Notes under the pieces: generated by a model | Told to the model about the DNA's origin: nothing | The model's database searches: none | Seen by the model: only the letters and a program-made list of their open reading frames with translations | In this document: positions 1 through 64,000 of the stretch, piece after piece | Layout of the letters: every line of letters begins with the position of its first letter | How positions within the stretch are numbered: the stretch's first letter is position 1 | Made by a program: the position numbers and the translations under genes | From: a virus | Reading direction: 5' to 3' (one strand) | Length of the DNA stretch: 64,000 nucleotides | Virus record (IMG/VR): IMGVR_UViG_3300037346_000623 | Span: 1 to 64,000 of that record

Positions 1-207
1 AAATCAGGTCCTGGTGAAGTTGGATATTCGTCACCACCAGGTGCCGGATAAACTCTATCAGGTGCACCTAAATCAGATCCTGGCGAAGTTGGATATACAT
101 CCCCTCCAGGTGCAGGGTAAACTCTATCAGGTGCACCCAAATCAGGTCCTGGCGAAGTTGGATAAGAATCCCCACCTGGGGTAGGATAAACCCTATTTGG
201 TGGACCT
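1..207 (-). repeat. 69-bp tandem repeats (three copies visible)
   Basis: Three head-to-tail copies of 69 bp begin at about 1, 70 and 139. They are in frame and encode a 23-residue unit of the type RVYPAPGGDxYPTSPG followed by PDLGAPD. The first copies are almost identical and the copy at 139-207 is more diverged. The array runs off the window edge, so the copy number is unknown. Confidence 0.9.
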
Positions 208-1664
208 CCTAATCCCATACTTTGTGGATTTGGTAGAGTAGTTTTATTTAGTCCTATATTGGCACCACCCAATTGTGAAAGGAAATTTTGAGCGCTATTA
301 AATGAAAGGTTGGATAATAATTGACTAGGATTAAAACTGTATGCATTACCAAGAACAGCCTTATCTAAACCTGCTACGTTTTTTGCTAAATTTGCCACAC
401 CCTCATTTATAAGATCGTTCAATGAATTACTAACAAAATTAGTTAGTAATTCACCACCTAAACTTAATATGTCATTTCTATCATCGGTTGGATTAGCCTG
501 CACCGATGATCTAGCGCTATCCCAGCTGTCACCTAATATCAGCGGTTTCCCGTCCAATCTTATATTTGGATATTGATTTCTCATTCTTACCCTACCAACA
601 TGAATTTTAAATTTCTGAGATTCAGGTGTGGCTGATCCTGCTGCACTACCAGCAGAAAGTTCGCTCTGTATAGGTGTACTCTCGCTAAAATCAAACTCGC
701 AATTCTTACATTCAAATACAAGCATAGGCTTTATACCAGATTGATCCTGCTGATCCTTGAGTAGAGAAAAATCATTATCCAATCCAGCCTGATTGAATAT
801 ATTACCAACAAAAGAATTGAAAGAACTAGCAGGATTAAGACTACTTGAACTTCCACTACTAAAGTTACCATTCTGTTGACCTGCAACATCCGATGCTGCA
901 GCAATGCTGCTTCCTGGATTATTACCAGAACCCAGAAGAGATGATAGATTATCTATTGTAGTTAAAGCTGTAGATGACCCCAACAATCTTGAAGTTTTAA
1001 AAAAGTTTCTTATCTCAGAGACAAATATGTACATAGTAAACTTTCTAAGATTTCTAGGTACCAATTCTCTCATGTAATCATAATCAAAGGTTGCTTGATT
1101 ATAAAGATCAGCAAGAGCGGTTACTCTAAGATTCATAGACTCCAGCGTATTAAAGGTTAACGTTTTTCCTGCAGTTCTCTGTACATTAAATGTTGAACTT
1201 GCTTCGGTCTGTGTTTGATATCCACCTCTCGGAACCTTCATAAGTTCATCCAGACCGCTTATCGATTGGATGAACCATGGTGAATTAGTTAGAAGATCGT
1301 TAAAGGTTACTTTAAATTGCCTCATCATGTCCGCTCTTTTTCCTCCATAGGGAAAACTAATTTCTCTTTCCGTTAGATAGCCAACAGCACTATAGTAACT
1401 AATGGTTCTCTGTGTTCTAAATTCATATTGTGGCTGGCCAAAAGGGTTAGTAGCAAAAAAACTATTCCCTGCACCTATCTCATAATTAGTATCTCTAAAT
1501 AACGGACTTGGTGGCAATCCATCCTCAGGATTTATTGGTAATGTACCAAAATCTATAACAATCTTGAAACCAAGATATGTTGGATCTTCATATTGTCCCT
1601 GCTTAGAAAGTTTAAATCCCTTAAGAAATAGACTCCTTTGTTTATCTGTTGCTCCTAATGACAT
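1..1664 (-). CDS. Putative tail-tube/baseplate structural protein, 3' end outside window
   Basis: The frame is open from the ATG at 1664 to the window edge, so the C-terminus is missing. The start MSLGATDKQRSLFLKGFKLS follows an A/T-rich leader and lies 17 bases after the upstream hub-like gene. The middle part (a segment starting KPMLVFECKNCEFDF, later FKIHVGRVRMRN) resembles the beta-rich fold of tail-tube-type baseplate proteins such as T4 gp48/gp54, but this is only a weak visual match. The C-terminal end is Pro/Gly-rich and consists of 23-residue tandem repeats (see repeat entry). Its position at the end of a hub/gp53-like gene set supports a baseplate role. The exact function is not established. 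Confidence 0.55.
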   Translation of the reverse strand, partial: MSLGATDKQRSLFLKGFKLSKQGQYEDPTYLGFKIVIDFGTLPINPEDGLPPSPLFRDTNYEIGAGNSFFATNPFGQPQYEFRTQRTISYYSAVGYLTEREISFPYGGKRADMMRQFKVTFNDLLTNSPWFIQSISGLDELMKVPRGGYQTQTEASSTFNVQRTAGKTLTFNTLESMNLRVTALADLYNQATFDYDYMRELVPRNLRKFTMYIFVSEIRNFFKTSRLLGSSTALTTIDNLSSLLGSGNNPGSSIAAASDVAGQQNGNFSSGSSSSLNPASSFNSFVGNIFNQAGLDNDFSLLKDQQDQSGIKPMLVFECKNCEFDFSESTPIQSELSAGSAAGSATPESQKFKIHVGRVRMRNQYPNIRLDGKPLILGDSWDSARSSVQANPTDDRNDILSLGGELLTNFVSNSLNDLINEGVANLAKNVAGLDKAVLGNAYSFNPSQLLSNLSFNSAQNFLSQLGGANIGLNKTTLPNPQSMGLGGPPNRVYPTPGGDSYPTSPGPDLGAPDRVYPAPGGDVYPTSPGSDLGAPDRVYPAPGGDEYPTSPGPD

Positions 1665-1681
1665 TATATTATGTTATTTTT

Positions 1682-3223
1682 TTATTTATTAAGTACACTA
1701 TTAGGGAAAGACCTTGGTGTTGCACCAGACGAATTAGCTTGCCAGGTTCTCTTGCATAATATTAATTTTTCTCTCATAGCCCCGCTAGGTGTCCAATACA
1801 CCTGCATTCCCATAACAACATAATTACCAGAAAGGAACGAATCCAATGTTGGTTGATTTGTGTTATTAGCTTTATTGTTTGGTGTCTGCCCAACATTTTG
1901 TTGTCTGTTACCTCCCTTACTAACATAAATTGCAACGGGTATAACCTGACCTCTTATTATTCCTGGATAATAAGAAGATAGTTCAACTTCTAATGTTAAT
2001 TTAGTTACATCATTAATGTTTATTAAATTCTGATATTTCGAATGAAGATAATTCTGATGAACACCGGAGCCATCAGCAAATCTATCAAGAACACCAAGCC
2101 ATTCCGTTCTGGTTTCGTCCTTATAAGAATCACTTCTGACTCTACCTTTCTGTAGCATAGTTCCAGTTGAAACGTTATCGGTTGTTATTGATTCTATATC
2201 ATATTTTACATACTTTTTCTTTGGTTCTTCTGATTGTTCTATATCATCATAAAATCCTATATTCGTTATATAGCCCATATTATTTGAATTATCGCCAGCT
2301 CTTGATGTCAGTGTATATCCATTTATAAAAAATGGGGTTATCCCAGATCCCATATAGTTAGTCAGAACCAAAGGTACTGATGTCATCTTTGGTGTTGCAG
2401 TTCCTGGTATAGCAGCATCAGTTTTTGGATTTTTTGTCCCGTATCCAGGAGTAAAATAGCCAACCTCCGTTGATTGGCCTTCAAAAGCAAATTGAGTTCC
2501 AAGATTTACAAAATTAAGATTATAATAAGAATCGATCCAGCAGTCATAGAAACTAGTTTCATCATCTTTATATGCTCTAATCGATATCTCCTGTATAAAG
2601 TCATAATACGAATAATTTGGACATATCCAAGACATTATATCATTTGTTGATTTATCGTTCGTAGAAAAGCCTAAATTAATGTCCTGTGACACTTCTAATA
2701 ATGCATCTATAGATGGCATATTCGGAAATGCCTTTATTCTTTGTTTATATAGTCCAGGGATATAACATTCAGCTACAATATTAAATCTAAAATTCTCACC
2801 CTCCGGGTCGGTTCCACTCTCTGAATATACGCTTGATACATCACCAATGACACTCATTATTAAAAAATCCATTCTAAATGGTTTATAGTAGTTATCAGTA
2901 GATCTTATATAAACTGAAGCTATATCACCATCCTTAGGATAATTTACAGACATAAATATTGTATCAGCAGCAGAAAAAGTAAATGAGATAACGGGGAGAA
3001 ATCCAGTAAGATCAAGATTGAAATTCCTCATAAATCTAGAAACGTTATATCCGTTTATTGAAACATAAGGGGAGTTGAGGCCAGTTGATTTTTCCTCGGA
3101 TGCTCCAGTTTCTCTAAGTACATTCGCATCACTAGATCCATTCGCATTATCTACCTTAACCAATTCATCAAGCTTAATATTATTTATAGCTATTGAATTT
3201 ATTTTTATATCCTTTTCGGTCAT
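1682..3223 (-). CDS. Baseplate hub-like protein (gp27/gpD type)
   Basis: The 513-residue protein has the look of a contractile-tail hub. An N-terminal beta-rich region (VSINGYNVSRFMRNFNLDL, then FTFSAADTIF) describes a surface-field domain as in T4 gp27 or Mu gpD-type hubs. The C-terminus has the pattern FLSGNYVVMGMQVYW followed by REKLILCKRTW, which resembles the end of such hubs, where a 'can be displaced by matrix' style domain ends in a basic strand. It is preceded by the gp53-like gene (3 bases apart) and followed by another baseplate gene, forming one transcription unit. No enzymatic motif is visible. The identification is from pattern and context, not an alignment. Confidence 0.5.
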   Translation of the reverse strand: MTEKDIKINSIAINNIKLDELVKVDNANGSSDANVLRETGASEEKSTGLNSPYVSINGYNVSRFMRNFNLDLTGFLPVISFTFSAADTIFMSVNYPKDGDIASVYIRSTDNYYKPFRMDFLIMSVIGDVSSVYSESGTDPEGENFRFNIVAECYIPGLYKQRIKAFPNMPSIDALLEVSQDINLGFSTNDKSTNDIMSWICPNYSYYDFIQEISIRAYKDDETSFYDCWIDSYYNLNFVNLGTQFAFEGQSTEVGYFTPGYGTKNPKTDAAIPGTATPKMTSVPLVLTNYMGSGITPFFINGYTLTSRAGDNSNNMGYITNIGFYDDIEQSEEPKKKYVKYDIESITTDNVSTGTMLQKGRVRSDSYKDETRTEWLGVLDRFADGSGVHQNYLHSKYQNLININDVTKLTLEVELSSYYPGIIRGQVIPVAIYVSKGGNRQQNVGQTPNNKANNTNQPTLDSFLSGNYVVMGMQVYWTPSGAMREKLILCKRTWQANSSGATPRSFPNSVLNK

Positions 3224-3225
3224 TA

Positions 3226-3819
3226 TTAATTAATAGGTTTATTAAATCCACCACCACCTGCACTAGGTGCAAATATTAAGAATCCATTTTCTTTCATTAT
3301 AGCTTTATCGTCGGGTTGCATCACATTAGGCGGTAAAACAATGTTTGGTTGATTTTTAACTTTCTGTTCAAGGAATTTTCTTCTAGCGTCACTTACCTTA
3401 AATTTTTTGCTCTCCTGATTTTTTTTAAATATTGTATTCTGATTCGTATTTGTGTTGTTGTTAGCAGTAGCTTGTGATTGGCCTATTATTTTTTTACTAT
3501 TAAAAGAATCATCAATAGATTTAGAATTTGGTATAAGTAGGATATTTCCTTCCATCACGGCAAAGGGATTACTTATGCTATTAAATTTCAGAAGTGATCC
3601 TACTCTTCCGTGGTCACCGTATTTTATAGCAGCTATCAAATCTGGTCTCATTTGATAATATTCAGTAACAACAAAAAAATCATCAAGGGCAATCCCGCTG
3701 TTATAATCAACCGAAGATTGGGTGAGATTCCATATGCCATATCCAGGTTTATTATTAACAGGATCAGGATTGAATACGCTTTTATTTTTTGATATGGTAT
3801 CTATAAGAAAATTTGACAT
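3226..3819 (-). CDS. 53: Baseplate wedge protein with LysM-like segment (gp53-like)
   Basis: The 197-residue protein carries the segment YYQMRPDLIAAIKYGD, then a stretch ending NILLIP (residues about 50-100). This is the signature of the gp53 baseplate wedge family: an R-x-D-x-IA-x-x-x-YGD turn followed by a LysM-like 'x-G-x-x-L-x-IP' strand. In T4, gp53 joins neighbouring baseplate wedges. The C-terminal half is polar and Asn/Gln-rich, ending in a glycine cluster (PSAGGGGFNKPIN). It lies between the hub-like gene and a larger tail protein, with gaps of 2 and 17 bases, as expected for a baseplate operon. Confidence 0.6.
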   Translation of the reverse strand: MSNFLIDTISKNKSVFNPDPVNNKPGYGIWNLTQSSVDYNSGIALDDFFVVTEYYQMRPDLIAAIKYGDHGRVGSLLKFNSISNPFAVMEGNILLIPNSKSIDDSFNSKKIIGQSQATANNNTNTNQNTIFKKNQESKKFKVSDARRKFLEQKVKNQPNIVLPPNVMQPDDKAIMKENGFLIFAPSAGGGGFNKPIN

Positions 3820-3836
3820 TTTAACTATTTTTATTT

Positions 3837-5684
3837 TTATCTTCCAGGTGAAGCCTGATTATTTGAGGAGGTACCATACGATTCCTGATTGAAAACACTG
3901 GTAACAGCATTCTTAAGTGTTTTGCCATCAACTGTAGCGATAGCATCGTATGATTGTGCATTAGCTGTTGTTGGCATTGATGACTGATACAATCTACCAT
4001 CACCTCTATTAAAAATACTTTCTATCTCACCTCTTTCCCTATCTCTACCGTGCTTTAATGTAAATACTGCTTTAAGTGAGGTTGGAAAATCGTCAGGACC
4101 AAGAGCTTCACCAAAATCAATTTTAACACCGTCGCATATGAGATTTCCAATCATTGCTATAGGATTACAGGGATTACCAACAACTAAATGCCATTCACCT
4201 ATAGGTGCACCTGTTAAAAGACTGGCAGGGAATTGATACGCTTCAAAAAAAGAAGGTGTAAGTGCGGTCTTTAGCAATCTACCAGCAGAGGATCCAAATA
4301 ATTCCTTCATTTCTTTAACAGCAGCACCAAGATTACCGCTAGCTTGCTTGGTTATTACGTTCATGGAATTCTTTAACTCGTCAGCATCACCAAAGGATCC
4401 CTTATTCGGATCACCTGCTGCGGACTTTGCACTGTCTACTGGATTAACCAATTGTTCAGCATAATCTATTATAAATTGGATTGGATCCTTATAAAACATC
4501 TCAAGCCCTTTATTTCCTCCAGGAAATCCAAAAGCTGGGAAATTTGAATTATATCTAAAATCGGGTGTTAAGAAAGAACCATAATTCGTACCTATACTAA
4601 GAAGGTTACCCATTATATCAAGCATAGATGCTTTTGTGTTAACCTCACCGACGGATGTTAAATCATATTCAAACGTGACAGTTATAGAGCCAGAGTTTCC
4701 CCAGCTGAATGGTAAACCAACTCCTCTAAAATGTGTAGAGCTAACAACGTCAACAGATGTCCAGATATATTCACTGAAAAGACCAGCACCCTTATTAGGA
4801 TCCTTCATCATGTCCCTCATCTTCATATATTTAGTATTCTCAAGACTCGTGTTATTGGGATCTGAAGCTATTGCAACAGCATTAGCTATGGCCTTTATAT
4901 TTTTTGCAGCTTCACCATCACCTATACCATTCAGTACATCACCAAGTATTCTAGAAGTATCATCAAGAAATCCCTGGCTCATGGATTGTTGTGTTAAAGT
5001 TGGATCCTGTTCCTTATTTGTCCACTTTATACCTGTACTGAACGATAACAATTCGCTTAATTTATTACCAGTATTTCCGCCAAACCAGGTTACAGCTTGT
5101 GCAACGGGTCTACCAACACCCTCAATATTATAAGCTCCCGACGATTTAAGTGCACCGGGAACAGACAGATTATCCAGAACAGGGGTCGGGAATCTCCTTA
5201 AAGTTATCATATAATTATTAGGAATAGTAGCGTAATATTTACAGAATAGGAAATCTTTCCAATAATATGGTGCTGCCATACCGCCGATTATACTTTTCTC
5301 GAACGCTGATGTGAATCCATTCAATATACTATCGCAGTTAGCAACTATTGCCTCAAGTGCAAACGTTTCTCTAACTAGATGTCCAGCTGAGGGATTCTTA
5401 GATTTTCTGGAAGATACAGCTCTATTATATTCTCTGTTTTCAGATCTATAATAAGCATCAATAAAATTGTTTTCGTGATTACCTAATGAATAGAATAGGA
5501 ATTGCCCATATTTACCAGGTCTTCTTTTTCCAGCTTCATAGAATAGGGTTCTTGCTGTTGGCCCTTTAAATACATTACTGGAACCTATATTACTCCATCT
5601 CTGGACAAGGTCATTTATTATACCCTTGCCTCTTAATTCCTCAAGAGAAGGAGCGCTAGTACCATCATTAATTGTTATAGGCAT
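3837..5684 (-). CDS. Large tail/baseplate structural protein, family not recognised
   Basis: This 615-residue protein is predicted to be a virion protein from its position among baseplate genes. The C-terminal part (about 505-590) reads GEWHLVVGNPCNPIAMIGN, then GPDDFPTSLKAVFTLKHGR and an end NRGDGRLY. That resembles the last beta-domain of tube-initiator/baseplate proteins in T4-like phages (gp48/gp54 type), where a GNP turn precedes a DDxP strand. The middle is Asn/Gly/Ser-rich with an amphipathic stretch. No signal peptide or transmembrane segment is evident. The C-terminal tail is low complexity (SYGTSSNNQASPGR). The match is suggestive only. Confidence 0.45.
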   Translation of the reverse strand: MPITINDGTSAPSLEELRGKGIINDLVQRWSNIGSSNVFKGPTARTLFYEAGKRRPGKYGQFLFYSLGNHENNFIDAYYRSENREYNRAVSSRKSKNPSAGHLVRETFALEAIVANCDSILNGFTSAFEKSIIGGMAAPYYWKDFLFCKYYATIPNNYMITLRRFPTPVLDNLSVPGALKSSGAYNIEGVGRPVAQAVTWFGGNTGNKLSELLSFSTGIKWTNKEQDPTLTQQSMSQGFLDDTSRILGDVLNGIGDGEAAKNIKAIANAVAIASDPNNTSLENTKYMKMRDMMKDPNKGAGLFSEYIWTSVDVVSSTHFRGVGLPFSWGNSGSITVTFEYDLTSVGEVNTKASMLDIMGNLLSIGTNYGSFLTPDFRYNSNFPAFGFPGGNKGLEMFYKDPIQFIIDYAEQLVNPVDSAKSAAGDPNKGSFGDADELKNSMNVITKQASGNLGAAVKEMKELFGSSAGRLLKTALTPSFFEAYQFPASLLTGAPIGEWHLVVGNPCNPIAMIGNLICDGVKIDFGEALGPDDFPTSLKAVFTLKHGRDRERGEIESIFNRGDGRLYQSSMPTTANAQSYDAIATVDGKTLKNAVTSVFNQESYGTSSNNQASPGR

Positions 5685-5701
5685 TATACATAATCTTTTT
5701 T

Positions 5702-6028
5702 TTAAAGATTGTGAATAGTATATTGTATTTCCTCCGGATGTTCGTCTAATAGATTCTCAAGATTTTTAGTAAAATCCTGATTTATATTCTTATAGCACAC
5801 AAGTATACCATCACACTTTGTACTATATATTCCTTGTAGTATTTTCTTTCGAATAGTGTAGTTTATTACAAACTCAGATTCTCTCGTTAGGTTATCCAAT
5901 TCATATCCAAGATCTCTTATTATTTTAGAGATATCAACGACATAAAAATCAGAACCTACAGCAGATCTCTTTTTTGCTTCCTTAGGCGAATATTTAGATA
6001 GATGAATTTTTACTTTAATCTCTTGCAT
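5702..6028 (-). CDS. Small protein of unknown function
   Basis: A 108-residue product starts at the in-frame ATG at 6028 (MQEIKVKIHLSKY). Upstream in-frame ATGs at 6046, 6037 and 6034 would lengthen the overlap with the gene to the right, which ends at 6015. The protein is charged, without membrane segments, with a central pattern of alternating strands and helices. I do not recognise the family. The tight overlap (ATG inside the end of the upstream gene) suggests translational coupling. Confidence 0.55.
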   Translation of the reverse strand: MQEIKVKIHLSKYSPKEAKKRSAVGSDFYVVDISKIIRDLGYELDNLTRESEFVINYTIRKKILQGIYSTKCDGILVCYKNINQDFTKNLENLLDEHPEEIQYTIHNL

Positions 6029-6305
6029 TATCATCATTTGATTCAAAACTATTCCAATCTTTCTTCATTAGCATCGATTGGAAAGAAGAATACTCTGATT
6101 CTTGCTGTCTATACATGAAGAAATCATTTTCGGATTCCGCTTTATTTTCTTTTTGTATCTGATTATTCTTAACCATCTGAAGATGCAATCTGTGCTTATT
6201 TTTTCCGTCCTCTAGTTTTTCTTTGTTATCAAATATATCCTTCTTCTCTACATTTAATAATCCCATCGATCTCAAAATCTGTCTTCTCTGTCTTCTATTA
6301 CTCAT
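6015..6305 (-). CDS. Small basic/charged protein of unknown function
   Basis: The 96-residue protein starts MSNRRQRRQILRSMGLLNVE, a strongly basic helix, followed by a Lys/Glu/Gln-rich, probably disordered region with an acidic end (SNDDNARD). Its 3' end overlaps the start of the next gene. Similar short proteins with a basic N-terminal helix sit next to baseplate genes in other T4-like phages, but I cannot name it. Confidence 0.5.
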   Translation of the reverse strand: MSNRRQRRQILRSMGLLNVEKKDIFDNKEKLEDGKNKHRLHLQMVKNNQIQKENKAESENDFFMYRQQESEYSSFQSMLMKKDWNSFESNDDNARD

Positions 6306-6316
6306 AAATATAAATA

Positions 6317-6901
6317 TTAAAGTTCAACGTCCTTAAATCCGCTCTCTGCTCCAAAAACTGAGTCCTCCCTATTATATAAATCCATGCCGACGACAAACTT
6401 AAACAGCTTTAAAAAAAGACCGGGAATAAATATATCCTTTGATTTAACAACGTCATTTGCTGGGATAAAATGAAAAATCGCTTCGATTTCCTGTTTAGAT
6501 CCATCGCCCTCTGCTTTTCCTTTTTCTATACCAGTGACATCAACAGCGAAAGCAGGATATTCCTTATCAACAAATTTATTTCCCGATACAGCTCCAAGAA
6601 AATACCATTTATTATTATCGGAAACATCGTATCCAGACTCCTCCAGTAATTCTCTCTTAGCAGTTGCTAGATAATCAGGATCTTCTTCGTCACAAGTTCC
6701 TGTTATTAGGCTTTGAGTATTTCCTCCATCTCTAAAAAGATTTTTTTCTTTAAGTACACCAACCATTAAAGGTAGTCCCTGATCATCACTTATAAACGGT
6801 AATATCATCACTGTTTCAACTCTAGAAACTATACCAGGTTTATCCTCTCTTTCAACAACGTCAAATTTTGGTGTTTCTAGTAGTATTTTTTCCTTATTCA
6901 T
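6317..6901 (-). CDS. Nudix hydrolase
   Basis: The 194-residue protein contains a Nudix box: GTCDEEDPDY followed by ATAKRELLEESGYDV (residues about 68-92). The REL-x-EE-x-G core that binds the metal and attacks a nucleoside-diphosphate-linked substrate is intact. The upstream glutamate of the classical G-x5-E-x7-REUxEExGU consensus is displaced by about two positions, so spacing is slightly atypical. Phage Nudix enzymes clean up damaged or regulatory nucleotides or NAD-like compounds; the substrate cannot be read from sequence. It overlaps the gene to the right by 8 bases (6894-6901), so the two are co-translated. Confidence 0.8.
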   Translation of the reverse strand: MNKEKILLETPKFDVVEREDKPGIVSRVETVMILPFISDDQGLPLMVGVLKEKNLFRDGGNTQSLITGTCDEEDPDYLATAKRELLEESGYDVSDNNKWYFLGAVSGNKFVDKEYPAFAVDVTGIEKGKAEGDGSKQEIEAIFHFIPANDVVKSKDIFIPGLFLKLFKFVVGMDLYNREDSVFGAESGFKDVEL

Positions 6902-7547
6902 TATTATCTTTTTTATTTGGTTGGCTCTTACTAGTTTTTACTGGTTCCTTTTTCTCAGAAACATAATATGTTTTTTTTATTGAATCCGCAAGTGATGCTT
7001 TTATATCATCTATATCAACACCAGAAAGAACAAAATCTATTATATCCCTTTCAGCGTCCTCAAAAGAGCTTGATAAAACACCATAAAGTTCCTTAGATGG
7101 TAAATTCAACTTAAGCTTTATTGAAACTTCCACTGAATTCCTTTTCTGTTTCTTGAGCAACTTATATATCGGAGATTCCTCGAGTTCATTTTTGGCTGAA
7201 ATTTCACCATAAACAATTGATGTTACACTGGAAGGTTTTGGTATCTCTATGAATTCAGCACTTATACCAATATCTTTTTTTGGCGGTGCAGGGTAATACA
7301 TTAGAAATTCATCAACAAGATTGACATTCATTCTCTTTCCGCTAATAAATTCAACAAAATATGAATCACCAGCATATGCAACATTTTTATATGTCTCAAT
7401 CGCTCCGATGTCATCCCCTTTAATCCATTGAAATTCCATGTTTTTATAAGTATCCATTACTTCGTCGATACTATTAATTTCAGCTAAGTTCATCCTTTTT
7501 GGTTTTTTATTTTTTAACGAAAAAAAATTTTTAATACTTGATATCAT
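6894..7547 (-). CDS. Protein of unknown function
   Basis: The 217-residue protein starts MISSIKNFFSLKNKKPKRMN, an amphipathic basic helix. Residues about 40-85 look like a small beta-barrel (EFQWIKGDDIGAIETYKN, then a segment with AYAGDSYFVEFISGKRMNV). The C-terminus is Lys/Asn-rich. It has no catalytic motif I recognise. The stop codon region overlaps the start of the Nudix gene. A 109-base gap precedes it; no GATATATA or TAnnTTTG box is obvious there. Confidence 0.5.
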   Translation of the reverse strand: MISSIKNFFSLKNKKPKRMNLAEINSIDEVMDTYKNMEFQWIKGDDIGAIETYKNVAYAGDSYFVEFISGKRMNVNLVDEFLMYYPAPPKKDIGISAEFIEIPKPSSVTSIVYGEISAKNELEESPIYKLLKKQKRNSVEVSIKLKLNLPSKELYGVLSSSFEDAERDIIDFVLSGVDIDDIKASLADSIKKTYYVSEKKEPVKTSKSQPNKKDNNE

Positions 7548-7656
7548 TTATTTAGATTTTTTTCCTCTTTCAGTTTATTGTGACCATCCAAATACAAAAA
7601 GTCCATTACATAAACATTGTAGATTACATAATGGAGTTTTGTTTCGTTATTTAGTG
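7548..7656. other. Intergenic gap with short direct repeat
   Basis: This 109-base spacer lies between two minus-strand genes. It holds a 9-base direct repeat (ATTACATAA, at about 7607 and 7624) and an imperfect TCCATTA/TAATGGA dyad around it. I see no clear promoter box, terminator or coding potential. Confidence 0.4.
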
Positions 7657-8619
7657 TTAATTTACTAAGGTTTCCTGAAATATTTTTCTTATCTTATCTT
7701 CGGGCATGAACGTGTTTACTATATTCTTAAGGTCCTTTAATTTTTTACCATCTTCAATCCTCAATTTCTTCATTTCAGAACTTAGATTCTGTTCATTACC
7801 AGATTTGTAGTTTTGAGAGGTTTGTTCGAAATGGTTATAGATATTATCCCTATCCACATTGTTATCAACGCCTAATGATTTCTTGAGTAGATAATAGAGT
7901 CTATGATTTTTCTTAACATCAGACAGATCAGATTCATCCTCAAGGTTAGGTAGATCGTCATTATAAAAATAAAAATTATGCTTACCGTTTTTACTCTTTA
8001 TCTCAACAGAGGGAGAAGATTCAGCATTATTTTTATACATCTTAAATTCACCGAGAAGCTGTTTATCTGATCTTTTATTTACATCTATTGAAATGTTATT
8101 ATCCAATACAACCGAATATTCATTATCTCCATCCAGCTTCTTAACATCAACAACCTCACAGGGAATCCCAATTATATCCATAATGTGATATACATCCTCC
8201 CTTATGGTATCTACTATATCTCCCGAATATAATTTATCTCTCATCTTGCTATCATAAAGGGATTCTATAAAATCCTCAACTTTAGCTCTATTGCTATCAG
8301 AACTTAGCCATTCGCCATCTCCTGAAATAGAAATTTTGCATGAAGAATCTGAATCATCACTAATCTTACAATGATCTTTGGGAATCCATAAATCGTTCAT
8401 TTTTCTACCTTTATAATTATGGAATGAAAGTCTAATATTTTTCGGGGAATCTTTCGTTAATAGGATTTTTCCGAATGGAGGTGTGTCATTTTCTGAATTA
8501 AATTTTTCAGCTTCCAATTCATATCCATTATCAGATAGTGAATTAATACCAGGAATTTCCTCATATATTTGTAAACTTTCCTCGTTTAAGATAAAATCTT
8601 TGAAATTTAAAATCTTCAT
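7657..8619 (-). CDS. Putative capsid-cargo protein, unknown function
   Basis: The 320-residue protein begins MKILNFKDFILNEESLQIYE. This fits the capsid-targeting segment of T4 internal proteins (short basic/hydrophobic helix with F-x-x-F, ending in a Glu after which the prohead protease cuts), here with the phage's own LNE motif at residues 11-13. If cut there, the mature protein would be packaged with DNA and injected. The rest is acidic and Ser/Asp/Asn-rich with alternating beta-strands, and no enzyme motif is visible. It lies 10 bases from the neighbouring gene at 8630-9076, which also has an INE motif, and shares its GATATATA promoter. Confidence 0.6.
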   Translation of the reverse strand: MKILNFKDFILNEESLQIYEEIPGINSLSDNGYELEAEKFNSENDTPPFGKILLTKDSPKNIRLSFHNYKGRKMNDLWIPKDHCKISDDSDSSCKISISGDGEWLSSDSNRAKVEDFIESLYDSKMRDKLYSGDIVDTIREDVYHIMDIIGIPCEVVDVKKLDGDNEYSVVLDNNISIDVNKRSDKQLLGEFKMYKNNAESSPSVEIKSKNGKHNFYFYNDDLPNLEDESDLSDVKKNHRLYYLLKKSLGVDNNVDRDNIYNHFEQTSQNYKSGNEQNLSSEMKKLRIEDGKKLKDLKNIVNTFMPEDKIRKIFQETLVN

Positions 8620-8629
8620 ATAATATCAA

Positions 8630-9076
8630 TTATGATCCGAAGACCACAGTTATTTTAAAATTTCTTGCCTCCGTTGATTTATTCATATCAATTTCAACAG
8701 ATTTAGGATATGATGGTATAAGAACATCATTCTTATCTATTAATATTTGATTATAGTCTATGGTTCTACCCGGTATTAGATCTATATCAAATTCCTTCGA
8801 ATCGTTTGGATAATCATCAACTTCGAAATCAAGTTCCATTGAATTAACAACTATATCCATGCTATCTATACCTGATTTTTTTATAATTAAATTAACCGAA
8901 TAGTCCATAAAAATCTTAGCATCGGAAATATCCTCATATTCTTCAGGCCTGTTCTGTATATCTATATCAGTATATCCAAGTTCTATTCCGAAAGTATAAT
9001 CATTTGTATTGGTTGGCTTTTTACTATCAGTAAAAGCAGAATAATCATAAATTCTTCCCTCGTTTATTCTTTTCAT
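8630..9076 (-). CDS. Putative capsid-cargo or head protein, unknown function
   Basis: I choose the ATG at 9076 (MKRINEGRIYDYSAF), giving about 148 residues. The longer frame from 9106 would begin inside the GATATATA late-promoter octamer (9096-9103), and the 19-base spacing from octamer to 9076 is identical to two other late genes. The residues RINE-GRIYDY repeat the INE processing motif and closely resemble SPINE-GRIANF in the gene at 16751-17905. The remainder is acidic and beta-rich. No known domain is recognised. Confidence 0.6.
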   Translation of the reverse strand: MKRINEGRIYDYSAFTDSKKPTNTNDYTFGIELGYTDIDIQNRPEEYEDISDAKIFMDYSVNLIIKKSGIDSMDIVVNSMELDFEVDDYPNDSKEFDIDLIPGRTIDYNQILIDKNDVLIPSYPKSVEIDMNKSTEARNFKITVVFGS

Positions 9077-9095
9077 TTCTAGAAATCTTTTAGTG

Positions 9096-9103
9096 TATAT
9101 ATC
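9096..9103 (-). promoter_or_regulatory. Late promoter octamer GATATATA
   Basis: GATATATA on the minus strand, 19 bases before the ATG at 9076. It falls inside the longer reading frame of that gene, which argues that the longer start is not used. Confidence 0.6.
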
Positions 9104-9126
9104 CATTTCGAAAAAATTACAATGTA

Positions 9127-9134
9127 AATATATA
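9127..9134 (+). promoter_or_regulatory. Possible late promoter variant AATATATA (plus strand)
   Basis: AATATATA lies 27 bases before the ATG at 9162 and is arranged back to back with the minus-strand GATATATA at 9096-9103. The same variant precedes the minus-strand genes at 48372 and 61951. Functional use is inferred. Confidence 0.35.
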
Positions 9135-9161
9135 GAGCAATCAAACTTTTAACAGTTAAAG

Positions 9162-9887
9162 ATGAAAAACCTAAGCACAATTTGGTTCATTAAAGAACCA
9201 ATAGACATAGAGCATAAAGAATATGTTCTTTTGGATTACTTAAAATCAATAAGTAAAAATATAAATTCAAAAAATTGCTATCCCATATTACGGGCAGTTT
9301 CCAAAATAGTTAAATCTCTTAATGAGTTTAAGAAAAATAACAAAATAGGGACAGTAATAATTTCACAGTTATCCGACGAGGAAAAGGAATACATAGAAAA
9401 TTTCAATTTTATAAATTTAGAAAAACAAAAAAAGGATCTGATATTAGAAATAATAGAATCATCTCTAGAAATACTATACGAATATTCCGAAATATTTTTA
9501 GATATGCTCAAGGAAGAGGAATCAAAAATTAAAATATTCAAGGTACAGTCAAAATTCAATTCAGAGAAGACAGAACCAATAAATTCTGGTATATTAATAA
9601 TAAGAAATATGGTAACAGATAAAATAATACCATATTATTGGCAGGGTTCGGTTACACTAAAGACAGATCAAGGAAATAAGCAGATTTGTGTACTCAAGAA
9701 AATAATTTTAAAAAATACAAGATATTCAATGAATTATGAATTCATATATCACGAAATATTAGATGAATTCTCGATAGAAAAAAACGTATCTCCTGAACTT
9801 TTTGTTATTGAAATATACGAGGACTTTGATGAAGATTCTGACATATATAAATTAGCAAAAGAAAAATTCATAGAAACAATCACATAA
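9162..9887 (+). CDS. Protein of unknown function, the only plus-strand gene
   Basis: The 241-residue protein is the only convincing plus-strand gene here. It starts MKNLSTIWFIKEPIDIEHKE, is rich in Ile, Lys and Glu, and is mostly helical in the first half (residues about 20-115, with heptad-like runs) and beta-rich in the second (GSVTLKTDQGNKQICVLKK). No signal peptide or catalytic motif is visible. The gene starts 55 bases from the divergent gene at 8630-9076 and converges on 9935-10270, separated by a two-way terminator. An isolated inverted gene suggests a recently inserted or separately controlled cassette. Confidence 0.7.
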   Translation: MKNLSTIWFIKEPIDIEHKEYVLLDYLKSISKNINSKNCYPILRAVSKIVKSLNEFKKNNKIGTVIISQLSDEEKEYIENFNFINLEKQKKDLILEIIESSLEILYEYSEIFLDMLKEEESKIKIFKVQSKFNSEKTEPINSGILIIRNMVTDKIIPYYWQGSVTLKTDQGNKQICVLKKIILKNTRYSMNYEFIYHEILDEFSIEKNVSPELFVIEIYEDFDEDSDIYKLAKEKFIETIT

Positions 9888-9917
9888 AAAAAGAGAGCTA
9901 TACAGCTCTCTTTTTTT
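9885..9917. terminator. Bidirectional intrinsic terminator
   Basis: A perfect 7-bp stem (GAGAGCT at 9893-9899, AGCTCTC at 9904-9910) with a 4-base loop is flanked by an A-tract on the left and seven T on the right. It can stop both the plus-strand gene ending at 9887 and the minus-strand gene ending at 9935. Confidence 0.85.
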
Positions 9918-9934
9918 ATTCTATGTATATTCTA

Positions 9935-10270
9935 TTAGAAATCTGATAACCTCTTAATGAAATTACAGGTGTCTTCGGATTCACTAGTGTTAAATGCTGT
10001 ACCAAATGCACCAGCATCAGCCATACCAGCTTTACCGTCAACACTGACCCTATAACCAGGGACATTTATTTTCGAGGTGTGACCGAATATAGCATCAGCA
10101 TACCCAACAAAATCATATCTCGCTTCTCTTTTTATCTTTGATAACCCAGTAGCATCCTCCCTGTCCTCCTGGTTTATTGGTGCAAATGGCTTATATTTAT
10201 CATCATGAACTTTTGTTAAAAATTTATCAAAGTCCAATATATCTCTCTTGCTTACATCTTTTTGATTCAT
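9935..10270 (-). CDS. Small protein of unknown function
   Basis: The 111-residue protein starts MNQKDVSKRDILDFDKFLTK, and the segment ILDFDKFL resembles the F-x-x-F part of the capsid-targeting segments seen in its neighbours, though without a nearby NE motif. The C-terminal half is Gly/Ala-rich (DGKAGMADAGAFGTAF). It lies 10 bases after the gene at 10281-10925 and ends before the terminator at 9885-9917. I cannot assign a family. Confidence 0.5.
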   Translation of the reverse strand: MNQKDVSKRDILDFDKFLTKVHDDKYKPFAPINQEDREDATGLSKIKREARYDFVGYADAIFGHTSKINVPGYRVSVDGKAGMADAGAFGTAFNTSESEDTCNFIKRLSDF

Positions 10271-10280
10271 AGCTTATCTT

Positions 10281-10925
10281 TTATTTTACTATTGCTGCTG
10301 TGTTATTACCACCTAATAATCCACCCATTATATTACTAATAAATGATTCACCGTCACCTTTGGTATCGTCCGATCTAGATTTATTTCCAGAAGCCTTTGT
10401 TAGTGCATTACTAAATTGCGTTTTATCTTTACTGTTGAGCGACGATATAATATCACCACTTATATTATTCTCCCCGAATAATTCAAAAAGGAATTTTTCA
10501 ATCCTCTCCTTTCCTGTTGCTTTATCCTGTATCGTATTTACGAGGGTTCTTAATATTATACTGCTAGGTTTTAGACCAATCTCTTTCGCTATTCCATCAA
10601 ACCCCTTTCTCTCCAATGTAAATTGTATAGATTCTGCGATTTTAGGAATGAAAAAATTCATATTATTGTTGTCACCACTAAGTATACCTGGCCACTCCTT
10701 CATATCTATACTAGAAACTACTTGTTGTACAAATTCGGATGCGATGCTTTCCTCCTCTATTCCAAGCTTTTCTAAGAGTATTGCAGTAAATTTTTGTTTT
10801 ATAGTATCGATAAATCCATCTCCTAGATATCCAATCGTCTTACCGAGCAAACCCATTATATCAAAATCCTCGTGGATTTGATTGTTGTTTGAAAATGCAT
10901 CAAAGTTTTTAACTATTCTTGTCAT
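10281..10925 (-). CDS. Putative capsid-cargo protein, unknown function
   Basis: I place the start at the ATG at 10925 (MTRIVKNFDAFSNNNQIHED), giving 214 residues. The longer frame from a TTG at 10955 would run through the GATATATA octamer (10945-10952), which lies exactly 19 bases before this ATG. The N-terminus has the KNFDAF...IHE pattern of a T4-type capsid-targeting segment. The body is helical with hydrophobic faces (IMGLLGKTIGYLGDGF) and a Gly/Asn-rich end (IMGGLLGGNN). This could be a membrane-active or DNA-associated internal protein; that is inference. Confidence 0.6.
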   Translation of the reverse strand: MTRIVKNFDAFSNNNQIHEDFDIMGLLGKTIGYLGDGFIDTIKQKFTAILLEKLGIEEESIASEFVQQVVSSIDMKEWPGILSGDNNNMNFFIPKIAESIQFTLERKGFDGIAKEIGLKPSSIILRTLVNTIQDKATGKERIEKFLFELFGENNISGDIISSLNSKDKTQFSNALTKASGNKSRSDDTKGDGESFISNIMGGLLGGNNTAAIVK

Positions 10926-10944
10926 TCTTACATTTTTATTTATG

Positions 10945-10952
10945 TATATATC
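10945..10952 (-). promoter_or_regulatory. Late promoter octamer GATATATA
   Basis: Minus-strand GATATATA, 19 bases before the ATG at 10925. The octamer overlaps the in-frame upstream extension of that gene and so decides the start. Confidence 0.6.
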
Positions 10953-10976
10953 CAAGAAGTTTCAGATTAATAAAGA

Positions 10977-12383
10977 TTATGCTTTAGATAGAAATAGATC
11001 CACAGCTTTTTGTCTGTATGCTAATTTATCCTCTTTTATTTCGGGGTTCTTTAATGCCTCTTTTTTTCTATTAACTATTGAGCTAGGAAGCATAGGTCCG
11101 AATGTGTCCTTAAGTATCTTTTTATCAGTCCTCCATTCCAATGGTAAATGCATAGCAAATCTAATTATATCATTATTAAGAAATGGGGATCTTAGCTCAA
11201 GTGTATGTGCCATTGACATCTTATCCAATCTTGGCAGGTGATAAAAACTAAGCTCTTGGAAAATATCAGATTTCTGGGAATCGTATTCATGTATTCTTGA
11301 ATATCCACCAAATAACTCATCAGATCCATCCCCACTTATTACTATTCTATAATCAGTATTTTTACGGATAGTTTCAAATAAATGATACTGTGGAATAACA
11401 GATCCAAGATCTATTGGTGATTCGTTCCATTTGGCGTATATAAGAGCATTTTTTTCCAAATCCATATCATAGTCTAGGAAATTTGTAGAAGTTCCTAAAT
11501 GAGCTTCTAAATCATTAACAAAGGGGGTTTCACCATTCTCTATACTAAACCATTTAACATCAGATCCAGATTCCTTAAGTATCGCAGCAATTATAGCAGA
11601 ATCAAGTCCACCAGAAACTAGTATCGATATTGGATAATTTCTAGAAACCAATCTATTATTAACACTTTCAAACATCTTATCCCATAACCAATCCTTATGG
11701 GTTTCGTAATCCTCATCAACAAGTTCGGGTATCGGTGTGTCCCATATTCTATAATATTCAGGATAAGATTGTTCAAACATAGGAGAACCCATATTCCATG
11801 AATATATTGTATTTGGAAGTAATCTTTTTATATTGGCATATGCAGTTCTATTATCTGTATTATAACCAAACTTTCTGACAGAGCTTATGAACTTATCATC
11901 AATCTTTGAATTGTCCGTATATAATCCTTTTATTTCTGAGCATACCTCCCCAAGCTCGTTCTTATATAGGCATTTCTTACCAAGCGGATCAGTAAACGCT
12001 ATTACTTGACTTGTTACAGTACTATACAAAACTATCGACCAGAATCCATCCCATGTACAAATATGGGGAATGTACATTGCTGAGAAGAATTCCAAATTGG
12101 TCCCTCCTAATTTAGAAAAAAGATTACATAGATATTCAGTATCAGAAGAAAATAAATTCTGATCATAATTAAATATCTCACCGTTGAACATCATATAGAT
12201 ATCCTTAGCGACATTAATCGGTTGTCCCCAATCATCACCATCCAATGTTTGGATTGGTAATCTATGATGACATAGAGTTACATTATCAAAGGTCTCGCTT
12301 TGAACCTCTATTCCCCTATGTTTTATTGAATCCAGTATTTCAGGATTTGTCTTAGCACCAGTTGTTAGTAATATACCGCACAT
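10977..12383 (-). CDS. asnB: Asparagine synthetase (glutamine-hydrolysing) family protein
   Basis: The 468-residue protein starts MCGILLTTGA, so Cys2 is in place as the N-terminal nucleophile of a class II glutamine amidotransferase domain (about 1-180, with MMFNGEIFNYD near 65). The synthetase domain carries the ATP-binding PP-loop SGGLDS (257-262) and the later motif SGDGSDELFGGY. All hallmarks of converting Asp, ATP and Gln to Asn and Glu are present, although it is shorter than bacterial AsnB (about 550). It is co-transcribed with a P-loop kinase-like gene 2 bases upstream. Phage homologues may supply asparagine or amidate another substrate, and which applies here is unknown. Confidence 0.85.
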   Translation of the reverse strand: MCGILLTTGAKTNPEILDSIKHRGIEVQSETFDNVTLCHHRLPIQTLDGDDWGQPINVAKDIYMMFNGEIFNYDQNLFSSDTEYLCNLFSKLGGTNLEFFSAMYIPHICTWDGFWSIVLYSTVTSQVIAFTDPLGKKCLYKNELGEVCSEIKGLYTDNSKIDDKFISSVRKFGYNTDNRTAYANIKRLLPNTIYSWNMGSPMFEQSYPEYYRIWDTPIPELVDEDYETHKDWLWDKMFESVNNRLVSRNYPISILVSGGLDSAIIAAILKESGSDVKWFSIENGETPFVNDLEAHLGTSTNFLDYDMDLEKNALIYAKWNESPIDLGSVIPQYHLFETIRKNTDYRIVISGDGSDELFGGYSRIHEYDSQKSDIFQELSFYHLPRLDKMSMAHTLELRSPFLNNDIIRFAMHLPLEWRTDKKILKDTFGPMLPSSIVNRKKEALKNPEIKEDKLAYRQKAVDLFLSKA

Positions 12384-12385
12384 AA

Positions 12386-12943
12386 TTATATTTGATTTAT
12401 TAGTTTTATTAATTCATCTACGCTTTCATCAGTGAATTCATTCTGAAATATTCTTATATTATCAAACCCAAGTTCCACGAACTTATAAATAACAAATTCA
12501 AACGAGGATCTCTCAGAATTATCAAGCTCTGCATAATCCCATTGGTCCTTATTTCTATCGGATTTATCCGGGTTATTACCGTTTATATAGATCACCCTAA
12601 TTTCAGACATAAGGTTTTTATCCCTTATGAATTCTATTTGTTTTATGACGTCATCCCTTGTTATTCTATTTTCGGATAATCCCCATGCGAGAACAGTCAA
12701 TATACCTCTATCATGTATGAAATCCGGGATTGTTCCTTTTAGATCCTTAGCTATCTGCATTATCATAAGTTCCTTCCCCATCGAGAATGAATGTGCTTCT
12801 CTGTTATCATTGCTTTTCAATTCAAGTAAATTGAAATAGCTACCAAAATCAAACTGAAATCTAGGAAGATTCAATTTAGATTTCATTTCTTTGGAAAGAT
12901 ATGTCTTTCCTGAATTTCTAGGTCCTTCGAATACGTATATCAT
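12386..12943 (-). CDS. P-loop kinase, dNMP/thymidylate kinase-like
   Basis: The 185-residue protein starts MIYVFEGPRNSGKTYLSKEM with a Walker A loop GPRNSGKT (7-14). A later DRGILTVLAWG (about 79-89) matches the D-R-x motif position of thymidylate/deoxynucleoside kinases. The size is typical for a phage nucleotide kinase. The C-terminal part includes a variable lid. The substrate cannot be read directly. It sits 2 bases before the asparagine synthetase-like gene, suggesting a joint metabolic role or simple co-expression. Confidence 0.65.
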   Translation of the reverse strand: MIYVFEGPRNSGKTYLSKEMKSKLNLPRFQFDFGSYFNLLELKSNDNREAHSFSMGKELMIMQIAKDLKGTIPDFIHDRGILTVLAWGLSENRITRDDVIKQIEFIRDKNLMSEIRVIYINGNNPDKSDRNKDQWDYAELDNSERSSFEFVIYKFVELGFDNIRIFQNEFTDESVDELIKLINQI

Positions 12944-12992
12944 AAATATTATAGATGTGGGAAATAATTTAATTTCGACCCTATAAAATTAC

Positions 12993-13031
12993 ACAAAAAA
13001 AAGGAAAGATTTTAAATATCCTTCCTTTTTT
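12993..13031 (-). terminator. Intrinsic terminator
   Basis: Arms AAGGAAAGAT (13001-13010) and ATCCTTCCTT (13018-13027) pair with one wobble, flanked by A and T runs. It follows the minus-strand gene that ends at 13050 and separates it from the kinase gene. Confidence 0.75.
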
Positions 13032-13049
13032 GTATAATTTAATTATTTA

Positions 13050-15575
13050 TTACTTTACCTCAATACACTTGAATGGAGATTTTTGTGGGAAATCTTTAAA
13101 TTCAACAGTATTCATTCTTTTACATAGCTCAGAAACTGCTGGATATATTGTTTTTGTAATCCTTCTAAGATTTAGAATAACTACACCCTTAGATGCCATC
13201 ATTCCAGTAGCTGGTTTGAATTTAATCAGAGGGGTAAAGGAAGAAAGAGCTTTTTGCTCAGTAAATCCATCATTATTTTTTTTATTTAATATTGCTGTTA
13301 TTTCTATTCTTTTTGGATTAATTAGAGTATCCTTGCTAAATGTTATCAATTCTCCATCACTAGCTTCATCCTTCATTAATCTATCATCCGCTACCCTCTG
13401 ACAAACATCTTCAGTTAGAATATTATCAGAAATCCATTTAATACAAGGAATATATTTTTTATTATCAGCATCATACGTTACGCAATTGGATATTGAAGCT
13501 AGAAGAGTATTCAATAATACAAATTCATATGATCCCATATCAGGATCAGAAGAATCAACATCTAATGCAATCTCGAATGCCCTTTTTACGTCACCCTTCA
13601 TAATTTCCATTGATATAAAAGGAACTTCCTTATTGGTTAAAATACTTTGTATCCTATTTGCTATATTTTTAAATTTACCCTTCTCTGAAAGTACGCCAGC
13701 AAATTTACTTAGAGAATCATACCTTTTTTTATGATTAATATAACCAAGGGTAGAAAATTGTAATGCATTATTTTTAAAGAAGAGATAGACGTCGTCCTTT
13801 TCATCAACCTTCTCAAATTTTGGCCAGTTCGAAGGGGATTTTAATGACGTATCCTTTCTATTTATTCTATACAAACCACCATCATTAAAAAAGTATCCAT
13901 AATCGTTAGGAGAAGTAGTTACATCTTCTAATGCTTTCATCCAAGCTTTTATAAACTTGGAATTATATGAGGGCTTAAGAGACCCATCAGTTCTAGTAAA
14001 GTTTGTTCCCTCCACATCGATCTTATAAACACTTCTAAGCTTTTCTGCAAGTTTATTGGCATCCACTGATTTTGATTCCATTGACTCTGAATCTTCGTCC
14101 TCCTCACCTTCCTTCGATGTAGATTTACCCTTGGCCTGCGAAAGTGGTTCACTTGATGTTGTTTCGTTGTATTGGGAAGCAAGTTCCTTCTCAAAATCAT
14201 CATTGTTAATAGTAATCTTATTATTTTCATTTATTCCAGATTCTTTAATAAAATCGGTAAATGAAAAAACAGTCGATATACTTTCGTTCATTTTAACTTT
14301 AGCAACATCAAGTGCTTTATGTATTATTTTTTTATTCTCATCGGAAACCCAATCAGAGGCAAGTATATCAGAAAGCAATGCCTGGTCGATTTCTCCATTA
14401 ACATTCTTATTCTTCTCCATCTTCTGTATCGTCGCGATAACAGATTTTGTAGCTGGACCATATTTACCATTAGGCCCACCTTTAGATTTTATCAATTTAC
14501 TGGCTGCTGGTATACCATCACAAAGAGCTTTTTGTATTGCGAATATTAATCCGCTATCTTTGAATTTATCATCAGCATCAGTATTACCTCTACTTATAGG
14601 AAATAAAGTTTTATTAAAAACTTCCTCCTTCTCTTTGTGCTCGTCCTTTATAGTAACAAGAGCTGTTGAATATTGCGAATCCGCTCTAGTTTTTAATAAT
14701 TTAGCCTCGTCACAAAGTGTATTTACATCACCGTAAGCTCCATTAAGTTCCTCGTCATTCTGTATATTAGTAAGAGATTTATCTATTGCAGCATTTGAAG
14801 CTTTAATATACTCCAATCTATACTTATCAACCTGTTTTTCAAGATCATCTAAAGCCTTCTTATCTTTCTCGCCAAATGCACCCTTAGAAGTATCTAAAGA
14901 TTTTCTTTTCTCGTCAAGATCAACAAAAGTCGTCTGCCAATCTCTTCCATATCCGTTCTTGGATGTTTTTCCATTAGACGAAAGTATAAGATTCGCTAAT
15001 ATTTTTCTAAGATCGTCGACTCTACCTTTATACCCAGTAAATATACCATCCTCGTTTAGCATATCTAATTCGCCATTAAAATAGTAGGACTCAGCAATTC
15101 CATTTTTTGAATCGTTCTCCTCCTTAGCAGATTTTGCAAGTTGTTCAGTTCTTCTTTGTTTAACCTGAGCACCAGCTTTCATATAATCAAGTACGAACTT
15201 CTCGTTTGCCTTGTTTACTTTACATGCGCTTACTAAAGCTTCAGTATATTTCTCGAGTGCCTGTAAATATAAATTTTTTGACTCCGCATATGCTGAGGTT
15301 TTAACCCCGCTTTCAGCCGAATCGTTTCTAAGTACAGCAACTAAAGATTCTATTGTATTCGCAGAAATTATAGGTGATAGTTTTTCTCTACTACCCTCAG
15401 GATTTCTTTCTCTCGATGGTGCGATATCAAAAACAACCTTCTGATAAATATCAAGACAAGCATCAGAGATTGTTCTTAATACGTTATCAGCAGCCTCGTT
15501 TTCAAATAGTTTTTCAGATATACTATTTTCGTACATCGCTCTAGCTACTGGATTATTTTTTAAATATTGATTCAT
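13050..15575 (-). CDS. Large putative internal head protein with peptidoglycan-binding-like segment
   Basis: The 841-residue protein is mostly helical and highly charged. Residues about 350-400 (KGGPNGKYGPATKSVIATIQ and following) match the core of PG_binding_1 domains, where a GPxTxxAV-x-x-FQ helix follows a Gly-rich turn. At about 430 the segment FSFTDFIKESGINE repeats the F-x-x-F ... [LIV]NE pattern found at the N-termini of cargo proteins, so the prohead protease may split the protein there. The acidic Ser/Glu stretch near 480-500 looks like a linker. No lysozyme motif is visible. Its neighbours are other cargo-like proteins, which favours a virion location. Confidence 0.55.
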   Translation of the reverse strand: MNQYLKNNPVARAMYENSISEKLFENEAADNVLRTISDACLDIYQKVVFDIAPSRERNPEGSREKLSPIISANTIESLVAVLRNDSAESGVKTSAYAESKNLYLQALEKYTEALVSACKVNKANEKFVLDYMKAGAQVKQRRTEQLAKSAKEENDSKNGIAESYYFNGELDMLNEDGIFTGYKGRVDDLRKILANLILSSNGKTSKNGYGRDWQTTFVDLDEKRKSLDTSKGAFGEKDKKALDDLEKQVDKYRLEYIKASNAAIDKSLTNIQNDEELNGAYGDVNTLCDEAKLLKTRADSQYSTALVTIKDEHKEKEEVFNKTLFPISRGNTDADDKFKDSGLIFAIQKALCDGIPAASKLIKSKGGPNGKYGPATKSVIATIQKMEKNKNVNGEIDQALLSDILASDWVSDENKKIIHKALDVAKVKMNESISTVFSFTDFIKESGINENNKITINNDDFEKELASQYNETTSSEPLSQAKGKSTSKEGEEDEDSESMESKSVDANKLAEKLRSVYKIDVEGTNFTRTDGSLKPSYNSKFIKAWMKALEDVTTSPNDYGYFFNDGGLYRINRKDTSLKSPSNWPKFEKVDEKDDVYLFFKNNALQFSTLGYINHKKRYDSLSKFAGVLSEKGKFKNIANRIQSILTNKEVPFISMEIMKGDVKRAFEIALDVDSSDPDMGSYEFVLLNTLLASISNCVTYDADNKKYIPCIKWISDNILTEDVCQRVADDRLMKDEASDGELITFSKDTLINPKRIEITAILNKKNNDGFTEQKALSSFTPLIKFKPATGMMASKGVVILNLRRITKTIYPAVSELCKRMNTVEFKDFPQKSPFKCIEVK

Positions 15576-15587
15576 ATCTTTATTAGT

Positions 15588-15848
15588 TTATGTTGCAGTA
15601 GGTGTAGCTACCGTTTTTGGTTGTTTTTTAATTTCAGAAGAAAGAGCTTTCATTGTATTAGATATCTTAATATGAATTGCTGCTTGTTGATTTAGACTTG
15701 CTGCTTCAGAAGCAGGATCACCCTCCTTTTTAATAGATTTTGCATCGGTTAGCTCGTCATGATTTTGAGATAATTGCAATCTTAATTGCTGTACCTTTGT
15801 TGCCTCCGATTCCTCTTCAAGCAATCTAAAAGAATTAAATGTTATCAT
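15588..15848 (-). CDS. Small putative capsid-cargo protein
   Basis: The 86-residue protein starts MITFNSFRLLEEESEATKVQ: a short F-x-x-F segment and a Leu-x-Glu site, as in T4 capsid-targeting sequences. The rest is a Gln/Ala/Ser-rich helix (coiled-coil-like) ending in a Thr/Ala/Val/Pro tail. Its ATG overlaps the stop of the gene at 15845-16747 by 4 bases (ATGA), indicating translational coupling. The function is unknown. Confidence 0.55.
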   Translation of the reverse strand: MITFNSFRLLEEESEATKVQQLRLQLSQNHDELTDAKSIKKEGDPASEAASLNQQAAIHIKISNTMKALSSEIKKQPKTVATPTAT

Positions 15849-16747
15849 CTTCTAACTACTGTTATTTTTCCTCTAAGGTCCCTGATCTTATTCATATATT
15901 TTTCGCGTATCCCCTTAAGTTTAGCTGCTGCGCTTTCTTTAGTTGCACCAACACCTTGTTTTTTAGCTATTAGTTCATTAAGAGCATCTCTTTCAACGTC
16001 CATTTGTACATAAAGGTCATTTCTTTTTCTTATAAGGAAAGAAACTAATTCTCTAACGTCACCCTTATCCATAGTTCTAGCATTTTTTGCAAAATCAGTT
16101 ATGGACATATTTAAAAACTGTTCCATCTGTGAATCGCTTAATCCTGTAGATCCTCCGCCCGGGACAGTAGAATTTGGTTCATTTACCTTTCCTTTTCCTG
16201 TACCACCTATTAGATCACCATATAGCTTTCTAAATTCAGAATCCTTTTCCCTGGCCTTTATAACAGTTGCTTTGTATTTATTATATAGGGATTTACCCAA
16301 TGTTGCATCTGCTAGATTTTTTGCTCTTTTGTACATATCTTCTGCAACCTCAGCATCAACCCTTGTTTTATTGAATTCCCAATATTTCTTAAGCTTAGTA
16401 TCGCCATTAATTTCCTGCTTTACCTTGCTCATTATCATGTCTATTCTCTTCGCATGCGCTTTCTCGCCAGCTTCTATCGCATGAGTATTTTTACCTATGA
16501 ATTTATCAATTCTTTTAATCTCAGCAGGATCGCTTTTAGTTTGACCCTTTTCAAGATCAAGCTTATCCAATTCACTTTGTAGCTTCTCCCATTCATCAAC
16601 ATAATCACTCTCTGCAGATCTGTATTCTTCTACTATATCGTCAATTTTACCTATAGGTCCACCAAATTTACTACTAAACCAGTTTTTTACTTTGTCTATT
16701 ATACTAGCTTCGTTAATTTGATCCCAATCTTTAAATTTTAAAGTCAT
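15845..16747 (-). CDS. Putative capsid-cargo protein, helical; paralogue of 16751-17905
   Basis: The 300-residue protein starts MTLKFKDWDQINEASIIDKV, which is a capsid-targeting-like segment with an INE site at 11-13. The body is almost entirely charged helix with long coiled-coil stretches. A central segment, VKQEINGDTKLKKYWEFNK followed by VDAEVAEDMYKRAK, lines up with VAKQIVNGNSRRKEYLDS ... IEMAELEYRLAK in the neighbouring gene, so the two are diverged duplicates. The start is 3 bases after the upstream stop. The function is unknown; it is likely packaged in the head. Confidence 0.6.
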   Translation of the reverse strand: MTLKFKDWDQINEASIIDKVKNWFSSKFGGPIGKIDDIVEEYRSAESDYVDEWEKLQSELDKLDLEKGQTKSDPAEIKRIDKFIGKNTHAIEAGEKAHAKRIDMIMSKVKQEINGDTKLKKYWEFNKTRVDAEVAEDMYKRAKNLADATLGKSLYNKYKATVIKAREKDSEFRKLYGDLIGGTGKGKVNEPNSTVPGGGSTGLSDSQMEQFLNMSITDFAKNARTMDKGDVRELVSFLIRKRNDLYVQMDVERDALNELIAKKQGVGATKESAAAKLKGIREKYMNKIRDLRGKITVVRR

Positions 16748-16750
16748 GAC

Positions 16751-17905
16751 TTATTTATTTATTTTTTGTTTTAGCTTATCTATGATACCTGTTGTCAATA
16801 TACCAGATTTACCTATACCTACTGTTGAAAATGCATCTCTAAATGCTTTTAATACATCGCCTTTTATTTGTTTAGCATTACCTGCACCTTTATTGATCTT
16901 ATCTATGGCATCCTTAAATTCTTTATTATTACCAAGGGATTTCTCAATTTCAGCTGCATTACTACCAAGATTTCTAAAAGTTGAAAGAAGTTCCTTTTTA
17001 TAATCAAGAGCAGTTGCCATTTCTATAAGATCAAGCTTGGCATTTTCTAAGTATCTTTCAGTTAGTGGCTTAGTGGATTTCTTTATCTTATTGGAAATTT
17101 GATTTAGTTTTCTCTCCATATCAGATTTAATATCAGCTATTTCTTTTTCAAGCTCATTTTTTCTTTTAATTATATCCCCGCCTTTTCTTCTAGCTATAAT
17201 CTTCTTCTCCTTTTCTGTATCAAACGAAACCTCAGTTTTTACCTCATTAGGTTCCTTATCCCCTTCCTTCTTCATTTGTTCCTCTATCTCCTTAGCTTTA
17301 GCTTCTGCTTCTTCTCTGGCTTTAGTAACTTTCTCCTCATAGGATTTTAATGCTGTCTGATCCTCAGATCTTTCTTTTGCTAATCTGTATTCAAGCTCAG
17401 CCATTTCTATTTCATTCTCAGCATAACAAGAATCAAGATATTCCTTTCTCCTAGAATTTCCATTAACTATCTGCTTTGCAACATCCCTTGCTTTTTTAAG
17501 CTTAAGGTTCTGTGCTTTCTCGTATGCATCAAACTCATTGGTTTTAGCCTCCCTCTCCTTAGCTATTGCATCGATTTTTTCTTTATTACCTGCTTTTGCT
17601 AATTGATCTATCTGTTCATCGAATTTGGATAGGTTTTTTCTTAAATCACTAGCTTTCTGTATAAGATCAAGTTCCAGCGAAAGAACTATTCTTACCGCTT
17701 CGTCTATCATACCAACACCAGAAAATGATCCGAGAAGGAACTTGGAGAGTTTATTCGTTAAAAAATTGGCTATTCTTCCTTCGTTTATAGGAGATATTAT
17801 TTCTGGGATTTCGATTGATCTTAATTCTTTAAGAAATGCTGGGTCGAGATTCTCTATCAAACCTTCATATTGTTCAAAATCCTCAAAAGATGGAATACTT
17901 TTCAT
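16751..17905 (-). CDS. Putative capsid-cargo protein, long coiled coil; paralogue of 15845-16747
   Basis: I choose the ATG at 17905 (MKSIPSFEDFEQYEGLIENL), which lies 22 bases after the GATATATA octamer. The ATG at 17926 is only one base from the octamer and would precede the expected transcript start. The protein has about 384 residues. The N-terminal F-x-x-F segment is followed by a processing-type site SPINE-GRIANF (about 37-47), almost the same as RINE-GRIYDY at 9076. Then come a hydrophobic helix (LSKFLLGSFSGVGMIDEAV) and long Lys/Glu coiled coils. The role is unknown. Confidence 0.6.
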   Translation of the reverse strand: MKSIPSFEDFEQYEGLIENLDPAFLKELRSIEIPEIISPINEGRIANFLTNKLSKFLLGSFSGVGMIDEAVRIVLSLELDLIQKASDLRKNLSKFDEQIDQLAKAGNKEKIDAIAKEREAKTNEFDAYEKAQNLKLKKARDVAKQIVNGNSRRKEYLDSCYAENEIEMAELEYRLAKERSEDQTALKSYEEKVTKAREEAEAKAKEIEEQMKKEGDKEPNEVKTEVSFDTEKEKKIIARRKGGDIIKRKNELEKEIADIKSDMERKLNQISNKIKKSTKPLTERYLENAKLDLIEMATALDYKKELLSTFRNLGSNAAEIEKSLGNNKEFKDAIDKINKGAGNAKQIKGDVLKAFRDAFSTVGIGKSGILTTGIIDKLKQKINK

Positions 17906-17927
17906 AAATTGATTTATTTTTATCATC

Positions 17928-17935
17928 TATATATC
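17928..17935 (-). promoter_or_regulatory. Late promoter octamer GATATATA
   Basis: Minus-strand GATATATA, 22 bases before the ATG at 17905, probably driving the cargo-like cluster 17905-13050. Confidence 0.6.
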
Positions 17936-17958
17936 GCAGATGTGATTTTTTATTTCAT

Positions 17959-19698
17959 CTAAACTATCAATTCAAATTTGTGATTACCACAGTCCCATAT
18001 TTTATAATACCCATTCTCATGCATAATATAATCAACGGTTAAACCTGGATCGTGACCAAGATCAGTTAATTTACTTTTTGTCCAATTTAGTCTATTGGAT
18101 TTTTTATCATCAATGACCCAATAATAACCAGGTGAGGTCGAACCAATAAAACGAAAACCACATTTATGATATCCGGTATTGTTTGGATCTGGAGAAAATG
18201 CTGCATCGCAATAAGTAACTAAAGATCCACCTATTGATTTTTTAAATTCTGAAATAATTTTAGATATACCACCAAGTACACTTACATCTAATGCGGAGCA
18301 GCTTCTTATAAGCTCGTATTCATATGCTGTATTTTTAGATGATATAAGCTTTCTAGTTTTAGAAAACCCCATTAATGAAACAAGATTGTCATTGTGATAT
18401 AGACCTATAATATGACTGGCAGGGCAATATCCCTTCAAATGATTAACATTGCAAAAATTTTTATAATCTAGCTGATTGACGTTTTTTAATTTACAGGACC
18501 TAGCAAATATTCTATTGGATATATTCATAGAAGATCTTATTCTTGATTTGATAATATCATTTTTATAATTCCAATCATCTTCCCATATATGATACAATCT
18601 AACGCCATTAGCTAAAGCTGCCTCCGTTTTTTTCTTATGGTAATTTTTATCCTTATAAATTTCAGAATGCCAATAGAGACCATTAAATTCAAATGCTATT
18701 TTGAGGTCGGGCAGATAAATATCAACTTCGGAAAATGCTGGATCATTTATAAATATTTTTCTATAACTTGTTTCTATTTTACCATCATATATGGATTCAA
18801 TAAAATTGTATAATTCAATCTCCAGCTTAGATCTATTAAAAATATTAGGATTACATTTTAAACATATATCTATACAAAGTCTTAATTTTGAATTAATTGT
18901 AACTGGGTGATTATTAAAAATATATTCACATTTATTACATTTCAATTCACATAGGACTGATGAGTAATTTAATAAGTCTATCCCAACGGAGTTCAATTTA
19001 TGGCGCATCTCGTTCCTTCTATTTTCTGAAAATGTCATACCTGATTTTTTAGAGATATCAGAATTTAATATAGCATTCTCGTATCCATATTTAGTAAGAT
19101 TTGTGCTTTTTGTTTTATCACTAGTAATAAAACTTAACGTACCGTGATTTTTAATGCATGTATCGTTACGTTTTTTTAGAATATCAGTATTTTTTAATGG
19201 ATATTTACTTCCGTATTTTTTTTCCATTATTCTATCATAGCTTTTTCTTAAAATTCCATCGCTAAAATTATGATTAACCCCATATTTCTCCAGCATAGTG
19301 GATTTATATTTTTCCCTGGATTCCGATCCTTCTTTAAAATAGTCTCCACCGTACCTTTCTGTAATAGTTTTTTTAAATCCAGAAATCTTAGTTTTTTTTT
19401 TACACTGGATAGACCCGCAGGTAGCAAAATAACCTTTATTTAACCTATGATAAACTCTTGGAGAATTACAGACCGGGCATAAAAGAACATTGTATATAGA
19501 TTCATTAATGTGATAAATCCTTTGACCTACTTTAATATCAGAATATATTAGATCAAGAAATTCAGTAATATTAAAAATTTCAGAATTTAAAGTGGAATTG
19601 TTACGGAGTCTTGTAAATATACTAGTACAATTTACACCAGCCAGAGTCGATTGTTTAATCTCATCTATTAATAGATGTAATTCATTAGAGAGAACCAT
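17959..19698 (-). CDS. Homing endonuclease with VSR/EDxHD-like nuclease domain (Hef type)
   Basis: The 579-residue protein has zinc-ribbon cysteines near the N-terminus (CPVCNSP then CGSIQCKK) and a second set (CNKCEYIF, CLKCNP). Between them are repeated short DNA-binding-like modules (EKYGVNHNF, EKKYGSKYPL, TKYGYENAIL). The nuclease domain (about 320-375) reads EVDIYLPDLKIAFEFNGLYW, then VRLYHIWEDDW, which is the VSR-like fold of Hef-type phage homing endonucleases. The gene is free-standing, has its own GATATATA box, and sits directly after the capsid-gene terminator. This placement beside a conserved structural gene is typical of mobile endonucleases. Confidence 0.8.
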   Translation of the reverse strand: MVLSNELHLLIDEIKQSTLAGVNCTSIFTRLRNNSTLNSEIFNITEFLDLIYSDIKVGQRIYHINESIYNVLLCPVCNSPRVYHRLNKGYFATCGSIQCKKKTKISGFKKTITERYGGDYFKEGSESREKYKSTMLEKYGVNHNFSDGILRKSYDRIMEKKYGSKYPLKNTDILKKRNDTCIKNHGTLSFITSDKTKSTNLTKYGYENAILNSDISKKSGMTFSENRRNEMRHKLNSVGIDLLNYSSVLCELKCNKCEYIFNNHPVTINSKLRLCIDICLKCNPNIFNRSKLEIELYNFIESIYDGKIETSYRKIFINDPAFSEVDIYLPDLKIAFEFNGLYWHSEIYKDKNYHKKKTEAALANGVRLYHIWEDDWNYKNDIIKSRIRSSMNISNRIFARSCKLKNVNQLDYKNFCNVNHLKGYCPASHIIGLYHNDNLVSLMGFSKTRKLISSKNTAYEYELIRSCSALDVSVLGGISKIISEFKKSIGGSLVTYCDAAFSPDPNNTGYHKCGFRFIGSTSPGYYWVIDDKKSNRLNWTKSKLTDLGHDPGLTVDYIMHENGYYKIWDCGNHKFELIV

Positions 19699-19719
19699 AT
19701 TTCAAATAATTGATTTTAT

Positions 19720-19727
19720 TATATATC
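19720..19727 (-). promoter_or_regulatory. Late promoter octamer GATATATA
   Basis: Minus-strand GATATATA, 21 bases before the ATG at 19698 of the homing-endonuclease gene, directly behind the capsid-gene terminator. Confidence 0.55.
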
Positions 19728-19735
19728 TTATACAA

Positions 19736-19772
19736 TAAAAAAAGCTCCAGGTTTCACTGGAGCTTTTTTTTT
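19736..19772 (-). terminator. Intrinsic terminator of the major capsid gene
   Basis: A perfect 8-bp stem (AGCTCCAG at 19743-19750, CTGGAGCT at 19757-19764) with a 6-base loop is flanked by A and T runs. It lies 39 bases after the capsid stop at 19811. Confidence 0.85.
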
Positions 19773-19810
19773 ATATAAAGAATTAATTAAAATTCTTAAA
19801 AATGTCAATA

Positions 19811-21535
19811 TTATGCTAAACCACCAGCAGGTACATTAACATAAAATGTCAAGTACATAGTTTCAGGTAAGAAACCAGCTTCTACTAAAGCGTATCTAGA
19901 TTTTACTGCTATTTTAGGTGACATAGTACCCTCAGAGATTGTCTGGATAGACTCCGCCATCATATAAGGCATGAATTTTAGTCCCGGTTCGTCATCACCA
20001 CCTTTTCTACCAATTAATACTCTCGTATCTGAATAGTTCATATTCTGATCAACATAAACAGTCATACCTGCAAGAGAACCTACTGGATATAATGTACCGT
20101 TGTTTTGAGTTAATGTGTTAGAGAAAGGTGCGAATGTGAACTGAGAGATGTCCTGAAGTGCACTTGCTACTGCAGCGTTAGTAACGATGAAGTTAGCAGG
20201 ACCTCTTCTACCTCTATTAGCTACTACGTTTGCAGCTGCAAGAATTCTAGAGAATAATCTTCTTTGAAGAGTTGATAAGTTCTCAAATCCACCTGATGCA
20301 GGACCATTAGGAATTGGCATAACAACACCAGCATTAGATTTATTTACATATGCAGCAGTATTACCAGCATTTGTACTGTTTATAACTAAATTCAAGTTTA
20401 AGTTCTGTTGTTCAACATTGTTAAATTGAACGTGGTTAGACCAACCTAAAGCAAATGCTCTTGATAAGATGTGCTTGTTAATAGCTTGAGAAACCTCATT
20501 AACCAATGCGTTCTCGATCATTGATATAACGTCGATACCGAATTGTTTGTTAAGATCTTGGATTTGCTCTGTTGTAACAGAAGCAGCTACTTGGAATGTC
20601 TCAGCTTCAACGAATTTAGTGAAAGTCGAAAGACCCATTGAGTTGAAGTAAGTAGACTCACCAACTCCTCTTAACATAGGATCGTAAGTTTTAGTACCAT
20701 CAACATAAGGACCTTGCCAGTCACTAGTGTTATTAAAACCAGCACCAGAGAAACCTTGGATGTGATCTTCTAAGGCTTTAACTAATTGAGCAGCATAACC
20801 ATTTGGTGAATAAGTAGCACCAGTTGATAAAGCAGGACCAGCAATAGCAAAGTTAGTAAGTGCGGTTGGTGTACCATTAATAATTGTATTAATGTTTGTT
20901 CCAGCAGCAATACCTGTTACTTCAAATATTGGGAAACCGTCAATTCTAGAAAGACCTACAAATGTTAATTGTAATGTACCAATATTACCTGTAGCACCAA
21001 CTGTTGGGAATGAAGCTGCAGTAGCACCAGTAGCACCAGTAGCACCAGATCCAGTATAAACTGGGAATTTAATCATTGTTGGAGCAGTAGCTAACTGATC
21101 AGCAGCTGTAGTAGCAGCACCAGCACCTAATTTACCACCAGCATAAACATAATCTAAGTAAGATAAGATACCTGTAGGACCTGACATAGGAATAACTGGA
21201 ACGATATCAAAACCGATTGTTTTTGCAGCAACCTGAATTGCTAAAGGTAATAAAGATGGGAATTTATCTCCAGATCCTTGGTTACCTGTGTTATAGAAAC
21301 CTGCATTAGCATTACCACCTTGGAATGAAGCCATTCCTGGATAAGCTGGGGGAGCAACGCTACCCATACCATTAACAACACCTAAAGAGTTATAAGCTCC
21401 AGCAGATTCGTTTAATGAGTGATAGTGGCAATATTTAGTTAACCACCCTTTTTTTCCTTCATCTGTGATACCAGCTTTACTTTCAATAAGTGGTGACCAT
21501 GTATCGTAGATTTCTTGTTCGTTAATCAATTTCAT
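19811..21535 (-). CDS. 23: Major capsid protein (T4 gp23-like)
   Basis: The 574-residue protein is the hexamer-forming shell protein. The start MKLINEQEIYDTWSPLIESK resembles the N-terminal delta segment of T4 gp23. The segment AKTIGFDIVPVIPMSGPTG (about 104-122), followed by YLDYVYAGGKL, is the family's most conserved stretch. A processing site of the form HSLNE-SAGAYNS ends at Glu43, close in position to the gp21 cleavage site in T4 gp23 and matching the LNE motif used elsewhere here. A Gly/Ala/Thr-rich loop (GATGATGATAA) marks an insertion near 165. It follows the protease-scaffold gene by 17 bases and ends at a strong terminator. Confidence 0.95.
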   Translation of the reverse strand: MKLINEQEIYDTWSPLIESKAGITDEGKKGWLTKYCHYHSLNESAGAYNSLGVVNGMGSVAPPAYPGMASFQGGNANAGFYNTGNQGSGDKFPSLLPLAIQVAAKTIGFDIVPVIPMSGPTGILSYLDYVYAGGKLGAGAATTAADQLATAPTMIKFPVYTGSGATGATGATAASFPTVGATGNIGTLQLTFVGLSRIDGFPIFEVTGIAAGTNINTIINGTPTALTNFAIAGPALSTGATYSPNGYAAQLVKALEDHIQGFSGAGFNNTSDWQGPYVDGTKTYDPMLRGVGESTYFNSMGLSTFTKFVEAETFQVAASVTTEQIQDLNKQFGIDVISMIENALVNEVSQAINKHILSRAFALGWSNHVQFNNVEQQNLNLNLVINSTNAGNTAAYVNKSNAGVVMPIPNGPASGGFENLSTLQRRLFSRILAAANVVANRGRRGPANFIVTNAAVASALQDISQFTFAPFSNTLTQNNGTLYPVGSLAGMTVYVDQNMNYSDTRVLIGRKGGDDEPGLKFMPYMMAESIQTISEGTMSPKIAVKSRYALVEAGFLPETMYLTFYVNVPAGGLA

Positions 21536-21552
21536 GATTTATTTACTTTTTT

Positions 21553-23514
21553 TTATCTTGTTTGAAATTTTTTCTCTAATGCAGAAGCAATAGCATTCAT
21601 ATATTCGCTAGAATATCCTTGTGGTTGCTTTTGTGCATTAGGCATTGCGATATTTTCGCTCTCGTCTAATTTTTGAACTCCAACAGTAGCAGCTCCAAGT
21701 TGACGTGTTGACCAGAAGTTTTTTACCTGGTAAGGTGTATCTAATAAATAGAAGTTACTCTGAGCAATAATAGATTGCTTGTGTCCCTCGCTAAGTGATT
21801 CCCAAACTTGAGTGTATTCTTCAGGCATTGTGTCAATAAAATTAAGACCTGTTTTGTTTTTGTTCTCATTTTCATTAAGAACTTCATCTGCCTTTTGTGT
21901 GTTGGCTGTTTGCTTCATTGACGCAGAAGCTTCGTTTATATTTGATTCAGTTTTTTGTGTTTTAACTGATTCTATCAAACTGTCTATTCTTGTTGTAAGA
22001 TCTGTATAATCTCCAGCGAATCCTGATTCGTTTAATCCAGCTGAAGCTGAGAGATCCACATTTTCTCTTAATGAATCTGTAGCTTTGTATTTGGTTGTGT
22101 TAACTGTTTCAGCTATATATTCTGTATAAGAGATTGATTTTTTTAATTTTTCTGCTAGGTAATCAGAATAATCTAGACCTTTATTAGCATTTTCTGCTAA
22201 ATAATCTGAATATTGTATATTCTTATTAAGACCTTCAGCAATGTATTCTGAATACTCTATGCCATCATTTAATTTTTCTGCTAGATATTCAGAATAAGCT
22301 ATACCTTTATCTAAGTTCTCACCAAGATATTCAGAATAAGAAATTCCTTTATCTAAGTTTTCTGCTAGATATTCAGAATATTGGATATTCTGATCTAATT
22401 TCTCAGCAAGATATTTTGTATATTCTATTCCTTTGTCTGTTGATTCAGCAACATATTCGGTATAGGAAATTCCTTTATCCACATTTTCTGCTAAGTATTT
22501 AGAATAAGAAATATTTTTATCTAAATTTTCAGCAAGATATTTACTGTAGCTTATACTTTCGTCTAAGTTTTCAGCTAAATATTCACCATATTTAATAGCA
22601 TTATCTAAATTCTCAGCTAAATATTCTGAGTATTTTTCTAGTTTAGCAACTCTTTCTTCAAGGCTTGAATTTTTATCTTCAAAGCTAGATTCTGTTAATA
22701 CTTGCTTTTGTTCTTTAATTTCTGCAATTTTAGAATTCATAGATTCCATTTCTTTTTTCAAGAAAACAGAATATTGATTTAATTCTTCTGCAGTCACAAA
22801 TTCATTATTCTCCATGAGGATCGTCTTATTTTTATCTGATTTTGATACGAGGTTGTTAAATTCTTCGTTATTTTCAACTTTATATATCTTCACTGCTGAA
22901 TCATCTTTTAGACCTAACGATTCATTTACACAGAGAAGATCGTTGGTAACACTTTTATTTCTCATTTCGAAGAAATCAGCAAAATGATAACCAGCGCTTT
23001 CATATACTCTTTCTAATTGTGCATCCTGAAAACCAGGATCTGCAACTAGATCGTAAGTGAATATTTTTTTTATTTGAACTTTCTTATCACTGCCAACAGA
23101 ACCAGCAGCTCTTGAAGAAATTGAAAGAGGAACACCTGCATCAACAAGATTTTTAGCTATCTGCCCCATTGGTGTATCCAAAAGTCTAACTTTGATCTTA
23201 ATTTCTCTTCCGCCTTTATCATAATCAAGCTTTTCTATTATATGGGAAATATTCTTAAGCGAAACATCAAACTTTTCAGGGTGATCTAATTCGCCAACTA
23301 ATCTTCTCTGAGCTATTTTCTCATTAAGATAGTTTAAGTGTGGAAGGTATTCGGCTTCTTCGTAAATTCTATTGTTGTTGTTCTCTTTACCGAAAACAGC
23401 AGCAGTACCTTCTAAGACATAATCATTGTTATCAGTCTTTGATGATTCAAGAACCGATGATTGTCTCTCGAGGATGAAGACCAATTCTTCGTTTAAATTT
23501 TTGGTTGTTGGCAT
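21553..23514 (-). CDS. 21: Prohead protease fused to repeat-rich scaffold (gp21-gp22 fusion)
   Basis: Numbered from the ATG at 23523 (656 residues). I prefer the fourth residue, ATG 23514, which lies 23 bases after GATATATA. The protease part (about 1-180) has the S77-type motifs LVGELDHPEKF (catalytic His81) and PLSISSRAAGSV (catalytic Ser near 136). After residue 200 comes a helical scaffold with thirteen 14-residue repeats (298-477) of the form YSEYLAENLDKGIS. Candidate self-cleavage sites of type [LV]NE lie at about 201, 499, 531 and 551. In T4 these are two genes, gp21 and gp22; here they form one polypeptide, immediately upstream of the capsid gene. Confidence 0.9.
   Translation of the reverse strand: MPTTKNLNEELVFILERQSSVLESSKTDNNDYVLEGTAAVFGKENNNNRIYEEAEYLPHLNYLNEKIAQRRLVGELDHPEKFDVSLKNISHIIEKLDYDKGGREIKIKVRLLDTPMGQIAKNLVDAGVPLSISSRAAGSVGSDKKVQIKKIFTYDLVADPGFQDAQLERVYESAGYHFADFFEMRNKSVTNDLLCVNESLGLKDDSAVKIYKVENNEEFNNLVSKSDKNKTILMENNEFVTAEELNQYSVFLKKEMESMNSKIAEIKEQKQVLTESSFEDKNSSLEERVAKLEKYSEYLAENLDNAIKYGEYLAENLDESISYSKYLAENLDKNISYSKYLAENVDKGISYTEYVAESTDKGIEYTKYLAEKLDQNIQYSEYLAENLDKGISYSEYLGENLDKGIAYSEYLAEKLNDGIEYSEYIAEGLNKNIQYSDYLAENANKGLDYSDYLAEKLKKSISYTEYIAETVNTTKYKATDSLRENVDLSASAGLNESGFAGDYTDLTTRIDSLIESVKTQKTESNINEASASMKQTANTQKADEVLNENENKNKTGLNFIDTMPEEYTQVWESLSEGHKQSIIAQSNFYLLDTPYQVKNFWSTRQLGAATVGVQKLDESENIAMPNAQKQPQGYSSEYMNAIASALEKKFQTR
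22087..22632 (-). repeat. 42-bp/14-residue tandem repeats in the scaffold region
   Basis: Thirteen consecutive units encode variants of Y-[ST]-x-Y-[LIV]-[AG]-E-x-[LVA]-x-x-x-[IL]-x. The protein period is exact but nucleotide copies are diverged, so this is an old, selected repeat rather than a fresh expansion. Nearly every unit holds the tripeptide L/I/V-A-E. Confidence 0.9.
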
Positions 23515-23537
23515 TTTATACATATTTTTATGTTACT

Positions 23538-23545
23538 TATATATC
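23538..23545 (-). promoter_or_regulatory. Late promoter octamer GATATATA for protease-scaffold and capsid genes
   Basis: Minus-strand GATATATA, 14 bases before the ATG at 23523 and 23 bases before the in-frame ATG at 23514. The usual 19-23 base spacing in this genome favours the second start. Confidence 0.6.
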
Positions 23546-23582
23546 GATTGATATATTGATATTTTTTCGATTTATTGGTGAA

Positions 23583-26360
23583 TTATTGAAATTTTATTCT
23601 ATCTTCCACTTCTTTAGCGAATTTTTTAGCGATTTGGAATGCTTCACCATCACGAACTTCATAGGTTTTTGCTGTATTAAACATAGGTGCATACCTATTT
23701 TTAAGTTTAACCTTTATAACTTCACCTTGTCCATTCATGAATGTTTTAGCAAGTGTTACTGCTTTCCATGTAGGTATTCCAAGAACTTCCTTTTCTTTAT
23801 CAGTAAGGAATTCATCAACTATGTTTATACCACCCTTAAAGTTTTTATCTCTTATAACCGTAGCATTTTTTCTGTTTTTAATACTGATATCATCAGGATC
23901 CGCAGTAATGAAATAATCATCCTTGTTCGGTGTATTTTCATCGTCACTATCATCTACATCAGAATTCACATTATCATCATTCTTATTATCTTCAGGCTTT
24001 GTTTTTCTTACGATCTTACCACTATTATCTTCCTTCTTAACCTCCTCCTTGAATTCATAGACACCTCTTCTAGGATCTATAAGAGTCTCGTTCGTACTTA
24101 CTCCAACCTCTATACTGGATCCTAAATTAGCATCATAATCATCCGGATCTATAATAAAATATTTATAAGCTGCAGGAGTATATTGTCTATCCTCTGGATT
24201 TGCATACTCCATATCGGTTACAGAATAAACTGCAACTTTGGCTGGCCCTGATGCCTCCTCATTAGTTAAACTCAATGTATCTTCTGATTTATCGGATTTA
24301 ACATTGGCTTCTGTTCCTTCCTCTTTCTCATCCTCGTTTAATGTTGAATAATCAGGATATTTACCAGTAATGTCTATATACTCAAGAACATCCTCAAATT
24401 CAGCAAATTTATGTATAACCGTTCCATTTTTAGAAGATTCTTTTATCATTGGTGTTAACCAAAGTTCTCTATTATTTTCCGAATCGTTCACACCAGTTCC
24501 ACTAGGTTGTTTCTTATTTTTCTTCTCTTCTGACTTATCTTTTATATTTTTATTTTCTCCTCCTTTTTCTTTCTTTTCTGGTTTTAAGTTGTTTATCTTA
24601 TTGTTTCCACTTGCAAACATCTCCGCTATATCATCACTAGATTTTGATCCAAGTTCTTCGTCGGTAAGAAGTTTACCTGAAACATTCACATAATCTTTCT
24701 GCGTGGTTCGATAATAATATTCATATGTTTCTGGTGCATTGTTATCGGATATTATATACTGATCGAGAGCTTCGTTATAGTATTCAAGCAAAACTGACCA
24801 GTCACATATACCCATGAAATTAAAGCTAGTAGCTATATCTTCTGGCTGATCAACATAAGCTACCTTAACATCCATATCCTCATTATCTAGAACCCTTCTT
24901 AATCCAGAAAGCCCACTCTGAGCATTTATTGGTCCATTCTTTATAGAGATCAATGTAACAGCATGATCAGAAAGACCCTTCTGATATTCCTTGGAGTTTA
25001 TAGAAGTTAATATAAATATCGAATCACCGCTATTACCCTTACCTACCTTAAATAACTCAGCAGTTGTTCTTGTATCATTACTATAGAGGAAGCTTGCAGC
25101 TATACCTAGACCTGTACCAGCGGGTTGTTTCCAGCATATTGTTATTGAAGTACCATCCTTTATCTTTCCCGGATCGAATTCCTTTCCTCCTTTGCCAGAT
25201 GAGATTGTATCCTCTATCTCATCCCATTTAGGTGCCTGGTTATCGCTAAACCAATTCCATGTTGATCCTATAGCATCAATAGCTAATAGTGCTTGTCCTA
25301 CAAAAGGAACTAATCTAGCACCACCCTGGGAGACACCTCTACTTAATCCAGTTCTGAATGCAGTTACTATCTTAGGTAGAGAAGATTTACCCAAAATAGC
25401 AGCTTTACCTGCTCCCTTTACACCTCTGATTATAGATTTACCAACAACTACTGTATCTTTAAATTTAAGAACGTCTACTAAGCCACTTCCTAGGACTTTT
25501 ACTTTTTTAATCCCGCCAGATGCAACGTTCTTAAGAAACTGTCCGGATTTTGCAAGGAGACCTGTAGCTTTAGCACCTCCAGTCGCAACGGTAGCTGCTG
25601 GTGCAAGACCTCTTATTGATTTTAAAGCTATTCCTGCAGCAACACCATATCCAACACTTCTTAATACCGCCCACGTTACACCTATACCAGCTCCAATAGC
25701 TGCATATTCACCTGCGGTTTTTAGTATGCCTTCAACTAATTCTTTCATTGTAGTATCAGGGTCAACTGGTCCTCCAGGGAGTGATTCCTTAATTGAAATA
25801 ACTTTAACCTTAGAATCATCAGATCCAGGAAGAGCAACCAGCTTAAATGCTTTGAGCGTCTCGTCAACATTTATTTTTGTTTCAGAATCCTCCATACTAA
25901 CAAATACAGCTTTTTCTTCACCAGTAGGTAAATCTACATCCACTGAATTTATATTCTTTAGTTTACCGTCAGCTTTAAGCTTATTGTAAGCATAATGAAA
26001 TTTTATACCGATTTTAGCTTCAGCTGATATTGTCTCGTCTGCTTCATTTAAACTATCATACTCATCAAAAGATAAAACATCGGATTCACTCAAATTGTTA
26101 CCAAATCTATAGGATTCTACATTTTCCTTTATGATATCAGTCAAGCTGTTTCCGTATCTACTAGTTTCTTCAGAATCAGCAACCCATTGTCTTTTATTAG
26201 CATTCATCCATTTTTTAAACTCCGAAGATTCTGCCCACCATTGAAAATCATCAAATGTTTTTTCCTCCGGATTTAATTCAGAAATATCAGTGGGTATGCT
26301 TATCATAGGGAAATCATCCCCAATATTATATTTCCCATTTTTGGGTAAAAATATATTCAT
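23583..26360 (-). CDS. Large putative internal head protein with hydrophobic Gly/Ala core
   Basis: The 925-residue protein has three parts. Residues 1-115 include VLSFDEYDSLNEADE, which repeats the cargo-type F-x-x-Y...LNE processing motif, so cleavage near 112 is likely. Residues about 210-360 form a long Gly/Ala/Val-rich, basic and hydrophobic region (YAAIGAGIGVTWAVLRSVGY, then IRGLAPAATVATGG), which looks membrane-inserting or pore-like. The C-terminal half is acidic, with a Lys/Glu-rich linker and a final basic beta-domain. It lies just before the protease gene. A role in genome ejection is possible but inferred only from composition. Confidence 0.5.
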   Translation of the reverse strand: MNIFLPKNGKYNIGDDFPMISIPTDISELNPEEKTFDDFQWWAESSEFKKWMNANKRQWVADSEETSRYGNSLTDIIKENVESYRFGNNLSESDVLSFDEYDSLNEADETISAEAKIGIKFHYAYNKLKADGKLKNINSVDVDLPTGEEKAVFVSMEDSETKINVDETLKAFKLVALPGSDDSKVKVISIKESLPGGPVDPDTTMKELVEGILKTAGEYAAIGAGIGVTWAVLRSVGYGVAAGIALKSIRGLAPAATVATGGAKATGLLAKSGQFLKNVASGGIKKVKVLGSGLVDVLKFKDTVVVGKSIIRGVKGAGKAAILGKSSLPKIVTAFRTGLSRGVSQGGARLVPFVGQALLAIDAIGSTWNWFSDNQAPKWDEIEDTISSGKGGKEFDPGKIKDGTSITICWKQPAGTGLGIAASFLYSNDTRTTAELFKVGKGNSGDSIFILTSINSKEYQKGLSDHAVTLISIKNGPINAQSGLSGLRRVLDNEDMDVKVAYVDQPEDIATSFNFMGICDWSVLLEYYNEALDQYIISDNNAPETYEYYYRTTQKDYVNVSGKLLTDEELGSKSSDDIAEMFASGNNKINNLKPEKKEKGGENKNIKDKSEEKKNKKQPSGTGVNDSENNRELWLTPMIKESSKNGTVIHKFAEFEDVLEYIDITGKYPDYSTLNEDEKEEGTEANVKSDKSEDTLSLTNEEASGPAKVAVYSVTDMEYANPEDRQYTPAAYKYFIIDPDDYDANLGSSIEVGVSTNETLIDPRRGVYEFKEEVKKEDNSGKIVRKTKPEDNKNDDNVNSDVDDSDDENTPNKDDYFITADPDDISIKNRKNATVIRDKNFKGGINIVDEFLTDKEKEVLGIPTWKAVTLAKTFMNGQGEVIKVKLKNRYAPMFNTAKTYEVRDGEAFQIAKKFAKEVEDRIKFQ

Positions 26361-26382
26361 AATATAAATTATTTTTTTTCAA

Positions 26383-27198
26383 TTATTTTTCTGTGTAAAT
26401 TTTATCGTATGATTTAGATATAGTATCTATCAATTTCTCTATATATCCATCATCTCTTAGTTTTTTGAACACAAGATTCCCTATAGACATCTCACCATCT
26501 TTGGAAAGACTTTCCTTCCTCATTTTTTGTATCTTATCCTTAAGTTTAAGGCATCTTTTATATAATGACTTTGCATTACTTGGTAGATCTGATTGATTCC
26601 TTAATTTGGCATTTAATGATTCGATCTCAGATGCCATTGAATCATATTTCTTAGAGACGTCACTTTCATCTATAGATGGAGGATTAAAAACAGGTTTTCT
26701 CACCCATTCATTATTCAATAAAGAGAAAAGACCCGTTGAATCATGGGGTTCATTTTCACTCTGTAAATATAACTCTGTATCATATCCTCTAATAGAAATA
26801 TTATGTCTAAGATTCCATATGAATCTTATTCCATCTATAGCGGCTTTAAGTATTTTTGGATTCTCGTCATCTATACCATCAAGATTCACAAGAACATGTA
26901 CGTCAAGATCCGAGAAATTGGTATAATTGTAATTTGATAAGGATCCGGTTAATTGGATATCCTTTATTACTCTTCCCTTTAGAAGTTCAGGGAATTTTCC
27001 ATAGAAGTCATTAGCGATTCTTAAAAGTTTCCTTCTAATACGCTGATCAAATATCCATTCAGTGTTTCCAGCATCATCCTTTTTCTTTTTCCAAAAAATA
27101 GGATTTAGTTCATCATGATAAAATGCACCAATCTCTTTCTCAGAGAGTGCTACATCATCATTATGCACAAATAAATTAAAATTAAATATCTTATTCAC
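26383..27198 (-). CDS. Nucleotidyltransferase-fold protein, possibly packaged
   Basis: The 271-residue protein, with a GTG start at 27198, contains the Pol-beta-type nucleotidyltransferase motif LTGSLSNYNYTNFSDLDVHV: GS at 85-86 and the metal-binding D97-x-D99, with a third acidic candidate in GYDTELYL (about 139-145). The active site looks intact. The C-terminus is a charged helix. The N-terminus MNKIFNFNLFVHNDDVALSE resembles the targeting segments of the cargo proteins. GATATATA lies 16 bases upstream, inside a terminator loop. Which nucleotide and target are used is unknown; NTases of this fold modify RNA, proteins, small molecules or antibiotics. Confidence 0.7.
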   Translation of the reverse strand: MNKIFNFNLFVHNDDVALSEKEIGAFYHDELNPIFWKKKKDDAGNTEWIFDQRIRRKLLRIANDFYGKFPELLKGRVIKDIQLTGSLSNYNYTNFSDLDVHVLVNLDGIDDENPKILKAAIDGIRFIWNLRHNISIRGYDTELYLQSENEPHDSTGLFSLLNNEWVRKPVFNPPSIDESDVSKKYDSMASEIESLNAKLRNQSDLPSNAKSLYKRCLKLKDKIQKMRKESLSKDGEMSIGNLVFKKLRDDGYIEKLIDTISKSYDKIYTEK

Positions 27199-27202
27199 AA
27201 AA

Positions 27203-27235
27203 AAAGCTTTCCTCTATATATCAAAGGAAAGCTTT
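27203..27235 (-). terminator. Intrinsic terminator with a promoter in its loop
   Basis: A perfect 11-bp stem (AAAGCTTTCCT at 27203-27213, AGGAAAGCTTT at 27225-27235) ends on a T-run towards the minus-strand downstream gene. The 11-base loop contains TATATATC, which is GATATATA on the transcribed strand. Confidence 0.8.
27215..27222 (-). promoter_or_regulatory. Late promoter octamer GATATATA inside terminator loop
   Basis: Minus-strand GATATATA, 16 bases before the GTG at 27198. Transcripts starting here would lack the first arm of the hairpin and escape the terminator. Confidence 0.55.
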
Positions 27236-27253
27236 AAAGTATTTACTAATATT

Positions 27254-27952
27254 CTAGAAGCAAACTTTCTCAAGAACATTCATAACAGTTCTTACGTCTA
27301 TTTCACAATAATCTTTTATTTCCTCATATGCCTGGATATCCCAAAAGTATTTATTAACTTTAGATCCGTCCATATTTTCTTTAGGTGATTTGACATCTAA
27401 AGAACAAGCAAGAAGATCAAGGCTGAGGTATTTTTGCTGAGACCAACTACCAAAGGCAAAAATATCAGATGTATCAATATAAGGTATTTCCCATGGTTTT
27501 TTATCCCACACCTGTAGATTCACCGAAGGGTTTATAGCATTATAAACCATTCTTTTACCTAAACATGGTACATCAAAACCTTTTATGTTATGTCCACATA
27601 GTTTTAGATTTTTTGCCATCGCATTATTGAAAACTTTGTTGCTTTTTTCCAGAATATCAACCTCATCAGTTCCGTAAAAAGATTTAAAAACTTTCTCTCC
27701 GTCACTGAAAGTACCAAATGACACACAAACGACCCTAGAAAATTCAGGTTCTAATGATGCCTTAGCTAGATAAACGTCATCGTCACTCCAATGTGATATT
27801 TCAGGATTAGCACCCCTGTAATAGATAGCTCTTTTTTTCCATAACTCAGCAAGCCTTGGATTTTTTCTTTGTAGTGTAAGAAGATTCTTCTCTGAACAAA
27901 CAGTTTCAACATCGAAGTAAAGAAAATTCTCTATTGTTTCTAATTTAAACAT
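27254..27952 (-). CDS. DnaQ-like 3'-5' exonuclease (DEDDy)
   Basis: The 232-residue protein carries the three exonuclease motifs: ExoI FLYFDVETV (Asp14, Glu16), ExoII CGHNIKGFDVP (around 118-128) and ExoIII DYCEIDVRT near the C-terminus with the Tyr-x3-Asp arrangement of the DEDDy subclass. It resembles free-standing PolB-type proofreading domains (DNA_pol_B_exo2-like). Phage roles include DNA repair or turnover. A TATATTTG box lies 14 bases before its ATG, and no GATATATA is present, so expression before late phase is likely. It is followed by the terminator/promoter element at 27203-27235. Confidence 0.8.
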   Translation of the reverse strand: MFKLETIENFLYFDVETVCSEKNLLTLQRKNPRLAELWKKRAIYYRGANPEISHWSDDDVYLAKASLEPEFSRVVCVSFGTFSDGEKVFKSFYGTDEVDILEKSNKVFNNAMAKNLKLCGHNIKGFDVPCLGKRMVYNAINPSVNLQVWDKKPWEIPYIDTSDIFAFGSWSQQKYLSLDLLACSLDVKSPKENMDGSKVNKYFWDIQAYEEIKDYCEIDVRTVMNVLEKVCF

Positions 27953-27966
27953 AATTATATTTTATG

Positions 27967-27974
27967 CAAATATA
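27967..27974 (-). promoter_or_regulatory. Host-type -7 box TATATTTG
   Basis: TATATTTG on the minus strand, 14 bases before the ATG at 27952, fits the Bacteroidota TAnnTTTG element. No clear TTG -33 box is visible upstream. Confidence 0.45.
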
Positions 27975-27987
27975 ATAAAAAAATTCG

Positions 27988-28023
27988 AATAAATAAAATT
28001 ATTTCTTCGAAATTTTATTTATT
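27988..28023 (-). terminator. Possible AT-only terminator hairpin
   Basis: A perfect 13-bp inverted repeat (AATAAATAAAATT at 27988-28000, AATTTTATTTATT at 28011-28023) spans the stop codon of the UvdE-like gene. It has no GC pairs, so its strength as a terminator is doubtful. Confidence 0.4.
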
Positions 28024-28904
28024 ACAGTCGGAGGAAGACCTCTATGTGATTTTAAATATTCAAGATAACAAAGTTCTCTATCCGGTGAATCTATTATAAC
28101 ATCAATGTCGAGTCCAAAAGTTGGGATTCTCATTGTTAATACACCAGTACAATTAGGTGAAAGAGCTTTACCGTTATTATCAGCGTCGGCTGCTTCTGAA
28201 TGGAAGAAAAAAGGTTTTGTACTTACTCTCCATGTTGAGGCTGCAAGAAACATAGCCTCCCTTATGGATAATCCGCCGTCGTTAAACTGATGTGGTAATA
28301 TTCTAAAACATAACGGTATTCCGGTTTCGTAATAAACACCAGATAATAGATCAGTTATCGAAAAAAGACTGGGCTTCTCGTCATTCATGACTGTTAATCT
28401 TTGCACTGTCGACTTTTTAAGTTTAGCCACCATTAAACAAAATTCCTTCATTGTTTTCTTTCTGTTTCCGTAAGCTGATCCTATTCTTATAACCATCGAA
28501 GGTCCATTCATACCAATTACACCAAGAACATCGGAGAGCTTATTAAGTAGCTTTATAGTTTTTATTCTAATATCCTCAAGTTGGCTACCAAGAAAATAAT
28601 CCTTACCTATAAAGATGATAACTCTCATCGAGTTTTTATTTATCAATGAATTTATATTATTGATTTTTTCGGAGAGAAGCGGATTCTCCTCCTCTATAAA
28701 ACCAGGCTCAAGGAAATCTGGGGTTATATCTAGCTCGCCAAGATTTAAGCAAACTATATTGGATGATATTTTAGAATTTATTATACATAAAGCCAAAATA
28801 AGATCGAGGATATCCTCATATGAGCATATCCTCTTATCTATTGTTATTGATTTCTTGGGAATACCAAGATACGATATATTTGTTTGATTGTGTCCGGATA
28901 TCAT
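27999..28904 (-). CDS. UvdE/UvsE-family TIM-barrel protein with degenerate active site
   Basis: The 301-residue protein follows the UV damage endonuclease family over most of its length: VIRIGSAYGNRKKTMKEF (138-155), RLTVMNDEKPSLFSITDLL, GIPLCFRILPHQF (195-207), EAMFLAASTW, and IDVIIDSPDRE near the end. The metal-binding residues of true UvsE enzymes are mostly replaced: His to Arg140 in the IHxGG strand, Glu to Met173 in the LEND strand, Asp to Arg201 and the first His to Pro204 in the VDxxHH strand. His235 is kept. The fold is probably preserved but incision activity is doubtful. It belongs to the repair block beside the DEDDy exonuclease. Confidence 0.7.
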   Translation of the reverse strand: MISGHNQTNISYLGIPKKSITIDKRICSYEDILDLILALCIINSKISSNIVCLNLGELDITPDFLEPGFIEEENPLLSEKINNINSLINKNSMRVIIFIGKDYFLGSQLEDIRIKTIKLLNKLSDVLGVIGMNGPSMVIRIGSAYGNRKKTMKEFCLMVAKLKKSTVQRLTVMNDEKPSLFSITDLLSGVYYETGIPLCFRILPHQFNDGGLSIREAMFLAASTWRVSTKPFFFHSEAADADNNGKALSPNCTGVLTMRIPTFGLDIDVIIDSPDRELCYLEYLKSHRGLPPTVINKISKK

Positions 28905-28950
28905 CTATAGAGTTTCTTATTTGTACTATAAATGATTGAATTGGTTTCTC

Positions 28951-29430
28951 CTAATTGTTTGTTTCCTGTCCTAATTCACTAGCACTATAGACAGTTTTTG
29001 AATTATACATAGACCCAGGTAGCTCACTTGCTTTGCTTTTCGATATGGTTTCCATATTCCCATGATTACCACCCTCTGCAAATTTTATACAATCTGATTT
29101 TATTTCTATTATCTTTTTGTTTTTCCTACCTTTAATATAGGATTGTATAAAATATCTATACTGTTTATTATCTGGATTTCTAAAGCATCTAACTATAACA
29201 CCTATAACCTTTTTCTTAGAATCGATAGGTTGAGACTCTACAACATCTCCTATTTGAAATTCAGAACCCTTTACTGTTCTATCGATGTTTGGATCCGGAC
29301 CAACTGATACTGAGAGATCATCGAATGGTTTATAGTTAACCTTCATAACACCATTACCACTTCCAAGACCATAGGTATCGCCAAATATTCCGCCATCAAG
29401 ATATTCGTTTATGTTCTTAATATATTTCAT
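28951..29430 (-). CDS. Small protein with SH3/KOW-like segment
   Basis: The 159-residue protein starts MKYIKNINEYLDGGIFGDTY, with an INE site at residues 7-9 like the cargo proteins. The middle (GSEFQIGDVVESQPIDSKKK, then VIGVIVRCF) looks like an SH3-type or KOW barrel. The end is Ser/Asn-rich. It lies 15 bases after the UVR-motif gene and 46 bases before the UvdE-like gene. No function can be assigned. Confidence 0.5.
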   Translation of the reverse strand: MKYIKNINEYLDGGIFGDTYGLGSGNGVMKVNYKPFDDLSVSVGPDPNIDRTVKGSEFQIGDVVESQPIDSKKKVIGVIVRCFRNPDNKQYRYFIQSYIKGRKNKKIIEIKSDCIKFAEGGNHGNMETISKSKASELPGSMYNSKTVYSASELGQETNN

Positions 29431-29444
29431 TTAGAATCATTATT

Positions 29445-29975
29445 TTATTTCTGATTTTTTTGGATATTTATAACATCCCTTATCTTAGCAGCAAGTTCAA
29501 ATTTCTCATCAGAAAGTGCTTTTTTTAACATATTATCAAGGGCATCGGATTCAGTTGTTTCTGTTTCTGTTTGATTTTTTATATTATTGGCTATCAAATA
29601 CATTCTTTGCGGTGAATATATTACCTCCAATGTTGGATCCAGCACAATATCACCAATTATATCATCGCCTTCCATTTCCTCTTTTATCTCATTGAGATAT
29701 TCCTCAGTCCATAACGGATTATCCCAAAATATCATCCAATAACCATATATTAATTCAGGTATATTATTTTCAATAACATATTTAAGAAGGCTCTTTAATT
29801 CATTCCTAAGATCATTTTTAGTAATACCATCAGCAAAAGCTTTTCTCTTAACACCAGGTATAGCAGATACGCCATCGCCAATACCATGTTTAAAACACTT
29901 ATTAACATCAAATATAACATCCCAATCCATTCCGGAGATAACTTTGTCTATGACCTTATCAACTTCATTTTTCAT
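29445..29975 (-). CDS. Protein with C-terminal UVR-type motif
   Basis: The 176-residue protein ends with DNMLKKALSDEKFELAAKIR, which matches the UVR helical hairpin of UvrB/UvrC (hydrophobic-xx-A-x-x-x-x-D/K-F-E-x-A-A-x-x-R-D). That motif mediates protein contacts in nucleotide excision repair and Clp regulators. The N-terminal 120 residues are an unknown helical domain with several Trp (GYWMIFWDNPLWTEEYL). The ATG at 29975 lies only 4 bases after a GATATATA; the in-frame ATG at 29930 is an alternative start. A link to DNA repair is supported by its neighbours. Confidence 0.6.
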   Translation of the reverse strand: MKNEVDKVIDKVISGMDWDVIFDVNKCFKHGIGDGVSAIPGVKRKAFADGITKNDLRNELKSLLKYVIENNIPELIYGYWMIFWDNPLWTEEYLNEIKEEMEGDDIIGDIVLDPTLEVIYSPQRMYLIANNIKNQTETETTESDALDNMLKKALSDEKFELAAKIRDVINIQKNQK

Positions 29976-29979
29976 TCTT

Positions 29980-29987
29980 TATATATC
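29980..29987 (-). promoter_or_regulatory. GATATATA octamer at unusual spacing
   Basis: GATATATA on the minus strand, only 4 bases before the ATG at 29975 and 49 bases before the next in-frame ATG (29930). The spacing does not fit the 19-29 base rule, so it may be chance or may serve the downstream genes. Confidence 0.3.
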
Positions 29988-30409
29988 TATTTTTTTAAGC
30001 CTAACTGGTCCGAAACGTCCAGCATCCAGTCATTATATTTATCGGGATAGAATTCTTTCAACTGGGAAAGATCCCTTCTGGATATCTTATATCTATCACA
30101 AATAAAATTTTCAATTTCGCTGTAATCAGAAACTTTTGTTTTTTTTCCAGTAGTTTCTTTTTTTATTGTCTTTGTGTATATCCAGGTAGGTGGTTTAGAA
30201 AATCTATTAGATAAGGTGTCTCGCCACCAATCAACAACAAAATGCGGGGTTACCCTCATTTTGTTAAATTGATTAGCCTGTACAGGAAATTGTATGGACA
30301 TTATTCTATTAATCATAAAGAAATTGCGGACCTTGTCATTTTTACCTACTGAATCCCAACTTCTTTTATTCTTTGAAAATATATTTTTTATTATATCGAA
30401 GAGTTCCAT
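29987..30409 (-). CDS. Possible clamp-loader small subunit (gp62-like)
   Basis: The 140-residue protein contains VRNFFMINRIMSIQFPVQAN followed by NKMRV and a C-terminal FICDRYKISRRDLSQLKEFY. These resemble, in order and character, the 'FMV-N-x-x-LS-x-FP' helix and the 'L-A-x-RY' helix of T4 gp62, the non-ATPase subunit that joins gp44 to load the sliding clamp. The match is weak by eye and the protein is shorter than T4 gp62 (187). Its position beside RNase H and two genes from gp44 supports the idea. Confidence 0.4.
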   Translation of the reverse strand: MELFDIIKNIFSKNKRSWDSVGKNDKVRNFFMINRIMSIQFPVQANQFNKMRVTPHFVVDWWRDTLSNRFSKPPTWIYTKTIKKETTGKKTKVSDYSEIENFICDRYKISRRDLSQLKEFYPDKYNDWMLDVSDQLGLKK

Positions 30410-30411
30410 TA

Positions 30412-31566
30412 TTATAAGTATGAAAAAGGATCAAATCCCTTTGGTTGATATCCAGTTGTTACCCATTCGCTTCCCTCTAATATTTTTATTCTGTCCAGCG
30501 TAACAATTTTTTTCTGTATCTCAAGACCTCTTATTATTTCCTGAGAAGCACCCTTTATTACAAAGGGAGGTATGACTTTATAATTTAGCCACATGAGAAT
30601 AAGATTTCTTTCGAAGTTATGTGAAACTTTTTTTCTATTATCAGTTGTATCAACATCTTTAGTTGTTCTTAATATTAATCCGCTTATCCAATTAAGGAAT
30701 TCCTGATTTTTAATTAATAAATCAAAAGAAATGCCAAGCCATTCGGTTTCTAGCAAAGCAACATAAACCTTTTTAGCCTTACTATCAGTAAACCTAACTA
30801 ATTTATCCTCACCGTCTTTATTCTTAACAGTATAATCCCAAACACTCGGAACAGAATCTCCGTCATCTCCAATTAGAATCTTATTGAATATAAAAGAATA
30901 GCTATCAATTTCCTCTATCTTCACTTTTTTAAGGAACTCTTTGAATTTATCCTTCTCTGGAGATATCGCCGATGACATGTTAAATATACTCATTCCAACG
31001 GAATCATTTTTATTTAACCATAATTCCTCCCATTTCTGATGAACGGAAAGCATATTCTTCTTTGAATTTGTGTTCCATACAGCAGTCCATGTTTTATCAT
31101 TTTTTCTTGCTAATTGATGCATATCATGATCACCGCTAATTATGATACAATTTTCGCCGTTTAAATTAAAATAATCGGACCAGAACATCAGTAAATCATC
31201 GCCTTCAGCTCCTTCAACTCTCGAAAATATGAATCCCATTTTCTCCAGCTGCTCTCCAAATGCTGACATTAATTCAAAAAATATGGTCCAATCAACAGTT
31301 TCGTCCTTCACTCTTCCCGATTTATATCCACCATTTTCTATCTCAACATCCTTCCTCCAGCTTCTACTATCAGCAGTAAATATCATTCTTCCACCTTGTG
31401 GAAGCATCTTAAGCGAAGAACACAAATCGGTAGAAACTTTCCTTATAAAAGCTGCTTGTTCAGATTTCTCCTTTAAAACCTTTCCTGGATCCATATTTCC
31501 ATACCCAGCAAATACTCCGAAGGTTTTATGGAAATGGTGATTCCCATCAATTGCAATGTTTATCAT
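30412..31566 (-). CDS. rnh: RNase H / 5'-3' exonuclease, T4 Rnh (FEN) type
   Basis: The 384-residue protein has the acidic clusters of flap-type nucleases: NIAIDGNHHFHKTF (Asp7), MIFTADSRSWRKDVE (about Asp66), EGAEGDDLLMFWSDYF (Glu-x-Asp-Asp about 120-126), IIISGDHDMHQL (about 140-148) and ILIGDDGDSVPSV (about 231-241). This matches T4 RNase H, which removes RNA primers during lagging-strand synthesis. The GYKSGR stretch is the helical-arch basic region. It lies 2 bases before the gp62-like gene. It is longer than T4 RNase H (305), owing to a C-terminal extension. Confidence 0.8.
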   Translation of the reverse strand: MINIAIDGNHHFHKTFGVFAGYGNMDPGKVLKEKSEQAAFIRKVSTDLCSSLKMLPQGGRMIFTADSRSWRKDVEIENGGYKSGRVKDETVDWTIFFELMSAFGEQLEKMGFIFSRVEGAEGDDLLMFWSDYFNLNGENCIIISGDHDMHQLARKNDKTWTAVWNTNSKKNMLSVHQKWEELWLNKNDSVGMSIFNMSSAISPEKDKFKEFLKKVKIEEIDSYSFIFNKILIGDDGDSVPSVWDYTVKNKDGEDKLVRFTDSKAKKVYVALLETEWLGISFDLLIKNQEFLNWISGLILRTTKDVDTTDNRKKVSHNFERNLILMWLNYKVIPPFVIKGASQEIIRGLEIQKKIVTLDRIKILEGSEWVTTGYQPKGFDPFSYL

Positions 31567-31662
31567 TTTTTTATATTTTTAATCATGTTTTTCAATAAGT
31601 TATATTATACATACAATAGAATATTTCATATAAATAGGTGGATATAAATGTGAATATCATAT
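31567..31662. other. Intergenic gap, no element identified
   Basis: This 96-base, very AT-rich spacer separates the guanylate kinase and RNase H genes. I see no hairpin with a T-run, no GATATATA and no convincing TAnnTTTG box. It may hold a promoter I cannot recognise. Confidence 0.35.
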
Positions 31663-32184
31663 TTAGTCTAATAATTTTATCCACTCTATCGTTCCATCTA
31701 TAATAAAATTAGGATCAGTTATTCTATGATCAAAATCACTAAAGTTTTCAAAATCATTCTCGTCGGCAGCTAATCTTCTATCCACCTTATCAACATCTTT
31801 TCGTTTAAGTAATCTTTCCCTTCTAATATCAATAGGAGCATCAATATAAACTATAAAAGATTCATCCCTATCTATAGGTTTTAATTTACTTATCCCGCTA
31901 GGAGTCATTATAAACAGATTTGATTTCTTAAATTCATCAATCGATGTCCCGTAGAACCACCCGTTAAACATTACGTATTCATATAGGAGTTTCTTCTCTA
32001 TGAAATGATGTATAGCCGAATCCAAACTTATAAAATGATAATCTATCCCATTAACCTCACTCTCCCTTGGTGGTCTTGTCGTATGTGATACACAATATTT
32101 GAATCCATAATTTTCCATCTGTTGTCTAGCATAATCTTTTCCCGAACCCGCCTTTCCAACAAATATAATTCTCTTATTTCTCAT
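31663..32184 (-). CDS. gmk: Guanylate kinase-like nucleotide kinase
   Basis: The 173-residue protein starts with a Walker A loop (FVGKAGSGKD, 9-17) and has the guanylate-kinase signature SHTTRPPRESEVNGIDYHF (about 33-51), which binds GMP. The later ITYIDAP-type strand (FIVYIDAPIDIRRERL) and the Arg-rich lid fit the fold. The enzyme would phosphorylate (d)GMP to (d)GDP to support phage DNA synthesis. Its ATG overlaps the stop of the clamp-loader gene by one base (TAATG), indicating translational coupling. Confidence 0.85.
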   Translation of the reverse strand: MRNKRIIFVGKAGSGKDYARQQMENYGFKYCVSHTTRPPRESEVNGIDYHFISLDSAIHHFIEKKLLYEYVMFNGWFYGTSIDEFKKSNLFIMTPSGISKLKPIDRDESFIVYIDAPIDIRRERLLKRKDVDKVDRRLAADENDFENFSDFDHRITDPNFIIDGTIEWIKLLD

Positions 32185-33128
32185 TATTCAATAAGTTTTT
32201 GAATCTGAAAAAATAAAGATAGTAACGAAACCATCGGATCAATCACTTGCGTTCTCTGTGCCTGATGTTCAGCAACAAGCACTATCACTGCAGGAATAAT
32301 TTTTGATAAATCAGATTTATTATTTATTATCCAATTTATAAACTCGTCACCTAATGCAGACATGACATCATCGGTTTTACCTTGATATTCGCCAACTAGT
32401 GTCTGATAATTTTTAACAGGGTCCTTAGATGTAACCAGAAGAATATATAAATTTTCATAAGACCAGCCAAATTCCTTAACTCTAGCCGAATCTATATTTT
32501 TAACACCCTCTATCATCCAAGCTTGTATCTTGTTCAGTGCAGCTCTAAAATCAGGGTAATAGCTTCTCTGGAATTCAGATAAAGCTTCATCCTCTATGGT
32601 TACCCCAATTTTACCAAGAATGAAATTTACTCTAGTAGCCCATTCAGCTTTAAGATTCTCGTCCTCTTCGGTGCTTATTGGATTAAAGTCAATAACTTCA
32701 AATCTACTCTGAATAGCATCAGGAACCTTATTTATATAATTGCATGTCGCGATAAACCTTGTATTTGAAGCATATTTTTCAACAGTACCTCTAAGTGCTT
32801 TATAGAATTGGTCAGATGCACCATCAAACTCATCTAATACAACCACTTTCTTCGAGGATTTCCCATCCATAACAGATATAGTCGAACAAAAGTCCGTTAT
32901 TTTGGTTCTAATAGTTTCAACTGAGCTCTCATCAGAAACATTTATGAACAAATGAGGAAATGGTGCTGCTAGTATCTTTGCTAATGTTGTTTTTCCGCAA
33001 CCTGGTGATCCACTAAGTAAAATGTTTTGTCCTAAGCCATTCTCAAAAACTTTGGAAATTCTTGAGGGTAATATCATATGCTCTAGTTTTTTTGGTCTGA
33101 GCTTTTCTGTTAATAATTCTTGTATCAT
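32184..33128 (-). CDS. 44: Sliding-clamp loader ATPase subunit (gp44-like)
   Basis: The 314-residue AAA+ protein has Walker A GSPGCGKT (40-47), Walker B VVVLDEFD (95-102) and sensor 1 RFIATCNYINKVPDAIQSRF with the SRF version of the RFC box. This is the RFC/gp44 family that opens and loads the gp45 sliding clamp onto primed DNA. The length equals T4 gp44 (319). In T4 the clamp also activates late transcription through gp55 and gp33, so this gene links replication to the late promoters described here. It is 9 bases from the ligase gene. Confidence 0.92.
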   Translation of the reverse strand: MIQELLTEKLRPKKLEHMILPSRISKVFENGLGQNILLSGSPGCGKTTLAKILAAPFPHLFINVSDESSVETIRTKITDFCSTISVMDGKSSKKVVVLDEFDGASDQFYKALRGTVEKYASNTRFIATCNYINKVPDAIQSRFEVIDFNPISTEEDENLKAEWATRVNFILGKIGVTIEDEALSEFQRSYYPDFRAALNKIQAWMIEGVKNIDSARVKEFGWSYENLYILLVTSKDPVKNYQTLVGEYQGKTDDVMSALGDEFINWIINNKSDLSKIIPAVIVLVAEHQAQRTQVIDPMVSLLSLFFQIQKLIE

Positions 33129-33137
33129 TTATATTGA

Positions 33138-34475
33138 TTAAAATTTAGTACTTAAATCGTCAGCAGTATCCTTATCGTTTCTTACCTCAATAAATCTAGG
33201 TAAAAATAAAGAACGATTACCGTTCTTATCCTCTATAGTAACGTTATATTGGACTGCAATTATTCTACCTATATGCTGATCCGGGGTTTCACTTAATAAT
33301 TTAAGATCATTGTCAGTAAAACCTGACCCAACCCTAACGTTGAGTGTACCTGATGAATCAGTACATATAAAACCACCGATGTATCCCTCTCTTTTTCCTT
33401 CACCTGGGTACCATCCACTAATAATCAGATCACAATCATTAACTTCTTTAAGTTTTATCCAGGTCTTTGATCTTTTACATTCATAGATGGAATTATTTTT
33501 ACATATAACCCCCTCACCACCGTCAGCAACTATTTTTTTATAAATTTCTGCAACATCAGAGGAGTTATCTAATTCCCACATTCTTGCGAGAATAACTGGG
33601 CTGTTATCAGGAAGAAATGATGTTACCCTCTCCAACGTGGACCTTCTTGTAAGATAATCAAGGACACCTGAACCGTGATTTAGTGTCATAACTTCTTCGA
33701 AATCGAATACATTAAAAAGCATATCCTTATCTATATCCTTAGGAGCAGTTCCTCTTAGTATCTGTGTAACCTTTCCACTAACAGATTTTCTATTAAGATC
33801 CGTTAATTCACCATCAAAAAACCAGTCACCAAGTATTCCTTGTCCACTGTTGATCATTGCAGTTTTTAGTGAGAATGTTATTCCCGAAAGACAGGTTGGA
33901 TCTAATTCATTGAAAGCTCTAGTGAAGTATGTTATTTCTCCAGATTTATATATTGCAATAACTCTAACACCATCATATTTTTCCTCGCAGTATATTTTTT
34001 CCCAATTTTCTATAACCTCATGATCATCAGTAGCTAACATAACAGAAGGATCTGGTACAAGTTCATAACCAAGTGCTTTGTTTATAAGCTTAGCACCAAT
34101 TCCTATATTCATCCTTTTTGTTACAATTTTCATAAGAACAGATCTTAATTCCAGATCTTCCACAGGATCGTTACTAATTTTAGCAGATACTAAATTACAA
34201 GCTCTACTTCTAAGATTATCATTGGCCGCAGAAGCAATTTTAAGCTCCTCTAATAAAGATCTAAAATCTTCCCATAGGTTAGGATTACTTTCCGATAAAA
34301 CCTCATTATACGAAATCTTATGAAGCTTTGTTGTCACGAAAGGATTAAAGCAAACATCAAGTATATACTTAAGCTCATAATCAATATTGGATTTTATTAA
34401 ATTCTGTTTGGATTTCTGGGAGCCGTTTCCTGTTAATAATTCAAGTTCCCTAAGGATTCTTAATTTTTCTATCAT
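33138..34475 (-). CDS. 30: ATP-dependent DNA ligase (gp30-like)
   Basis: The 445-residue protein has ligase motif I EEKYDGVRV with the adenylated Lys at 166, motif III-like FFDGELTDL, motif IV EGVICKN and motif V RSKTWIKLKEVNDCDLI. The N-terminal 150 residues are the usual helical DNA-binding domain and the C-terminus is an OB-fold. It seals nicks in Okazaki fragments and repair. A TACTTTTG box lies 23 bases upstream of its ATG, just behind the terminator of the portal gene, which marks it as the first gene of the replication block. Confidence 0.92.
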   Translation of the reverse strand: MIEKLRILRELELLTGNGSQKSKQNLIKSNIDYELKYILDVCFNPFVTTKLHKISYNEVLSESNPNLWEDFRSLLEELKIASAANDNLRSRACNLVSAKISNDPVEDLELRSVLMKIVTKRMNIGIGAKLINKALGYELVPDPSVMLATDDHEVIENWEKIYCEEKYDGVRVIAIYKSGEITYFTRAFNELDPTCLSGITFSLKTAMINSGQGILGDWFFDGELTDLNRKSVSGKVTQILRGTAPKDIDKDMLFNVFDFEEVMTLNHGSGVLDYLTRRSTLERVTSFLPDNSPVILARMWELDNSSDVAEIYKKIVADGGEGVICKNNSIYECKRSKTWIKLKEVNDCDLIISGWYPGEGKREGYIGGFICTDSSGTLNVRVGSGFTDNDLKLLSETPDQHIGRIIAVQYNVTIEDKNGNRSLFLPRFIEVRNDKDTADDLSTKF

Positions 34476-34498
34476 TCTTAATAATTTTAATTTTCTTA

Positions 34499-34506
34499 CA
34501 AAAGTA
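34499..34506 (-). promoter_or_regulatory. Host-type -7 box TACTTTTG
   Basis: TACTTTTG on the minus strand matches TAnnTTTG of Bacteroidota sigma-A promoters, 23 bases before the ligase ATG (34475). A TTG -33 element is not evident. Confidence 0.45.
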
Positions 34507-34538
34507 AATAAAATATACGTATTAAAAAAATAAAGTCA

Positions 34539-34572
34539 CAAAAAAAAGGAATATTTTCATATTCCTTTTTTT
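34539..34572 (-). terminator. Intrinsic terminator after portal gene
   Basis: Stem AGGAATAT (34547-34554) with ATATTCCT (34559-34566), 4-base loop, flanked by A and T runs. The T-run/A-run overlaps the stop codon of the second portal gene at 34571. Confidence 0.8.
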
Positions 34573-36211
34573 ATAAAGTTACTTGAGGAGACTTTTCCGA
34601 TTCGTCCTCTGCTGCAGGTTTCTCTGCAGCGTCCTCTGCTGCAGGTTCGCCCTCGACTGGAGGAGCAGGAGCTCCCGCTTTTTCTTCTTCCTTTTTATAT
34701 TGTTCATTAAGCTTTAACTGATCCGGAGACATGCCAATGAATCGTTGTATAAGAAAGTCATTATCAAAATATGGAACATCCTCCTCGCCAGCTTTCACTT
34801 TAAGATCGGCAAGAGCAGTTACAAATTCGCTCTTCTTTTTAAGATTCGTCATTTCTACCTGATCCTCAAACTCAAGGTCCCTATTAAAATCAAGTCCTAT
34901 ATTAGCTTTAAAGCTTCTATCCTTAGCCAATTCAGGATATTCCAGACACATTTGTATATAAAGTGGTTTTACTAATATCTCCTGGAATATGGATCTAAGT
35001 CTTCTCAGAAATTTTTCGAATCTTATCTCATCTCTTTCTAATTGGTCTATTGCTATCTGGTAATTAGCAGGGGTTCCATTCTTTGCAGCAAATCTTGCAT
35101 AGGGTATTTTTGAATCCATTTTTAACTTATTGAAAAAATAAAGTACGTTATCCATAACATTAAAATCAGGACCGGAAGGATTCAGCGAAGATATCTCAGG
35201 GGAAACCCCATTTTGTTCGGGAAATAAATAATTTTTATAAAACTGGACTTTAGGTCTACCATTTACAGTAAGTTCTCCTGATGAATCATTAATACTGATT
35301 TCCTCTTTATAATTTGACATGAGTTGTCCCAGAGTTTGCATTGCTTTTTGAGGTGACTGAGTACCTATTGGAATAATGAATTTCATTCTATAACTAGCAT
35401 TCATAACATTCCATATAACCCTAGAATTCTCCATGATTCTAAGTATATTATACGATCTAACTAGTCTTTCAACATAGCTTGTTCTTGATATTGTATTACC
35501 CTTAGCATAAGATATGTAAATGATCTGCTCATTGGTAAGTTTTCTAAACATCTGTGGATTATTAGGATACTGCAACCAAAATTGTTTATATTCATTTTCA
35601 CCAACCTTTTCAACAATAGGTTCAAGAGATACTGCATCCAATTCCTTAAATCCTATTATTTCCTTACCCTTACTATCATATATTATTTCGAATGCTAAAA
35701 ATCCATCTATAATAAACTGTCTAAAATATTGCCAACCCAAAACAGTATTTTGAAATTGAAATATATTATACAATCTATTGAAATGGGAGCTTATCTTTTC
35801 TTTTATATTATCTTTAAGATCTATATTAGAAAAAGATGGCTGAGCAAAATAATTTCTATCATTATAAACTATTGCTTCATCAGTAATAATATCCAATATA
35901 AATTCAATTTCGCCATTTATCGAAAACTTTCTAAGATAATTTCTCTTCTCTATATACGATTTATCGAAATATGCTATATATTTTCTTACCTTGGTATCGT
36001 GATATGATGCTGTCCACTGAAAAGCACTATCTTTAGTATAACCAGTACCCTCCTGATTGAAAAAAGAGCCCTCGGTTCTACCGATAGCTTGCGAGTTTCT
36101 AACAATCATATCATCATATTGCATACCGAATTTGGATATATTACCCAGATTCTTCAATATGTTACCCAATGCCGCTTGATTGGGTTTTAAAAAGTCTAAA
36201 AATCCTGCCAT
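34571..36211 (-). CDS. 20: Portal protein paralogue B (gp20-like)
   Basis: The 546-residue protein shares the full portal pattern with its neighbour 36216-37829. Both have YDDMIVRNSQAIG at the start, WQYFRQFIIDGFLAFEIIYD (about 161-180) in the wing, IIYISYAKGN followed by SYVERLVRSYNILRI (240-270), the MQTLG...GEL crown-side segment, and RSIFQEILVKPLYIQM. T4 gp20 forms the dodecameric portal vertex through which DNA is packaged. The C-terminus is a Glu/Ala/Pro-rich tail ending SPQVTL, nearly the same end as copy A (APQVTL). Gap to copy A is 4 bases. Confidence 0.88.
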   Translation of the reverse strand: MAGFLDFLKPNQAALGNILKNLGNISKFGMQYDDMIVRNSQAIGRTEGSFFNQEGTGYTKDSAFQWTASYHDTKVRKYIAYFDKSYIEKRNYLRKFSINGEIEFILDIITDEAIVYNDRNYFAQPSFSNIDLKDNIKEKISSHFNRLYNIFQFQNTVLGWQYFRQFIIDGFLAFEIIYDSKGKEIIGFKELDAVSLEPIVEKVGENEYKQFWLQYPNNPQMFRKLTNEQIIYISYAKGNTISRTSYVERLVRSYNILRIMENSRVIWNVMNASYRMKFIIPIGTQSPQKAMQTLGQLMSNYKEEISINDSSGELTVNGRPKVQFYKNYLFPEQNGVSPEISSLNPSGPDFNVMDNVLYFFNKLKMDSKIPYARFAAKNGTPANYQIAIDQLERDEIRFEKFLRRLRSIFQEILVKPLYIQMCLEYPELAKDRSFKANIGLDFNRDLEFEDQVEMTNLKKKSEFVTALADLKVKAGEEDVPYFDNDFLIQRFIGMSPDQLKLNEQYKKEEEKAGAPAPPVEGEPAAEDAAEKPAAEDESEKSPQVTL

Positions 36212-36215
36212 TTTA

Positions 36216-37829
36216 TTATAGTGTTACTTGTGGTGCTTCTTCCTCGCCTTCTTTCTTAGTCTCTTTCCCTCCCGATGTCTTTTCTGCTTTCGCCTTCTCC
36301 CTTGCCTTTCTTTCTTTAGCCTCTTTGTTGGCTATTATATCCTGTTTAGACATACCTAAGTACTCCTCTATAAGGAATGCGTTGGAAAAAAATGGTTTAC
36401 CGTCATCGTTCACGAGTCCACCAAGACTAGAAATTGTTTCTTTTCTCTGTACCATCTTACCAATTTCCTGGTTTTCCTTAAATGGATTATCGGACCAATA
36501 ATTAAGACCCAATTGACTTTTGAATAGAAAATCTTTCTCCAGATAAGGATACTTATTAACCATCTGCAGCCACATTGGTTTAACCAGAATTTCTTGAAAT
36601 ACTGATCTAAGCCTAGATATAAATTTATAGAATCTTATTTCCTCTTTGTCCAAACCTTCAGCACCATTGGAATATGGTGATGTACTGCCGCCATCGGGGT
36701 TATGAAACCTCGATGGTGGGACTTTAGACTCTAATATAAATTTATCAAAGAAATATGTTAATGGAGCAGGATCATTCAAATTAGGTCCTTCAGTATTTAT
36801 TGGCTCGATAGTCGGTGTTCCGTTAACACCAGAAGGCATAAGATAATTCTTATAGAACTGTATCTTTGGTTTACCGTCAACTGTAAGCTCCCCACTTTCA
36901 TCGTTTAACTGTATGTCTTCCTTATAGACACTCATAAGTTCTCCGAGTGTTTGCATACCCTTTTGTTGGGATTTTGTACCTATTGGTACTGTCATTTTAA
37001 GCTTAAATGAAGCATTCATAACTGACCAGATAACTCTAGTATACTCTATTATTCTCAATATATTATACGGTCTTATAAGTCTCTCAATATAACTAACTCT
37101 TGATATTGAATTACCCTTGGCGTATGATATGTATATTATTTGCGGATCATATAGAACTCTTTTCTTCTTTGGGTCTTGTGGATATTGTGTCCATGTACTA
37201 ACAAAGCTTCCGTCTAATTGTTTCTCAACACTAGGAATAAGAGTTATAGGATCAAGTTCCTTAAATCCAACTATTTTCTTACCCGTATCATCATATATAA
37301 TTTCAAATGCTAGAAATCCATCTATAATAAACTGTCTAAAATATTGCCATGCTGTTATATCATCAGAAAATCCCCATATATCATATAGGCTCTTATATAC
37401 ATCATATAGCTCATCCTTTACCTTCTCGTTTACATCAGTAAGATCTATAAAATCCGGATATGCAAAAAAATTAGCGGGATCATATGTTATTGCTTCATCA
37501 CATATAGTATCAAGTACCCATTCAACCTCAGGATTTAGCGAGAACATTCTTAAAAAATCACGTTTACCCTTATAATCTTTATCAAAGTATCCTATGAATT
37601 GTCTGGTTGTTACATCCTGCTTAGCAAGAGCCCATAGCATACTTTCGTCCTCTACGTTCGATTTATTCTTATTAAGAAAAGCTGCTTCTGTCACACCAAC
37701 AGCTTGTGAATTTCTTATAACCATATCATCGTACTTCATACCAAAGGTACTAAGTTTTTTGACCGACTCCCGTATTCTCTGTATTACCGGGGATTCCGAT
37801 GGTTTATTATTATCTACAAAACCTGCCAT
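36216..37829 (-). CDS. 20: Portal protein paralogue A (gp20-like)
   Basis: The 537-residue protein is the first of two tandem portal copies. It starts MAGFVDNNKPSESPVIQRIR and has YDDMVIRNSQAVG, WQYFRQFIIDGFLAFEIIYD, IIYISYAKGNSISRVSYIER, MQTLGELMSVYKEDIQL and RSVFQEILVKPMWLQM. It has its own GATATATA box 21 bases upstream. Roughly half of the residues agree with copy B in conserved blocks, and the loops differ, so this is an old duplication with both copies intact. Either could be the main portal; both keep the conserved blocks. Confidence 0.88.
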   Translation of the reverse strand: MAGFVDNNKPSESPVIQRIRESVKKLSTFGMKYDDMVIRNSQAVGVTEAAFLNKNKSNVEDESMLWALAKQDVTTRQFIGYFDKDYKGKRDFLRMFSLNPEVEWVLDTICDEAITYDPANFFAYPDFIDLTDVNEKVKDELYDVYKSLYDIWGFSDDITAWQYFRQFIIDGFLAFEIIYDDTGKKIVGFKELDPITLIPSVEKQLDGSFVSTWTQYPQDPKKKRVLYDPQIIYISYAKGNSISRVSYIERLIRPYNILRIIEYTRVIWSVMNASFKLKMTVPIGTKSQQKGMQTLGELMSVYKEDIQLNDESGELTVDGKPKIQFYKNYLMPSGVNGTPTIEPINTEGPNLNDPAPLTYFFDKFILESKVPPSRFHNPDGGSTSPYSNGAEGLDKEEIRFYKFISRLRSVFQEILVKPMWLQMVNKYPYLEKDFLFKSQLGLNYWSDNPFKENQEIGKMVQRKETISSLGGLVNDDGKPFFSNAFLIEEYLGMSKQDIIANKEAKERKAREKAKAEKTSGGKETKKEGEEEAPQVTL

Positions 37830-37850
37830 TTAATTTATTTTTTTGATATT

Positions 37851-37858
37851 TATATATC
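37851..37858 (-). promoter_or_regulatory. Late promoter octamer GATATATA for portal genes
   Basis: Minus-strand GATATATA, 21 bases before the ATG at 37829; it lies in the 39-base gap behind the gp4-like gene. Confidence 0.65.
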
Positions 37859-37868
37859 GAGATTAATG

Positions 37869-38354
37869 CTATTTACTCTTGAATAAAAAATTCTCGTCGA
37901 TAACTCCGAATCTATATCCTCTTTTGTCTGCCCATTCCTTAGCTGCTCTAAATTTTGCTTGATTTGTTATCCATATTTGCATATTTCTATTATATGACTT
38001 AAGTTTAGCTAAAGTCATAACACCTTCCATTATGGGTTTAATTGTTTGTTTTTCTGGTTTTATTTCTATTATCCATTCCTGTTCACTGTTATCATCCTTC
38101 AGAACTTTTATATAAAAATCAACATTATAATTATGATCTTTTTTATCAAGAGGATTATAATATGGAATAACAACAGGTTCGGAGCTCCATTTTAATATGG
38201 ATTCGTTAGTATCACAATATGTACAAAATCTATATTCCCAGGAAGATCTATAGATAATATTATGTATATCACCTATATATTTATCGGGGTTCTTAGGATC
38301 ATATTTACCAGATTTATATTCCCCATTGGGCTTTATCTTCTTGATATCAGTCAT
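37869..38354 (-). CDS. 4: Head completion protein (gp4-like, nuclease fold)
   Basis: The 161-residue protein matches T4 gp4/gp50: YRSSWEYRFCTYCDTNESIL (about 35-54), WSSEPVVIPYYNP, VDFYIKVL and WIIEIKPEKQT with a later W-x-x-x-KFRAAKEWADKRGYRF. The E...D...E-x-K arrangement (Glu, VDF Asp, IEIKPEKQ) is that of PD-(D/E)XK nucleases. In T4, gp4 completes DNA-filled heads and allows tail joining. It follows gp55 by 3 bases and precedes the portal genes. Confidence 0.88.
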   Translation of the reverse strand: MTDIKKIKPNGEYKSGKYDPKNPDKYIGDIHNIIYRSSWEYRFCTYCDTNESILKWSSEPVVIPYYNPLDKKDHNYNVDFYIKVLKDDNSEQEWIIEIKPEKQTIKPIMEGVMTLAKLKSYNRNMQIWITNQAKFRAAKEWADKRGYRFGVIDENFLFKSK

Positions 38355-38357
38355 AGT

Positions 38358-38717
38358 CTAGATGTTATATGAATTGTCGTCACCTGTTATATAGCTAAAT
38401 GGGATCGTTACCGGATTTTTTGGCGGATGCAATTTCTTCCATCCCTTGGCAAATCCATGTTTAGCTATCTGTGTAAAATAAGCAAACGGATTATTAGATT
38501 TTTCTGGATTAAATCTATTCCAATATTTACATAAATCCTCCATAGCAAAAGCCATGCAATCCTCTCTATCCTCAGGATCCTTGTACGACATTTTCTTAGC
38601 TATTCCTTCAATCATAAGATTGAACATATCTATAGTTGCTGGCGTTAATTTTCCAGCATTCTTCGATTCAATAACAGCTGCCATTAGCTCGCTATTCTTT
38701 ACATAAACTTTTGCCAT
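38358..38717 (-). CDS. 55: Late sigma factor (gp55-like)
   Basis: The 119-residue protein resembles T4 gp55: start KVYVKNSELMAAVIESK, central IDMFNLMIEGIAKKM, the acidic DREDCMAFAMEDLCKYWNRF helix and NPFAYFTQIAKHGFAKGWKK, the sigma region 2-like helix thought to contact the promoter. It is shorter than T4 gp55 (185 residues); the C-terminal part is reduced to PVTIPFSYITGDDNSYNI. In T4, gp55 directs host RNA polymerase to TATAAATA with help from gp33 and the clamp. Here it is the natural reader of GATATATA. No gp33 homologue is recognised in this window. Confidence 0.82.
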   Translation of the reverse strand: MAKVYVKNSELMAAVIESKNAGKLTPATIDMFNLMIEGIAKKMSYKDPEDREDCMAFAMEDLCKYWNRFNPEKSNNPFAYFTQIAKHGFAKGWKKLHPPKNPVTIPFSYITGDDNSYNI

Positions 38718-38778
38718 TAATATTTATTATATTTGGGTATTTAGTATTTTAGTTATAAAATACTAAAAGATTTCATCA

Positions 38779-38816
38779 CAAAAAAAAGAATGTAGTAAAA
38801 AATACTACATTCTTAT
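38779..38816 (-). terminator. Intrinsic terminator after frameshifted gene
   Basis: Stem AGAATGTAGTA (38787-38797) with TACTACATTCT (38803-38813), 5-base loop, A and T runs on the flanks. It lies 4 bases after the stop of the -1 frame at 38820, consistent with the frameshifted product being the natural gene end. Confidence 0.85.
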
Positions 38817-38819
38817 TAA

Positions 38820-41539
38820 TTATTGTTTATCTTCACCAGAGTCATCATTCTCTTCATCACTAAGATCCTCCGTCTTACCAGTAGGTGCCTTCGCGAATTT
38901 ACCCTTCATGGATTGAACAAAAGGTTTACCTGGTTTATTTTGGTTTTCACCTTTAGGTGCGAAATAGAAGTTGCGACTTAGTTTTTTTTTACTTCCTCTG
39001 ATTCAGCAATATTGTAACCAGATTTATAAACTTTAGAATCCTTAACATCAGATACATCGAATCTTAAAACTCCATTCTTGTCAGCAGGAGCAGAGCTAAG
39101 ATTATTTTTTCCTAATTCCTTACCATTTTGTTTATTATTATTACCTGGCGCTTCCGCTAGATTTTTCTTTACATTAGTATTTTTACCTTTGTTCATTTCA
39201 TCGTTACCAGGAGCATCGGAAAAATCAGGATCAGTAGAGCCTTTTGTTAATTTAGATTTCCCCTTCTTATCTGGTGAATTAGCTAATGACTTATTTTTTA
39301 CATTAACATGTGGAGCTTTTTTATCGTTACCTGGGGCTTTAGAATAATTAGTTTTTGGTGTTGCATTCTTTAAATCAGCCTTACCTTCATTCATTGTTCT
39401 ATTATATCCATGTAAGGAATCACCATTCATGTCTATTTTTCCATTATCGTCACCAGGAGCTTTAGAAAATCCATGCATTCCAGCAAGTTTTTTTAGCATT
39501 TTCTTTTGCTCGCTTTCAGGTAGATCTGACTTATTAAGATTATTAGATTCCTTAACATCACCAGAGTCGTCATTATTATCATCAGCAGATTCAGCATTAT
39601 CATCAGCAGCTTTATTTAGTGCTTCATCAAGATCAGCAAGCTCATTTATCTGATGATCTGCAGTTTTTCCACTATCCAAAAGAATAGTATATCTACCAGA
39701 AGATCCATCAATAGATATTACTTTACCTGTTTCGCCTGATTCTTTAACTTTAACAAAAGAGCCTATATTAAATTTCTGATCCTCAAATAAATCAGAATCT
39801 GGCAATAATGTTATATTCTCCTCTACCTTCTGGATTTCTATATTTATTTGATTCCATTTGGTCTTAAGAGATTGTAATTCTTTCTCTAATATAGAATGTG
39901 CCACGTGCATCTCCTTAGAATTATTATATAAAGGATTAGATTCCATAAGTGTTTCAACTTTAGTAATCTCACCTTCTATTTTAGAAATATTTTCAAGGAT
40001 TTTATTTCTGTCATTAATCATAACAGATTTAATTTTAGATTCACCTTCAAGGAATTCTGTTAATCCTTCAGAAATATCATATCTCATAAAGTTCTTAACA
40101 AGTGATACTGCTTGGGATCCATTAACTTCATAAAGGGAATTTTCCCTCATAGTTTCATTTATTTTCTGAAGATATATTTGACCATTCCATTTAAAAAGAT
40201 TAATACCAAGTCCTTCGTATACATTAGATGTTATAGATTTAGCAAAATCTAATTCAACAACATTAGAATAGTTTGTATAAAGTGTCATAATATCTCCAAC
40301 AACCTCTGATTCATTAACACCGAAGTATGATGAAGATTCCAAGCCTATTATTTTAGCTAGTCCAATAGAATCGCCAAATCTAAGTTTATCCTTACCAAGA
40401 TAAACTGAAACGTTATCATTTTCTTCAACTAAGGTAACTATTTTTTTACCAAGTTTAATTGAAATTCCAGATTCGTTTATTTTAACGTGTGGTTTCATCG
40501 TTGTTAGTGCAAGTCTTAGATAATTCTCAGAAAGATTAGAATATTCAGATTTTGGTAATTTTCTTAGTGTATCCGATGTTGCTTCGAATATACATCCCCC
40601 AATGAAGAAGAATGTTCTTCCTCCTTCAAAAAGTACCGGTGAATAAACTTTAGAAACACTAGATTCGCCCTGAGCATTAACTGGGATCTCCAATTTTCTA
40701 CTATCTGTGCTTTCCTGTATATTAAGAAAATTTATAAGATTTTTAATAACCGGATTGAAACTAAATTTAGAAATATTTCTTACCAATAATCCACTAGATT
40801 TATTTTCAGAAACTAACCAAGTATTAAGGGTTTCCGAAAGTTCAGAATAGAAAGAGGAGCTTCCGCTATTCTTGATAGATTCTAAAACATTAGCAACCTC
40901 GATTTCTCTAGAGAATAATTTTGCTTTCTCTTTCAATTCATCAGCAATAGGTGCTATTGAAGAATCCCATGAGAATGAAGCAAGCTCGTTAACAAAGTTA
41001 TTTATGAGTGAAAATTCAGGAACATTTTTATTATCCAAAAGGTATTGATACTGTTCACATACCATTTTTGCTTTAGGATAAGTATAAATAGATGACTCCT
41101 TTATCTTCTCTATAGCATTTCTAATACCAAGATTTTTTACACTCTGAGTTTCGATAAACGATCTTGCAGCGGGATCAGAGGTTTCAAGATTTACTATGCT
41201 CTCATATAAAGAATTCTCATTATCTTTATTTTCTTTTGGTTTATCTGAATAAGATCCAGAATTACTCGATGTAGATTTTCCTAAACCTCCCCAAGATTCC
41301 ATAAGTGAAGCAGCAGATTTTTTAGAGATCTCTGACTCTTCTCTTTTTATTAAATCCATATGATTTTGTATATTATTTCCATCATTATCTAAATCCAGGG
41401 ATGCATTATGTTCGCTAATTAAAACTGTCAGGTTTTCTTTAGAAACTGAACCACCACTAAGGAAGCTTTCACATAAAGCTTTTACCTCAGGTGATTTTGT
41501 TATTTCTTTTACTTTTTTAACTTGATCTATAAAGTCCAT
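38820..41539 (-). CDS. Large putative virion protein completed by -1 frameshift
   Basis: Frame 0 runs from the ATG at 41539 to TAA at 38978 (853 residues). A -1 slip on A9 (A-AAA-AAC at 38981-38987) continues for 53 codons to TAA at 38820, giving about 906 residues. The extension keeps the style of the preceding tail: FAKAPTGK matches frame-0 units FSKAPGDD, YSKAPGND, FSDAPGND. The protein has an N-terminal helical part with many Ser/Glu residues, several [IV]NE sites (e.g. KINESGI, YFGVNESE), a coiled coil near 515-585, and a KOW/SH3-like segment FNIGSFVKVKESGETGKV (about 600). The role is probably structural or in head assembly. Confidence 0.65.
38981..38990 (-). promoter_or_regulatory. Slippery site A AAA AAC (candidate -1 frameshift)
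   Basis: Nine A followed by C and then the frame-0 stop TAA. Slipping back one base gives AAA-AAA-CTA-AGT and opens 53 further codons. A hairpin-free downstream region means that RNA polymerase slippage on A9 is an alternative to ribosomal frameshifting. Confidence 0.6.
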
Positions 41540-41560
41540 GGTTTACTTTTTTTTATTGAT

Positions 41561-41568
41561 TATATATC
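41561..41568 (-). promoter_or_regulatory. Late promoter octamer GATATATA
   Basis: Minus-strand GATATATA, 21 bases before the ATG at 41539 of the frameshifted gene. A further AATATATA-like site and a short dyad lie upstream (41597-41616). Confidence 0.65.
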
Positions 41569-41596
41569 CATACAAGGACAAGAAACTTTTTACTAT

Positions 41597-41616
41597 ATAT
41601 TTCATAAATGAAATAT
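41597..41616 (-). repeat. Short AT-rich dyad, possible weak terminator
   Basis: ATATTTCAT and ATGAAATAT form a 9-bp palindrome just after the stop at 41621. There is no T-run directly behind, so termination is uncertain. Confidence 0.3.
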
Positions 41617-41620
41617 TTTA

Positions 41621-42106
41621 TTATCTACCTATTAATATCTCCAATTTTATCTGAAAATCACTATGAGGATTATTAAATATCATACCCCCGTTGTTTAAAT
41701 ATTCATTAGGTTTCGATAAATTCCATCCATCATAAGATGAATCAGTCGAATATTGCTTAGCCCCGGAAAGGACCATTAATTCACCCATATTCATCATTTG
41801 ACCCTTATATAGCCAGGTTAGATACTTATTAGATTCAACTATGCTGTCAGGAAATATTGCTTTTATTGCAATAAAGTTAACATATCCCATGGTGTCTCCG
41901 ATTCCACTCTGACTTAATAAAAATGACTCCCCCGCATTTAACGAAACCCTACTTTTTGAGAAAGATTCAACACCTATAAGTAAATCATCCATAGAAAGAT
42001 ATTTTGGTGGCGACGATTTTGTTCCGTCGTCAAGAACAAGATTATTCCTATAAAATCTAAATCCTTCCGGTGTGTCATACGGACACTCTACTGGTCTTGT
42101 TGCCAT
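41621..42106 (-). CDS. Small protein, paralogue of 42108-42797
   Basis: The 161-residue protein starts MATRPVECPYDTPEGFRFYR. Its C-terminal half, with KGQMMNMGELMVLSGAK and NNGGMIFNNPHSDFQIKLEI, lines up with QRNLMGDFMILTGAIKNG and SNGGFIFSNPTSMVVKLTI in the neighbouring gene, showing a diverged tandem duplication. The protein is beta-rich, without membrane segments. Possible head-fibre, neck or decoration protein; the family is not recognised. Confidence 0.5.
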   Translation of the reverse strand: MATRPVECPYDTPEGFRFYRNNLVLDDGTKSSPPKYLSMDDLLIGVESFSKSRVSLNAGESFLLSQSGIGDTMGYVNFIAIKAIFPDSIVESNKYLTWLYKGQMMNMGELMVLSGAKQYSTDSSYDGWNLSKPNEYLNNGGMIFNNPHSDFQIKLEILIGR

Positions 42107-42107
42107 A

Positions 42108-42797
42108 TTAGTTTGCTGTTATTATTGTCAATTTTACAACCATGCTTGTAGGATTACTAAATATAAAACCTCCATTAGAGCTATTTGGTAAGTCGTTGTG
42201 ATTATAAGTACTAAAGGGATCTATATCCCAGCCCCTCCAATTATAACCATTCTTTATTGCTCCAGTGAGAATCATAAAATCACCCATTAGATTTCGCTGA
42301 GAAGCTAAATAATCCCATAATAGAACCCTATCGTCATCATTAGCTTCTGGTAGATATTCAGCCTTTGCAATCAGCATAGATATCTCACCATTGGTATCTG
42401 TAAATGAACCAGGGTCAAGATTGAATGATGTTGTTGGGTTTATTATTATTGTTTGTTTCTGATAATTAGAGAAACTTTGAAGTGGGTGAAAAAAATCAGC
42501 AACATCAAGAAAATCCAAAACTTGGGATTGGTACACAATATCAAAAGATTCCTTTATGAATTTTACACCAACAGGTTCGTTAAATCTTTGGAATGTTGCT
42601 TCTATTGATTTAAACTGTCCCCTTGTTAATGCGATATTTCTATAATCGGTCTTAAAAGATCCAGTTGCACCATTATCAGGTGATTGATTAGGTCCTATTT
42701 GGAAATTCGATCCGCCCCCGGATATCTCATCCCCACCAGGAAATGATGCGGTTCCACCGTCGTAGTTATTTATGCTTGGAGATTCTAAATCTTTCAC
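42108..42797 (-). CDS. Small protein, paralogue of 41621-42106
   Basis: The 229-residue protein starts with a Gly-rich region (SFPGGDEISGGGSNFQIG) that its paralogue lacks. The shared domain covers about the last 140 residues. Stop and start of the paralogues are 1 base apart. No catalytic or binding motif is recognised. A Gly-rich N-terminus joined to a beta-domain is common in phage surface proteins, but that is only a guess here. Confidence 0.5.
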   Translation of the reverse strand: MKDLESPSINNYDGGTASFPGGDEISGGGSNFQIGPNQSPDNGATGSFKTDYRNIALTRGQFKSIEATFQRFNEPVGVKFIKESFDIVYQSQVLDFLDVADFFHPLQSFSNYQKQTIIINPTTSFNLDPGSFTDTNGEISMLIAKAEYLPEANDDDRVLLWDYLASQRNLMGDFMILTGAIKNGYNWRGWDIDPFSTYNHNDLPNSSNGGFIFSNPTSMVVKLTIITAN

Positions 42798-42811
42798 TAT
42801 TCTTTATTATT

Positions 42812-43426
42812 TTATCTTATCTTAGTAGGATCTGTGTCTGTAGTTTCTCTATATACTAGATCCCTAAGATTCCTTGTATTCTCGTGTACATGGGAGTTTA
42901 CTTCATCATTTATAGCTTCAGTTTCAATAGAAATATCAGCTTCTAATTCGGTTGATTCTTCAATAGGTAATTCATCAGAACTATCGCCCTCCGGTTTTAT
43001 ATAATCAACCAGGGATTTTATAAATCCTAATGATACTAGAGGTAATATTGCTCCACTTATAATGGAAAGAATTCTTTTCTGGTATATTGGATCTTCATCA
43101 ACTAAACCAAATAATTCTATCCACTGTTCAAAATTATTCAGATGAGTATATGCATAAAACGTGTTACCCATTGCTTGAACTAATGTTAATGTTATAAAAA
43201 GACCCCATACTATTACTCTATTCATTTTTTCAAGAACTATTAACGAAGCAAGAGATGCACCTGCACCGATTTCAAATGCTAATGCTAATGATATAGCAAG
43301 CCATTCTGGATTTGACAATCTAAAGAAATCTATGACATGTATAGTTGATATTAAACTAGTAATAATGTATAGCAAAACAAAAGTTCCTATTATAAATCCT
43401 CTTATTAATTTATTTTTATCCCACAT
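42812..43426 (-). CDS. Membrane protein with about four transmembrane helices
   Basis: The 204-residue protein has hydrophobic segments at about 7-28 (GFIIGTFVLLYIITSLIST), 38-60 (WLAISLALAFEIGAGASLAS), 68-88 (VIVWGLFITLTLVQAMG) and 118-140 (ILSIISGAILPLVSLGFIKS). It ends in an acidic cytoplasmic tail with Ser/Glu/Thr runs. Such proteins often alter or lyse the host membrane, but no holin family is recognised. It lies 4 bases after a small single-span membrane protein. Confidence 0.55.
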   Translation of the reverse strand: MWDKNKLIRGFIIGTFVLLYIITSLISTIHVIDFFRLSNPEWLAISLALAFEIGAGASLASLIVLEKMNRVIVWGLFITLTLVQAMGNTFYAYTHLNNFEQWIELFGLVDEDPIYQKRILSIISGAILPLVSLGFIKSLVDYIKPEGDSSDELPIEESTELEADISIETEAINDEVNSHVHENTRNLRDLVYRETTDTDPTKIR

Positions 43427-43430
43427 ATTT

Positions 43431-43676
43431 TTATTTTTCCAATTTTAATATTTCATTATCTATCTCCTTCTGTCTATTGACATCAAGAATCTTTCTATCA
43501 GTGGATTGTATCATTCTTTTCTCGACTCTAAGACCCTCCAATTTAATCTCTTTCTTTATATCTTTTTTCATAGATACAATATCAGATCCGTTCCCACATG
43601 ATTTAAAATAGATAAGCAATAAAATAATTATCACTGCCTTATTTCCATGTTCATTTAAAAATTTATTCATCTTCAT
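43431..43676 (-). CDS. Small single-span membrane protein with coiled-coil tail
   Basis: The 81-residue protein starts MKMNKFLNEHGNKAVIIILL, with one transmembrane helix (about 14-26) followed by a Cys (YFKSCGNGSD) and a Lys/Glu-rich helix. This topology is that of spanin- or holin-accessory-like proteins, yet the context gives no lysis genes. GATATATA lies 20 bases upstream, so it is probably late. The next gene is the four-helix membrane protein. Confidence 0.5.
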   Translation of the reverse strand: MKMNKFLNEHGNKAVIIILLLIYFKSCGNGSDIVSMKKDIKKEIKLEGLRVEKRMIQSTDRKILDVNRQKEIDNEILKLEK

Positions 43677-43696
43677 ATATTTAAAAGTTTATTTCT

Positions 43697-43704
43697 TATA
43701 TATC
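43697..43704 (-). promoter_or_regulatory. Late promoter octamer GATATATA
   Basis: Minus-strand GATATATA, 20 bases before the ATG at 43676; probably drives the two membrane proteins and the paralogous pair behind them. Confidence 0.6.
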
Positions 43705-43708
43705 CGAA

Positions 43709-43761
43709 AAAATAAACACAAAAAAAAGCCGGACGAATCCAGCTTTTTTTGTGTTTATTTT
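43709..43761 (-). terminator. Intrinsic terminator with long outer palindrome
   Basis: Inner stem AGCCGGA/TCCAGCT (one wobble on the RNA) with a UUCG tetraloop on the minus-strand RNA, extended by A8/T7 and by outer arms AAAATAAACAC (43709-43719) and GTGTTTATTTT (43751-43761). It follows the stop at 43766. Confidence 0.85.
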
Positions 43762-43765
43762 ATTT

Positions 43766-44296
43766 CTAGCCCAAAGATATACCCTGCATTGCCGCATTTA
43801 ATTGAGCCTCAATATCCTTGATTTCAGAAGCATCTTTCTTAGCATCAGATAAAGCCTGATCAAAAGCCTTATATAATGAAATAAATTCAGATGCACTAGC
43901 TAACCCAACGCCTCTAGATTTAGATATAAAATAATGGCTAGCCTCCAAAGGAAGAGCACCAAGATAAATAACATCATCCTTGATTCCATCCTTCTCTATC
44001 TTAACTATTTCCTTATTAATCTGAACAATACCTAAAGCCTCCGTGGAAGTCCATTCTGCTTTATTATTCACGAAATCCTTATATAAAGAGAAAATCTCTT
44101 TGGTACAGGAAACAGCATAAACCTTTGTTCTAATCTCAGATTTTTTATTTTCTAATTTTTCAGTTAATTCACTAATTAATGCATCGTCTAGTGTACTAAC
44201 AAAATCAGTATCATTAAAATCTACAGAGGATGATGCATCCGGACCTATGTTTACTGATCCAATTTTTTCAGATTCTTTTTTAATGTTTTTTGACAT
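43766..44296 (-). CDS. Protein of unknown function
   Basis: The 176-residue protein starts MSKNIKKESEKIGSVNIGPD. The middle resembles a mixed alpha/beta domain (LISELTEKLENKKSEIRTK, then VYAVSCTKEIFSLYKDF), and residues 110-130 read DDVIYLGALPLEASHYFISK. The C-terminus is an Ala-rich helix. It could be a head assembly or vertex-type protein, but I cannot assign a family. Confidence 0.5.
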   Translation of the reverse strand: MSKNIKKESEKIGSVNIGPDASSSVDFNDTDFVSTLDDALISELTEKLENKKSEIRTKVYAVSCTKEIFSLYKDFVNNKAEWTSTEALGIVQINKEIVKIEKDGIKDDVIYLGALPLEASHYFISKSRGVGLASASEFISLYKAFDQALSDAKKDASEIKDIEAQLNAAMQGISLG

Positions 44297-44343
44297 AATA
44301 TTATTTATATTTTATATTTTTAGTTTATTTTTATTTTTTGTTT

Positions 44344-45156
44344 CTATGCTAGATCAAAAATATCAAGATTATTGCATCTATTTTGATCTAAATATGCCCT
44401 TAGTGCATCCCTCATATCTTTTGCAGGGTATATTTTTGGTTCACTATCAGGTCCTATGTGACATAGAAATCCACTCTCAGTCTCTATACCAAGTTCATCC
44501 TCCAATATTAATCTATATAGAGATATCTGTATCGAGTATTCGTTATGATGATTTTCATAAAATGAATTAAACGGTCTAAGCAGCTTCTTATATCTCCCCT
44601 TAGGATGATTATCATCTTTAAATTCACCATTTGTCTTCCAATCACCAAGTATAAAAAGAACCTTATTTCTTTTAGAGTCCCAAAAGAGGAAAGGCTGATC
44701 TATTGTACCTGCCAATCTCCATTTTTTAGAAAAAATTCTAAGCTCGGATTTTAATGGTACAAGAGAATGAAATTTTCTATTATATAAATCCACGAATTTA
44801 TCAACTCTTGATCTGTATTCAGTTCCTTCTTCTGGTAATTCTGGATTCGATCCGCTCCAAAAATCTTCTATAAATTTATGAACCCTAGTTCCAAGATCAT
44901 TAGCAACATCCCCTTTATTCTTCCATTCATTCAATATGACCGATTGATCAACACCTTGATCTCTAGCTTTTCTTTTCGACCAATACTCTTTATCAAAGGG
45001 TGTCTTGAAATTCTTAAGGTATGTTGTAACTGAATCAAATTTTACACCTCTATACCTATATACATGGGTGGGTTCATCAAATTCAAAATTATTATCATCA
45101 AAAAATCTTAATTTTGAATTTATTTCATTTCTTGCTCTTTCTATGGATTCTACCAT
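44344..45156 (-). CDS. PD-(D/E)XK nuclease (RecB/Cas4-like exonuclease)
   Basis: The 270-residue protein has the RecB-family nuclease layout: GTRVHKFIEDFW with the motif I His (about 81-92), AGTIDQPFLF (Asp), ILGDWKTN (Asp-x-Lys core about 170) and YSIQISLYRLILED (motif Q-x-x-x-Y). The N-terminus EPTHVYRYRGVKFDSVTTYL is a small DNA-entry domain. In phages, such enzymes act as 5'-3' exonucleases in recombination or repair. The start overlaps the stop of the gene to the right by 7 bases. Confidence 0.75.
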   Translation of the reverse strand: MVESIERARNEINSKLRFFDDNNFEFDEPTHVYRYRGVKFDSVTTYLKNFKTPFDKEYWSKRKARDQGVDQSVILNEWKNKGDVANDLGTRVHKFIEDFWSGSNPELPEEGTEYRSRVDKFVDLYNRKFHSLVPLKSELRIFSKKWRLAGTIDQPFLFWDSKRNKVLFILGDWKTNGEFKDDNHPKGRYKKLLRPFNSFYENHHNEYSIQISLYRLILEDELGIETESGFLCHIGPDSEPKIYPAKDMRDALRAYLDQNRCNNLDIFDLA

Positions 45157-45596
45157 ACAAAAGGAAATATATTAGATATCCATTCCCATTTATAGATTAT
45201 AAATGATATCAGTGAGATCTCAAAAATAAATCTAAATATCCAAAGCCAGCTAATTTCTCTAAATACAAACTGATAAACAACAAGATAAGATTCTTCATTA
45301 GTACCTTTAACTGGCTCTATCCAAACAGTCAGCAATTCCTCAAGATTTAATGATTTTAGATAATCATTTATCGGTTTTATCTCATTCAGAACAAAGGATG
45401 GCCTCGCTTCTTTCGGAAGATCATTCGACATCAAAACCTCTGGTGGTAAATTTATAACAGTGTACATTCTATTAAGATAATCTCTTCTTAGATTCTTTCT
45501 ACTCCATAGAGGAGAATTAAGCTCCTCTGATCTTATCTCTTTGGTATATTCTCTATAGAGAGATATCTCCTTCAGTACTCTCAGCAATTTAAACAT
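45150..45596 (-). CDS. Small protein with C-terminal membrane helix
   Basis: The 148-residue protein has a soluble charged part (Leu/Arg/Glu-rich) and a C-terminal hydrophobic segment (WIFRFIFEISLISFIIYKWE) that would anchor it in the membrane with a Trp-rich tip. I recognise no family. It overlaps the nuclease gene and probably is expressed with it. Confidence 0.45.
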   Translation of the reverse strand: MFKLLRVLKEISLYREYTKEIRSEELNSPLWSRKNLRRDYLNRMYTVINLPPEVLMSNDLPKEARPSFVLNEIKPINDYLKSLNLEELLTVWIEPVKGTNEESYLVVYQFVFREISWLWIFRFIFEISLISFIIYKWEWISNIFPFVW

Positions 45597-45644
45597 AATA
45601 TTTTATTATTTTATACAGAAAAAAAAATCAAAGTTTCCCTAAAT

Positions 45645-46295
45645 CTATTTCTTGCATTTCTCCCTACCTCTACCAGTAATAACTTCAACCGCTTCAGCAC
45701 CAATATTTTTTGTTATTTTACTTCTTGCTCTTCTTATTCTTGTAGCAACTGATCTTTTCTTAAGACCATATTTCTCAGCAATATCCTTATACTTCATATT
45801 ATTGATTTCCCTATCAATCATTATATTCTTATATAAGTCGGGAAGTCCCTCAATTTCACCGATAACAGATTCATAGATTTCCTCAAACCTACTTGTTTCA
45901 TTAAAGAATGAATTAGACTGGTCCTCCTCCATACTATAAATACCACCAATATCACCAATCTCATTATTTGATGAAAAGAATTCCATTTCTAAGCTTGTTC
46001 TTGCGTTATATTTTTTTTCCTCCTTCATTAATAACAGGGTTTCATTCCTTGCTATATTATAACACCACGTAGAAAAATTACCTCTTTCCTCATTATATTG
46101 TTCTATTTTCTGCCATATCTTTGACATAGTATTAAGAAAGGCATCCTCAGCTAATGATGGATCTTTAACTATCAAGAAACAATGATTCAATATTCCAGGC
46201 TTTAATCTTTCGAACAAGTCTTTGAATGACTTATCAGTTCTACATCTTATAAATTCTGATGCCAATTTTTGTATATTTTTTTCCTTTCCTTGCAT
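45645..46295 (-). CDS. ECF-type sigma-70 family factor
   Basis: The 216-residue protein has a sigma region 2 (LKPGILNHCFLIVKDPSLAED, then WQKIEQYNEERGNFSTWCYN with the typical ARNE follow-up, about residues 30-95) and a sigma region 4 helix-turn-helix (YKDIAEKYGLKKRSVATRIR, about 170-195) after a linker rich in Ser/Glu. These are the two domains of extracytoplasmic-function-type sigma factors. With gp55 at 38358-38717 the phage thus encodes two sigma factors. It sits 4 bases after dCMP deaminase, suggesting early or middle expression. Confidence 0.85.
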   Translation of the reverse strand: MQGKEKNIQKLASEFIRCRTDKSFKDLFERLKPGILNHCFLIVKDPSLAEDAFLNTMSKIWQKIEQYNEERGNFSTWCYNIARNETLLLMKEEKKYNARTSLEMEFFSSNNEIGDIGGIYSMEEDQSNSFFNETSRFEEIYESVIGEIEGLPDLYKNIMIDREINNMKYKDIAEKYGLKKRSVATRIRRARSKITKNIGAEAVEVITGRGREKCKK

Positions 46296-46299
46296 ATTA

Positions 46300-46857
46300 T
46301 TATTTTTTTCTTAAGATTTCTATCCCTGCCTCTGCAAGAAAAGCTATTGATTCAGGTTTTCTATAAATTTCTGAAAATACCACCCTTTTAATACCTGATT
46401 GTATTATTAATTTGGAGCATTCGTAACACGGGGATAAGGTTACATATAATGTTGATCCATCTGAGCTTTGTGTTCCCCTCGCCAATTTTGTTATTGCATT
46501 AGCCTCAGCATGCAGAACATATGGTAATGTAACATCATCCTCTTCACACACATTAGTGAACCCGCTGGGAGATCCGTTATATCCATCAGATATTATTGAC
46601 TTATCCTTAACTATAAGGGAACCAACCTGCATTCTTTTACACCTGGAATTCTTCGACCATACTTTGGCCATTTCCATGTATATTGAATCTTTCTGGTGCT
46701 CTCTGGATTCTGTTACAATCATAAAATCAGGATCATCAGAATAAAACACATCATAGGAATCATATTCACCAGATTTCGTTTTTTTAATTTTCCATGTTGG
46801 TTTTTTTAGGAAGTCCTCGTTTATAAATGAGGTATCCCTGTGAATTTCGAATTTCAT
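46300..46857 (-). CDS. cd: dCMP deaminase
   Basis: The 185-residue protein has the zinc-binding motifs HAEANAI (His116, Glu118) and SPCYECSKLI (Cys144, Cys147), and the region MQVGSLIVKDKSIISDGYNG (about 76-95) typical of dCMP deaminases. It converts dCMP to dUMP for dTTP synthesis. The length is close to T4 Cd (193). A TATATTTG box lies 22 bases before the ATG. Confidence 0.9.
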   Translation of the reverse strand: MKFEIHRDTSFINEDFLKKPTWKIKKTKSGEYDSYDVFYSDDPDFMIVTESREHQKDSIYMEMAKVWSKNSRCKRMQVGSLIVKDKSIISDGYNGSPSGFTNVCEEDDVTLPYVLHAEANAITKLARGTQSSDGSTLYVTLSPCYECSKLIIQSGIKRVVFSEIYRKPESIAFLAEAGIEILRKK

Positions 46858-46879
46858 ATGGACATTTTTTTGTTACCTA

Positions 46880-46887
46880 CAAATATA
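46880..46887 (-). promoter_or_regulatory. Host-type -7 box TATATTTG
   Basis: TATATTTG on the minus strand, 22 bases before the dCMP deaminase ATG (46857), fits the TAnnTTTG element of Bacteroidota. It is preceded by an AT-only hairpin (46905-46931). Confidence 0.5.
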
Positions 46888-46904
46888 AATAAAAAATACG
46901 GGAT

Positions 46905-46931
46905 AAAAAAATAATTTTAGAATTATTTTTT
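46905..46931 (-). terminator. Possible AT-only terminator hairpin
   Basis: AAAAAATAATT (46905-46915) and AATTATTTTTT (46921-46931) form a perfect 11-bp stem overlapping the stop of the tape-measure-like gene. It has no GC pairs, so terminator strength is uncertain. Confidence 0.4.
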
Positions 46932-48372
46932 AAACCCTTCTTGAGTCTGGTCTTAATGGTGAATCCATTGATGATACTCTTAAAGGTCCCTCCAGTAAAG
47001 AACCAATTCTACCTAGTGCTGATAATATATCATCTATATCTTTCTTGGTGATTTCTGCACCTGTACCGGAAGCTGATTCGGTATTTGTTGAAGTTGTTTC
47101 TGCGCTTGGCGTATCACTAGAAATTGGATTTGCCGATACACCTTGAGAAATTGTGCTCGGTGATTCTTTAGTTTCTGAGTTAGTCGCAGATTTTTGTATT
47201 GATTCGGTCTTAGGCTTAATTGAAGGTAAATTTGAAAGCTTTGGTAAATTCTTCTTTACGTCACCAAGCAATCCTTGTTTATCCGGTAAATTCTTTGATC
47301 CACCATCTAATAATTCAGGAGCACCAGATCCGATTTTACTTGCTACACTCTTAACATTTTCCTTAGAAAATGTTCTAGAAAAAAGTCCTGGTTTTTTTTC
47401 TGCAAGCTCTGGATTCTGTTTTTGTTCTGCAAGCTCCTGATTCCGTTTTTGTTCTATTGCTGTGGATTTTTTCTGTACCTCCACTTGTGCTGTTTTAGTT
47501 GATACTGTACTACCTGGTATTTCTGGTTTAGCCGTCGGTTTACCTAGCTTTGCTATATCCTCTTTGGTGAATGTTTCCTGATTATTCTTATTCTTATTCT
47601 TATAATTCTGTATATAATATTCAATCTCGTCAGCAAGTTCTGAAGGATCCGAATAAAAAACGGGATCATCCGTTAAAAGCTCGCTTTTCTTTGCAGCAAT
47701 TTGTTCTTTCGTTGGATACCTACCGCTGTTCATTTCCTTTATTCTATTCTTAACCGCCGGTTGTTTACCAGATAATATAGCCTCCGTCTTATCGTTGGGT
47801 ATTACTGTTGTATTTTTTGGGAGCTGTGCAATTTCCGGACCTTTTTCACCGACAAGATAACTACCAGGTGTCTTAACCACACCACCACTCTCAAATGCAC
47901 CGAGAAGTCCCTTACTTATATTTCCTATGGATCCAGATATCAAATCCTTAACTCCCGCACCGGAGGTAAGATTTTTTGTTATTCCTCCAATATCCAAATT
48001 TTTAATATCGGCTATACCTTTAAATGAATCACTTAGGCTCTTAAAATCTAATCCTTTTAATCCTTTTTCTAGACCTTTAAAATCTAGACTTTTAAGACCA
48101 TTCTCAAGGCCTTTAAAGTCTAGTTTATCTATACCTTTCAATCCATCTTTAAGTCCTTTAAATTCATCCTTAAGGCCCTTAAAATCCATAGATTTGAATC
48201 CATCAACAATCTTTGATACGTCCTTGGCTTCGGATTGGGGTTTAACTTCAAAAGAATCGGCTTTAACAAGATCCTTATTTACCGTAGTATTCTTTTTTAC
48301 TTCGCCGGAAAGCTTCTCTATGTTTCTACCAAGGTCTAATAATTGGGAAATAAGTTTTTGATCAGTAGCCAT
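46930..48372 (-). CDS. Tape-measure-like tail protein
   Basis: The 480-residue protein has FKGL-type repeats of about 11 residues (FKGLKDEFKGLKDGLKGID, 60-130), a Gly/Ser region and then GGVVKTPGSYLVGEKGPEIA followed by QLPKNTTVIPNDKT (about 168-200), a motif typical of tail tape-measure proteins. The remainder is Ser/Thr/Pro/Lys-rich. Its position directly after the gp26-like frameshift gene and the tube genes matches the usual tube, chaperone, tape-measure order. It is short for a tape measure (T4 gp29 has 590 residues). An AATATATA lies 15 bases before the ATG. Confidence 0.6.
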   Translation of the reverse strand: MATDQKLISQLLDLGRNIEKLSGEVKKNTTVNKDLVKADSFEVKPQSEAKDVSKIVDGFKSMDFKGLKDEFKGLKDGLKGIDKLDFKGLENGLKSLDFKGLEKGLKGLDFKSLSDSFKGIADIKNLDIGGITKNLTSGAGVKDLISGSIGNISKGLLGAFESGGVVKTPGSYLVGEKGPEIAQLPKNTTVIPNDKTEAILSGKQPAVKNRIKEMNSGRYPTKEQIAAKKSELLTDDPVFYSDPSELADEIEYYIQNYKNKNKNNQETFTKEDIAKLGKPTAKPEIPGSTVSTKTAQVEVQKKSTAIEQKRNQELAEQKQNPELAEKKPGLFSRTFSKENVKSVASKIGSGAPELLDGGSKNLPDKQGLLGDVKKNLPKLSNLPSIKPKTESIQKSATNSETKESPSTISQGVSANPISSDTPSAETTSTNTESASGTGAEITKKDIDDILSALGRIGSLLEGPLRVSSMDSPLRPDSRRV

Positions 48373-48387
48373 ATTTTTATTTTATTC

Positions 48388-48395
48388 TATATATT
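48388..48395 (-). promoter_or_regulatory. Possible late promoter variant AATATATA
   Basis: AATATATA on the minus strand, 15 bases before the ATG at 48372. The same variant precedes the gene at 61951 with 16 bases. Confidence 0.3.
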
Positions 48396-48402
48396 TTAAA
48401 AA

Positions 48403-48663
48403 TTACTTAGAAAAGTTAAATAACTGTTTAAGCCCTTCACTCTCCTGATTTTCAAGATTTTCCGTCTCTATTTTTTTATTTAGATTTGCTAGGAATATCT
48501 GGTATTCGTAATATGGAACATTCTCTATCCAATTCATATCAAGATCATGCTCATAAAACAATCTAAATTTAATATCCAAGTAATTCTCCAAAGATATCTG
48601 AAATAACGAAAAGAGATCTGATCCCTGAGGGAAAGGCAATATCCGCAGTGACCTCCTTACCAC
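48403..48663 (-). CDS. Downstream frame of the gp26-like gene (frameshift product part)
   Basis: An 86-residue frame overlaps the end of the gp26-like gene by 95 bases, one base forward of it. It has no ATG start (first possible codon is GTG). Residues after PFP give QGSDLFSLFQISLENYLDIK, then EHDLDMNWIENVPYYEYQIF. These resemble a tail-assembly-chaperone-type domain with an aromatic P-Y-Y-E-Y core. The frame is continuous with gp26 if the ribosome shifts +1 at TTT-CCC-TCA (48626-48634). As a separate gene it would need an internal GTG or TTG start. Confidence 0.6.
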   Translation of the reverse strand: MVRRSLRILPFPQGSDLFSLFQISLENYLDIKFRLFYEHDLDMNWIENVPYYEYQIFLANLNKKIETENLENQESEGLKQLFNFSK

Positions 48664-49681
48664 AAACCGGACAAACCTGCTTTACGTCAATTTCTGTACC
48701 AATCTTTATCTTTTCAGAGAGTCCGAAGTATAAGCTATATTCTTCTTTCGTCCAATAGTCTGCTTCCCTCATTCTCATTAGTATCTTCTCATTTGTTAGT
48801 CCTCTCCATTCCTTAAGTATAAAGGGAGCTATTTTAAGGAATCCACCATCTATATCGATATTTCTAGAAGAACAATAAATAACAAAATCGCTGATAGCTC
48901 GATTTATCCCTATCGTAGGAACAGTCATTTCTATTGTCTTTCCTATTTTTTTAACATCAAAGGTAAAACTTCTTGTTGAGGCATTATAATATTTAAGGAT
49001 CTTTTGATCAAGCTCATATGATCTTAATGCTCCTGCTCTTAATTCCATTCCTCTAGAAAAGGGGCATTCAGTCTTGTCCTCACATTTAATTTTAGGCATA
49101 AGAATTATTGAATTCTCCCCACTTATGAAGGTTAAATCCCTTATAGCCATGATAGCAAAGAATCTATCCTCTTGTATTAGATCCTTAAAAGATACAACAC
49201 CTTCGCCAGGGAAATCCATTCTAAGACATCTGTCTATAACATAGCCAAGTTTTTCCTCTATATCCAATCTATCGTCCTCATCGATAGCAGAGAAGTGTCT
49301 TATCTCCTTAACATCAGCTGCCCTTATAGCTATTTTTGAACCGGTAGGATAGAACATACCCTTAGATGGTAATATTTCAGCCGGAAGATTTTTCCAGCCA
49401 GTATCAAAGGAAGGAGAATTAACATAAGATTCTGCTTTACCTAATGAAGTAATAGGTTCTTCCCTAATTTTTCCGTCATTTATATTACCAAGATTCATAA
49501 CTGGCTCTGATCTTTCTAGTACTTTCTGTTCCTGTACATCAATAACTTCCGGTTCTTTTTTTAAAATAGGATCATTGGATATCGGTATAGATTCAGCGTC
49601 AATTGGATCATCGTATATAATTCCGCTTTTCTCCTCTCTCATCCTTAATATCTCTTCCGGGGATATATCTAAATTATTCAT
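48569..49681 (-). CDS. 26: Baseplate hub/tail assembly protein (gp26-like)
   Basis: The 370-residue protein has an acidic linker (1-90), then WKNLPAEILPSKGMFYPTGS, the central helix-rich domain, and near the end VCPVCGKEVTADIAF with one zinc-type CxxC pair; an earlier Cys pair (KCEDKTECPF) may complete a zinc site. This arrangement is typical of T4 gp26, a hub assembly factor. Frame 0 ends at 48569 after Tyr370. A +1 shift at Pro351 would replace the last 19 residues by 74 residues of the frame at 48403-48663 (425 residues in total). It lies between the tube genes and the tape-measure-like gene. Confidence 0.7.
   Translation of the reverse strand: MNNLDISPEEILRMREEKSGIIYDDPIDAESIPISNDPILKKEPEVIDVQEQKVLERSEPVMNLGNINDGKIREEPITSLGKAESYVNSPSFDTGWKNLPAEILPSKGMFYPTGSKIAIRAADVKEIRHFSAIDEDDRLDIEEKLGYVIDRCLRMDFPGEGVVSFKDLIQEDRFFAIMAIRDLTFISGENSIILMPKIKCEDKTECPFSRGMELRAGALRSYELDQKILKYYNASTRSFTFDVKKIGKTIEMTVPTIGINRAISDFVIYCSSRNIDIDGGFLKIAPFILKEWRGLTNEKILMRMREADYWTKEEYSLYFGLSEKIKIGTEIDVKQVCPVCGKEVTADIAFPSGIRSLFVISDIFGELLGY
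48626..48634 (-). promoter_or_regulatory. Candidate +1 frameshift site TTT CCC TCA
   Basis: Frame 0 reads Phe350 (TTT), Pro351 (CCC), Ser (TCA). A P-site slip from CCC to CCT leads into CAG-GGA-TCA, so the fused product reads AFPQGSDLF. CCC followed by T is a known kind of +1 slip site in phage tail genes. Confidence 0.5.
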
Positions 49682-49714
49682 ATATAATTAATTTTATTCT
49701 ATATAACACAACAC

Positions 49715-49748
49715 AAAAAAAAAGGTCAAAATCTGACCTTTATTTTTT
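49715..49748 (-). terminator. Intrinsic terminator after tail-tube genes
   Basis: Stem AAAGGTCA (49721-49728) with TGACCTTT (49734-49741), 5-base loop, A and T runs. It lies 15 bases after the stop of the second tube gene (49763). Confidence 0.8.
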
Positions 49749-49762
49749 TAAGTTTTTTATTG

Positions 49763-50338
49763 TTACGCGAATAAATCTTCCCAGTAATCGCAAACCCATG
49801 ATGTTCTTATCGTATAGATAGCAGGAGTTTCATAATCAAGATCCATGGCATTTATAGGTTCACTTATAAAACATGAAGGTATTCTTATTCTTCTAAATAC
49901 GTCACCCTGTTTATTAAATATAGAAATAAGTATAGAACCAACATAATCGTTTTTAAGACCCATTGCCCCAGTTAACGGATTATAAATTAAATCAGACCAT
50001 TGTCTAAGTATTTTATATAGCTCCATTGAATTCGAATTATTAAGGTTAACCTCAAATTCCATAGAAAGATTCATGTCACTTGTTTGTGGTTCACCCCCAG
50101 CATATCTTCTGGTAGCAAATTTATAATTTTGATTAACTGTCTGAGCAGGTGCTATATCAACAGACAATCCTGTTATTGATTTAACTTGTTGGGTTAATAT
50201 GCTTTCTCCATGAAAAGTAGTACCAGCAGAAACAATAGCAGACGGTGGGGTTATCAGTACTTCAAACTGATTAAGAAACACAGGTTCGTAATTATTTATA
50301 CCTGCAAGCGAATTTGTAAAATGTGGTAATCCAGCCAT
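49763..50338 (-). CDS. 19: Tail tube paralogue 2 (gp19-like)
   Basis: The 191-residue protein is a diverged copy of its neighbour. Shared blocks are MAGL at the start, NSLAGINNYEPVFLNQFEV, then ATRRYAGGEPQTSDMNLSMEF, LRQWSDLIYNPLTGAMGLKN and a C-terminus ending CDYWEDLFA. T4 gp19 also ends in a DYWE sequence. gp19 rings form the rigid inner tube of the contractile tail. It is separated from copy 1 by 14 bases. Confidence 0.85.
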   Translation of the reverse strand: MAGLPHFTNSLAGINNYEPVFLNQFEVLITPPSAIVSAGTTFHGESILTQQVKSITGLSVDIAPAQTVNQNYKFATRRYAGGEPQTSDMNLSMEFEVNLNNSNSMELYKILRQWSDLIYNPLTGAMGLKNDYVGSILISIFNKQGDVFRRIRIPSCFISEPINAMDLDYETPAIYTIRTSWVCDYWEDLFA

Positions 50339-50352
50339 TTATCTTTTTTATT

Positions 50353-50907
50353 TTATAGGAATAAATCATCCCAATAATCAACAGCAAATACCATATCATC
50401 TATTTTGTATAGATCAGTACTGGTATAGTTTAGATTCATCGGTGATATAGGTTTAGTTGGGAACGTATCCTTACACGTTATTCTTCTATAAACATCACCA
50501 GCTTTATTAAAAACAGAAATGATTATAGTCCCAGTATAGTCATTTTTAAGACCCATAGCTCCAGTTAATGGGTTATAGATCAAATCCGACCATTGTCTTA
50601 ATGTTTTAAAAACATACATTGAATTTGCATCATTAAGATTGACACTAAAAGTTATACTAAGATCCATAAATGTATTCTCAGGTTTGGACCCTGCATAATT
50701 TCTTTTAGCAAATTTATATTTCTGCTGAACCGTACCTGGATTTTTATCCAAAGAAAGTCCGTTAATCTTACTTACGTGCTGTAATAGTATATTTCCTCCA
50801 GCTATAGCAGCAGGAGGTATTATTGTTACCTCGAATTGGTTTAAATAAACAGGTTCATACTTGTTTATCCCTGATAATGAATTTTGATAATGTGATAGTC
50901 CTGCCAT
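50353..50907 (-). CDS. 19: Tail tube paralogue 1 (gp19-like)
   Basis: The 184-residue protein starts MAGLSHYQNSLSGINKYEPV and carries FAKRNYAGSKPENTFMDLSI, LRQWSDLIYNPLTGAMGLKN and an end AVDYWDDLFL. It lies 39 bases after the sheath gene, as gp19 follows gp18 in T4. Copy 2 is 14 bases downstream. Loops such as the tube-interaction loop differ between the copies. Confidence 0.87.
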   Translation of the reverse strand: MAGLSHYQNSLSGINKYEPVYLNQFEVTIIPPAAIAGGNILLQHVSKINGLSLDKNPGTVQQKYKFAKRNYAGSKPENTFMDLSITFSVNLNDANSMYVFKTLRQWSDLIYNPLTGAMGLKNDYTGTIIISVFNKAGDVYRRITCKDTFPTKPISPMNLNYTSTDLYKIDDMVFAVDYWDDLFL

Positions 50908-50946
50908 AATTACTTATATTTATCTTTGTTAGCTAAAAGATTCAAA

Positions 50947-53900
50947 TTATACAAATTGCATAAATCCTCCAGCAGCTATTCCCCCTGTTTTTGTAACGGT
51001 AATTCTATTAATGAATTTATGTATACCTCTAGCAGGTTCTATTATAACGTCAATTATACCCATATTCATATCTATAATAGCTGGTGTATTATTAGAAGAA
51101 TCCATTATTGTTTGATAAGCATAGATACCACCGCCTGATCTAACACCATCAAGATAATTATCAACAAGAGTTTTAATCTCCAATCTTATAGAGTCCTCAT
51201 TAAAATCAAAAAGATAGTTTGCAAGTATTTCCTGTACGTCATTTTCTATACTGATTAATAAATCTCTAACGTGTACTAGATTGAATGCTGAATTTACTTG
51301 TTGGTAAGCAGTTTGATTACCAAATATGACAACACCAATACCTCTTCTTTTAAGAATTGGGTTGATACCGAAAGGTTCAAGGTTTGCTCTATCCTCGTCA
51401 GTAAAATCATATTCAACACCAACTATATTACCACCACTTAATATACCTCTTTTTTGACCAGCAACAATAGCATAAGGTTCTCCATTTGCAAATTTTCTAA
51501 TAAAATTATTAGATACGTATGCAGCTGGTGGAACGTTTATATTTTTATTACCATTTCTTACAACTATATAAGGTGAATAGAATGCACAGAATTTAGATCC
51601 ATCCTCTTCATTAGGCAAACTAAATGTATATGTAGGATTAAGAGATAGATTACCTCCCTCTACTATATAGGATGTATTTAATGGCGGATAAGGATTCGAA
51701 GCAGTAGGAGCATCGGTAAACGATGGATCAGTACTAGCTCTAAATTGAGCCATCGAAGGAGCATTTATAATAGCTAAAGCCTGTTGTCTCATTTTTGCAA
51801 GTTTACTAAATTCCCATTTAGATTCAGGTCCTATTATACCGCTGAAAGTATCCACAATATATCTGAATGATATAACATCCTTAGAGGCAAGAGTTTTTGC
51901 GATATTAGTATCATAAAGAACAGCCAATATTTCCTGTAATCTTGCATCGGTTCCGTTTGGTCTATGTCTTTCTTTCATAATAAACCCATTAAGGAATGTA
52001 AAATCAAAAGAATTAGTAAATTGAGCTATAGATTTAAACTTCTGTACTCTAAGTGAGCTACCGCTATTAGAATAATATAAAACTGGTCTCGCAGTAACAA
52101 CTTTTAGAACCCCATAGGTTCCAGTTTGTGCAACAGATTTAACCTTAGTAAGTCTACTTTGTCTGTTACCTGTAGCAGGTTCACATATATCAAGATCAGT
52201 AGAAACTACCCAATCACCAACAGCTAAAGGAGAAACCCCATTCACTATATTTATATTAAACGTTGTAACGTCTATCTGTGTACATTCTATGAAATCATTT
52301 ATCGAACCTATTTGAGATATAATATCAATTTTTTGTGGACTAACAGGAAGACCTATATTATTTGATGCATAGGATGTTCCAAATGCAGCAATATTAACTA
52401 TTGTATTGGTATTCATTGAAGCCTGTTGAGAATAAGCTCTAGCATAAGTAAGATTAAACTGATCTCTATCAATAGTATTTTCAAATCCAATATATTGTTG
52501 ATTTGGTGTACCTGTAGACGTTATCCAAATAGAATCTCCATCCTCAATTTCAAGATATTTATGATTTTGAAAGAATGCTGATGTATTATAAGCAACAATA
52601 GAATCAGTATATCCATTTGGTGCAAAAGGACCAGTAGCACCATCCATTGTAACTAGGCTTATTATATCAAAATAATCAGAATCACCAAATTGGTAAGAGT
52701 CATTATAATAAGGCTTATTACTACCAGAAGCACCAGTATTATAAGTTGATAAATTGTAAGTAGGCTTAACTGTAATTCCTTGAGATCTATACTGTGCATT
52801 ATCCAATGGGTGTGTCCACCATATAAGTAATTGCCCATTAACGTCTTTAGTACCAGTAACTTTAAGTTTAACTATATCAGCCTCGTTAAATTGACTAACA
52901 AGTGATCCTGTTAATCCAGCAACTCCGCTAACAACACCAAGTATAAACTTTTCGTCATTAGATGATGAAACATTAAGGAATGATTTAAGAGCAGCTCTTT
53001 GTCCTGCATTTTGTAGCATACCCCCAGTTGATCCAGTAGCTGCACTTGTTAAAAGATAATGCATACCAGTATCATAAGCATTAGAATCATAAGGAACAAA
53101 CGATCCCTGATAAACACCAGCAGTAGATCCAGTTATAGTAAATAACGTACCTACCTTAGAACCACTAGTAAATCCAGTAATCCCAGCAGGACTAACAAAT
53201 CCAGTAGCTCCAGTTATACCAACAACGTTCTGTGTATATAAATAATCAGCTTCCAATGCCTGATCATAGCTTAAGAAATTTATTCTTGGATTAGCAAGGT
53301 CTCTGTCTCCACTAAGTTCATCTATAAGGTGATTACCAACAAGATCTATTTTGGAAGGATTGTTACAAATATCATCAAAAGCTTGCTCATCTATTGCACA
53401 GAATAGACCAGTAGAAGCAGTATTGTTATTTATTAATGTTTGTATATATTGATTTACACCGTTCAAATCAACAAAGTCAGGTATGATACATCCAGTAACG
53501 GATGTAACTATAGAAACATTTGGATTAGCAAGGAATTGATCTATTTTCGATTTTATAAACCCATTATTACTAAAGTATGTACTCCACATTGGGTCAAGAT
53601 TTAATGCTTGATAATTTGTCCAATTACCATAAACTGCAATAACATCTATAAAATAGTCACTTATATAATCATACGGATGCATAAACGTAGGAACATTATT
53701 AGCACCATACCAATCAATAGCAAATATATTATACCCTAACAGTGGGCTAGATGAATCAGTTGATTTTCTAACTATTATACTCATAGGTGATTTTCCAAGA
53801 TTAGTTACATTTAACAATTTACCCTGATCTGGAATACTTAAAGTTGCAAGAAAATAATTAGGATCCGCAAACCAAAATCTCTCCTTATTGTAATACGAAG

Positions 53901-54294
53901 AGTATAATTCACTAGTAACCACACCATTATATTCCTCAGTATCCACAGAGAATGATCTATATGTAACCTTATCAGGGTCCGCTGATTCGAGATTATCGTT
54001 CAGTTTTAAGAGATTTAATGCAAATACTGGGCCTGCATTTAAACACGTTAATATTGATCTATGAAAGAAAGATCCTTTATTTTCGAGTGACGCGTCGATA
54101 TCACCAAAGATTGATATCATCGTTGTTGCATCAGGAATATAGACAGGTGTATTAAAAGGTCCTTTATTAGAGAAACCTATAACAAGTCTAATTGTTTGTG
54201 ATGTAAGTATGACGTTTTGTGATGCGTCAAATTCAAGCGTATAGACACCAGATGCTCTAAATTGAGAATAGTCTATTTTTACCTTATTTGCCAT
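50947..54294 (-). CDS. 18: Tail sheath protein (gp18-like), very large
   Basis: The 1115-residue protein has the sheath C-terminal half: MKERHRPNGTDARLQEIL, RRGIGVVIFGNQTAYQQVNS and YAYQTIMDSSNNTPAIIDMN followed by IEPARGIHKFINRITVTK. The N-terminal strand KIDYSQFRASGVYTLEFD also fits the family, where the ends exchange between subunits. T4 gp18 has 659 residues; about 450 extra residues lie in the middle, with several Gly/Ala/Thr runs (TGATGFVSPAGITGFTSGS). They may form extra surface domains. It has a GATATATA box 29 bases upstream. Confidence 0.92.
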   Translation of the reverse strand: MANKVKIDYSQFRASGVYTLEFDASQNVILTSQTIRLVIGFSNKGPFNTPVYIPDATTMISIFGDIDASLENKGSFFHRSILTCLNAGPVFALNLLKLNDNLESADPDKVTYRSFSVDTEEYNGVVTSELYSSYYNKERFWFADPNYFLATLSIPDQGKLLNVTNLGKSPMSIIVRKSTDSSSPLLGYNIFAIDWYGANNVPTFMHPYDYISDYFIDVIAVYGNWTNYQALNLDPMWSTYFSNNGFIKSKIDQFLANPNVSIVTSVTGCIIPDFVDLNGVNQYIQTLINNNTASTGLFCAIDEQAFDDICNNPSKIDLVGNHLIDELSGDRDLANPRINFLSYDQALEADYLYTQNVVGITGATGFVSPAGITGFTSGSKVGTLFTITGSTAGVYQGSFVPYDSNAYDTGMHYLLTSAATGSTGGMLQNAGQRAALKSFLNVSSSNDEKFILGVVSGVAGLTGSLVSQFNEADIVKLKVTGTKDVNGQLLIWWTHPLDNAQYRSQGITVKPTYNLSTYNTGASGSNKPYYNDSYQFGDSDYFDIISLVTMDGATGPFAPNGYTDSIVAYNTSAFFQNHKYLEIEDGDSIWITSTGTPNQQYIGFENTIDRDQFNLTYARAYSQQASMNTNTIVNIAAFGTSYASNNIGLPVSPQKIDIISQIGSINDFIECTQIDVTTFNINIVNGVSPLAVGDWVVSTDLDICEPATGNRQSRLTKVKSVAQTGTYGVLKVVTARPVLYYSNSGSSLRVQKFKSIAQFTNSFDFTFLNGFIMKERHRPNGTDARLQEILAVLYDTNIAKTLASKDVISFRYIVDTFSGIIGPESKWEFSKLAKMRQQALAIINAPSMAQFRASTDPSFTDAPTASNPYPPLNTSYIVEGGNLSLNPTYTFSLPNEEDGSKFCAFYSPYIVVRNGNKNINVPPAAYVSNNFIRKFANGEPYAIVAGQKRGILSGGNIVGVEYDFTDEDRANLEPFGINPILKRRGIGVVIFGNQTAYQQVNSAFNLVHVRDLLISIENDVQEILANYLFDFNEDSIRLEIKTLVDNYLDGVRSGGGIYAYQTIMDSSNNTPAIIDMNMGIIDVIIEPARGIHKFINRITVTKTGGIAAGGFMQFV

Positions 54295-54323
54295 TATTTT
54301 TCAATATATTTTTACTTCTGTAC

Positions 54324-54331
54324 TATATATC
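54324..54331 (-). promoter_or_regulatory. Late promoter octamer GATATATA for sheath/tube genes
   Basis: Minus-strand GATATATA, 29 bases before the ATG at 54294. The upstream gene (gp17) ends at 54357, so this box lies in the 62-base gap. Confidence 0.6.
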
Positions 54332-54356
54332 AAAAAAAAAATGAGAATTATTGATG

Positions 54357-56183
54357 CTACATTAGGTTATTGAATTCACTATATGATTTACCTTCCTTAG
54401 TTGAAGGTCCTTTCTTATCATCATCGAAAATTTGATCTCCCTCTAATTTTTTTATAATTAAATCCTTATACTCATTATCCTCCATCTCGTCGAATACCTC
54501 GCCAACCATATGATTAAAATCATATCCATCTAAAAGTCCGGGTAGATTGACTAATGTCATCGCAACATCATCGTGTCCACTTTGGCTAGAATACGTTCCT
54601 CTGTTATTAAGACCGAAAGTAAATAACTCAGGTATAGTCCATTTCTTTTCATTAACCAATATCTTGTTTTCTCTAACCAGGCTTCTGAGTAATTCACAAT
54701 ACTTCATCTTATTCTTTTCGTTGTATTTTATTCCAGGTTTTAAAGTTCTTGCGCTTTCCGAATGTTTAGTAAATAAAAACATTTCATCAAAAAATTCATC
54801 TCTAGATATTAATTTATCATAGAGGAGTTCACCCTTAAAATTCATCTCCAGAGCTATTTTTACACGATCCACAGTAAAAACATTCTCACACAAAACCTGT
54901 AATAGCTTAACTACATCCTCTAGCTTTATTTCATTATCTCTAAATACGCCAATCTGAATAAGCCCGAAGAAATCAGACTCGTCATCATATTCATCTATTT
55001 TTTCTATAACTACTTTTGGTAACGGAGTAACTCTAAATATATTTATTACAGTAAAATCCCCCTTTCCCCCACCGCTAAGATCTATTGATAAAACAAATTT
55101 CTTTCCCCTCTCGTTACACGTATCTATATCAAATTTAGGATGCCACCTGAAATTTTCATATGATATATTATGATTATGTAATTCACTTATTTCCCTCCAT
55201 TCATATTCAATCTCATTCTTCTTTATCTTTTTAAGTTCATCAGATCCCAATAATAAACTCGAAGAACTTAAAAACTGATTACCGTATTCTTGATTGAAAA
55301 GTTCCTCACTTCCCAGGTTACCTATTTCTTTTTGTTTCCATGCTTCATCCCTACCAGGAACTTGCCACCAGTCAACTCTAATAGGATTAAAACTATTATC
55401 ACCATCCATCGCACCCTGGTAGATATCATAGAATTTATTCATACCGTTAGGTGTTGATGTTATTATTATTCTAGAAACCTTGGACGAGGATACTGTAGGA
55501 TACGTGGATCTAAAGAATGCCTCCATGAAATTATCATTAATATGTGCAAACTCATCCATATATAAAAAATGTATAGTAAATCCGATACCTGATGATTTAG
55601 TTGTAGTTTTAGCTAAAACCCTACAGCCGTTATCAAAACGCATTGTCATTACATTATTGATTATCATACCAGGTTTAAGAAAAAATGGGAGGCCTTTTAT
55701 TATCGATTTTATTTTATCCATTAACTCTTCTGCAGTATCACCAACATTGGCTAATATCATTGCGTTCTTATCATGATTAAAGAGAAGATACCAAACAAGA
55801 ATTATTGAGGATGTTATAGATTTACCAACCTGTCTAGGCGCTAAAAATACATTAAATCTATTTGATTGATACTCTTTAAGTACTGATTCCTGATAATCTC
55901 TCAATTTTATATACTCAAGTCCAAAGTCTGTCATTACTTTGCAATATTTTGCAAAGTATGCTACATCTTCCGCACATTTTTTCATTTCAATAACCTCTTC
56001 CCTAGTATATTCCCATTGAAGACTAGGTTTTTTTAACTCAGGATCTTGCTCATAAAATGGATTATCAACATCCTTATAATCCAATCCTTCCTCGTCTATT
56101 CTTCTCAGAAGTTCATTAACTCTCTCAGTATTCCACAGGGATGTTTCTATCTGATCCTGCTTTTTGTGTATTATCTCTCCCAT
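54357..56183 (-). CDS. 17: Large terminase (gp17-like)
   Basis: The 608-residue motor has an ATPase domain with Walker A FLAPRQVGKS (113-122), Walker B FLYMDEFAHI (206-215, DE at 210-211) and coupling motif STPNGMNKFYD (243-253). The RNase H-like nuclease starts with FVLSIDLSGGGKGDF (Asp368). Later, MNFKGELLYDK and HDDVAMTLVN complete the acidic triad. It packages DNA through the portal and cuts concatemers. It lies 2 bases after gp16. Length matches T4 gp17 (610). Confidence 0.95.
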   Translation of the reverse strand: MGEIIHKKQDQIETSLWNTERVNELLRRIDEEGLDYKDVDNPFYEQDPELKKPSLQWEYTREEVIEMKKCAEDVAYFAKYCKVMTDFGLEYIKLRDYQESVLKEYQSNRFNVFLAPRQVGKSITSSIILVWYLLFNHDKNAMILANVGDTAEELMDKIKSIIKGLPFFLKPGMIINNVMTMRFDNGCRVLAKTTTKSSGIGFTIHFLYMDEFAHINDNFMEAFFRSTYPTVSSSKVSRIIITSTPNGMNKFYDIYQGAMDGDNSFNPIRVDWWQVPGRDEAWKQKEIGNLGSEELFNQEYGNQFLSSSSLLLGSDELKKIKKNEIEYEWREISELHNHNISYENFRWHPKFDIDTCNERGKKFVLSIDLSGGGKGDFTVINIFRVTPLPKVVIEKIDEYDDESDFFGLIQIGVFRDNEIKLEDVVKLLQVLCENVFTVDRVKIALEMNFKGELLYDKLISRDEFFDEMFLFTKHSESARTLKPGIKYNEKNKMKYCELLRSLVRENKILVNEKKWTIPELFTFGLNNRGTYSSQSGHDDVAMTLVNLPGLLDGYDFNHMVGEVFDEMEDNEYKDLIIKKLEGDQIFDDDKKGPSTKEGKSYSEFNNLM

Positions 56184-56185
56184 TT

Positions 56186-56980
56186 TTAATAAAGATCATC
56201 CTCTATGATGAAATCATCATCACAAAAATCCTCATCAGCTTTAGCTACATTTGGATTATCAAGATCTAATGTTTTTTTGTGTTTGGCGTTAACTACTGCA
56301 TTAGGTTCAATTACCTCCGCTGTAATATCAACAACCTCAGATCCTATTATATCTCTAAGTCCCTCCATTATTCCTCTGGTACCTCTTGATTTAATTCCTC
56401 CGTTATCTGTTATTGCTGAGGCTGTAGCATTATAGGATTCACCAGGATTTGATTGATCCATCACAACCCTATTGGTTTGTTTTTTCTCATCAATCTCAAT
56501 TCTGGATTTTTTATAATTCTGTTCCATTTTTTCAAGATAGGCCTGATAATCCTTGGGCATTTGCATAATCTGTGATTGCATTTGAGCAAGAACTTCAAAG
56601 AGTCTAGGATTTGTATTTCCTAGATCTATCTCCTCTAGTATTTTGGTTATTGTATGTTGAGCTGTCTTTAATTGGAACATCATGGCGGATACATTCATCG
56701 TATCCATTTTTTTCTTTAGCTCCACATGTTTAGCTCCAGCATTTTCTGTACTAAGATCAACATAAAACTCAGCCAATGAATCCATAAGGGACTTGGCATC
56801 CGATGATGCAGATGATTGTTCACCAGCAAAATCCATAAGATCTGTAGTTTTTATTCGGGGAAGATCTAAAGAATCAGCAACAAAAGATGCATTGAAACTC
56901 TCATCCATCAATATAGAATCGAGATTCTCTTTTATTCTTTCCTCTATTACCTTCTCAGGCTTTGGTTTTCTTCTTGGCAT
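56186..56980 (-). CDS. 16: Small terminase (gp16-like)
   Basis: The 264-residue protein has a basic N-terminus (MPRRKPKPEKVIEERIKENL), a long central coiled coil (VELKKKMDTMNVSAMMFQLK, then a YLEKMEQNYKKSRIEIDEKK stretch) and an acidic C-terminus (FCDDDFIIEDDLY). This layout and its position immediately upstream of gp17 identify it as the terminase small subunit, which recognises phage DNA and regulates gp17. It is longer than T4 gp16 (164). Confidence 0.7.
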   Translation of the reverse strand: MPRRKPKPEKVIEERIKENLDSILMDESFNASFVADSLDLPRIKTTDLMDFAGEQSSASSDAKSLMDSLAEFYVDLSTENAGAKHVELKKKMDTMNVSAMMFQLKTAQHTITKILEEIDLGNTNPRLFEVLAQMQSQIMQMPKDYQAYLEKMEQNYKKSRIEIDEKKQTNRVVMDQSNPGESYNATASAITDNGGIKSRGTRGIMEGLRDIIGSEVVDITAEVIEPNAVVNAKHKKTLDLDNPNVAKADEDFCDDDFIIEDDLY

Positions 56981-56983
56981 AAT

Positions 56984-59476
56984 TTATTTATTTCTTGCAA
57001 ATTTGGGTATATTTAGCAAAGGTTTAGCGTTATCTATTATATGTGCTAGCTGGGAATCTCTAACGATATTCTGATTAAGGACAGTTGACTGATTATCTAT
57101 ATCTATCATATTTTTAAATAATCTTACGTTACTGATGTGTATAGGACCAGTAAAAATCTTATATGAATTATTATCCGTACCATAATATGGACTGAATTTA
57201 TCAGTAACCATATTGGAAGGTGCATTAAAAACTATATGATCAGTAAACATTCTTGAATCCTCGTGTAATTTAGACAATTTACTAGATTGATCAGGAGAAC
57301 TATTTGTAGGATCATAAGTTATTCCCCATATTATTGAAGATATCTGCTTATATACATTAGAGAAATTTATAACAACACCGTACCATTCATCTATGGAAGG
57401 TATAAACTGTAGGGTAGTATTTATAATTAGATCATTAAATCTAACAACCAGACTTCCTGTTTCTAGGAAAATATTTGTTAATTCATCAGTTACACCTGAA
57501 TGTATAATATCGGCTCTGAATCCCTTAATATCTCCATTCTGATCCTCATATAATCCACTTATTAAATTTCTAGATTGTGCCTTTTGCATTCTCCATGTAA
57601 CAGGGCCAACCGAGAAATTCTCAGATTTATTAATAATCTTAAATTTATATTCATCTATAATACTAGCAACCTGATATCCGCCACTATGCGGGAGATCACC
57701 CTTTATTGCTACGTATCCCTCAGGATTAGTTTGATAGGTATCCCAACTTTCAAGATTATGTTTCCTTGGATATGAATTAAAAATAATAAAATCATTATCG
57801 TATGATTCCAGAGATATGTTTATAACTGGATATGGTCTTTTCATCAGCTGCTGATTATTATAAAGATTCTTTATATTAAACCATGCTGTAAATGCTAACT
57901 CTTCACCTATACTAATTTTCGGAAGTAACTTATAGCGGATAGCCTCCCTGTATTGCTTGGTTGCGTATATAAAATCGGAGTCATCCACAAATGATCCATA
58001 GAGATCATAATAGTCATTAAATACTATAGTCCAGTTATTATTAAGATCATATCCTATTATTGATAAATCTTTATAAACATATGATCTTATAGGATCCTGT
58101 GACATCTGTGTTATTGTAGTTGCATACTGCTGGGGGTTTGTTATTTTAAGTTCCTCGCTTTGTACTTCTGCTCCAAATAAATCACTAGTTGTAAGACTTA
58201 TACCATCAAGCTCCTCCTTATGTGCTGGGTCTCTAAAGTAAGTATTACTTTTAGGATTATATTTTTTAAGCTCAATTTTAAAATAAACAGGAGCGTTCAT
58301 AAAATCTCTAAATAGATAGGTTGAGTTTATTTCATAGATTCTATTTGTTATTGGAAAGTATATAATATCTCTTTTTCTTGGTTGCGATCCCTTACCGAAT
58401 ATTGACTCGAAATATCTTTTATCAATTTGAACCTCAAAAGGATCATCATAATTTAATCCAAAAGGATCAAAATTTATTTTATTATCAGGAAATTGGTTCT
58501 GATTAACCATTAATTTTACGCATTTTTCAGAAACAACATTAAATAAGGTATATTCTCTAAGGACAACATCTCTACCTCTAGCCTGGGGTTGAACTGAATA
58601 ATAATTAGCATCAAGACCAAACATCTTATTAACCATTAAGCTAAGGTCCTGATATATGTTCAGTGCTTTATTAACAGCATAAGGCTTGAATGTAAACCCG
58701 CAATCAGAAAAAACAACAGGTCGATTAGAGGTTTCTGGCGAACATATGGGGGATGGTCTGCTTTGTATCTTTTCTGGTATTGAACCAAAATCAAGATCCA
58801 AATCAAAGCTAACTATAACAACAGATGGATCTATAGGTTCATTAGTATTATAAATTATACCTCCGTCCGGACCTATAAGAACTGACGTGAATCTAAACTC
58901 AGGATAGAATTTATTAGATGGATCCAAATCAATCGAAAAAACATCAGAGAAATTATTGGTTAGTCCATTAAGGGCCGTACCAACATTCGTCCATAGAGAC
59001 CACGTTTTTCCGTCTATACTATATCTAAAATCTATTGATATATCATTAGCATCCAGGATTGATCCATTATTATTCGAATAAACAGTATCAATTATCCATC
59101 CATTGAATTTAGTAGCATTCTCGAAAGGTTTATCCCATGTTAATACCCTATAATTACCTATATAGGTGAAGTTTAAGGCACTTTCGAGCTGCTCCATTCT
59201 TAAACCATAATATTCAGGGGTTTCGCATGGCATATACATTGTATTACCGCTGACCATAATTTCATGAAATCCCCAGCAGCCTAATTGTTTAGCTCTAGCT
59301 CTCGCACCATTTTCAGTACTAAATATATTATCGACCGATGATTCGAGTACTTTATCGGTATTTTCAAGTCCATCATGATAAGCATATCTAGGATCCGATA
59401 TATCGTATTGTTCACCCTCAGTATTATATACAGGTGTACCGTTTTTTGGAAATCTATTCTCTGGATAAAAGCTCAT
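56984..59476 (-). CDS. Large virion protein with beta-sandwich (LamG/coat-like) region
   Basis: The 830-residue protein starts MSFYPENRFPKNGTPVYNTE. The C-terminal half (about 560-760) has alternating strands with G and W (EWYGVVINFSNVYKQISSII), resembling a concanavalin/LamG-type sandwich. The central part contains many Tyr and Pro (KYNPKSNTYFRDPAHKE). It lies between the gp15-like/terminator genes and gp16, where T4 has gp13/gp14 (neck). A neck or whisker-type role is plausible but I cannot align it with those proteins. A GATATATA lies 19 bases before its ATG. Confidence 0.5.
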   Translation of the reverse strand: MSFYPENRFPKNGTPVYNTEGEQYDISDPRYAYHDGLENTDKVLESSVDNIFSTENGARARAKQLGCWGFHEIMVSGNTMYMPCETPEYYGLRMEQLESALNFTYIGNYRVLTWDKPFENATKFNGWIIDTVYSNNNGSILDANDISIDFRYSIDGKTWSLWTNVGTALNGLTNNFSDVFSIDLDPSNKFYPEFRFTSVLIGPDGGIIYNTNEPIDPSVVIVSFDLDLDFGSIPEKIQSRPSPICSPETSNRPVVFSDCGFTFKPYAVNKALNIYQDLSLMVNKMFGLDANYYSVQPQARGRDVVLREYTLFNVVSEKCVKLMVNQNQFPDNKINFDPFGLNYDDPFEVQIDKRYFESIFGKGSQPRKRDIIYFPITNRIYEINSTYLFRDFMNAPVYFKIELKKYNPKSNTYFRDPAHKEELDGISLTTSDLFGAEVQSEELKITNPQQYATTITQMSQDPIRSYVYKDLSIIGYDLNNNWTIVFNDYYDLYGSFVDDSDFIYATKQYREAIRYKLLPKISIGEELAFTAWFNIKNLYNNQQLMKRPYPVINISLESYDNDFIIFNSYPRKHNLESWDTYQTNPEGYVAIKGDLPHSGGYQVASIIDEYKFKIINKSENFSVGPVTWRMQKAQSRNLISGLYEDQNGDIKGFRADIIHSGVTDELTNIFLETGSLVVRFNDLIINTTLQFIPSIDEWYGVVINFSNVYKQISSIIWGITYDPTNSSPDQSSKLSKLHEDSRMFTDHIVFNAPSNMVTDKFSPYYGTDNNSYKIFTGPIHISNVRLFKNMIDIDNQSTVLNQNIVRDSQLAHIIDNAKPLLNIPKFARNK

Positions 59477-59495
59477 TTCTATTTATACTTTTTCT

Positions 59496-59503
59496 TATAT
59501 ATC
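59496..59503 (-). promoter_or_regulatory. Late promoter octamer GATATATA
   Basis: Minus-strand GATATATA, 19 bases before the ATG at 59476, directly after the terminator at 59524-59556. It would drive the virion protein, gp16 and gp17. Confidence 0.65.
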
Positions 59504-59523
59504 AAAAAATCCTAGACTATAAA

Positions 59524-59556
59524 CAAAAAAAAAGGATCCAATAGGATCCTCTTTTT
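59524..59556 (-). terminator. Intrinsic terminator
   Basis: Stem AGGATCC (59533-59539) with GGATCCT (59544-59550), 4-base loop, A and T runs. It follows the stop at 59570. Confidence 0.8.
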
Positions 59557-59569
59557 AATATTACTAAAA

Positions 59570-59842
59570 TTAAGATTTGGTATAGATCCCGCTAACAAGA
59601 TCTAATTTACCATCGCCATGTTCTCCAACAACCTTAGCTTGTAGTTCTTCCTCCCTGATATTTATTCTGCTGGCCTCATTATAGAGATGCTCAAGCTCCT
59701 GCTCCATCATGGACAAATCTTTTTTATAAAAAGAAACCTGAACGTTTAACCTTCCTATTTTTACAACATTCTCAGTAAGTTCATCCTTCAATGTTTGAAC
59801 CTCTAATAATAGCTCATCGCTTAATTTAATTTCCTGACTCAT
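59570..59842 (-). CDS. Small coiled-coil protein
   Basis: The 90-residue protein is almost one long helix with heptads (LLLEVQTLKDELTENVVKIG, later MMEQELEHLYNEASRINIRE), followed by a short loop end. I recognise no family. It lies in the neck-gene cluster. Confidence 0.5.
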   Translation of the reverse strand: MSQEIKLSDELLLEVQTLKDELTENVVKIGRLNVQVSFYKKDLSMMEQELEHLYNEASRINIREEELQAKVVGEHGDGKLDLVSGIYTKS

Positions 59843-59886
59843 TTTAATTTTTTAATTTATACTAATAATAGTAATTATTGTTTCAT

Positions 59887-60177
59887 TTATATCCCGTTTT
59901 TTCTAGTAGGAAAAACCCCACCTATTATTGGCGCAATAAATTGAGAAACACTCTTATTTGAATTTCCTCCATCGAGTATATCGCTAAAATCCTTACCAAC
60001 CGGATTTGGATTAGAATAGAAATTACCAGAAGCTTTAACTTCCATTATTTCTATTGTATCTGTTTTTCTAACATAAGCATTACCAGTGCCAATAAAATAA
60101 AGCTGATCTCTAGTTTTGCTATCGCTTCCATCTATTATTCTATTCTCTATTGATAATATTCTATCGTCTATTGCCAT
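59887..60177 (-). CDS. Small protein of unknown function
   Basis: The 96-residue protein starts MAIDDRILSIENRIIDGSDS. It contains short beta segments (DQLYFIGTGNAYVRKTDTIE) and a Gly/Pro/Asn-rich end. It lies between the gp15-like gene and the coiled-coil protein and is presumed to be virion-associated or an assembly factor; no family is recognised. Confidence 0.5.
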   Translation of the reverse strand: MAIDDRILSIENRIIDGSDSKTRDQLYFIGTGNAYVRKTDTIEIMEVKASGNFYSNPNPVGKDFSDILDGGNSNKSVSQFIAPIIGGVFPTRKNGI

Positions 60178-60191
60178 TTTTTTTTATTATT

Positions 60192-60938
60192 TTATAATAT
60201 TTCCCTTCTATTAGGCGGATTTGTATTTTTTGATATTACTTGTTTAACTCTAAGCCCAGCTTGCATAAGATTACCCCTAAATCTTTCAGTTGATAGGTCT
60301 TTATCAGGAAAATATGTTTCCAGTGCTACTGAGAAGTTAAATGTTATATATTCTTGAGATGCGTATGTAAATTCATACTGTTTGGTTAATTCATACGATT
60401 CTGGGAATCCAACCGTTACTGGTATTCGCATACCTTCAAATTCGAAGCTATAACTATAAGTTTTATAGAATGTTCTGATAACATTCTGATATATTTTAAA
60501 GGCATCAAGTAGTGTATCTATTTTCATAGCTATGCCAAATGACAAATTAAGAGGTATAGAATTAGTATGAGACGAAAGAGTTTTCATCTCCCCTTTAACG
60601 TCTTCAACTGCATAAGACATTCTAACATATTTATTAGTTAATGCCTGAGCATCTATATCTGAAGACTGATATGATACTATTCCTCTCGGCAATATATCAT
60701 AATTCCCTTCCGCATGAGGAAGATTGTCTATACAGTTCTCATATTCAACAAAAGAATCCATCAAGAATGATTCATCTCCAGTTAAGGAGAAAAAAAATGG
60801 AATATAAACCTCTATTTTTTCCTGCTGATCATTAACCTGAAAATATGTTACCTTCTCGTTTAGGGATCTAAGTAAACCTATTATAAGATTTCTTAGATAT
60901 ACATCATCCATATTAAATTTTTCTAAAAATCCCGACAT
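60192..60938 (-). CDS. 15: Tail terminator/sheath stabiliser (gp15-like)
   Basis: The 248-residue protein matches the layout of T4 gp15: an N-terminal helix (VYLRNLIIGLLRSL), a strand pair (IEVYIPFFFSLTGDESFL), LPRGIVSYQSSDIDAQAL, then NSIPLNLSFGIAMKIDTLLD and AFKIYQNVIRTFYKTYSYSF, ending with VTVGFPESYEL and FNFSVALETYFP. gp15 caps the sheath and tube and connects the tail to the head. Genes for terminase, sheath and tube follow to the left as in T4. The match is by order of conserved features, not residue identity. Confidence 0.6.
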   Translation of the reverse strand: MSGFLEKFNMDDVYLRNLIIGLLRSLNEKVTYFQVNDQQEKIEVYIPFFFSLTGDESFLMDSFVEYENCIDNLPHAEGNYDILPRGIVSYQSSDIDAQALTNKYVRMSYAVEDVKGEMKTLSSHTNSIPLNLSFGIAMKIDTLLDAFKIYQNVIRTFYKTYSYSFEFEGMRIPVTVGFPESYELTKQYEFTYASQEYITFNFSVALETYFPDKDLSTERFRGNLMQAGLRVKQVISKNTNPPNRREIL

Positions 60939-60943
60939 AATTA

Positions 60944-61951
60944 TTAAGGTGTCACAGTGACAAAATTTATTTTTATTTTACTGGTCGAACCAGAAGTATT
61001 AGATGCAGTTAATATAACTGTATAATCACCAGCATAATTATAGGAAACCATTGGATTCTGTGCTGTACTTCCTGTTGGAGATGCAGAAGGTCCGAAAATC
61101 CAATTCCATCCAGTAGGAGCAAATTGCCATGGCGAATTTGGTGATGTATCCTTAAATGAAACGGTTGCACCAGTAGCTGTTATTAAATTATACGTAGCTC
61201 CAGTACCTGATGTGAAGTTGGTATAGGGTGGTGCTGGTATAGGACCCTTCCTGCTAATAACACCATCCGGTGTGGTATCAAAATCAGGATAACCCAATGG
61301 TATATCATCAAGTCTGCCTGGTGTTTTTTGTCTTATTACTGGAATTTCTGCATATCTTATCTGGAGTGGATAACCAGAATCATCGGAGTATTTAGGATGT
61401 TCAAAATACCCATTAAGATAATCGGATTCACTTATTGCAGTTATATTAGTATAATGTAATCTAAGCATCTCTGAACAATCTTTAACAGTCGATTGGCTTA
61501 GAGTTTTTATAACAACAAAAGATTTAACTGTGTTTCCTATTATATTTCTCTCTATATTTAGATTGTCATATATTATAAAAAAATAATTACTAGTTGAAAC
61601 CTTAGTAATTATAGGAATATTTCTACTGGAAACCGTAGTTGTTACGTATTCACGAGGTATATTATTTCTGGGTGCAAGTAAACCAACACCAAATATTCCC
61701 ATCTGTTTAATAGACGAAGGTAATACTTCCATATCTTCTATAGAAATAGAATCCAATCCATCAACCTTGTTCTTTGTACTTTTTATGAGTATACTTTCTT
61801 GGGCCTTTGATGGTGGTACTTCGAAACTAGTGACAGGAACACCAATTAGTTCAGGGATTTTATCCTTATTGCTCTTTATTAAAGCATTTTCCTGTTTAGG
61901 ACTTAGCTCTTTCGGATCCGAATTTATCCTTATTGATTGTCTAACTCTCAA
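60944..61951 (-). CDS. PKD-domain virion protein
   Basis: The 335-residue protein begins with a TTG codon at 61951 (no in-frame ATG until well inside). The N-terminal 220 residues are beta-rich and unknown. The C-terminus (about 250-333) has a PKD immunoglobulin-like domain: ATVSFKDTSPNSPWQF, GWNWIFGPSASPTGSTAQNP, and YNYAGDYTVILTASNTSGS, the hallmark 'Y-x-x-x-G-x-Y-T-V-x-L-T-A' strand. Such domains decorate phage heads or necks and may bind carbohydrates. An AATATATA lies 16 bases upstream. Confidence 0.65.
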   Translation of the reverse strand: MRVRQSIRINSDPKELSPKQENALIKSNKDKIPELIGVPVTSFEVPPSKAQESILIKSTKNKVDGLDSISIEDMEVLPSSIKQMGIFGVGLLAPRNNIPREYVTTTVSSRNIPIITKVSTSNYFFIIYDNLNIERNIIGNTVKSFVVIKTLSQSTVKDCSEMLRLHYTNITAISESDYLNGYFEHPKYSDDSGYPLQIRYAEIPVIRQKTPGRLDDIPLGYPDFDTTPDGVISRKGPIPAPPYTNFTSGTGATYNLITATGATVSFKDTSPNSPWQFAPTGWNWIFGPSASPTGSTAQNPMVSYNYAGDYTVILTASNTSGSTSKIKINFVTVTP

Positions 61952-61967
61952 TTTAGTTTTTTTATTC

Positions 61968-61975
61968 TATATATT
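61968..61975 (-). promoter_or_regulatory. Possible late promoter variant AATATATA
   Basis: AATATATA on the minus strand, 16 bases before the TTG start at 61951, in the 39-base gap after gp46. Confidence 0.35.
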
Positions 61976-61990
61976 CGATAGATCAACTTA

Positions 61991-63655
61991 TTAAAATTGA
62001 TCTATCGTCATAGAAGAGAAACTATTTGTTTTTTTTATATCTATTTTCCAATCAAAGATCTCATGGGGCATAGGAGCATGATTTATGACAAATATATTAA
62101 GACCCATTTCCCTCGAATTTTTTTGCAGTACCTTTAAGATAGAGGTAACACCATCAGGATCAACTGAACTAAATAACTCATCGAGAAATAGTAAATTTAT
62201 CGAACTGAATTTTAATTTCATTAATTTCATTATAGCAATAAGTACAACGAAATCAACCTTTTTCATTTCACCAGTACTTAGTGTTTGTACAGGTATTTCT
62301 ATACCCATTTGATATATTGATGCCTTAAATTCATCATCAAATATAATCTGATATTCCAAATGTAGTGATTCTAATAAATCCATTATTTCTGAATTCAGAG
62401 ATGGCAATATAGTTTTTATTGCCATCTGCTTAACCCCCTTCTCACTAAGAATTTCATCAAGGGTTTTAACCCATGCATTCTTTTCAGCAGATTTGAAAAC
62501 ATCATCCTTTATTCTATCTCTATCAATTTCCAGATTTCTTATTATATTTTCTAATGATTTTACCTGACCGTCATTTTTTTTATTATTGAGTAATTCTATA
62601 TCACGGAGAATATCCCTTATTCTCTGAGATATCTTATTGTTTTTTTCCTGGAGATCAACTTTTATAGTTTTCATCTCAGATTCCTTATTCTTAAGATTAC
62701 CTATAATTTCTTCAGAATCGTCTAATTTAGATTTTGATTCATCCAGCTCATTCTCCATCGATTCCTTTTTATGTAAATGAAATCCACCGCTAAGTGAACT
62801 TTCACATGTCGGGCAAAGATCAGATTCATATAACTTTAATCTACGGCTAAGAGAATCAACATTACCTCTTATTTCAAGAAGCTCCTTGGTTGACGTATAT
62901 AAAAGATCTGCTAATTTTGACTCATCTTCCTTAAACTTATTTATTTTATCAGTATGTAATTCCTGGAGCTTCAGAAAAGAATCAAGTGATTTATTAAGTT
63001 CAACCATCTCATTCTTTATATCCTCCTCCATTTGATTTAATAGAATGTCCATCTCCTCCACAGATCTGGAAATAGCAGACTCTGTTGTGGATAGACTACC
63101 TGAAAGGGTATCGAGTGATTCTTTTATTTTTTTAATCTCACCCTTTAATAATTCCCTCATTTGATTTAAAATATTAAAACCAAATATTTTATCAATAATC
63201 GCTCTTTTATCTTGTGGTGACATTTTTATAAAAGATTTGAAATCGTTTATAGATAGTGATATTGTATTGTTAAATACATAATACGGTATCCCTATAAGAT
63301 CATCAGCAAGGTAAGATTGAACATTACTATTTCCTGCCTGATCATATGGGATTCCATTTATGGATAGGGAGAAAACGGAGGGTTCAAGTCCTCTCTCAAT
63401 AGTAATTATTTTTCCATTATTTTCAAATTCTATTTTAACCCATGCATGTCCGTTTATTCTGTTAGGAATATCACTTAATTTCTTACCTTCAACCTTCCCA
63501 TATAAAGCAAACGCAATGACTTGCGATATAGTGGTCTTTCCTGCACCATTCTCTCCAACTATCTGAAAAAGACAAGCCTCATTTGGAAATTCTAAGGTCT
63601 GCAATCTATTTCCATATGATGAGAAATTTCTCCATTCAATTTTTAATATCTTCAT
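61991..63655 (-). CDS. 46: Recombination exonuclease subunit (gp46, Rad50/SbcC-like)
   Basis: The 554-residue SMC-like ATPase has Walker A VGENGAGKTT (33-42), a Q-loop region, coiled-coil arms with zinc hook CPTC (281-284), signature motif LSTGEMKKVDFVVL and Walker B NLLFLDELFSSVD near the end. With gp47 (Mre11-like) it forms the complex that resects DNA ends for recombination-dependent replication. The length equals T4 gp46 (560). Its ATG overlaps the stop of gp47 by one base. Confidence 0.93.
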   Translation of the reverse strand: MKILKIEWRNFSSYGNRLQTLEFPNEACLFQIVGENGAGKTTISQVIAFALYGKVEGKKLSDIPNRINGHAWVKIEFENNGKIITIERGLEPSVFSLSINGIPYDQAGNSNVQSYLADDLIGIPYYVFNNTISLSINDFKSFIKMSPQDKRAIIDKIFGFNILNQMRELLKGEIKKIKESLDTLSGSLSTTESAISRSVEEMDILLNQMEEDIKNEMVELNKSLDSFLKLQELHTDKINKFKEDESKLADLLYTSTKELLEIRGNVDSLSRRLKLYESDLCPTCESSLSGGFHLHKKESMENELDESKSKLDDSEEIIGNLKNKESEMKTIKVDLQEKNNKISQRIRDILRDIELLNNKKNDGQVKSLENIIRNLEIDRDRIKDDVFKSAEKNAWVKTLDEILSEKGVKQMAIKTILPSLNSEIMDLLESLHLEYQIIFDDEFKASIYQMGIEIPVQTLSTGEMKKVDFVVLIAIMKLMKLKFSSINLLFLDELFSSVDPDGVTSILKVLQKNSREMGLNIFVINHAPMPHEIFDWKIDIKKTNSFSSMTIDQF

Positions 63656-64000
63656 TATAACCTTTTCTCTTGTTCTTGATTTATTACTATATTATGGAGC
63701 TTAAATAAGCTTGAAATTATTTTTTCTTTAGTTTCTTCGATAATATCCATAGATTCCACATAAGATCTTATAAAATCAAGAACATTGAATTGACCATTAC
63801 CCTCCGATTCGATCATCTGTTCAGTTAGTGTCGTACTTTTTTCGGGATCATATGGATGAAATTTAAGGAATCTCTGTGTCGTGATTGTATCAGTAAGCAT
63901 ACTGAGCGGAGCCTTTAGTGCCATCATAGGATCAATCATGATATCAACAAAATTATTTCTAAATTTAGGTTCAAGCTCATCTGGAGTTGATTCTAATATA
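63655..64000 (-). CDS. 47: C-terminal part of recombination nuclease subunit (gp47-like)
   Basis: Only the last about 114 codons are in the window; the frame stays open upstream of MIDPMMALKAPLSML to the window edge, so the first visible Met is not the start. The visible part is the C-terminal helical region, without the phosphoesterase motifs. The assignment rests on the one-base overlap with gp46, which in T4-like phages is paired with gp47. Confidence 0.6.
   Translation of the reverse strand, partial: ILESTPDELEPKFRNNFVDIMIDPMMALKAPLSMLTDTITTQRFLKFHPYDPEKSTTLTEQMIESEGNGQFNVLDFIRSYVESMDIIEETKEKIISSLFKLHNIVINQEQEKRL

What the first reader, a model, noticed from the sequence alone, without database searches (positions are those of the whole stretch)
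7657..29430. A processing code [LIV]-N-E and a family of capsid-targeted cargo proteins
LNE or INE occurs at the capsid delta site (Glu43), at several sites in the protease-scaffold fusion and near the start of at least five small proteins (7657, 8630, 15845, 16751, 28951 genes), often after an F-x-x-F helix. Internal copies occur in two large proteins (13050-15575, 23583-26360). This parallels the T4 capsid-targeting segment cut by gp21, but with a different tripeptide. The cargo proteins would be injected with the DNA.
Basis: partly seen in the sequence, partly recalled or inferred. Interest (0 to 1): 0.8.

Follow-up and report, generated by a model that had tools for sequence, protein, structure and literature searches.

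The report
Capsid-targeting tags in a huge phage
This giant T4-like phage, and relatives up to the 735-kb phage LR756501, attach a short cleavable address label to dozens of unrelated proteins, very probably so that they are packed into the virus head and cut free by the enzyme that trims the shell; the principle is known from phage T4, but the scale is new and makes a list of possible injected proteins readable from sequence.

Summary
In the window, [LIV]NE lies in the first 30 residues of 10 genes (1.8 expected). In four huge relatives, 16 to 32 N-termini match aromatic-x-x-aromatic-[LIVM]-x-E, the geometry of T4's capsid-targeting sequence (YQEFIAE); shuffles give 2 to 4. In the two nearest relatives the tagged proteins are mutually unrelated and synonymous codons vary. 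In four head-cluster proteins the predicted P1 glutamate is the most conserved Glu: 13050 E175/E450, 23583 E106/E676, 15845 E13, 16751 E49; neighbouring enzymes show no such effect. Capsid site SLNE|S is invariant in 79 relatives. The protease is a T4 gp21 homologue by family and fold, fused to a 13-repeat helical scaffold whose repeat, YSEYLAE, has the tag's pattern. Corrections: Asn is preferred, not required, so the site is ordinary gp21-type L/I-x-E; gene 8630 is not a member, 28951 is undecided; 10281 and 15588 were missed. Cleavage, packaging and injection are inferred, not shown.

The parts
21407..21535 (-). Capsid (gp23-like) delta propeptide, residues 1-43, predicted cut SLNE43|SAGAY
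   Evidence: Pfam Gp23 1.7e-41; SLNE|SAGAY invariant in 79 relatives
22954..23466 (-). Prohead protease domain (about residues 20-190), gp21/S77 type, with conserved GELDHP and ISSR motifs
   Evidence: Peptidase_S77 32.1 bits over cutoff 27; phrog_207 9.6e-39; AlphaFold model matches T4 gp21 5jbl, E 6.9e-6
22093..22638 (-). Scaffold helix: 13 tandem 14-residue repeats (ISYSEYLAENLDKG), residues 296-477, each a candidate L-x-E site and each matching the tag pattern
   Evidence: continuous helix 285-474 in a low-confidence model
8581..8619 (-). N-terminal capsid-targeting tag of the 7657-8619 protein, MKILNFKDFILNE13|E
   Evidence: F-x-x-[FY] then [LIV]xE kept in nearly all orthologs down to 22% identity
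16709..16747 (-). Tag of the 15845-16747 protein, MTLKFKDWDQINE13|A
   Evidence: E13 100%, F5 98%, W8 93% in 55 orthologs; most conserved Glu
15816..15848 (-). Tag of the 15588-15848 protein, MITFNSFRLLE11|E (missed by reader)
   Evidence: [LIV]xE in 96% of orthologs, P2 N/S/L/G/Q/F
10869..10925 (-). Tag of the 10281 protein, M11TRIVKNFDAFSNNNQIHE29|D (missed by reader; ATG at residue 11 of the listed ORF is the likely start)
   Evidence: Site in 77% of orthologs, P2 mostly N
17780..17926 (-). Long propeptide of the 16751-17926 protein, PSFEDF...ISPINE49|G
   Evidence: E49 100% in 48 orthologs, most conserved of 49 Glu
26043..26069 (-). Internal site 1 of the 23583-26360 protein, FDEYDSLNE106|A
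   Evidence: E106 98%, F98 94%, [FY]101 100%; lies at the end of a low-confidence linker 59-109
24333..24407 (-). Internal site 2 of the 23583-26360 protein, FAEF...STLNE676|D
   Evidence: E676 98%, F652 and F655 96%; in linker 584-695
15051..15059 (-). Internal site LNE175|D of the 13050-15575 protein
   Evidence: E175 100%, most conserved of 64 Glu
14226..14252 (-). Internal site F-I-K-E-S-G-INE450|N of the 13050-15575 protein
   Evidence: E450 100% with P2 N/F/M/Y
15501..15509 (-). Possible N-terminal site LFE25|N of the 13050-15575 protein
   Evidence: [LIV]xE in 91% of orthologs

Best explanation
A gp21-type prohead protease (21553-23523) is made as a fusion to its own helical scaffold. 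Cargo proteins carry an amphipathic N-terminal tag (M-x-x-I-x-x-[FY]-x-x-[FWY]-[ILV]-x-E) that docks them into the scaffold core during prohead assembly. On maturation the protease cuts after Glu of [LI]-x-E, P2 preferably Asn: this removes the capsid delta segment, dismantles the scaffold (a candidate site every 14 residues), trims the tags and splits two large head-cluster proteins at linkers. Freed cargo stays with the DNA and is presumably injected. Shown by sequence: tag family, site conservation, protease homology, scaffold repeats. Inferred: docking partner, cleavage, packaging, injection.
For: Strict T4-geometry tag in 17, 16, 25 and 32 N-termini of four huge relatives versus 3.3, 2.1, 3.7 and 3.0 in shuffles; T4 control recovers IPII and IPIII; Lak-A2, PTm1 and PAU show none above chance with the same script. 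Genes picked by the aromatic half alone (MxxIxxFxxF) are followed by [LIVM]NE in 16/55 versus 8/569 others (p 6e-13), 15/45 versus 7/454, 15/55 versus 17/575. In G001 and G003 the tagged proteins show no similarity to each other behind the tag, and codons vary. P1 Glu is the most conserved Glu in four head proteins, unlike [LIVM]xE sites in neighbouring enzymes. Delta site invariant. Protease fold = gp21 5jbl. In the 23583 model both sites fall in or at the edge of low-confidence linkers between folded parts. Some tagged proteins are peptidoglycan enzymes or host-acting types: L,D-transpeptidase/Tlde1, SLT, PG_binding, RimK, DUF2201.
Against: No virion proteomics for any phage of this group. 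Many genes with the aromatic half lack a following [LIV]xE, and an idea that these use an earlier L-F-E failed. Some tagged proteins (adenylate kinase, PPK2, radical SAM) are unusual head cargo. In LR756500 the scaffold repeat often lacks the Glu. Protease-scaffold model confidence is low (mean pLDDT 49).
Confidence: 0.83

Rival explanations
1. Only the head-cluster proteins are protease substrates; the dispersed N-terminal tags are another signal, for example docking to an intracellular phage structure or membrane, that happens to resemble the T4 tag.
For: Tags occur on metabolic enzymes such as adenylate kinase and PPK2; not every tag has a complete [LIV]xE.
Against: Dispersed tags share geometry with the head-cluster tags (7657, 10281, 15588, 15845), with T4 internal proteins and with the protease sites; the aromatic half and the [LIV]NE half are strongly linked.
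Confidence: 0.11
2. The motif is a by-product of composition (L, I, N, E and F rich proteins) and the reader picked out chance matches.
For: [LIV]NE is common: about 22 expected in the window; some listed sites (8630, 15845 E190/E258, 21553 E68) are indeed chance.
Against: Shuffle controls, position bias, ortholog conservation and negative-control phages.
Confidence: 0.02
3. The shared start is a DNA or RNA-level signal (translation initiation or regulatory) rather than a peptide signal.
For: It sits at the start of the coding sequence.
Against: Synonymous codons vary at conserved positions in G001 and G003; the same aromatic-pair-plus-[LIV]xE pattern recurs internally in 23583.
Confidence: 0.02

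Closest known systems
T4 capsid targeting sequence (CTS) of internal proteins IPI-III and Alt
   Same: Short N-terminal propeptide, aromatic pair three residues apart then [LI]-x-E, on otherwise unrelated proteins; T4 residues 4 and 7 target, 8 and 10 are needed for processing (PMC9026906; PMC3012670).
   Different: Tag starts three residues later (aromatics mostly at 7 and 10); P2 mostly Asn rather than Ala; dozens of cargo genes scattered over the genome instead of a handful.
T4 gp21 / Pfam Peptidase_S77 prohead protease
   Same: Family match, fold match to 5jbl, L/I-x-E sites in gp23-like shell and scaffold.
   Different: Fused in one chain with a repeat scaffold (T4 gp21 and gp22 are separate). 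A fused 'prohead core scaffolding protein and protease' is already annotated in Tenacibaculum phage PTm1.
phiKZ/SPN3US/201phi2-1 head maturation
   Same: Diverged gp21 relative; many head and inner-body proteins cut after x-x-E; often long propeptides (PMC5694885).
   Different: P3 is A/S/G there, L/I/V here; no aromatic tag is described for them in the papers read.
Sphingomonas phage PAU N-terminal start MKT[LI]xxL[YF]E
   Same: 20 genes share an N-terminus ending in [LIVM]-[YF]-E, as expected of a tag for a gp21-type protease.
   Different: No aromatic pair, P2 aromatic; no earlier description found.

Membership tests
T4-type CTS cargo proteins | 10-19 residue N-terminal propeptide ending in [LI]-x-E | tested here: met
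   Most tags end at residue 10-20 in this clade and relatives; 16751 is longer (49)
T4-type CTS cargo proteins | Aromatic targeting residues three apart (T4 Y4, F7) | tested here: met
   [FYW]xx[FWYH] directly before [LIVM]xE, strongly over shuffles
T4-type CTS cargo proteins | Same tag on unrelated mature proteins | tested here: met
   No similarity among mature parts in G001 and G003; LR756500 has some paralogues
T4-type CTS cargo proteins | Tag removed by the prohead protease; protein packaged and ejected | not testable with these tools
   Needs virion proteomics or tag-reporter fusions
gp21/S77 prohead protease | Sequence family membership and catalytic-region motifs | tested here: met
   Peptidase_S77 above gathering score; GELDHP and ISSR columns invariant in 26 relatives
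gp21/S77 prohead protease | gp21 fold | tested here: met
   Foldseek best three hits are 5jbl chains, E 7e-6 to 2e-5, probability 1.00, from a modest-confidence model
gp21/S77 prohead protease | Cleavage after L/I-x-E | tested here: inconclusive
   Conserved candidate sites fit; no cleavage data
phiKZ-type [SAG]-x-E protease system | Small residue at P3 | tested here: not met
   P3 is L/I/V at the conserved sites
   P2 is N/F/L/Y/S/D/T/Q in orthologs of the same site; N in 11 of 25 tags of LR756500

The most novel reading that the evidence does not exclude
The capsid-targeting tag is a one-unit mimic of the scaffold's own 14-residue repeat (YSEYLAE), so any gene can become cargo by acquiring about a dozen residues; the largest phages use this to load tens of different enzymes into each head, and scaffold disassembly, shell maturation and cargo release are one reaction.
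Probability: 0.35. Interest if true: 0.82.

Novelty: new variant of a known kind. Interest (0 to 1): 0.64.

Why it matters
If right, the probable head cargo of the largest known T4-like phages, which are uncultured, can be read from sequence: tens of candidates per genome, most without a known domain, some with peptidoglycan, ATP-grasp, kinase or peptidase domains. It gives a concrete candidate for what the T4-type tag recognises, a scaffold repeat, and offers a way to find proteins that act at the first moment of infection.

Tried and rejected
(1) Strict [LIV]-N-E code: rejected, P2 varies. (2) 8630 as a cargo protein: rejected, its INE lies at the edge of a misplaced start and is absent from orthologs. 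(3) 15845 E190/E258 and 21553 E68: not conserved. (4) The idea that tags without a downstream site use an earlier L-F-E (mutual exclusion): not significant. (5) A DNA-level signal: rejected by codon variation. (6) Same tag in Lak-A2, PTm1 and PAU: not above chance. (7) The five LNE sites of the 38978-41539 protein: too few orthologs, no clear pattern. (8) Function of the 23583 protein by fold search: nothing significant in PDB or BFVD. (9) Literature search for this tag in huge phages: nothing found in the open-access library; subscription papers are not held.

Full report
What the window is. The window is part of a 117,265-base IMG/VR virus record from a huge T4-like phage. The capsid gene 19811-21535 is Pfam Gp23 (1.7e-41) and 21553-23523 matches Peptidase_S77 and the PHROG head maturation protease. 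Relatives in named collections are the Lak phages, the 462-735 kb uncultured phages LR756500-LR756504 and LR745206, Tenacibaculum PTm1 and Sphingomonas PAU. Eighty IMG/VR loci carry close capsid genes. One relative, a 430-kb contig with a 96% identical capsid protein, here called G001, was read in full, together with G003 (373 kb), LR756500, Lak-A2, PTm1, PAU and T4, and the first 390 kb of LR756501.

Chance. Over 61 window genes [LIV]NE occurs 37 times (21.6 in shuffles), and 10 genes have it in the first 30 residues (1.8 expected). In G001 37 genes have it in the first 25 residues (12.7 expected) and the count peaks at residues 11-20.

The tag. I then dropped Asn and used only the geometry of the T4 IPIII signal, [FYW]xx[FWYH][LIVM]xE. 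T4 itself returns IPII and IPIII. G001 gives 17 N-termini (3.3 in shuffles), G003 16 (2.1), LR756500 25 (3.7), LR756501 32 (3.0); Lak-A2, PTm1 and PAU give no excess. Typical starts are MENILNFNSFINE|N, MNRIKDFSAFINE|D, MKYIKEYEDFINE|A and MIKKYIQFINE|A. Selecting genes by the aromatic half alone (MxxIxxFxxF) yields 55, 45 and 55 genes (11.5, 7.3, 13.4 in shuffles), and these are followed by [LIVM]NE far more often than other genes (p 6e-13, 2e-12, 4e-9), so the two halves belong together. In G001 and G003 the tagged proteins show no similarity to one another behind the tag, and synonymous codons vary: it is a peptide signal carried by unrelated proteins.

Site by site. With about 50 orthologs each, the predicted P1 Glu is the most conserved Glu of the protein at 13050 E175 and E450, 23583 E106 and E676, 15845 E13 and 16751 E49, usually inside poorly alignable sequence. 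In 23583 each site is preceded by a conserved F-x-x-[FY] (F98/Y101, F652/F655), and in the predicted structure the sites fall in, or at the edge of, low-confidence linkers between folded parts. As a control, [LIVM]xE glutamates in neighbouring enzymes are no more conserved than their other glutamates. The 7657 protein keeps the aromatic pair and an [LIV]xE in nearly all orthologs down to 22% identity. The 8630 site fails. 28951 keeps I-[N/Y]-E at residue 9 but lacks the aromatic pair; I leave it open.

P2. Asn is favoured but not needed: at 23583 E106 P2 is F, L, N or Y; at 13050 E450 N, F, M or Y; in LR756500 11 of 25 strict tags have N and 5 have L. T4 gp21 cuts after L/I-X-E (PMC9026906). 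The specificity is therefore of the gp21 type with a lineage preference at P2, not a new tripeptide.

Protease and scaffold. The AlphaFold model of the fusion has modest confidence in the protease domain, but its three best PDB matches are the chains of T4 gp21 (5jbl, E 7e-6 to 2e-5). The second half is a long helix of 13 repeats of 14 residues, ISYSEYLAENLDKG; all 13 L/I/V-x-E sites are kept in 50 relatives. The repeat matches the tag pattern that was defined beforehand from T4: aromatic, x, acidic or K, aromatic, L/I/V, x, E. The same repeat scaffold occurs in LR756502, LR745206 and LR756501, in a weaker form with the Glu often lost in LR756500. This suggests, but does not prove, that the tag is a mimic of one scaffold repeat.

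Mechanism. Shown by sequence: tag family, site conservation, protease homology, repeat scaffold. Inferred: tags dock cargo into the core; the protease, activated in the prohead, cuts the delta segment, the scaffold array, the tags and the linkers of the two large proteins; cargo is left with the DNA and enters the cell. For T4 the tag's targeting and processing were shown by experiment (PMC9026906) and T-even internal proteins are described as diverse proteins sharing only the CTS (PMC3012670).

Cargo. Of 40 tagged proteins from four phages tested against Pfam, most have no match. The others include L,D-transpeptidase/Tlde1 (just below the curated cutoff), RimK ATP-grasp, adenylate kinase, SLT transglycosylase, PG_binding_1, OmpA, DUF5661, leucine-rich repeats, a DUF2201 metallopeptidase/VWA protein, PPK2 and a radical SAM protein. 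A tag in front of adenylate kinase and of RimK is conserved between G001 and G003.

Novelty. CTS tags and gp21 are known. New, as far as the open-access library shows, are the scale (tens of cargo genes per genome, in phages up to 735 kb), the two-part signal with its scaffold counterpart, the polyprotein-like sites in two large head-cluster proteins, and a different tag-like start in PAU. Reviews of jumbo phages read here mention S77 proteases and phiKZ-type cleavage; the passages found do not mention such a tag.

Noticed in passing
window 34571-36211 and 36216-37829: Two tandem gp20-like portal genes, about 50% identical to each other; both have separate orthologs in G003.
   Followed up: partly
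window 17959-19698: A 579-aa endonuclease-like gene sits between the capsid gene and the 16751 gene; in G001 these two genes are only about 120 bases apart, so this looks like a mobile insertion. It has a 76% identical DNA stretch in LR756504.
   Followed up: partly
Sphingomonas phage PAU, e.g. 100248-114543 (W04): 20 genes start with MKT[LI]xxL[YF]E, often followed by KLNE: a different tag-like start, several copies next to the protease and capsid genes.
   Followed up: partly
LR756500 (L151, L160, L161, L167, L168): A family of tagged leucine-rich-repeat proteins in several copies with the same MKYIxxYxxF start.
   Followed up: no
window 46300-46857: Deaminase-like protein with an extra N-terminal stretch, TSFINE here and TSFITE in G001; the G003 ORF lacks it.
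   Followed up: no
window 38978-41539: 853-aa protein with five [LIV]NE sites; the KINE356 site is also INE in the distant Lak-A2 homologue.
   Followed up: no
window 8630-9106: Start codon is probably misplaced by the longest-ORF rule; orthologs begin at M-x-R-I-Y-D-Y.
   Followed up: yes
window 10977-12383: Asparagine-synthetase-like gene inside the head gene cluster, present in over 40 relatives.
   Followed up: no

What the first reader, a model, noticed from the sequence alone, without database searches (positions are those of the whole stretch)
38820..38990. -1 slip on nine A adds 53 residues to a large virion-like protein
Frame 0 ends TAA right after A9-C, but the -1 frame is open for 53 codons and then stops 4 bases before a strong terminator. 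The extension has the same AP-G-rich unit (FAKAPTGK) as the units just before the slip. A-AAA-AAC is a classic -1 heptamer, and A9 can also promote polymerase slippage.
Basis: partly seen in the sequence, partly recalled or inferred. Interest (0 to 1): 0.75.

Follow-up and report, generated by a model that had tools for sequence, protein, structure and literature searches.

The report
Conserved nine-A frameshift in huge-phage gene
A run of nine A bases at the end of a gene of large bacterial viruses seems to make the copying machinery slip, so that one gene gives a short protein and a longer one, and this arrangement is kept in very distant relatives.

Summary
In detail: an 853-codon minus-strand gene (41539..38978) ends GTA AAA AAA AAC TAA, and the -1 frame is open for 53 codons (38981..38823), ending 5 bases before a terminator hairpin.

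It is not a sequencing error or a decayed gene. Of 154 related contigs covering the gene end, 149 have A9 (136) or A10 (13), none fewer, although the proteins fall to about 30% identity. In 142 of the 149 the conserved extension needs a -1 shift. It evolves as protein in that frame (dN/dS 0.12-0.26; other frames 0.9-2.1). In 38 genes the third bases of the codons NNA AAA AAA never change, while 508 other codon columns average 12 changes and only Trp/Met columns have none. Two lineages that lack the run also lack the extension.

All nine A are kept, more than a ribosomal heptamer needs; the next base is free; no stimulatory RNA structure is conserved in the window's own clades. I therefore favour programmed RNA-polymerase slippage (an added A) over ribosomal -1 frameshifting, about 0.68 to 0.24. 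Two protein forms are inferred, not observed. The protein's function is unknown; a role in virion or assembly is inferred only from neighbouring genes.

The parts
38978..41539 (-). Frame-0 gene, 853 codons plus TAA; no known family; disordered tail from about residue 685
38982..38990 (-). A9 slippage run (GTA AAA AAA AAC): A9 or A10 in 149 of 154 relatives covering the site
38978..38980 (-). Frame-0 stop TAA directly after the run
38820..38981 (-). -1 frame extension, 53 codons (38981..38823) plus TAA (38822..38820), under purifying selection in relatives
38786..38814 (-). Intrinsic-terminator-like hairpin with T tail, after the extension
38358..38717 (-). Context: gene of the T4-type late sigma factor family (phrog_234), next gene downstream
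37869..38354 (-). Context: head-closure family gene (phrog_218)
36216..37829 (-). Context: first of two tandem portal-family genes (phrog_213)
34571..36211 (-). Context: second of two tandem portal-family genes (phrog_213)

Best explanation
The A9 run is a programmed slippage site at the end of a conserved morphogenesis-cluster gene of a huge T4-type phage. As the bacterial RNA polymerase copies nine template T, the nascent RNA realigns and some transcripts gain one A (or 1+3n). Unslipped mRNA gives the 853-residue protein; A10 mRNA is read past the stop in the -1 frame and gives about 906 residues with the conserved tail; other lengths give short third-frame tails. The two forms probably assemble together in a set ratio. 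Shown: the sequence, its conservation, selection on run and tail, their absence together. Inferred: that slippage happens, that RNA polymerase rather than the ribosome slips, that both forms are made, and that the protein acts in the virion or its assembly.
For: 149 of 154 contigs keep A9/A10, none has 6-8. Third bases of NNA AAA AAA: 0 changes in 38 genes, against a mean of 12.1 over 508 columns. The NNA codon spans eight types and the base after the run is C, G, A or T, so neither 7-base heptamer alone explains the nine A; L006 shifts the phase (GAA AAA AAA ACC) yet keeps nine. Tail dN/dS 0.119, 0.183 and, for a different tail in the distant clade, 0.26; other frames 0.88-2.06. Two lineages lacking the run also lack the tail. 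No conserved RNA structure beside the site in 30 + 11 sequences. No RNA polymerase beta or beta' found in six large relative records, controls 14 of 14, so a host polymerase is likely. A conserved 9A length is the published mark of purposeful transcriptional slippage (PMC1088944, passages).
Against: No transcript or peptide data. Ribosomal heptamers (A AAA AAA, A AAA AAN) are present at every canonical site. The distant clade mostly has A AAA AAG, the best E. coli heptamer, and a conserved hairpin 17-25 nt downstream, which would suit a ribosomal shift there. In L016 and L067 types the run persists although the tail does not need a shift from the main frame. The virion role is a guess from neighbours.
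Confidence: 0.68

Rival explanations
1. Programmed -1 ribosomal frameshifting on A AAA AAA or A AAA AAC: tandem lysyl-tRNA slippage on faithful A9 mRNA.
For: A heptamer is present at every canonical site with a stop just after it. Phage late-gene recoding in print is mostly ribosomal (PMC5009743, passages). A AAA AAG dominates the distant clade. Inefficient heptamers such as A AAA AAC are used by some IS elements (PMC4066793, passages).
Against: Nine A are kept where seven suffice, including a free wobble base. The last base is not held to a purine, as efficient bacterial shifting would favour (PMC4066793, passages). No conserved downstream structure in 41 sequences of the two clades tested that need the shift.
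Confidence: 0.24
2. DNA-level phase variation: the run changes length by replication slippage, so a population holds both frames.
For: A homopolymer of nine is mutable.
Against: Near-identical contigs from different samples keep the same length (for example 10 of 10 and 7 of 7), and 0 of 139 contigs with the canonical arrangement have a length that puts the tail in frame.
Confidence: 0.03
3. Sequencing or assembly error, or a chance frameshift mutation in one gene.
For: Homopolymers are error-prone.
Against: The same junction occurs in 139 contigs of many assemblies down to about 30% protein identity, with the tail under selection.
Confidence: 0.01
4. The downstream frame is an independently started small gene, not an extension; the A-run is kept for another reason.
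For: In L067 and two identical contigs the tail is part of a small separate ORF with its own ATG.
Against: In the canonical sites read, the tail frame is open only 4-15 codons upstream of the run and conservation begins at the run; run and tail are absent together; in L016 the tail is fused in frame.
Confidence: 0.04

Closest known systems
Thermus thermophilus dnaX and other genes with programmed transcriptional slippage at A9 or longer runs (Shigella mxiE and spa13, Citrobacter tssM1, IS transposases)
   Same: A conserved run of nine or more A at a frame junction gives two lengths of one protein; in tssM1, mxiE and spa13 the added base gives the long form (PMC1088944, PMC4256274, PMC5009743, passages and section 43).
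   Different: A phage gene of unknown function, conserved across a broad group of huge phages with clade-specific tails; slippage itself not yet shown.
Phage capsid and tail genes extended by ribosomal frameshifting (T3 coat protein, Lactobacillus A2, Listeria PSA, lambda G)
   Same: Phage morphogenesis genes making a C-terminally extended form; the extension may differ between relatives (PMC5009743, passages).
   Different: Those are ribosomal; here the nine A fit polymerase slippage, and the protein belongs to no characterised family.
Pseudo-pseudogenes rescued by 9A slippage
   Same: A 9A run joins two frames (PMC1088944, passages).
   Different: There intact relatives with a continuous frame are the rule; here the interrupted form is the rule (142 of 149) and the continuous one the exception (4 of 149).

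Membership tests
Programmed transcriptional slippage (9A class) | Run of nine or more A (or T) in the coding sequence at a frame junction | tested here: met
Programmed transcriptional slippage (9A class) | Run length conserved among homologues | tested here: met
   A9 in 136, A10 in 13, none 6-8, of 154 contigs covering the site; 5 have no run and no tail
Programmed transcriptional slippage (9A class) | The alternative frame encodes a conserved product | tested here: met
   dN/dS 0.119, 0.183, 0.26
Programmed transcriptional slippage (9A class) | Heterogeneous mRNA lengths at the run | not testable with these tools
   no RNA reads held
-1 programmed ribosomal frameshifting | X XXY YYZ heptamer in the right phase | tested here: met
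   A AAA AAA and A AAA AAN at every canonical site
-1 programmed ribosomal frameshifting | Stimulatory RNA structure near the site (common, not obligatory) | tested here: inconclusive
   none in 30 + 11 sequences of two clades; a hairpin in 4 sequences of the distant clade
-1 programmed ribosomal frameshifting | Long product made from unaltered mRNA | not testable with these tools
   needs fixed-length mRNA in cell-free translation
Phase-variable homopolymer locus | Run length varies between close relatives | tested here: not met
Phage structural proteins with a frameshifted C-terminal form | The protein is in the virion | not testable with these tools
   only gene neighbourhood

The most novel reading that the evidence does not exclude
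Huge T4-type phages use programmed RNA-polymerase slippage on an obligate 9-10 A run to set the ratio of two forms of an assembly or virion protein: a dsDNA-phage counterpart of Thermus dnaX, old enough to be shared by proteins about 30% identical, in which the tail is swapped between clades (an AP-containing acidic tail, or a different 80-86 codon tail) while the slippage cassette stays.
Probability: 0.6. Interest if true: 0.75.

Novelty: new variant of a known kind. Interest (0 to 1): 0.62.

Why it matters
In the review passages that I read, phage recoding is ribosomal, and the legend of its table of polymerase slippage in viruses speaks of single-stranded RNA viruses (PMC5009743, passages; the table itself was not seen). 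A deeply conserved 9A site in a late gene of huge phages would extend programmed transcriptional slippage to dsDNA phages and gives a natural series (kept, re-phased, fused, split, lost) to test mechanism. It also means that automatic annotation of these genomes misses the last 50-86 residues of a conserved protein. My searches for print on this found one suggestion in a phage, a methyltransferase gene in Campylobacter phage CPt10 (PMC2853527, passages); the library holds open-licence papers only.

Tried and rejected
Sequencing error, decayed gene and phase variation were rejected on the comparison. A stimulatory RNA structure was sought in 30 + 11 sequences and not found. The claim that the extension carries the same repeat unit as the tail before it was tested with a profile of 111 distant-clade units: 0 of 18 extensions and 0 of 360 shuffles were below E 0.01, while 12 of 18 frame-0 tails were, so only the short x-A-P core is shared.

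Function: PHROGs gave nothing for the window protein and Pfam nothing above a curated cut-off; the PDB sequence search gave E 0.079 at best. Models of the whole protein (pLDDT 63) and of residues 1-684 (pLDDT 75, pTM 0.36) matched uncharacterised phage proteins in BFVD, among them one of Tenacibaculum phage PTm1, and one of phage pT24 labelled DNA ligase 1; in the PDB they matched coiled coils and small Tudor/KOW-like domains only, which shows no function. A profile search of four isolate genomes (PTm1, pT24, PAU, MA9V-2) found no relative by sequence (no positive control). PTm1 ORF-295, guessed from position, looked unlike it on reading. Lak phages and LR756500 have remote relatives (21-27% identity); the two Lak records and LR756500 that I read have no A-run or extension at the gene end. 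The bacterial genome scan gave no relative. A search for single-subunit RNA polymerase found nothing, but its controls did not ring either.

Limits of the counts: the two alignment scans found 146 and 216 relatives, of which 80 and 79 loci were kept. In one search, 5 of 104 contigs had no site because the contig ends inside the gene. In one search, 16 of 164 contigs had no match: 10 end inside the gene, 1 (L177) has A9 and a tail but was missed by the script's motif, and 5 (L181, L182, L220; L192, L193) lack run and tail. I added L177 by hand to give 149 of 154. Many contigs are near-identical; one search counts 81 distinct contexts. The dN/dS groups leave out L043 (different tail motif), the distant clade (done apart, 3 sequences) and contigs with a cut tail; the 34-sequence group includes L073, L006, L021 and L059, whose arrangements differ from the window's.

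Full report
What is there. The window is 64 kb of a 117,265-base virus record. On the minus strand an 853-codon gene (41539..38978) ends GTA AAA AAA AAC TAA. The -1 frame is open for 53 codons after the run and stops at 38822..38820; a terminator-like hairpin follows at 38814..38786. The next genes downstream belong to a late sigma factor family and a head-closure family, followed by two tandem portal genes; head protease and major head protein genes lie further on, and terminase, tail sheath and tail tube genes lie upstream. This is a T4-type morphogenesis cluster.

Is it more than chance? Four protein scans and one pattern scan of IMG/VR gave relatives from 87% to about 30% identity. Pooled by contig name there are 164; 154 cover the gene end. 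Of these, 136 have nine A, 13 have ten, none has six to eight, and five have no run. In 139 contigs the arrangement is the window's: NNA AAA AAA AAN, then TAA, TAG or TGA, with the tail in -1. Three further contigs also need a -1 shift but lack the immediate stop or have one more codon before it (L006; L059 and L060). Four contigs (L016 type) read straight through nine A into the tail: TCA AAA AAA AAC CCC AGT. By reading that sequence, an added A there would end the protein a few codons later, so two products would still arise with roles reversed. In three contigs (L067 type) the main gene stops earlier and the tail is part of a small separate ORF that still contains nine A.

Selection on the tail. 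In the -1 frame dN/dS is 0.119 for 34 dereplicated sequences of the window's larger clade and 0.183 for 11 of a second clade; the other two frames give 1.3-2.1. A distant clade has a different tail of 80-86 codons; three of its sequences give 0.26 against 0.88 and 1.33, and I saw no ATG, GTG or TTG near the beginning of its frame in the sequences read. The tail is therefore translated, and in the canonical arrangement the frame reaches no more than 15 codons upstream of the run (frames listed for L003-L027), so the gene's own start reaches it only by a shift.

Selection on the run. On a tree of 42 core proteins, 38 genes have the canonical site. The codon before the two lysines is GTA, TTA, TCA, ACA or GCA (11 inferred changes), yet its third base never changes, nor do those of the two AAA codons. 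Among 508 fully occupied codon columns of the same genes, third bases change 12.1 times on average; five columns have no change and all are Trp or Met; five conserved lysine columns change 5-11 times between AAA and AAG. Some of the 11 changes are first-base changes that leave the third base alone, so they are not 11 independent draws; the comparison with the 508 columns does not depend on that. Outside the slip site, one search lists three A9 runs in about 102 kb of the 42 genes; two of them are the slip sites of L006 and L016 themselves, one is another run in L022.

Absence together. Two separate lineages of the distant clade (L181, L182, L220; L192, L193) have neither the run nor, in the sequences read, a tail frame between the stop and the sigma gene. 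Where there is no tail the run is not kept.

Which machine slips? A ribosomal -1 heptamer needs seven A. All nine are kept, in several phasings (1+3+3+2, 1+3+3+3, 2+3+3+2, 2+3+3+1), and the base after the run is free. In E. coli A AAA AAC is inefficient, and high frameshifting needs the last three bases to be all purine or all pyrimidine (PMC4066793, passages). Nine is the length at which selection against slippage-prone runs becomes visible in a large share of bacterial genomes, and a 9A length conserved in all homologues is named there as making purposeful transcriptional slippage very likely (PMC1088944, passages); slippage is efficient in vivo on nine A or T (PMC5009743, section 43). No conserved RNA structure accompanies the site in the window's clades. 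No RNA polymerase beta or beta' gene is found in six large relative records, though these may be fragments. I put polymerase slippage at 0.68 and ribosomal frameshifting at 0.24; both could act together.

Against this reading: no transcript or peptide has been seen; heptamers are present as well; the distant clade prefers A AAA AAG and has a conserved hairpin 17-25 nt downstream, which looks like a terminator inside the tail frame but could stimulate ribosomes; and the run persists in two lineages where the long form does not need it.

What the protein does. The model has a helical N-terminal part, beta domains, a coiled coil, a small Tudor/KOW-like domain near residues 590-640, and a disordered stretch from about residue 685. 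Relatives by fold are uncharacterised phage proteins. In one subclade a peptidoglycan-binding domain is inserted near the N terminus (L016, Pfam E 3.9e-13; by reading, L067 carries two similar stretches), which hints at a virion part that meets the cell wall. My guess is a virion or assembly protein whose second form carries an extra acidic tail. This is inference.

Comparison with what is known. It works like Thermus dnaX and like tssM1, mxiE and spa13, where slippage makes two lengths, and its outcome resembles the extended coat and tail proteins of phages T3, A2, PSA and lambda, which come from ribosomal frameshifting (PMC5009743, passages; PMC4256274, passages; PMC1088944, passages). It meets the sequence criteria of the first group; the experimental criterion could not be tested. 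I call it a new variant of a known kind. Interest 0.62: the conservation is striking and the mechanism is directly testable, but the kind of event is known and the protein's role is not.

Noticed in passing
36216-37829 and 34571-36211 (minus): Two different portal-family genes (phrog_213) sit in tandem, and 6 of 6 large relative records also hold exactly two, about 1.6 kb apart: a possible two-subunit portal.
   Followed up: partly
L016 aa 122-172; L067 near the N terminus: The L016-type gene has an inserted peptidoglycan-binding domain (PF01471, E 3.9e-13); by reading, L067 has two similar stretches.
   Followed up: partly
L067 6270-6560 region: The extension is part of a small separate ORF with its own ATG, and the main gene stops before it, so the tail may work in trans in this lineage.
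   Followed up: partly
L157, L158, L159, L160 just after the A9: A conserved terminator-like hairpin with a T-rich tail lies inside the -1 tail frame of the distant clade: a possible second control on the long form.
   Followed up: partly
49763-50338 and 50353-50907 (minus): Two tandem genes of one tail-tube-like family (phrog_32623) next to the sheath gene.
   Followed up: no
17959-19698 (minus): A homing-endonuclease-like gene just after the major head protein gene; it holds the other long A-run inside a minus-strand ORF of the window, A10 at 19401..19392.
   Followed up: no
32-170 (minus): A repeated peptide, DxYPTSPGxDLGAPDRVYPAPGG, in a frame that runs off the window start.
   Followed up: no
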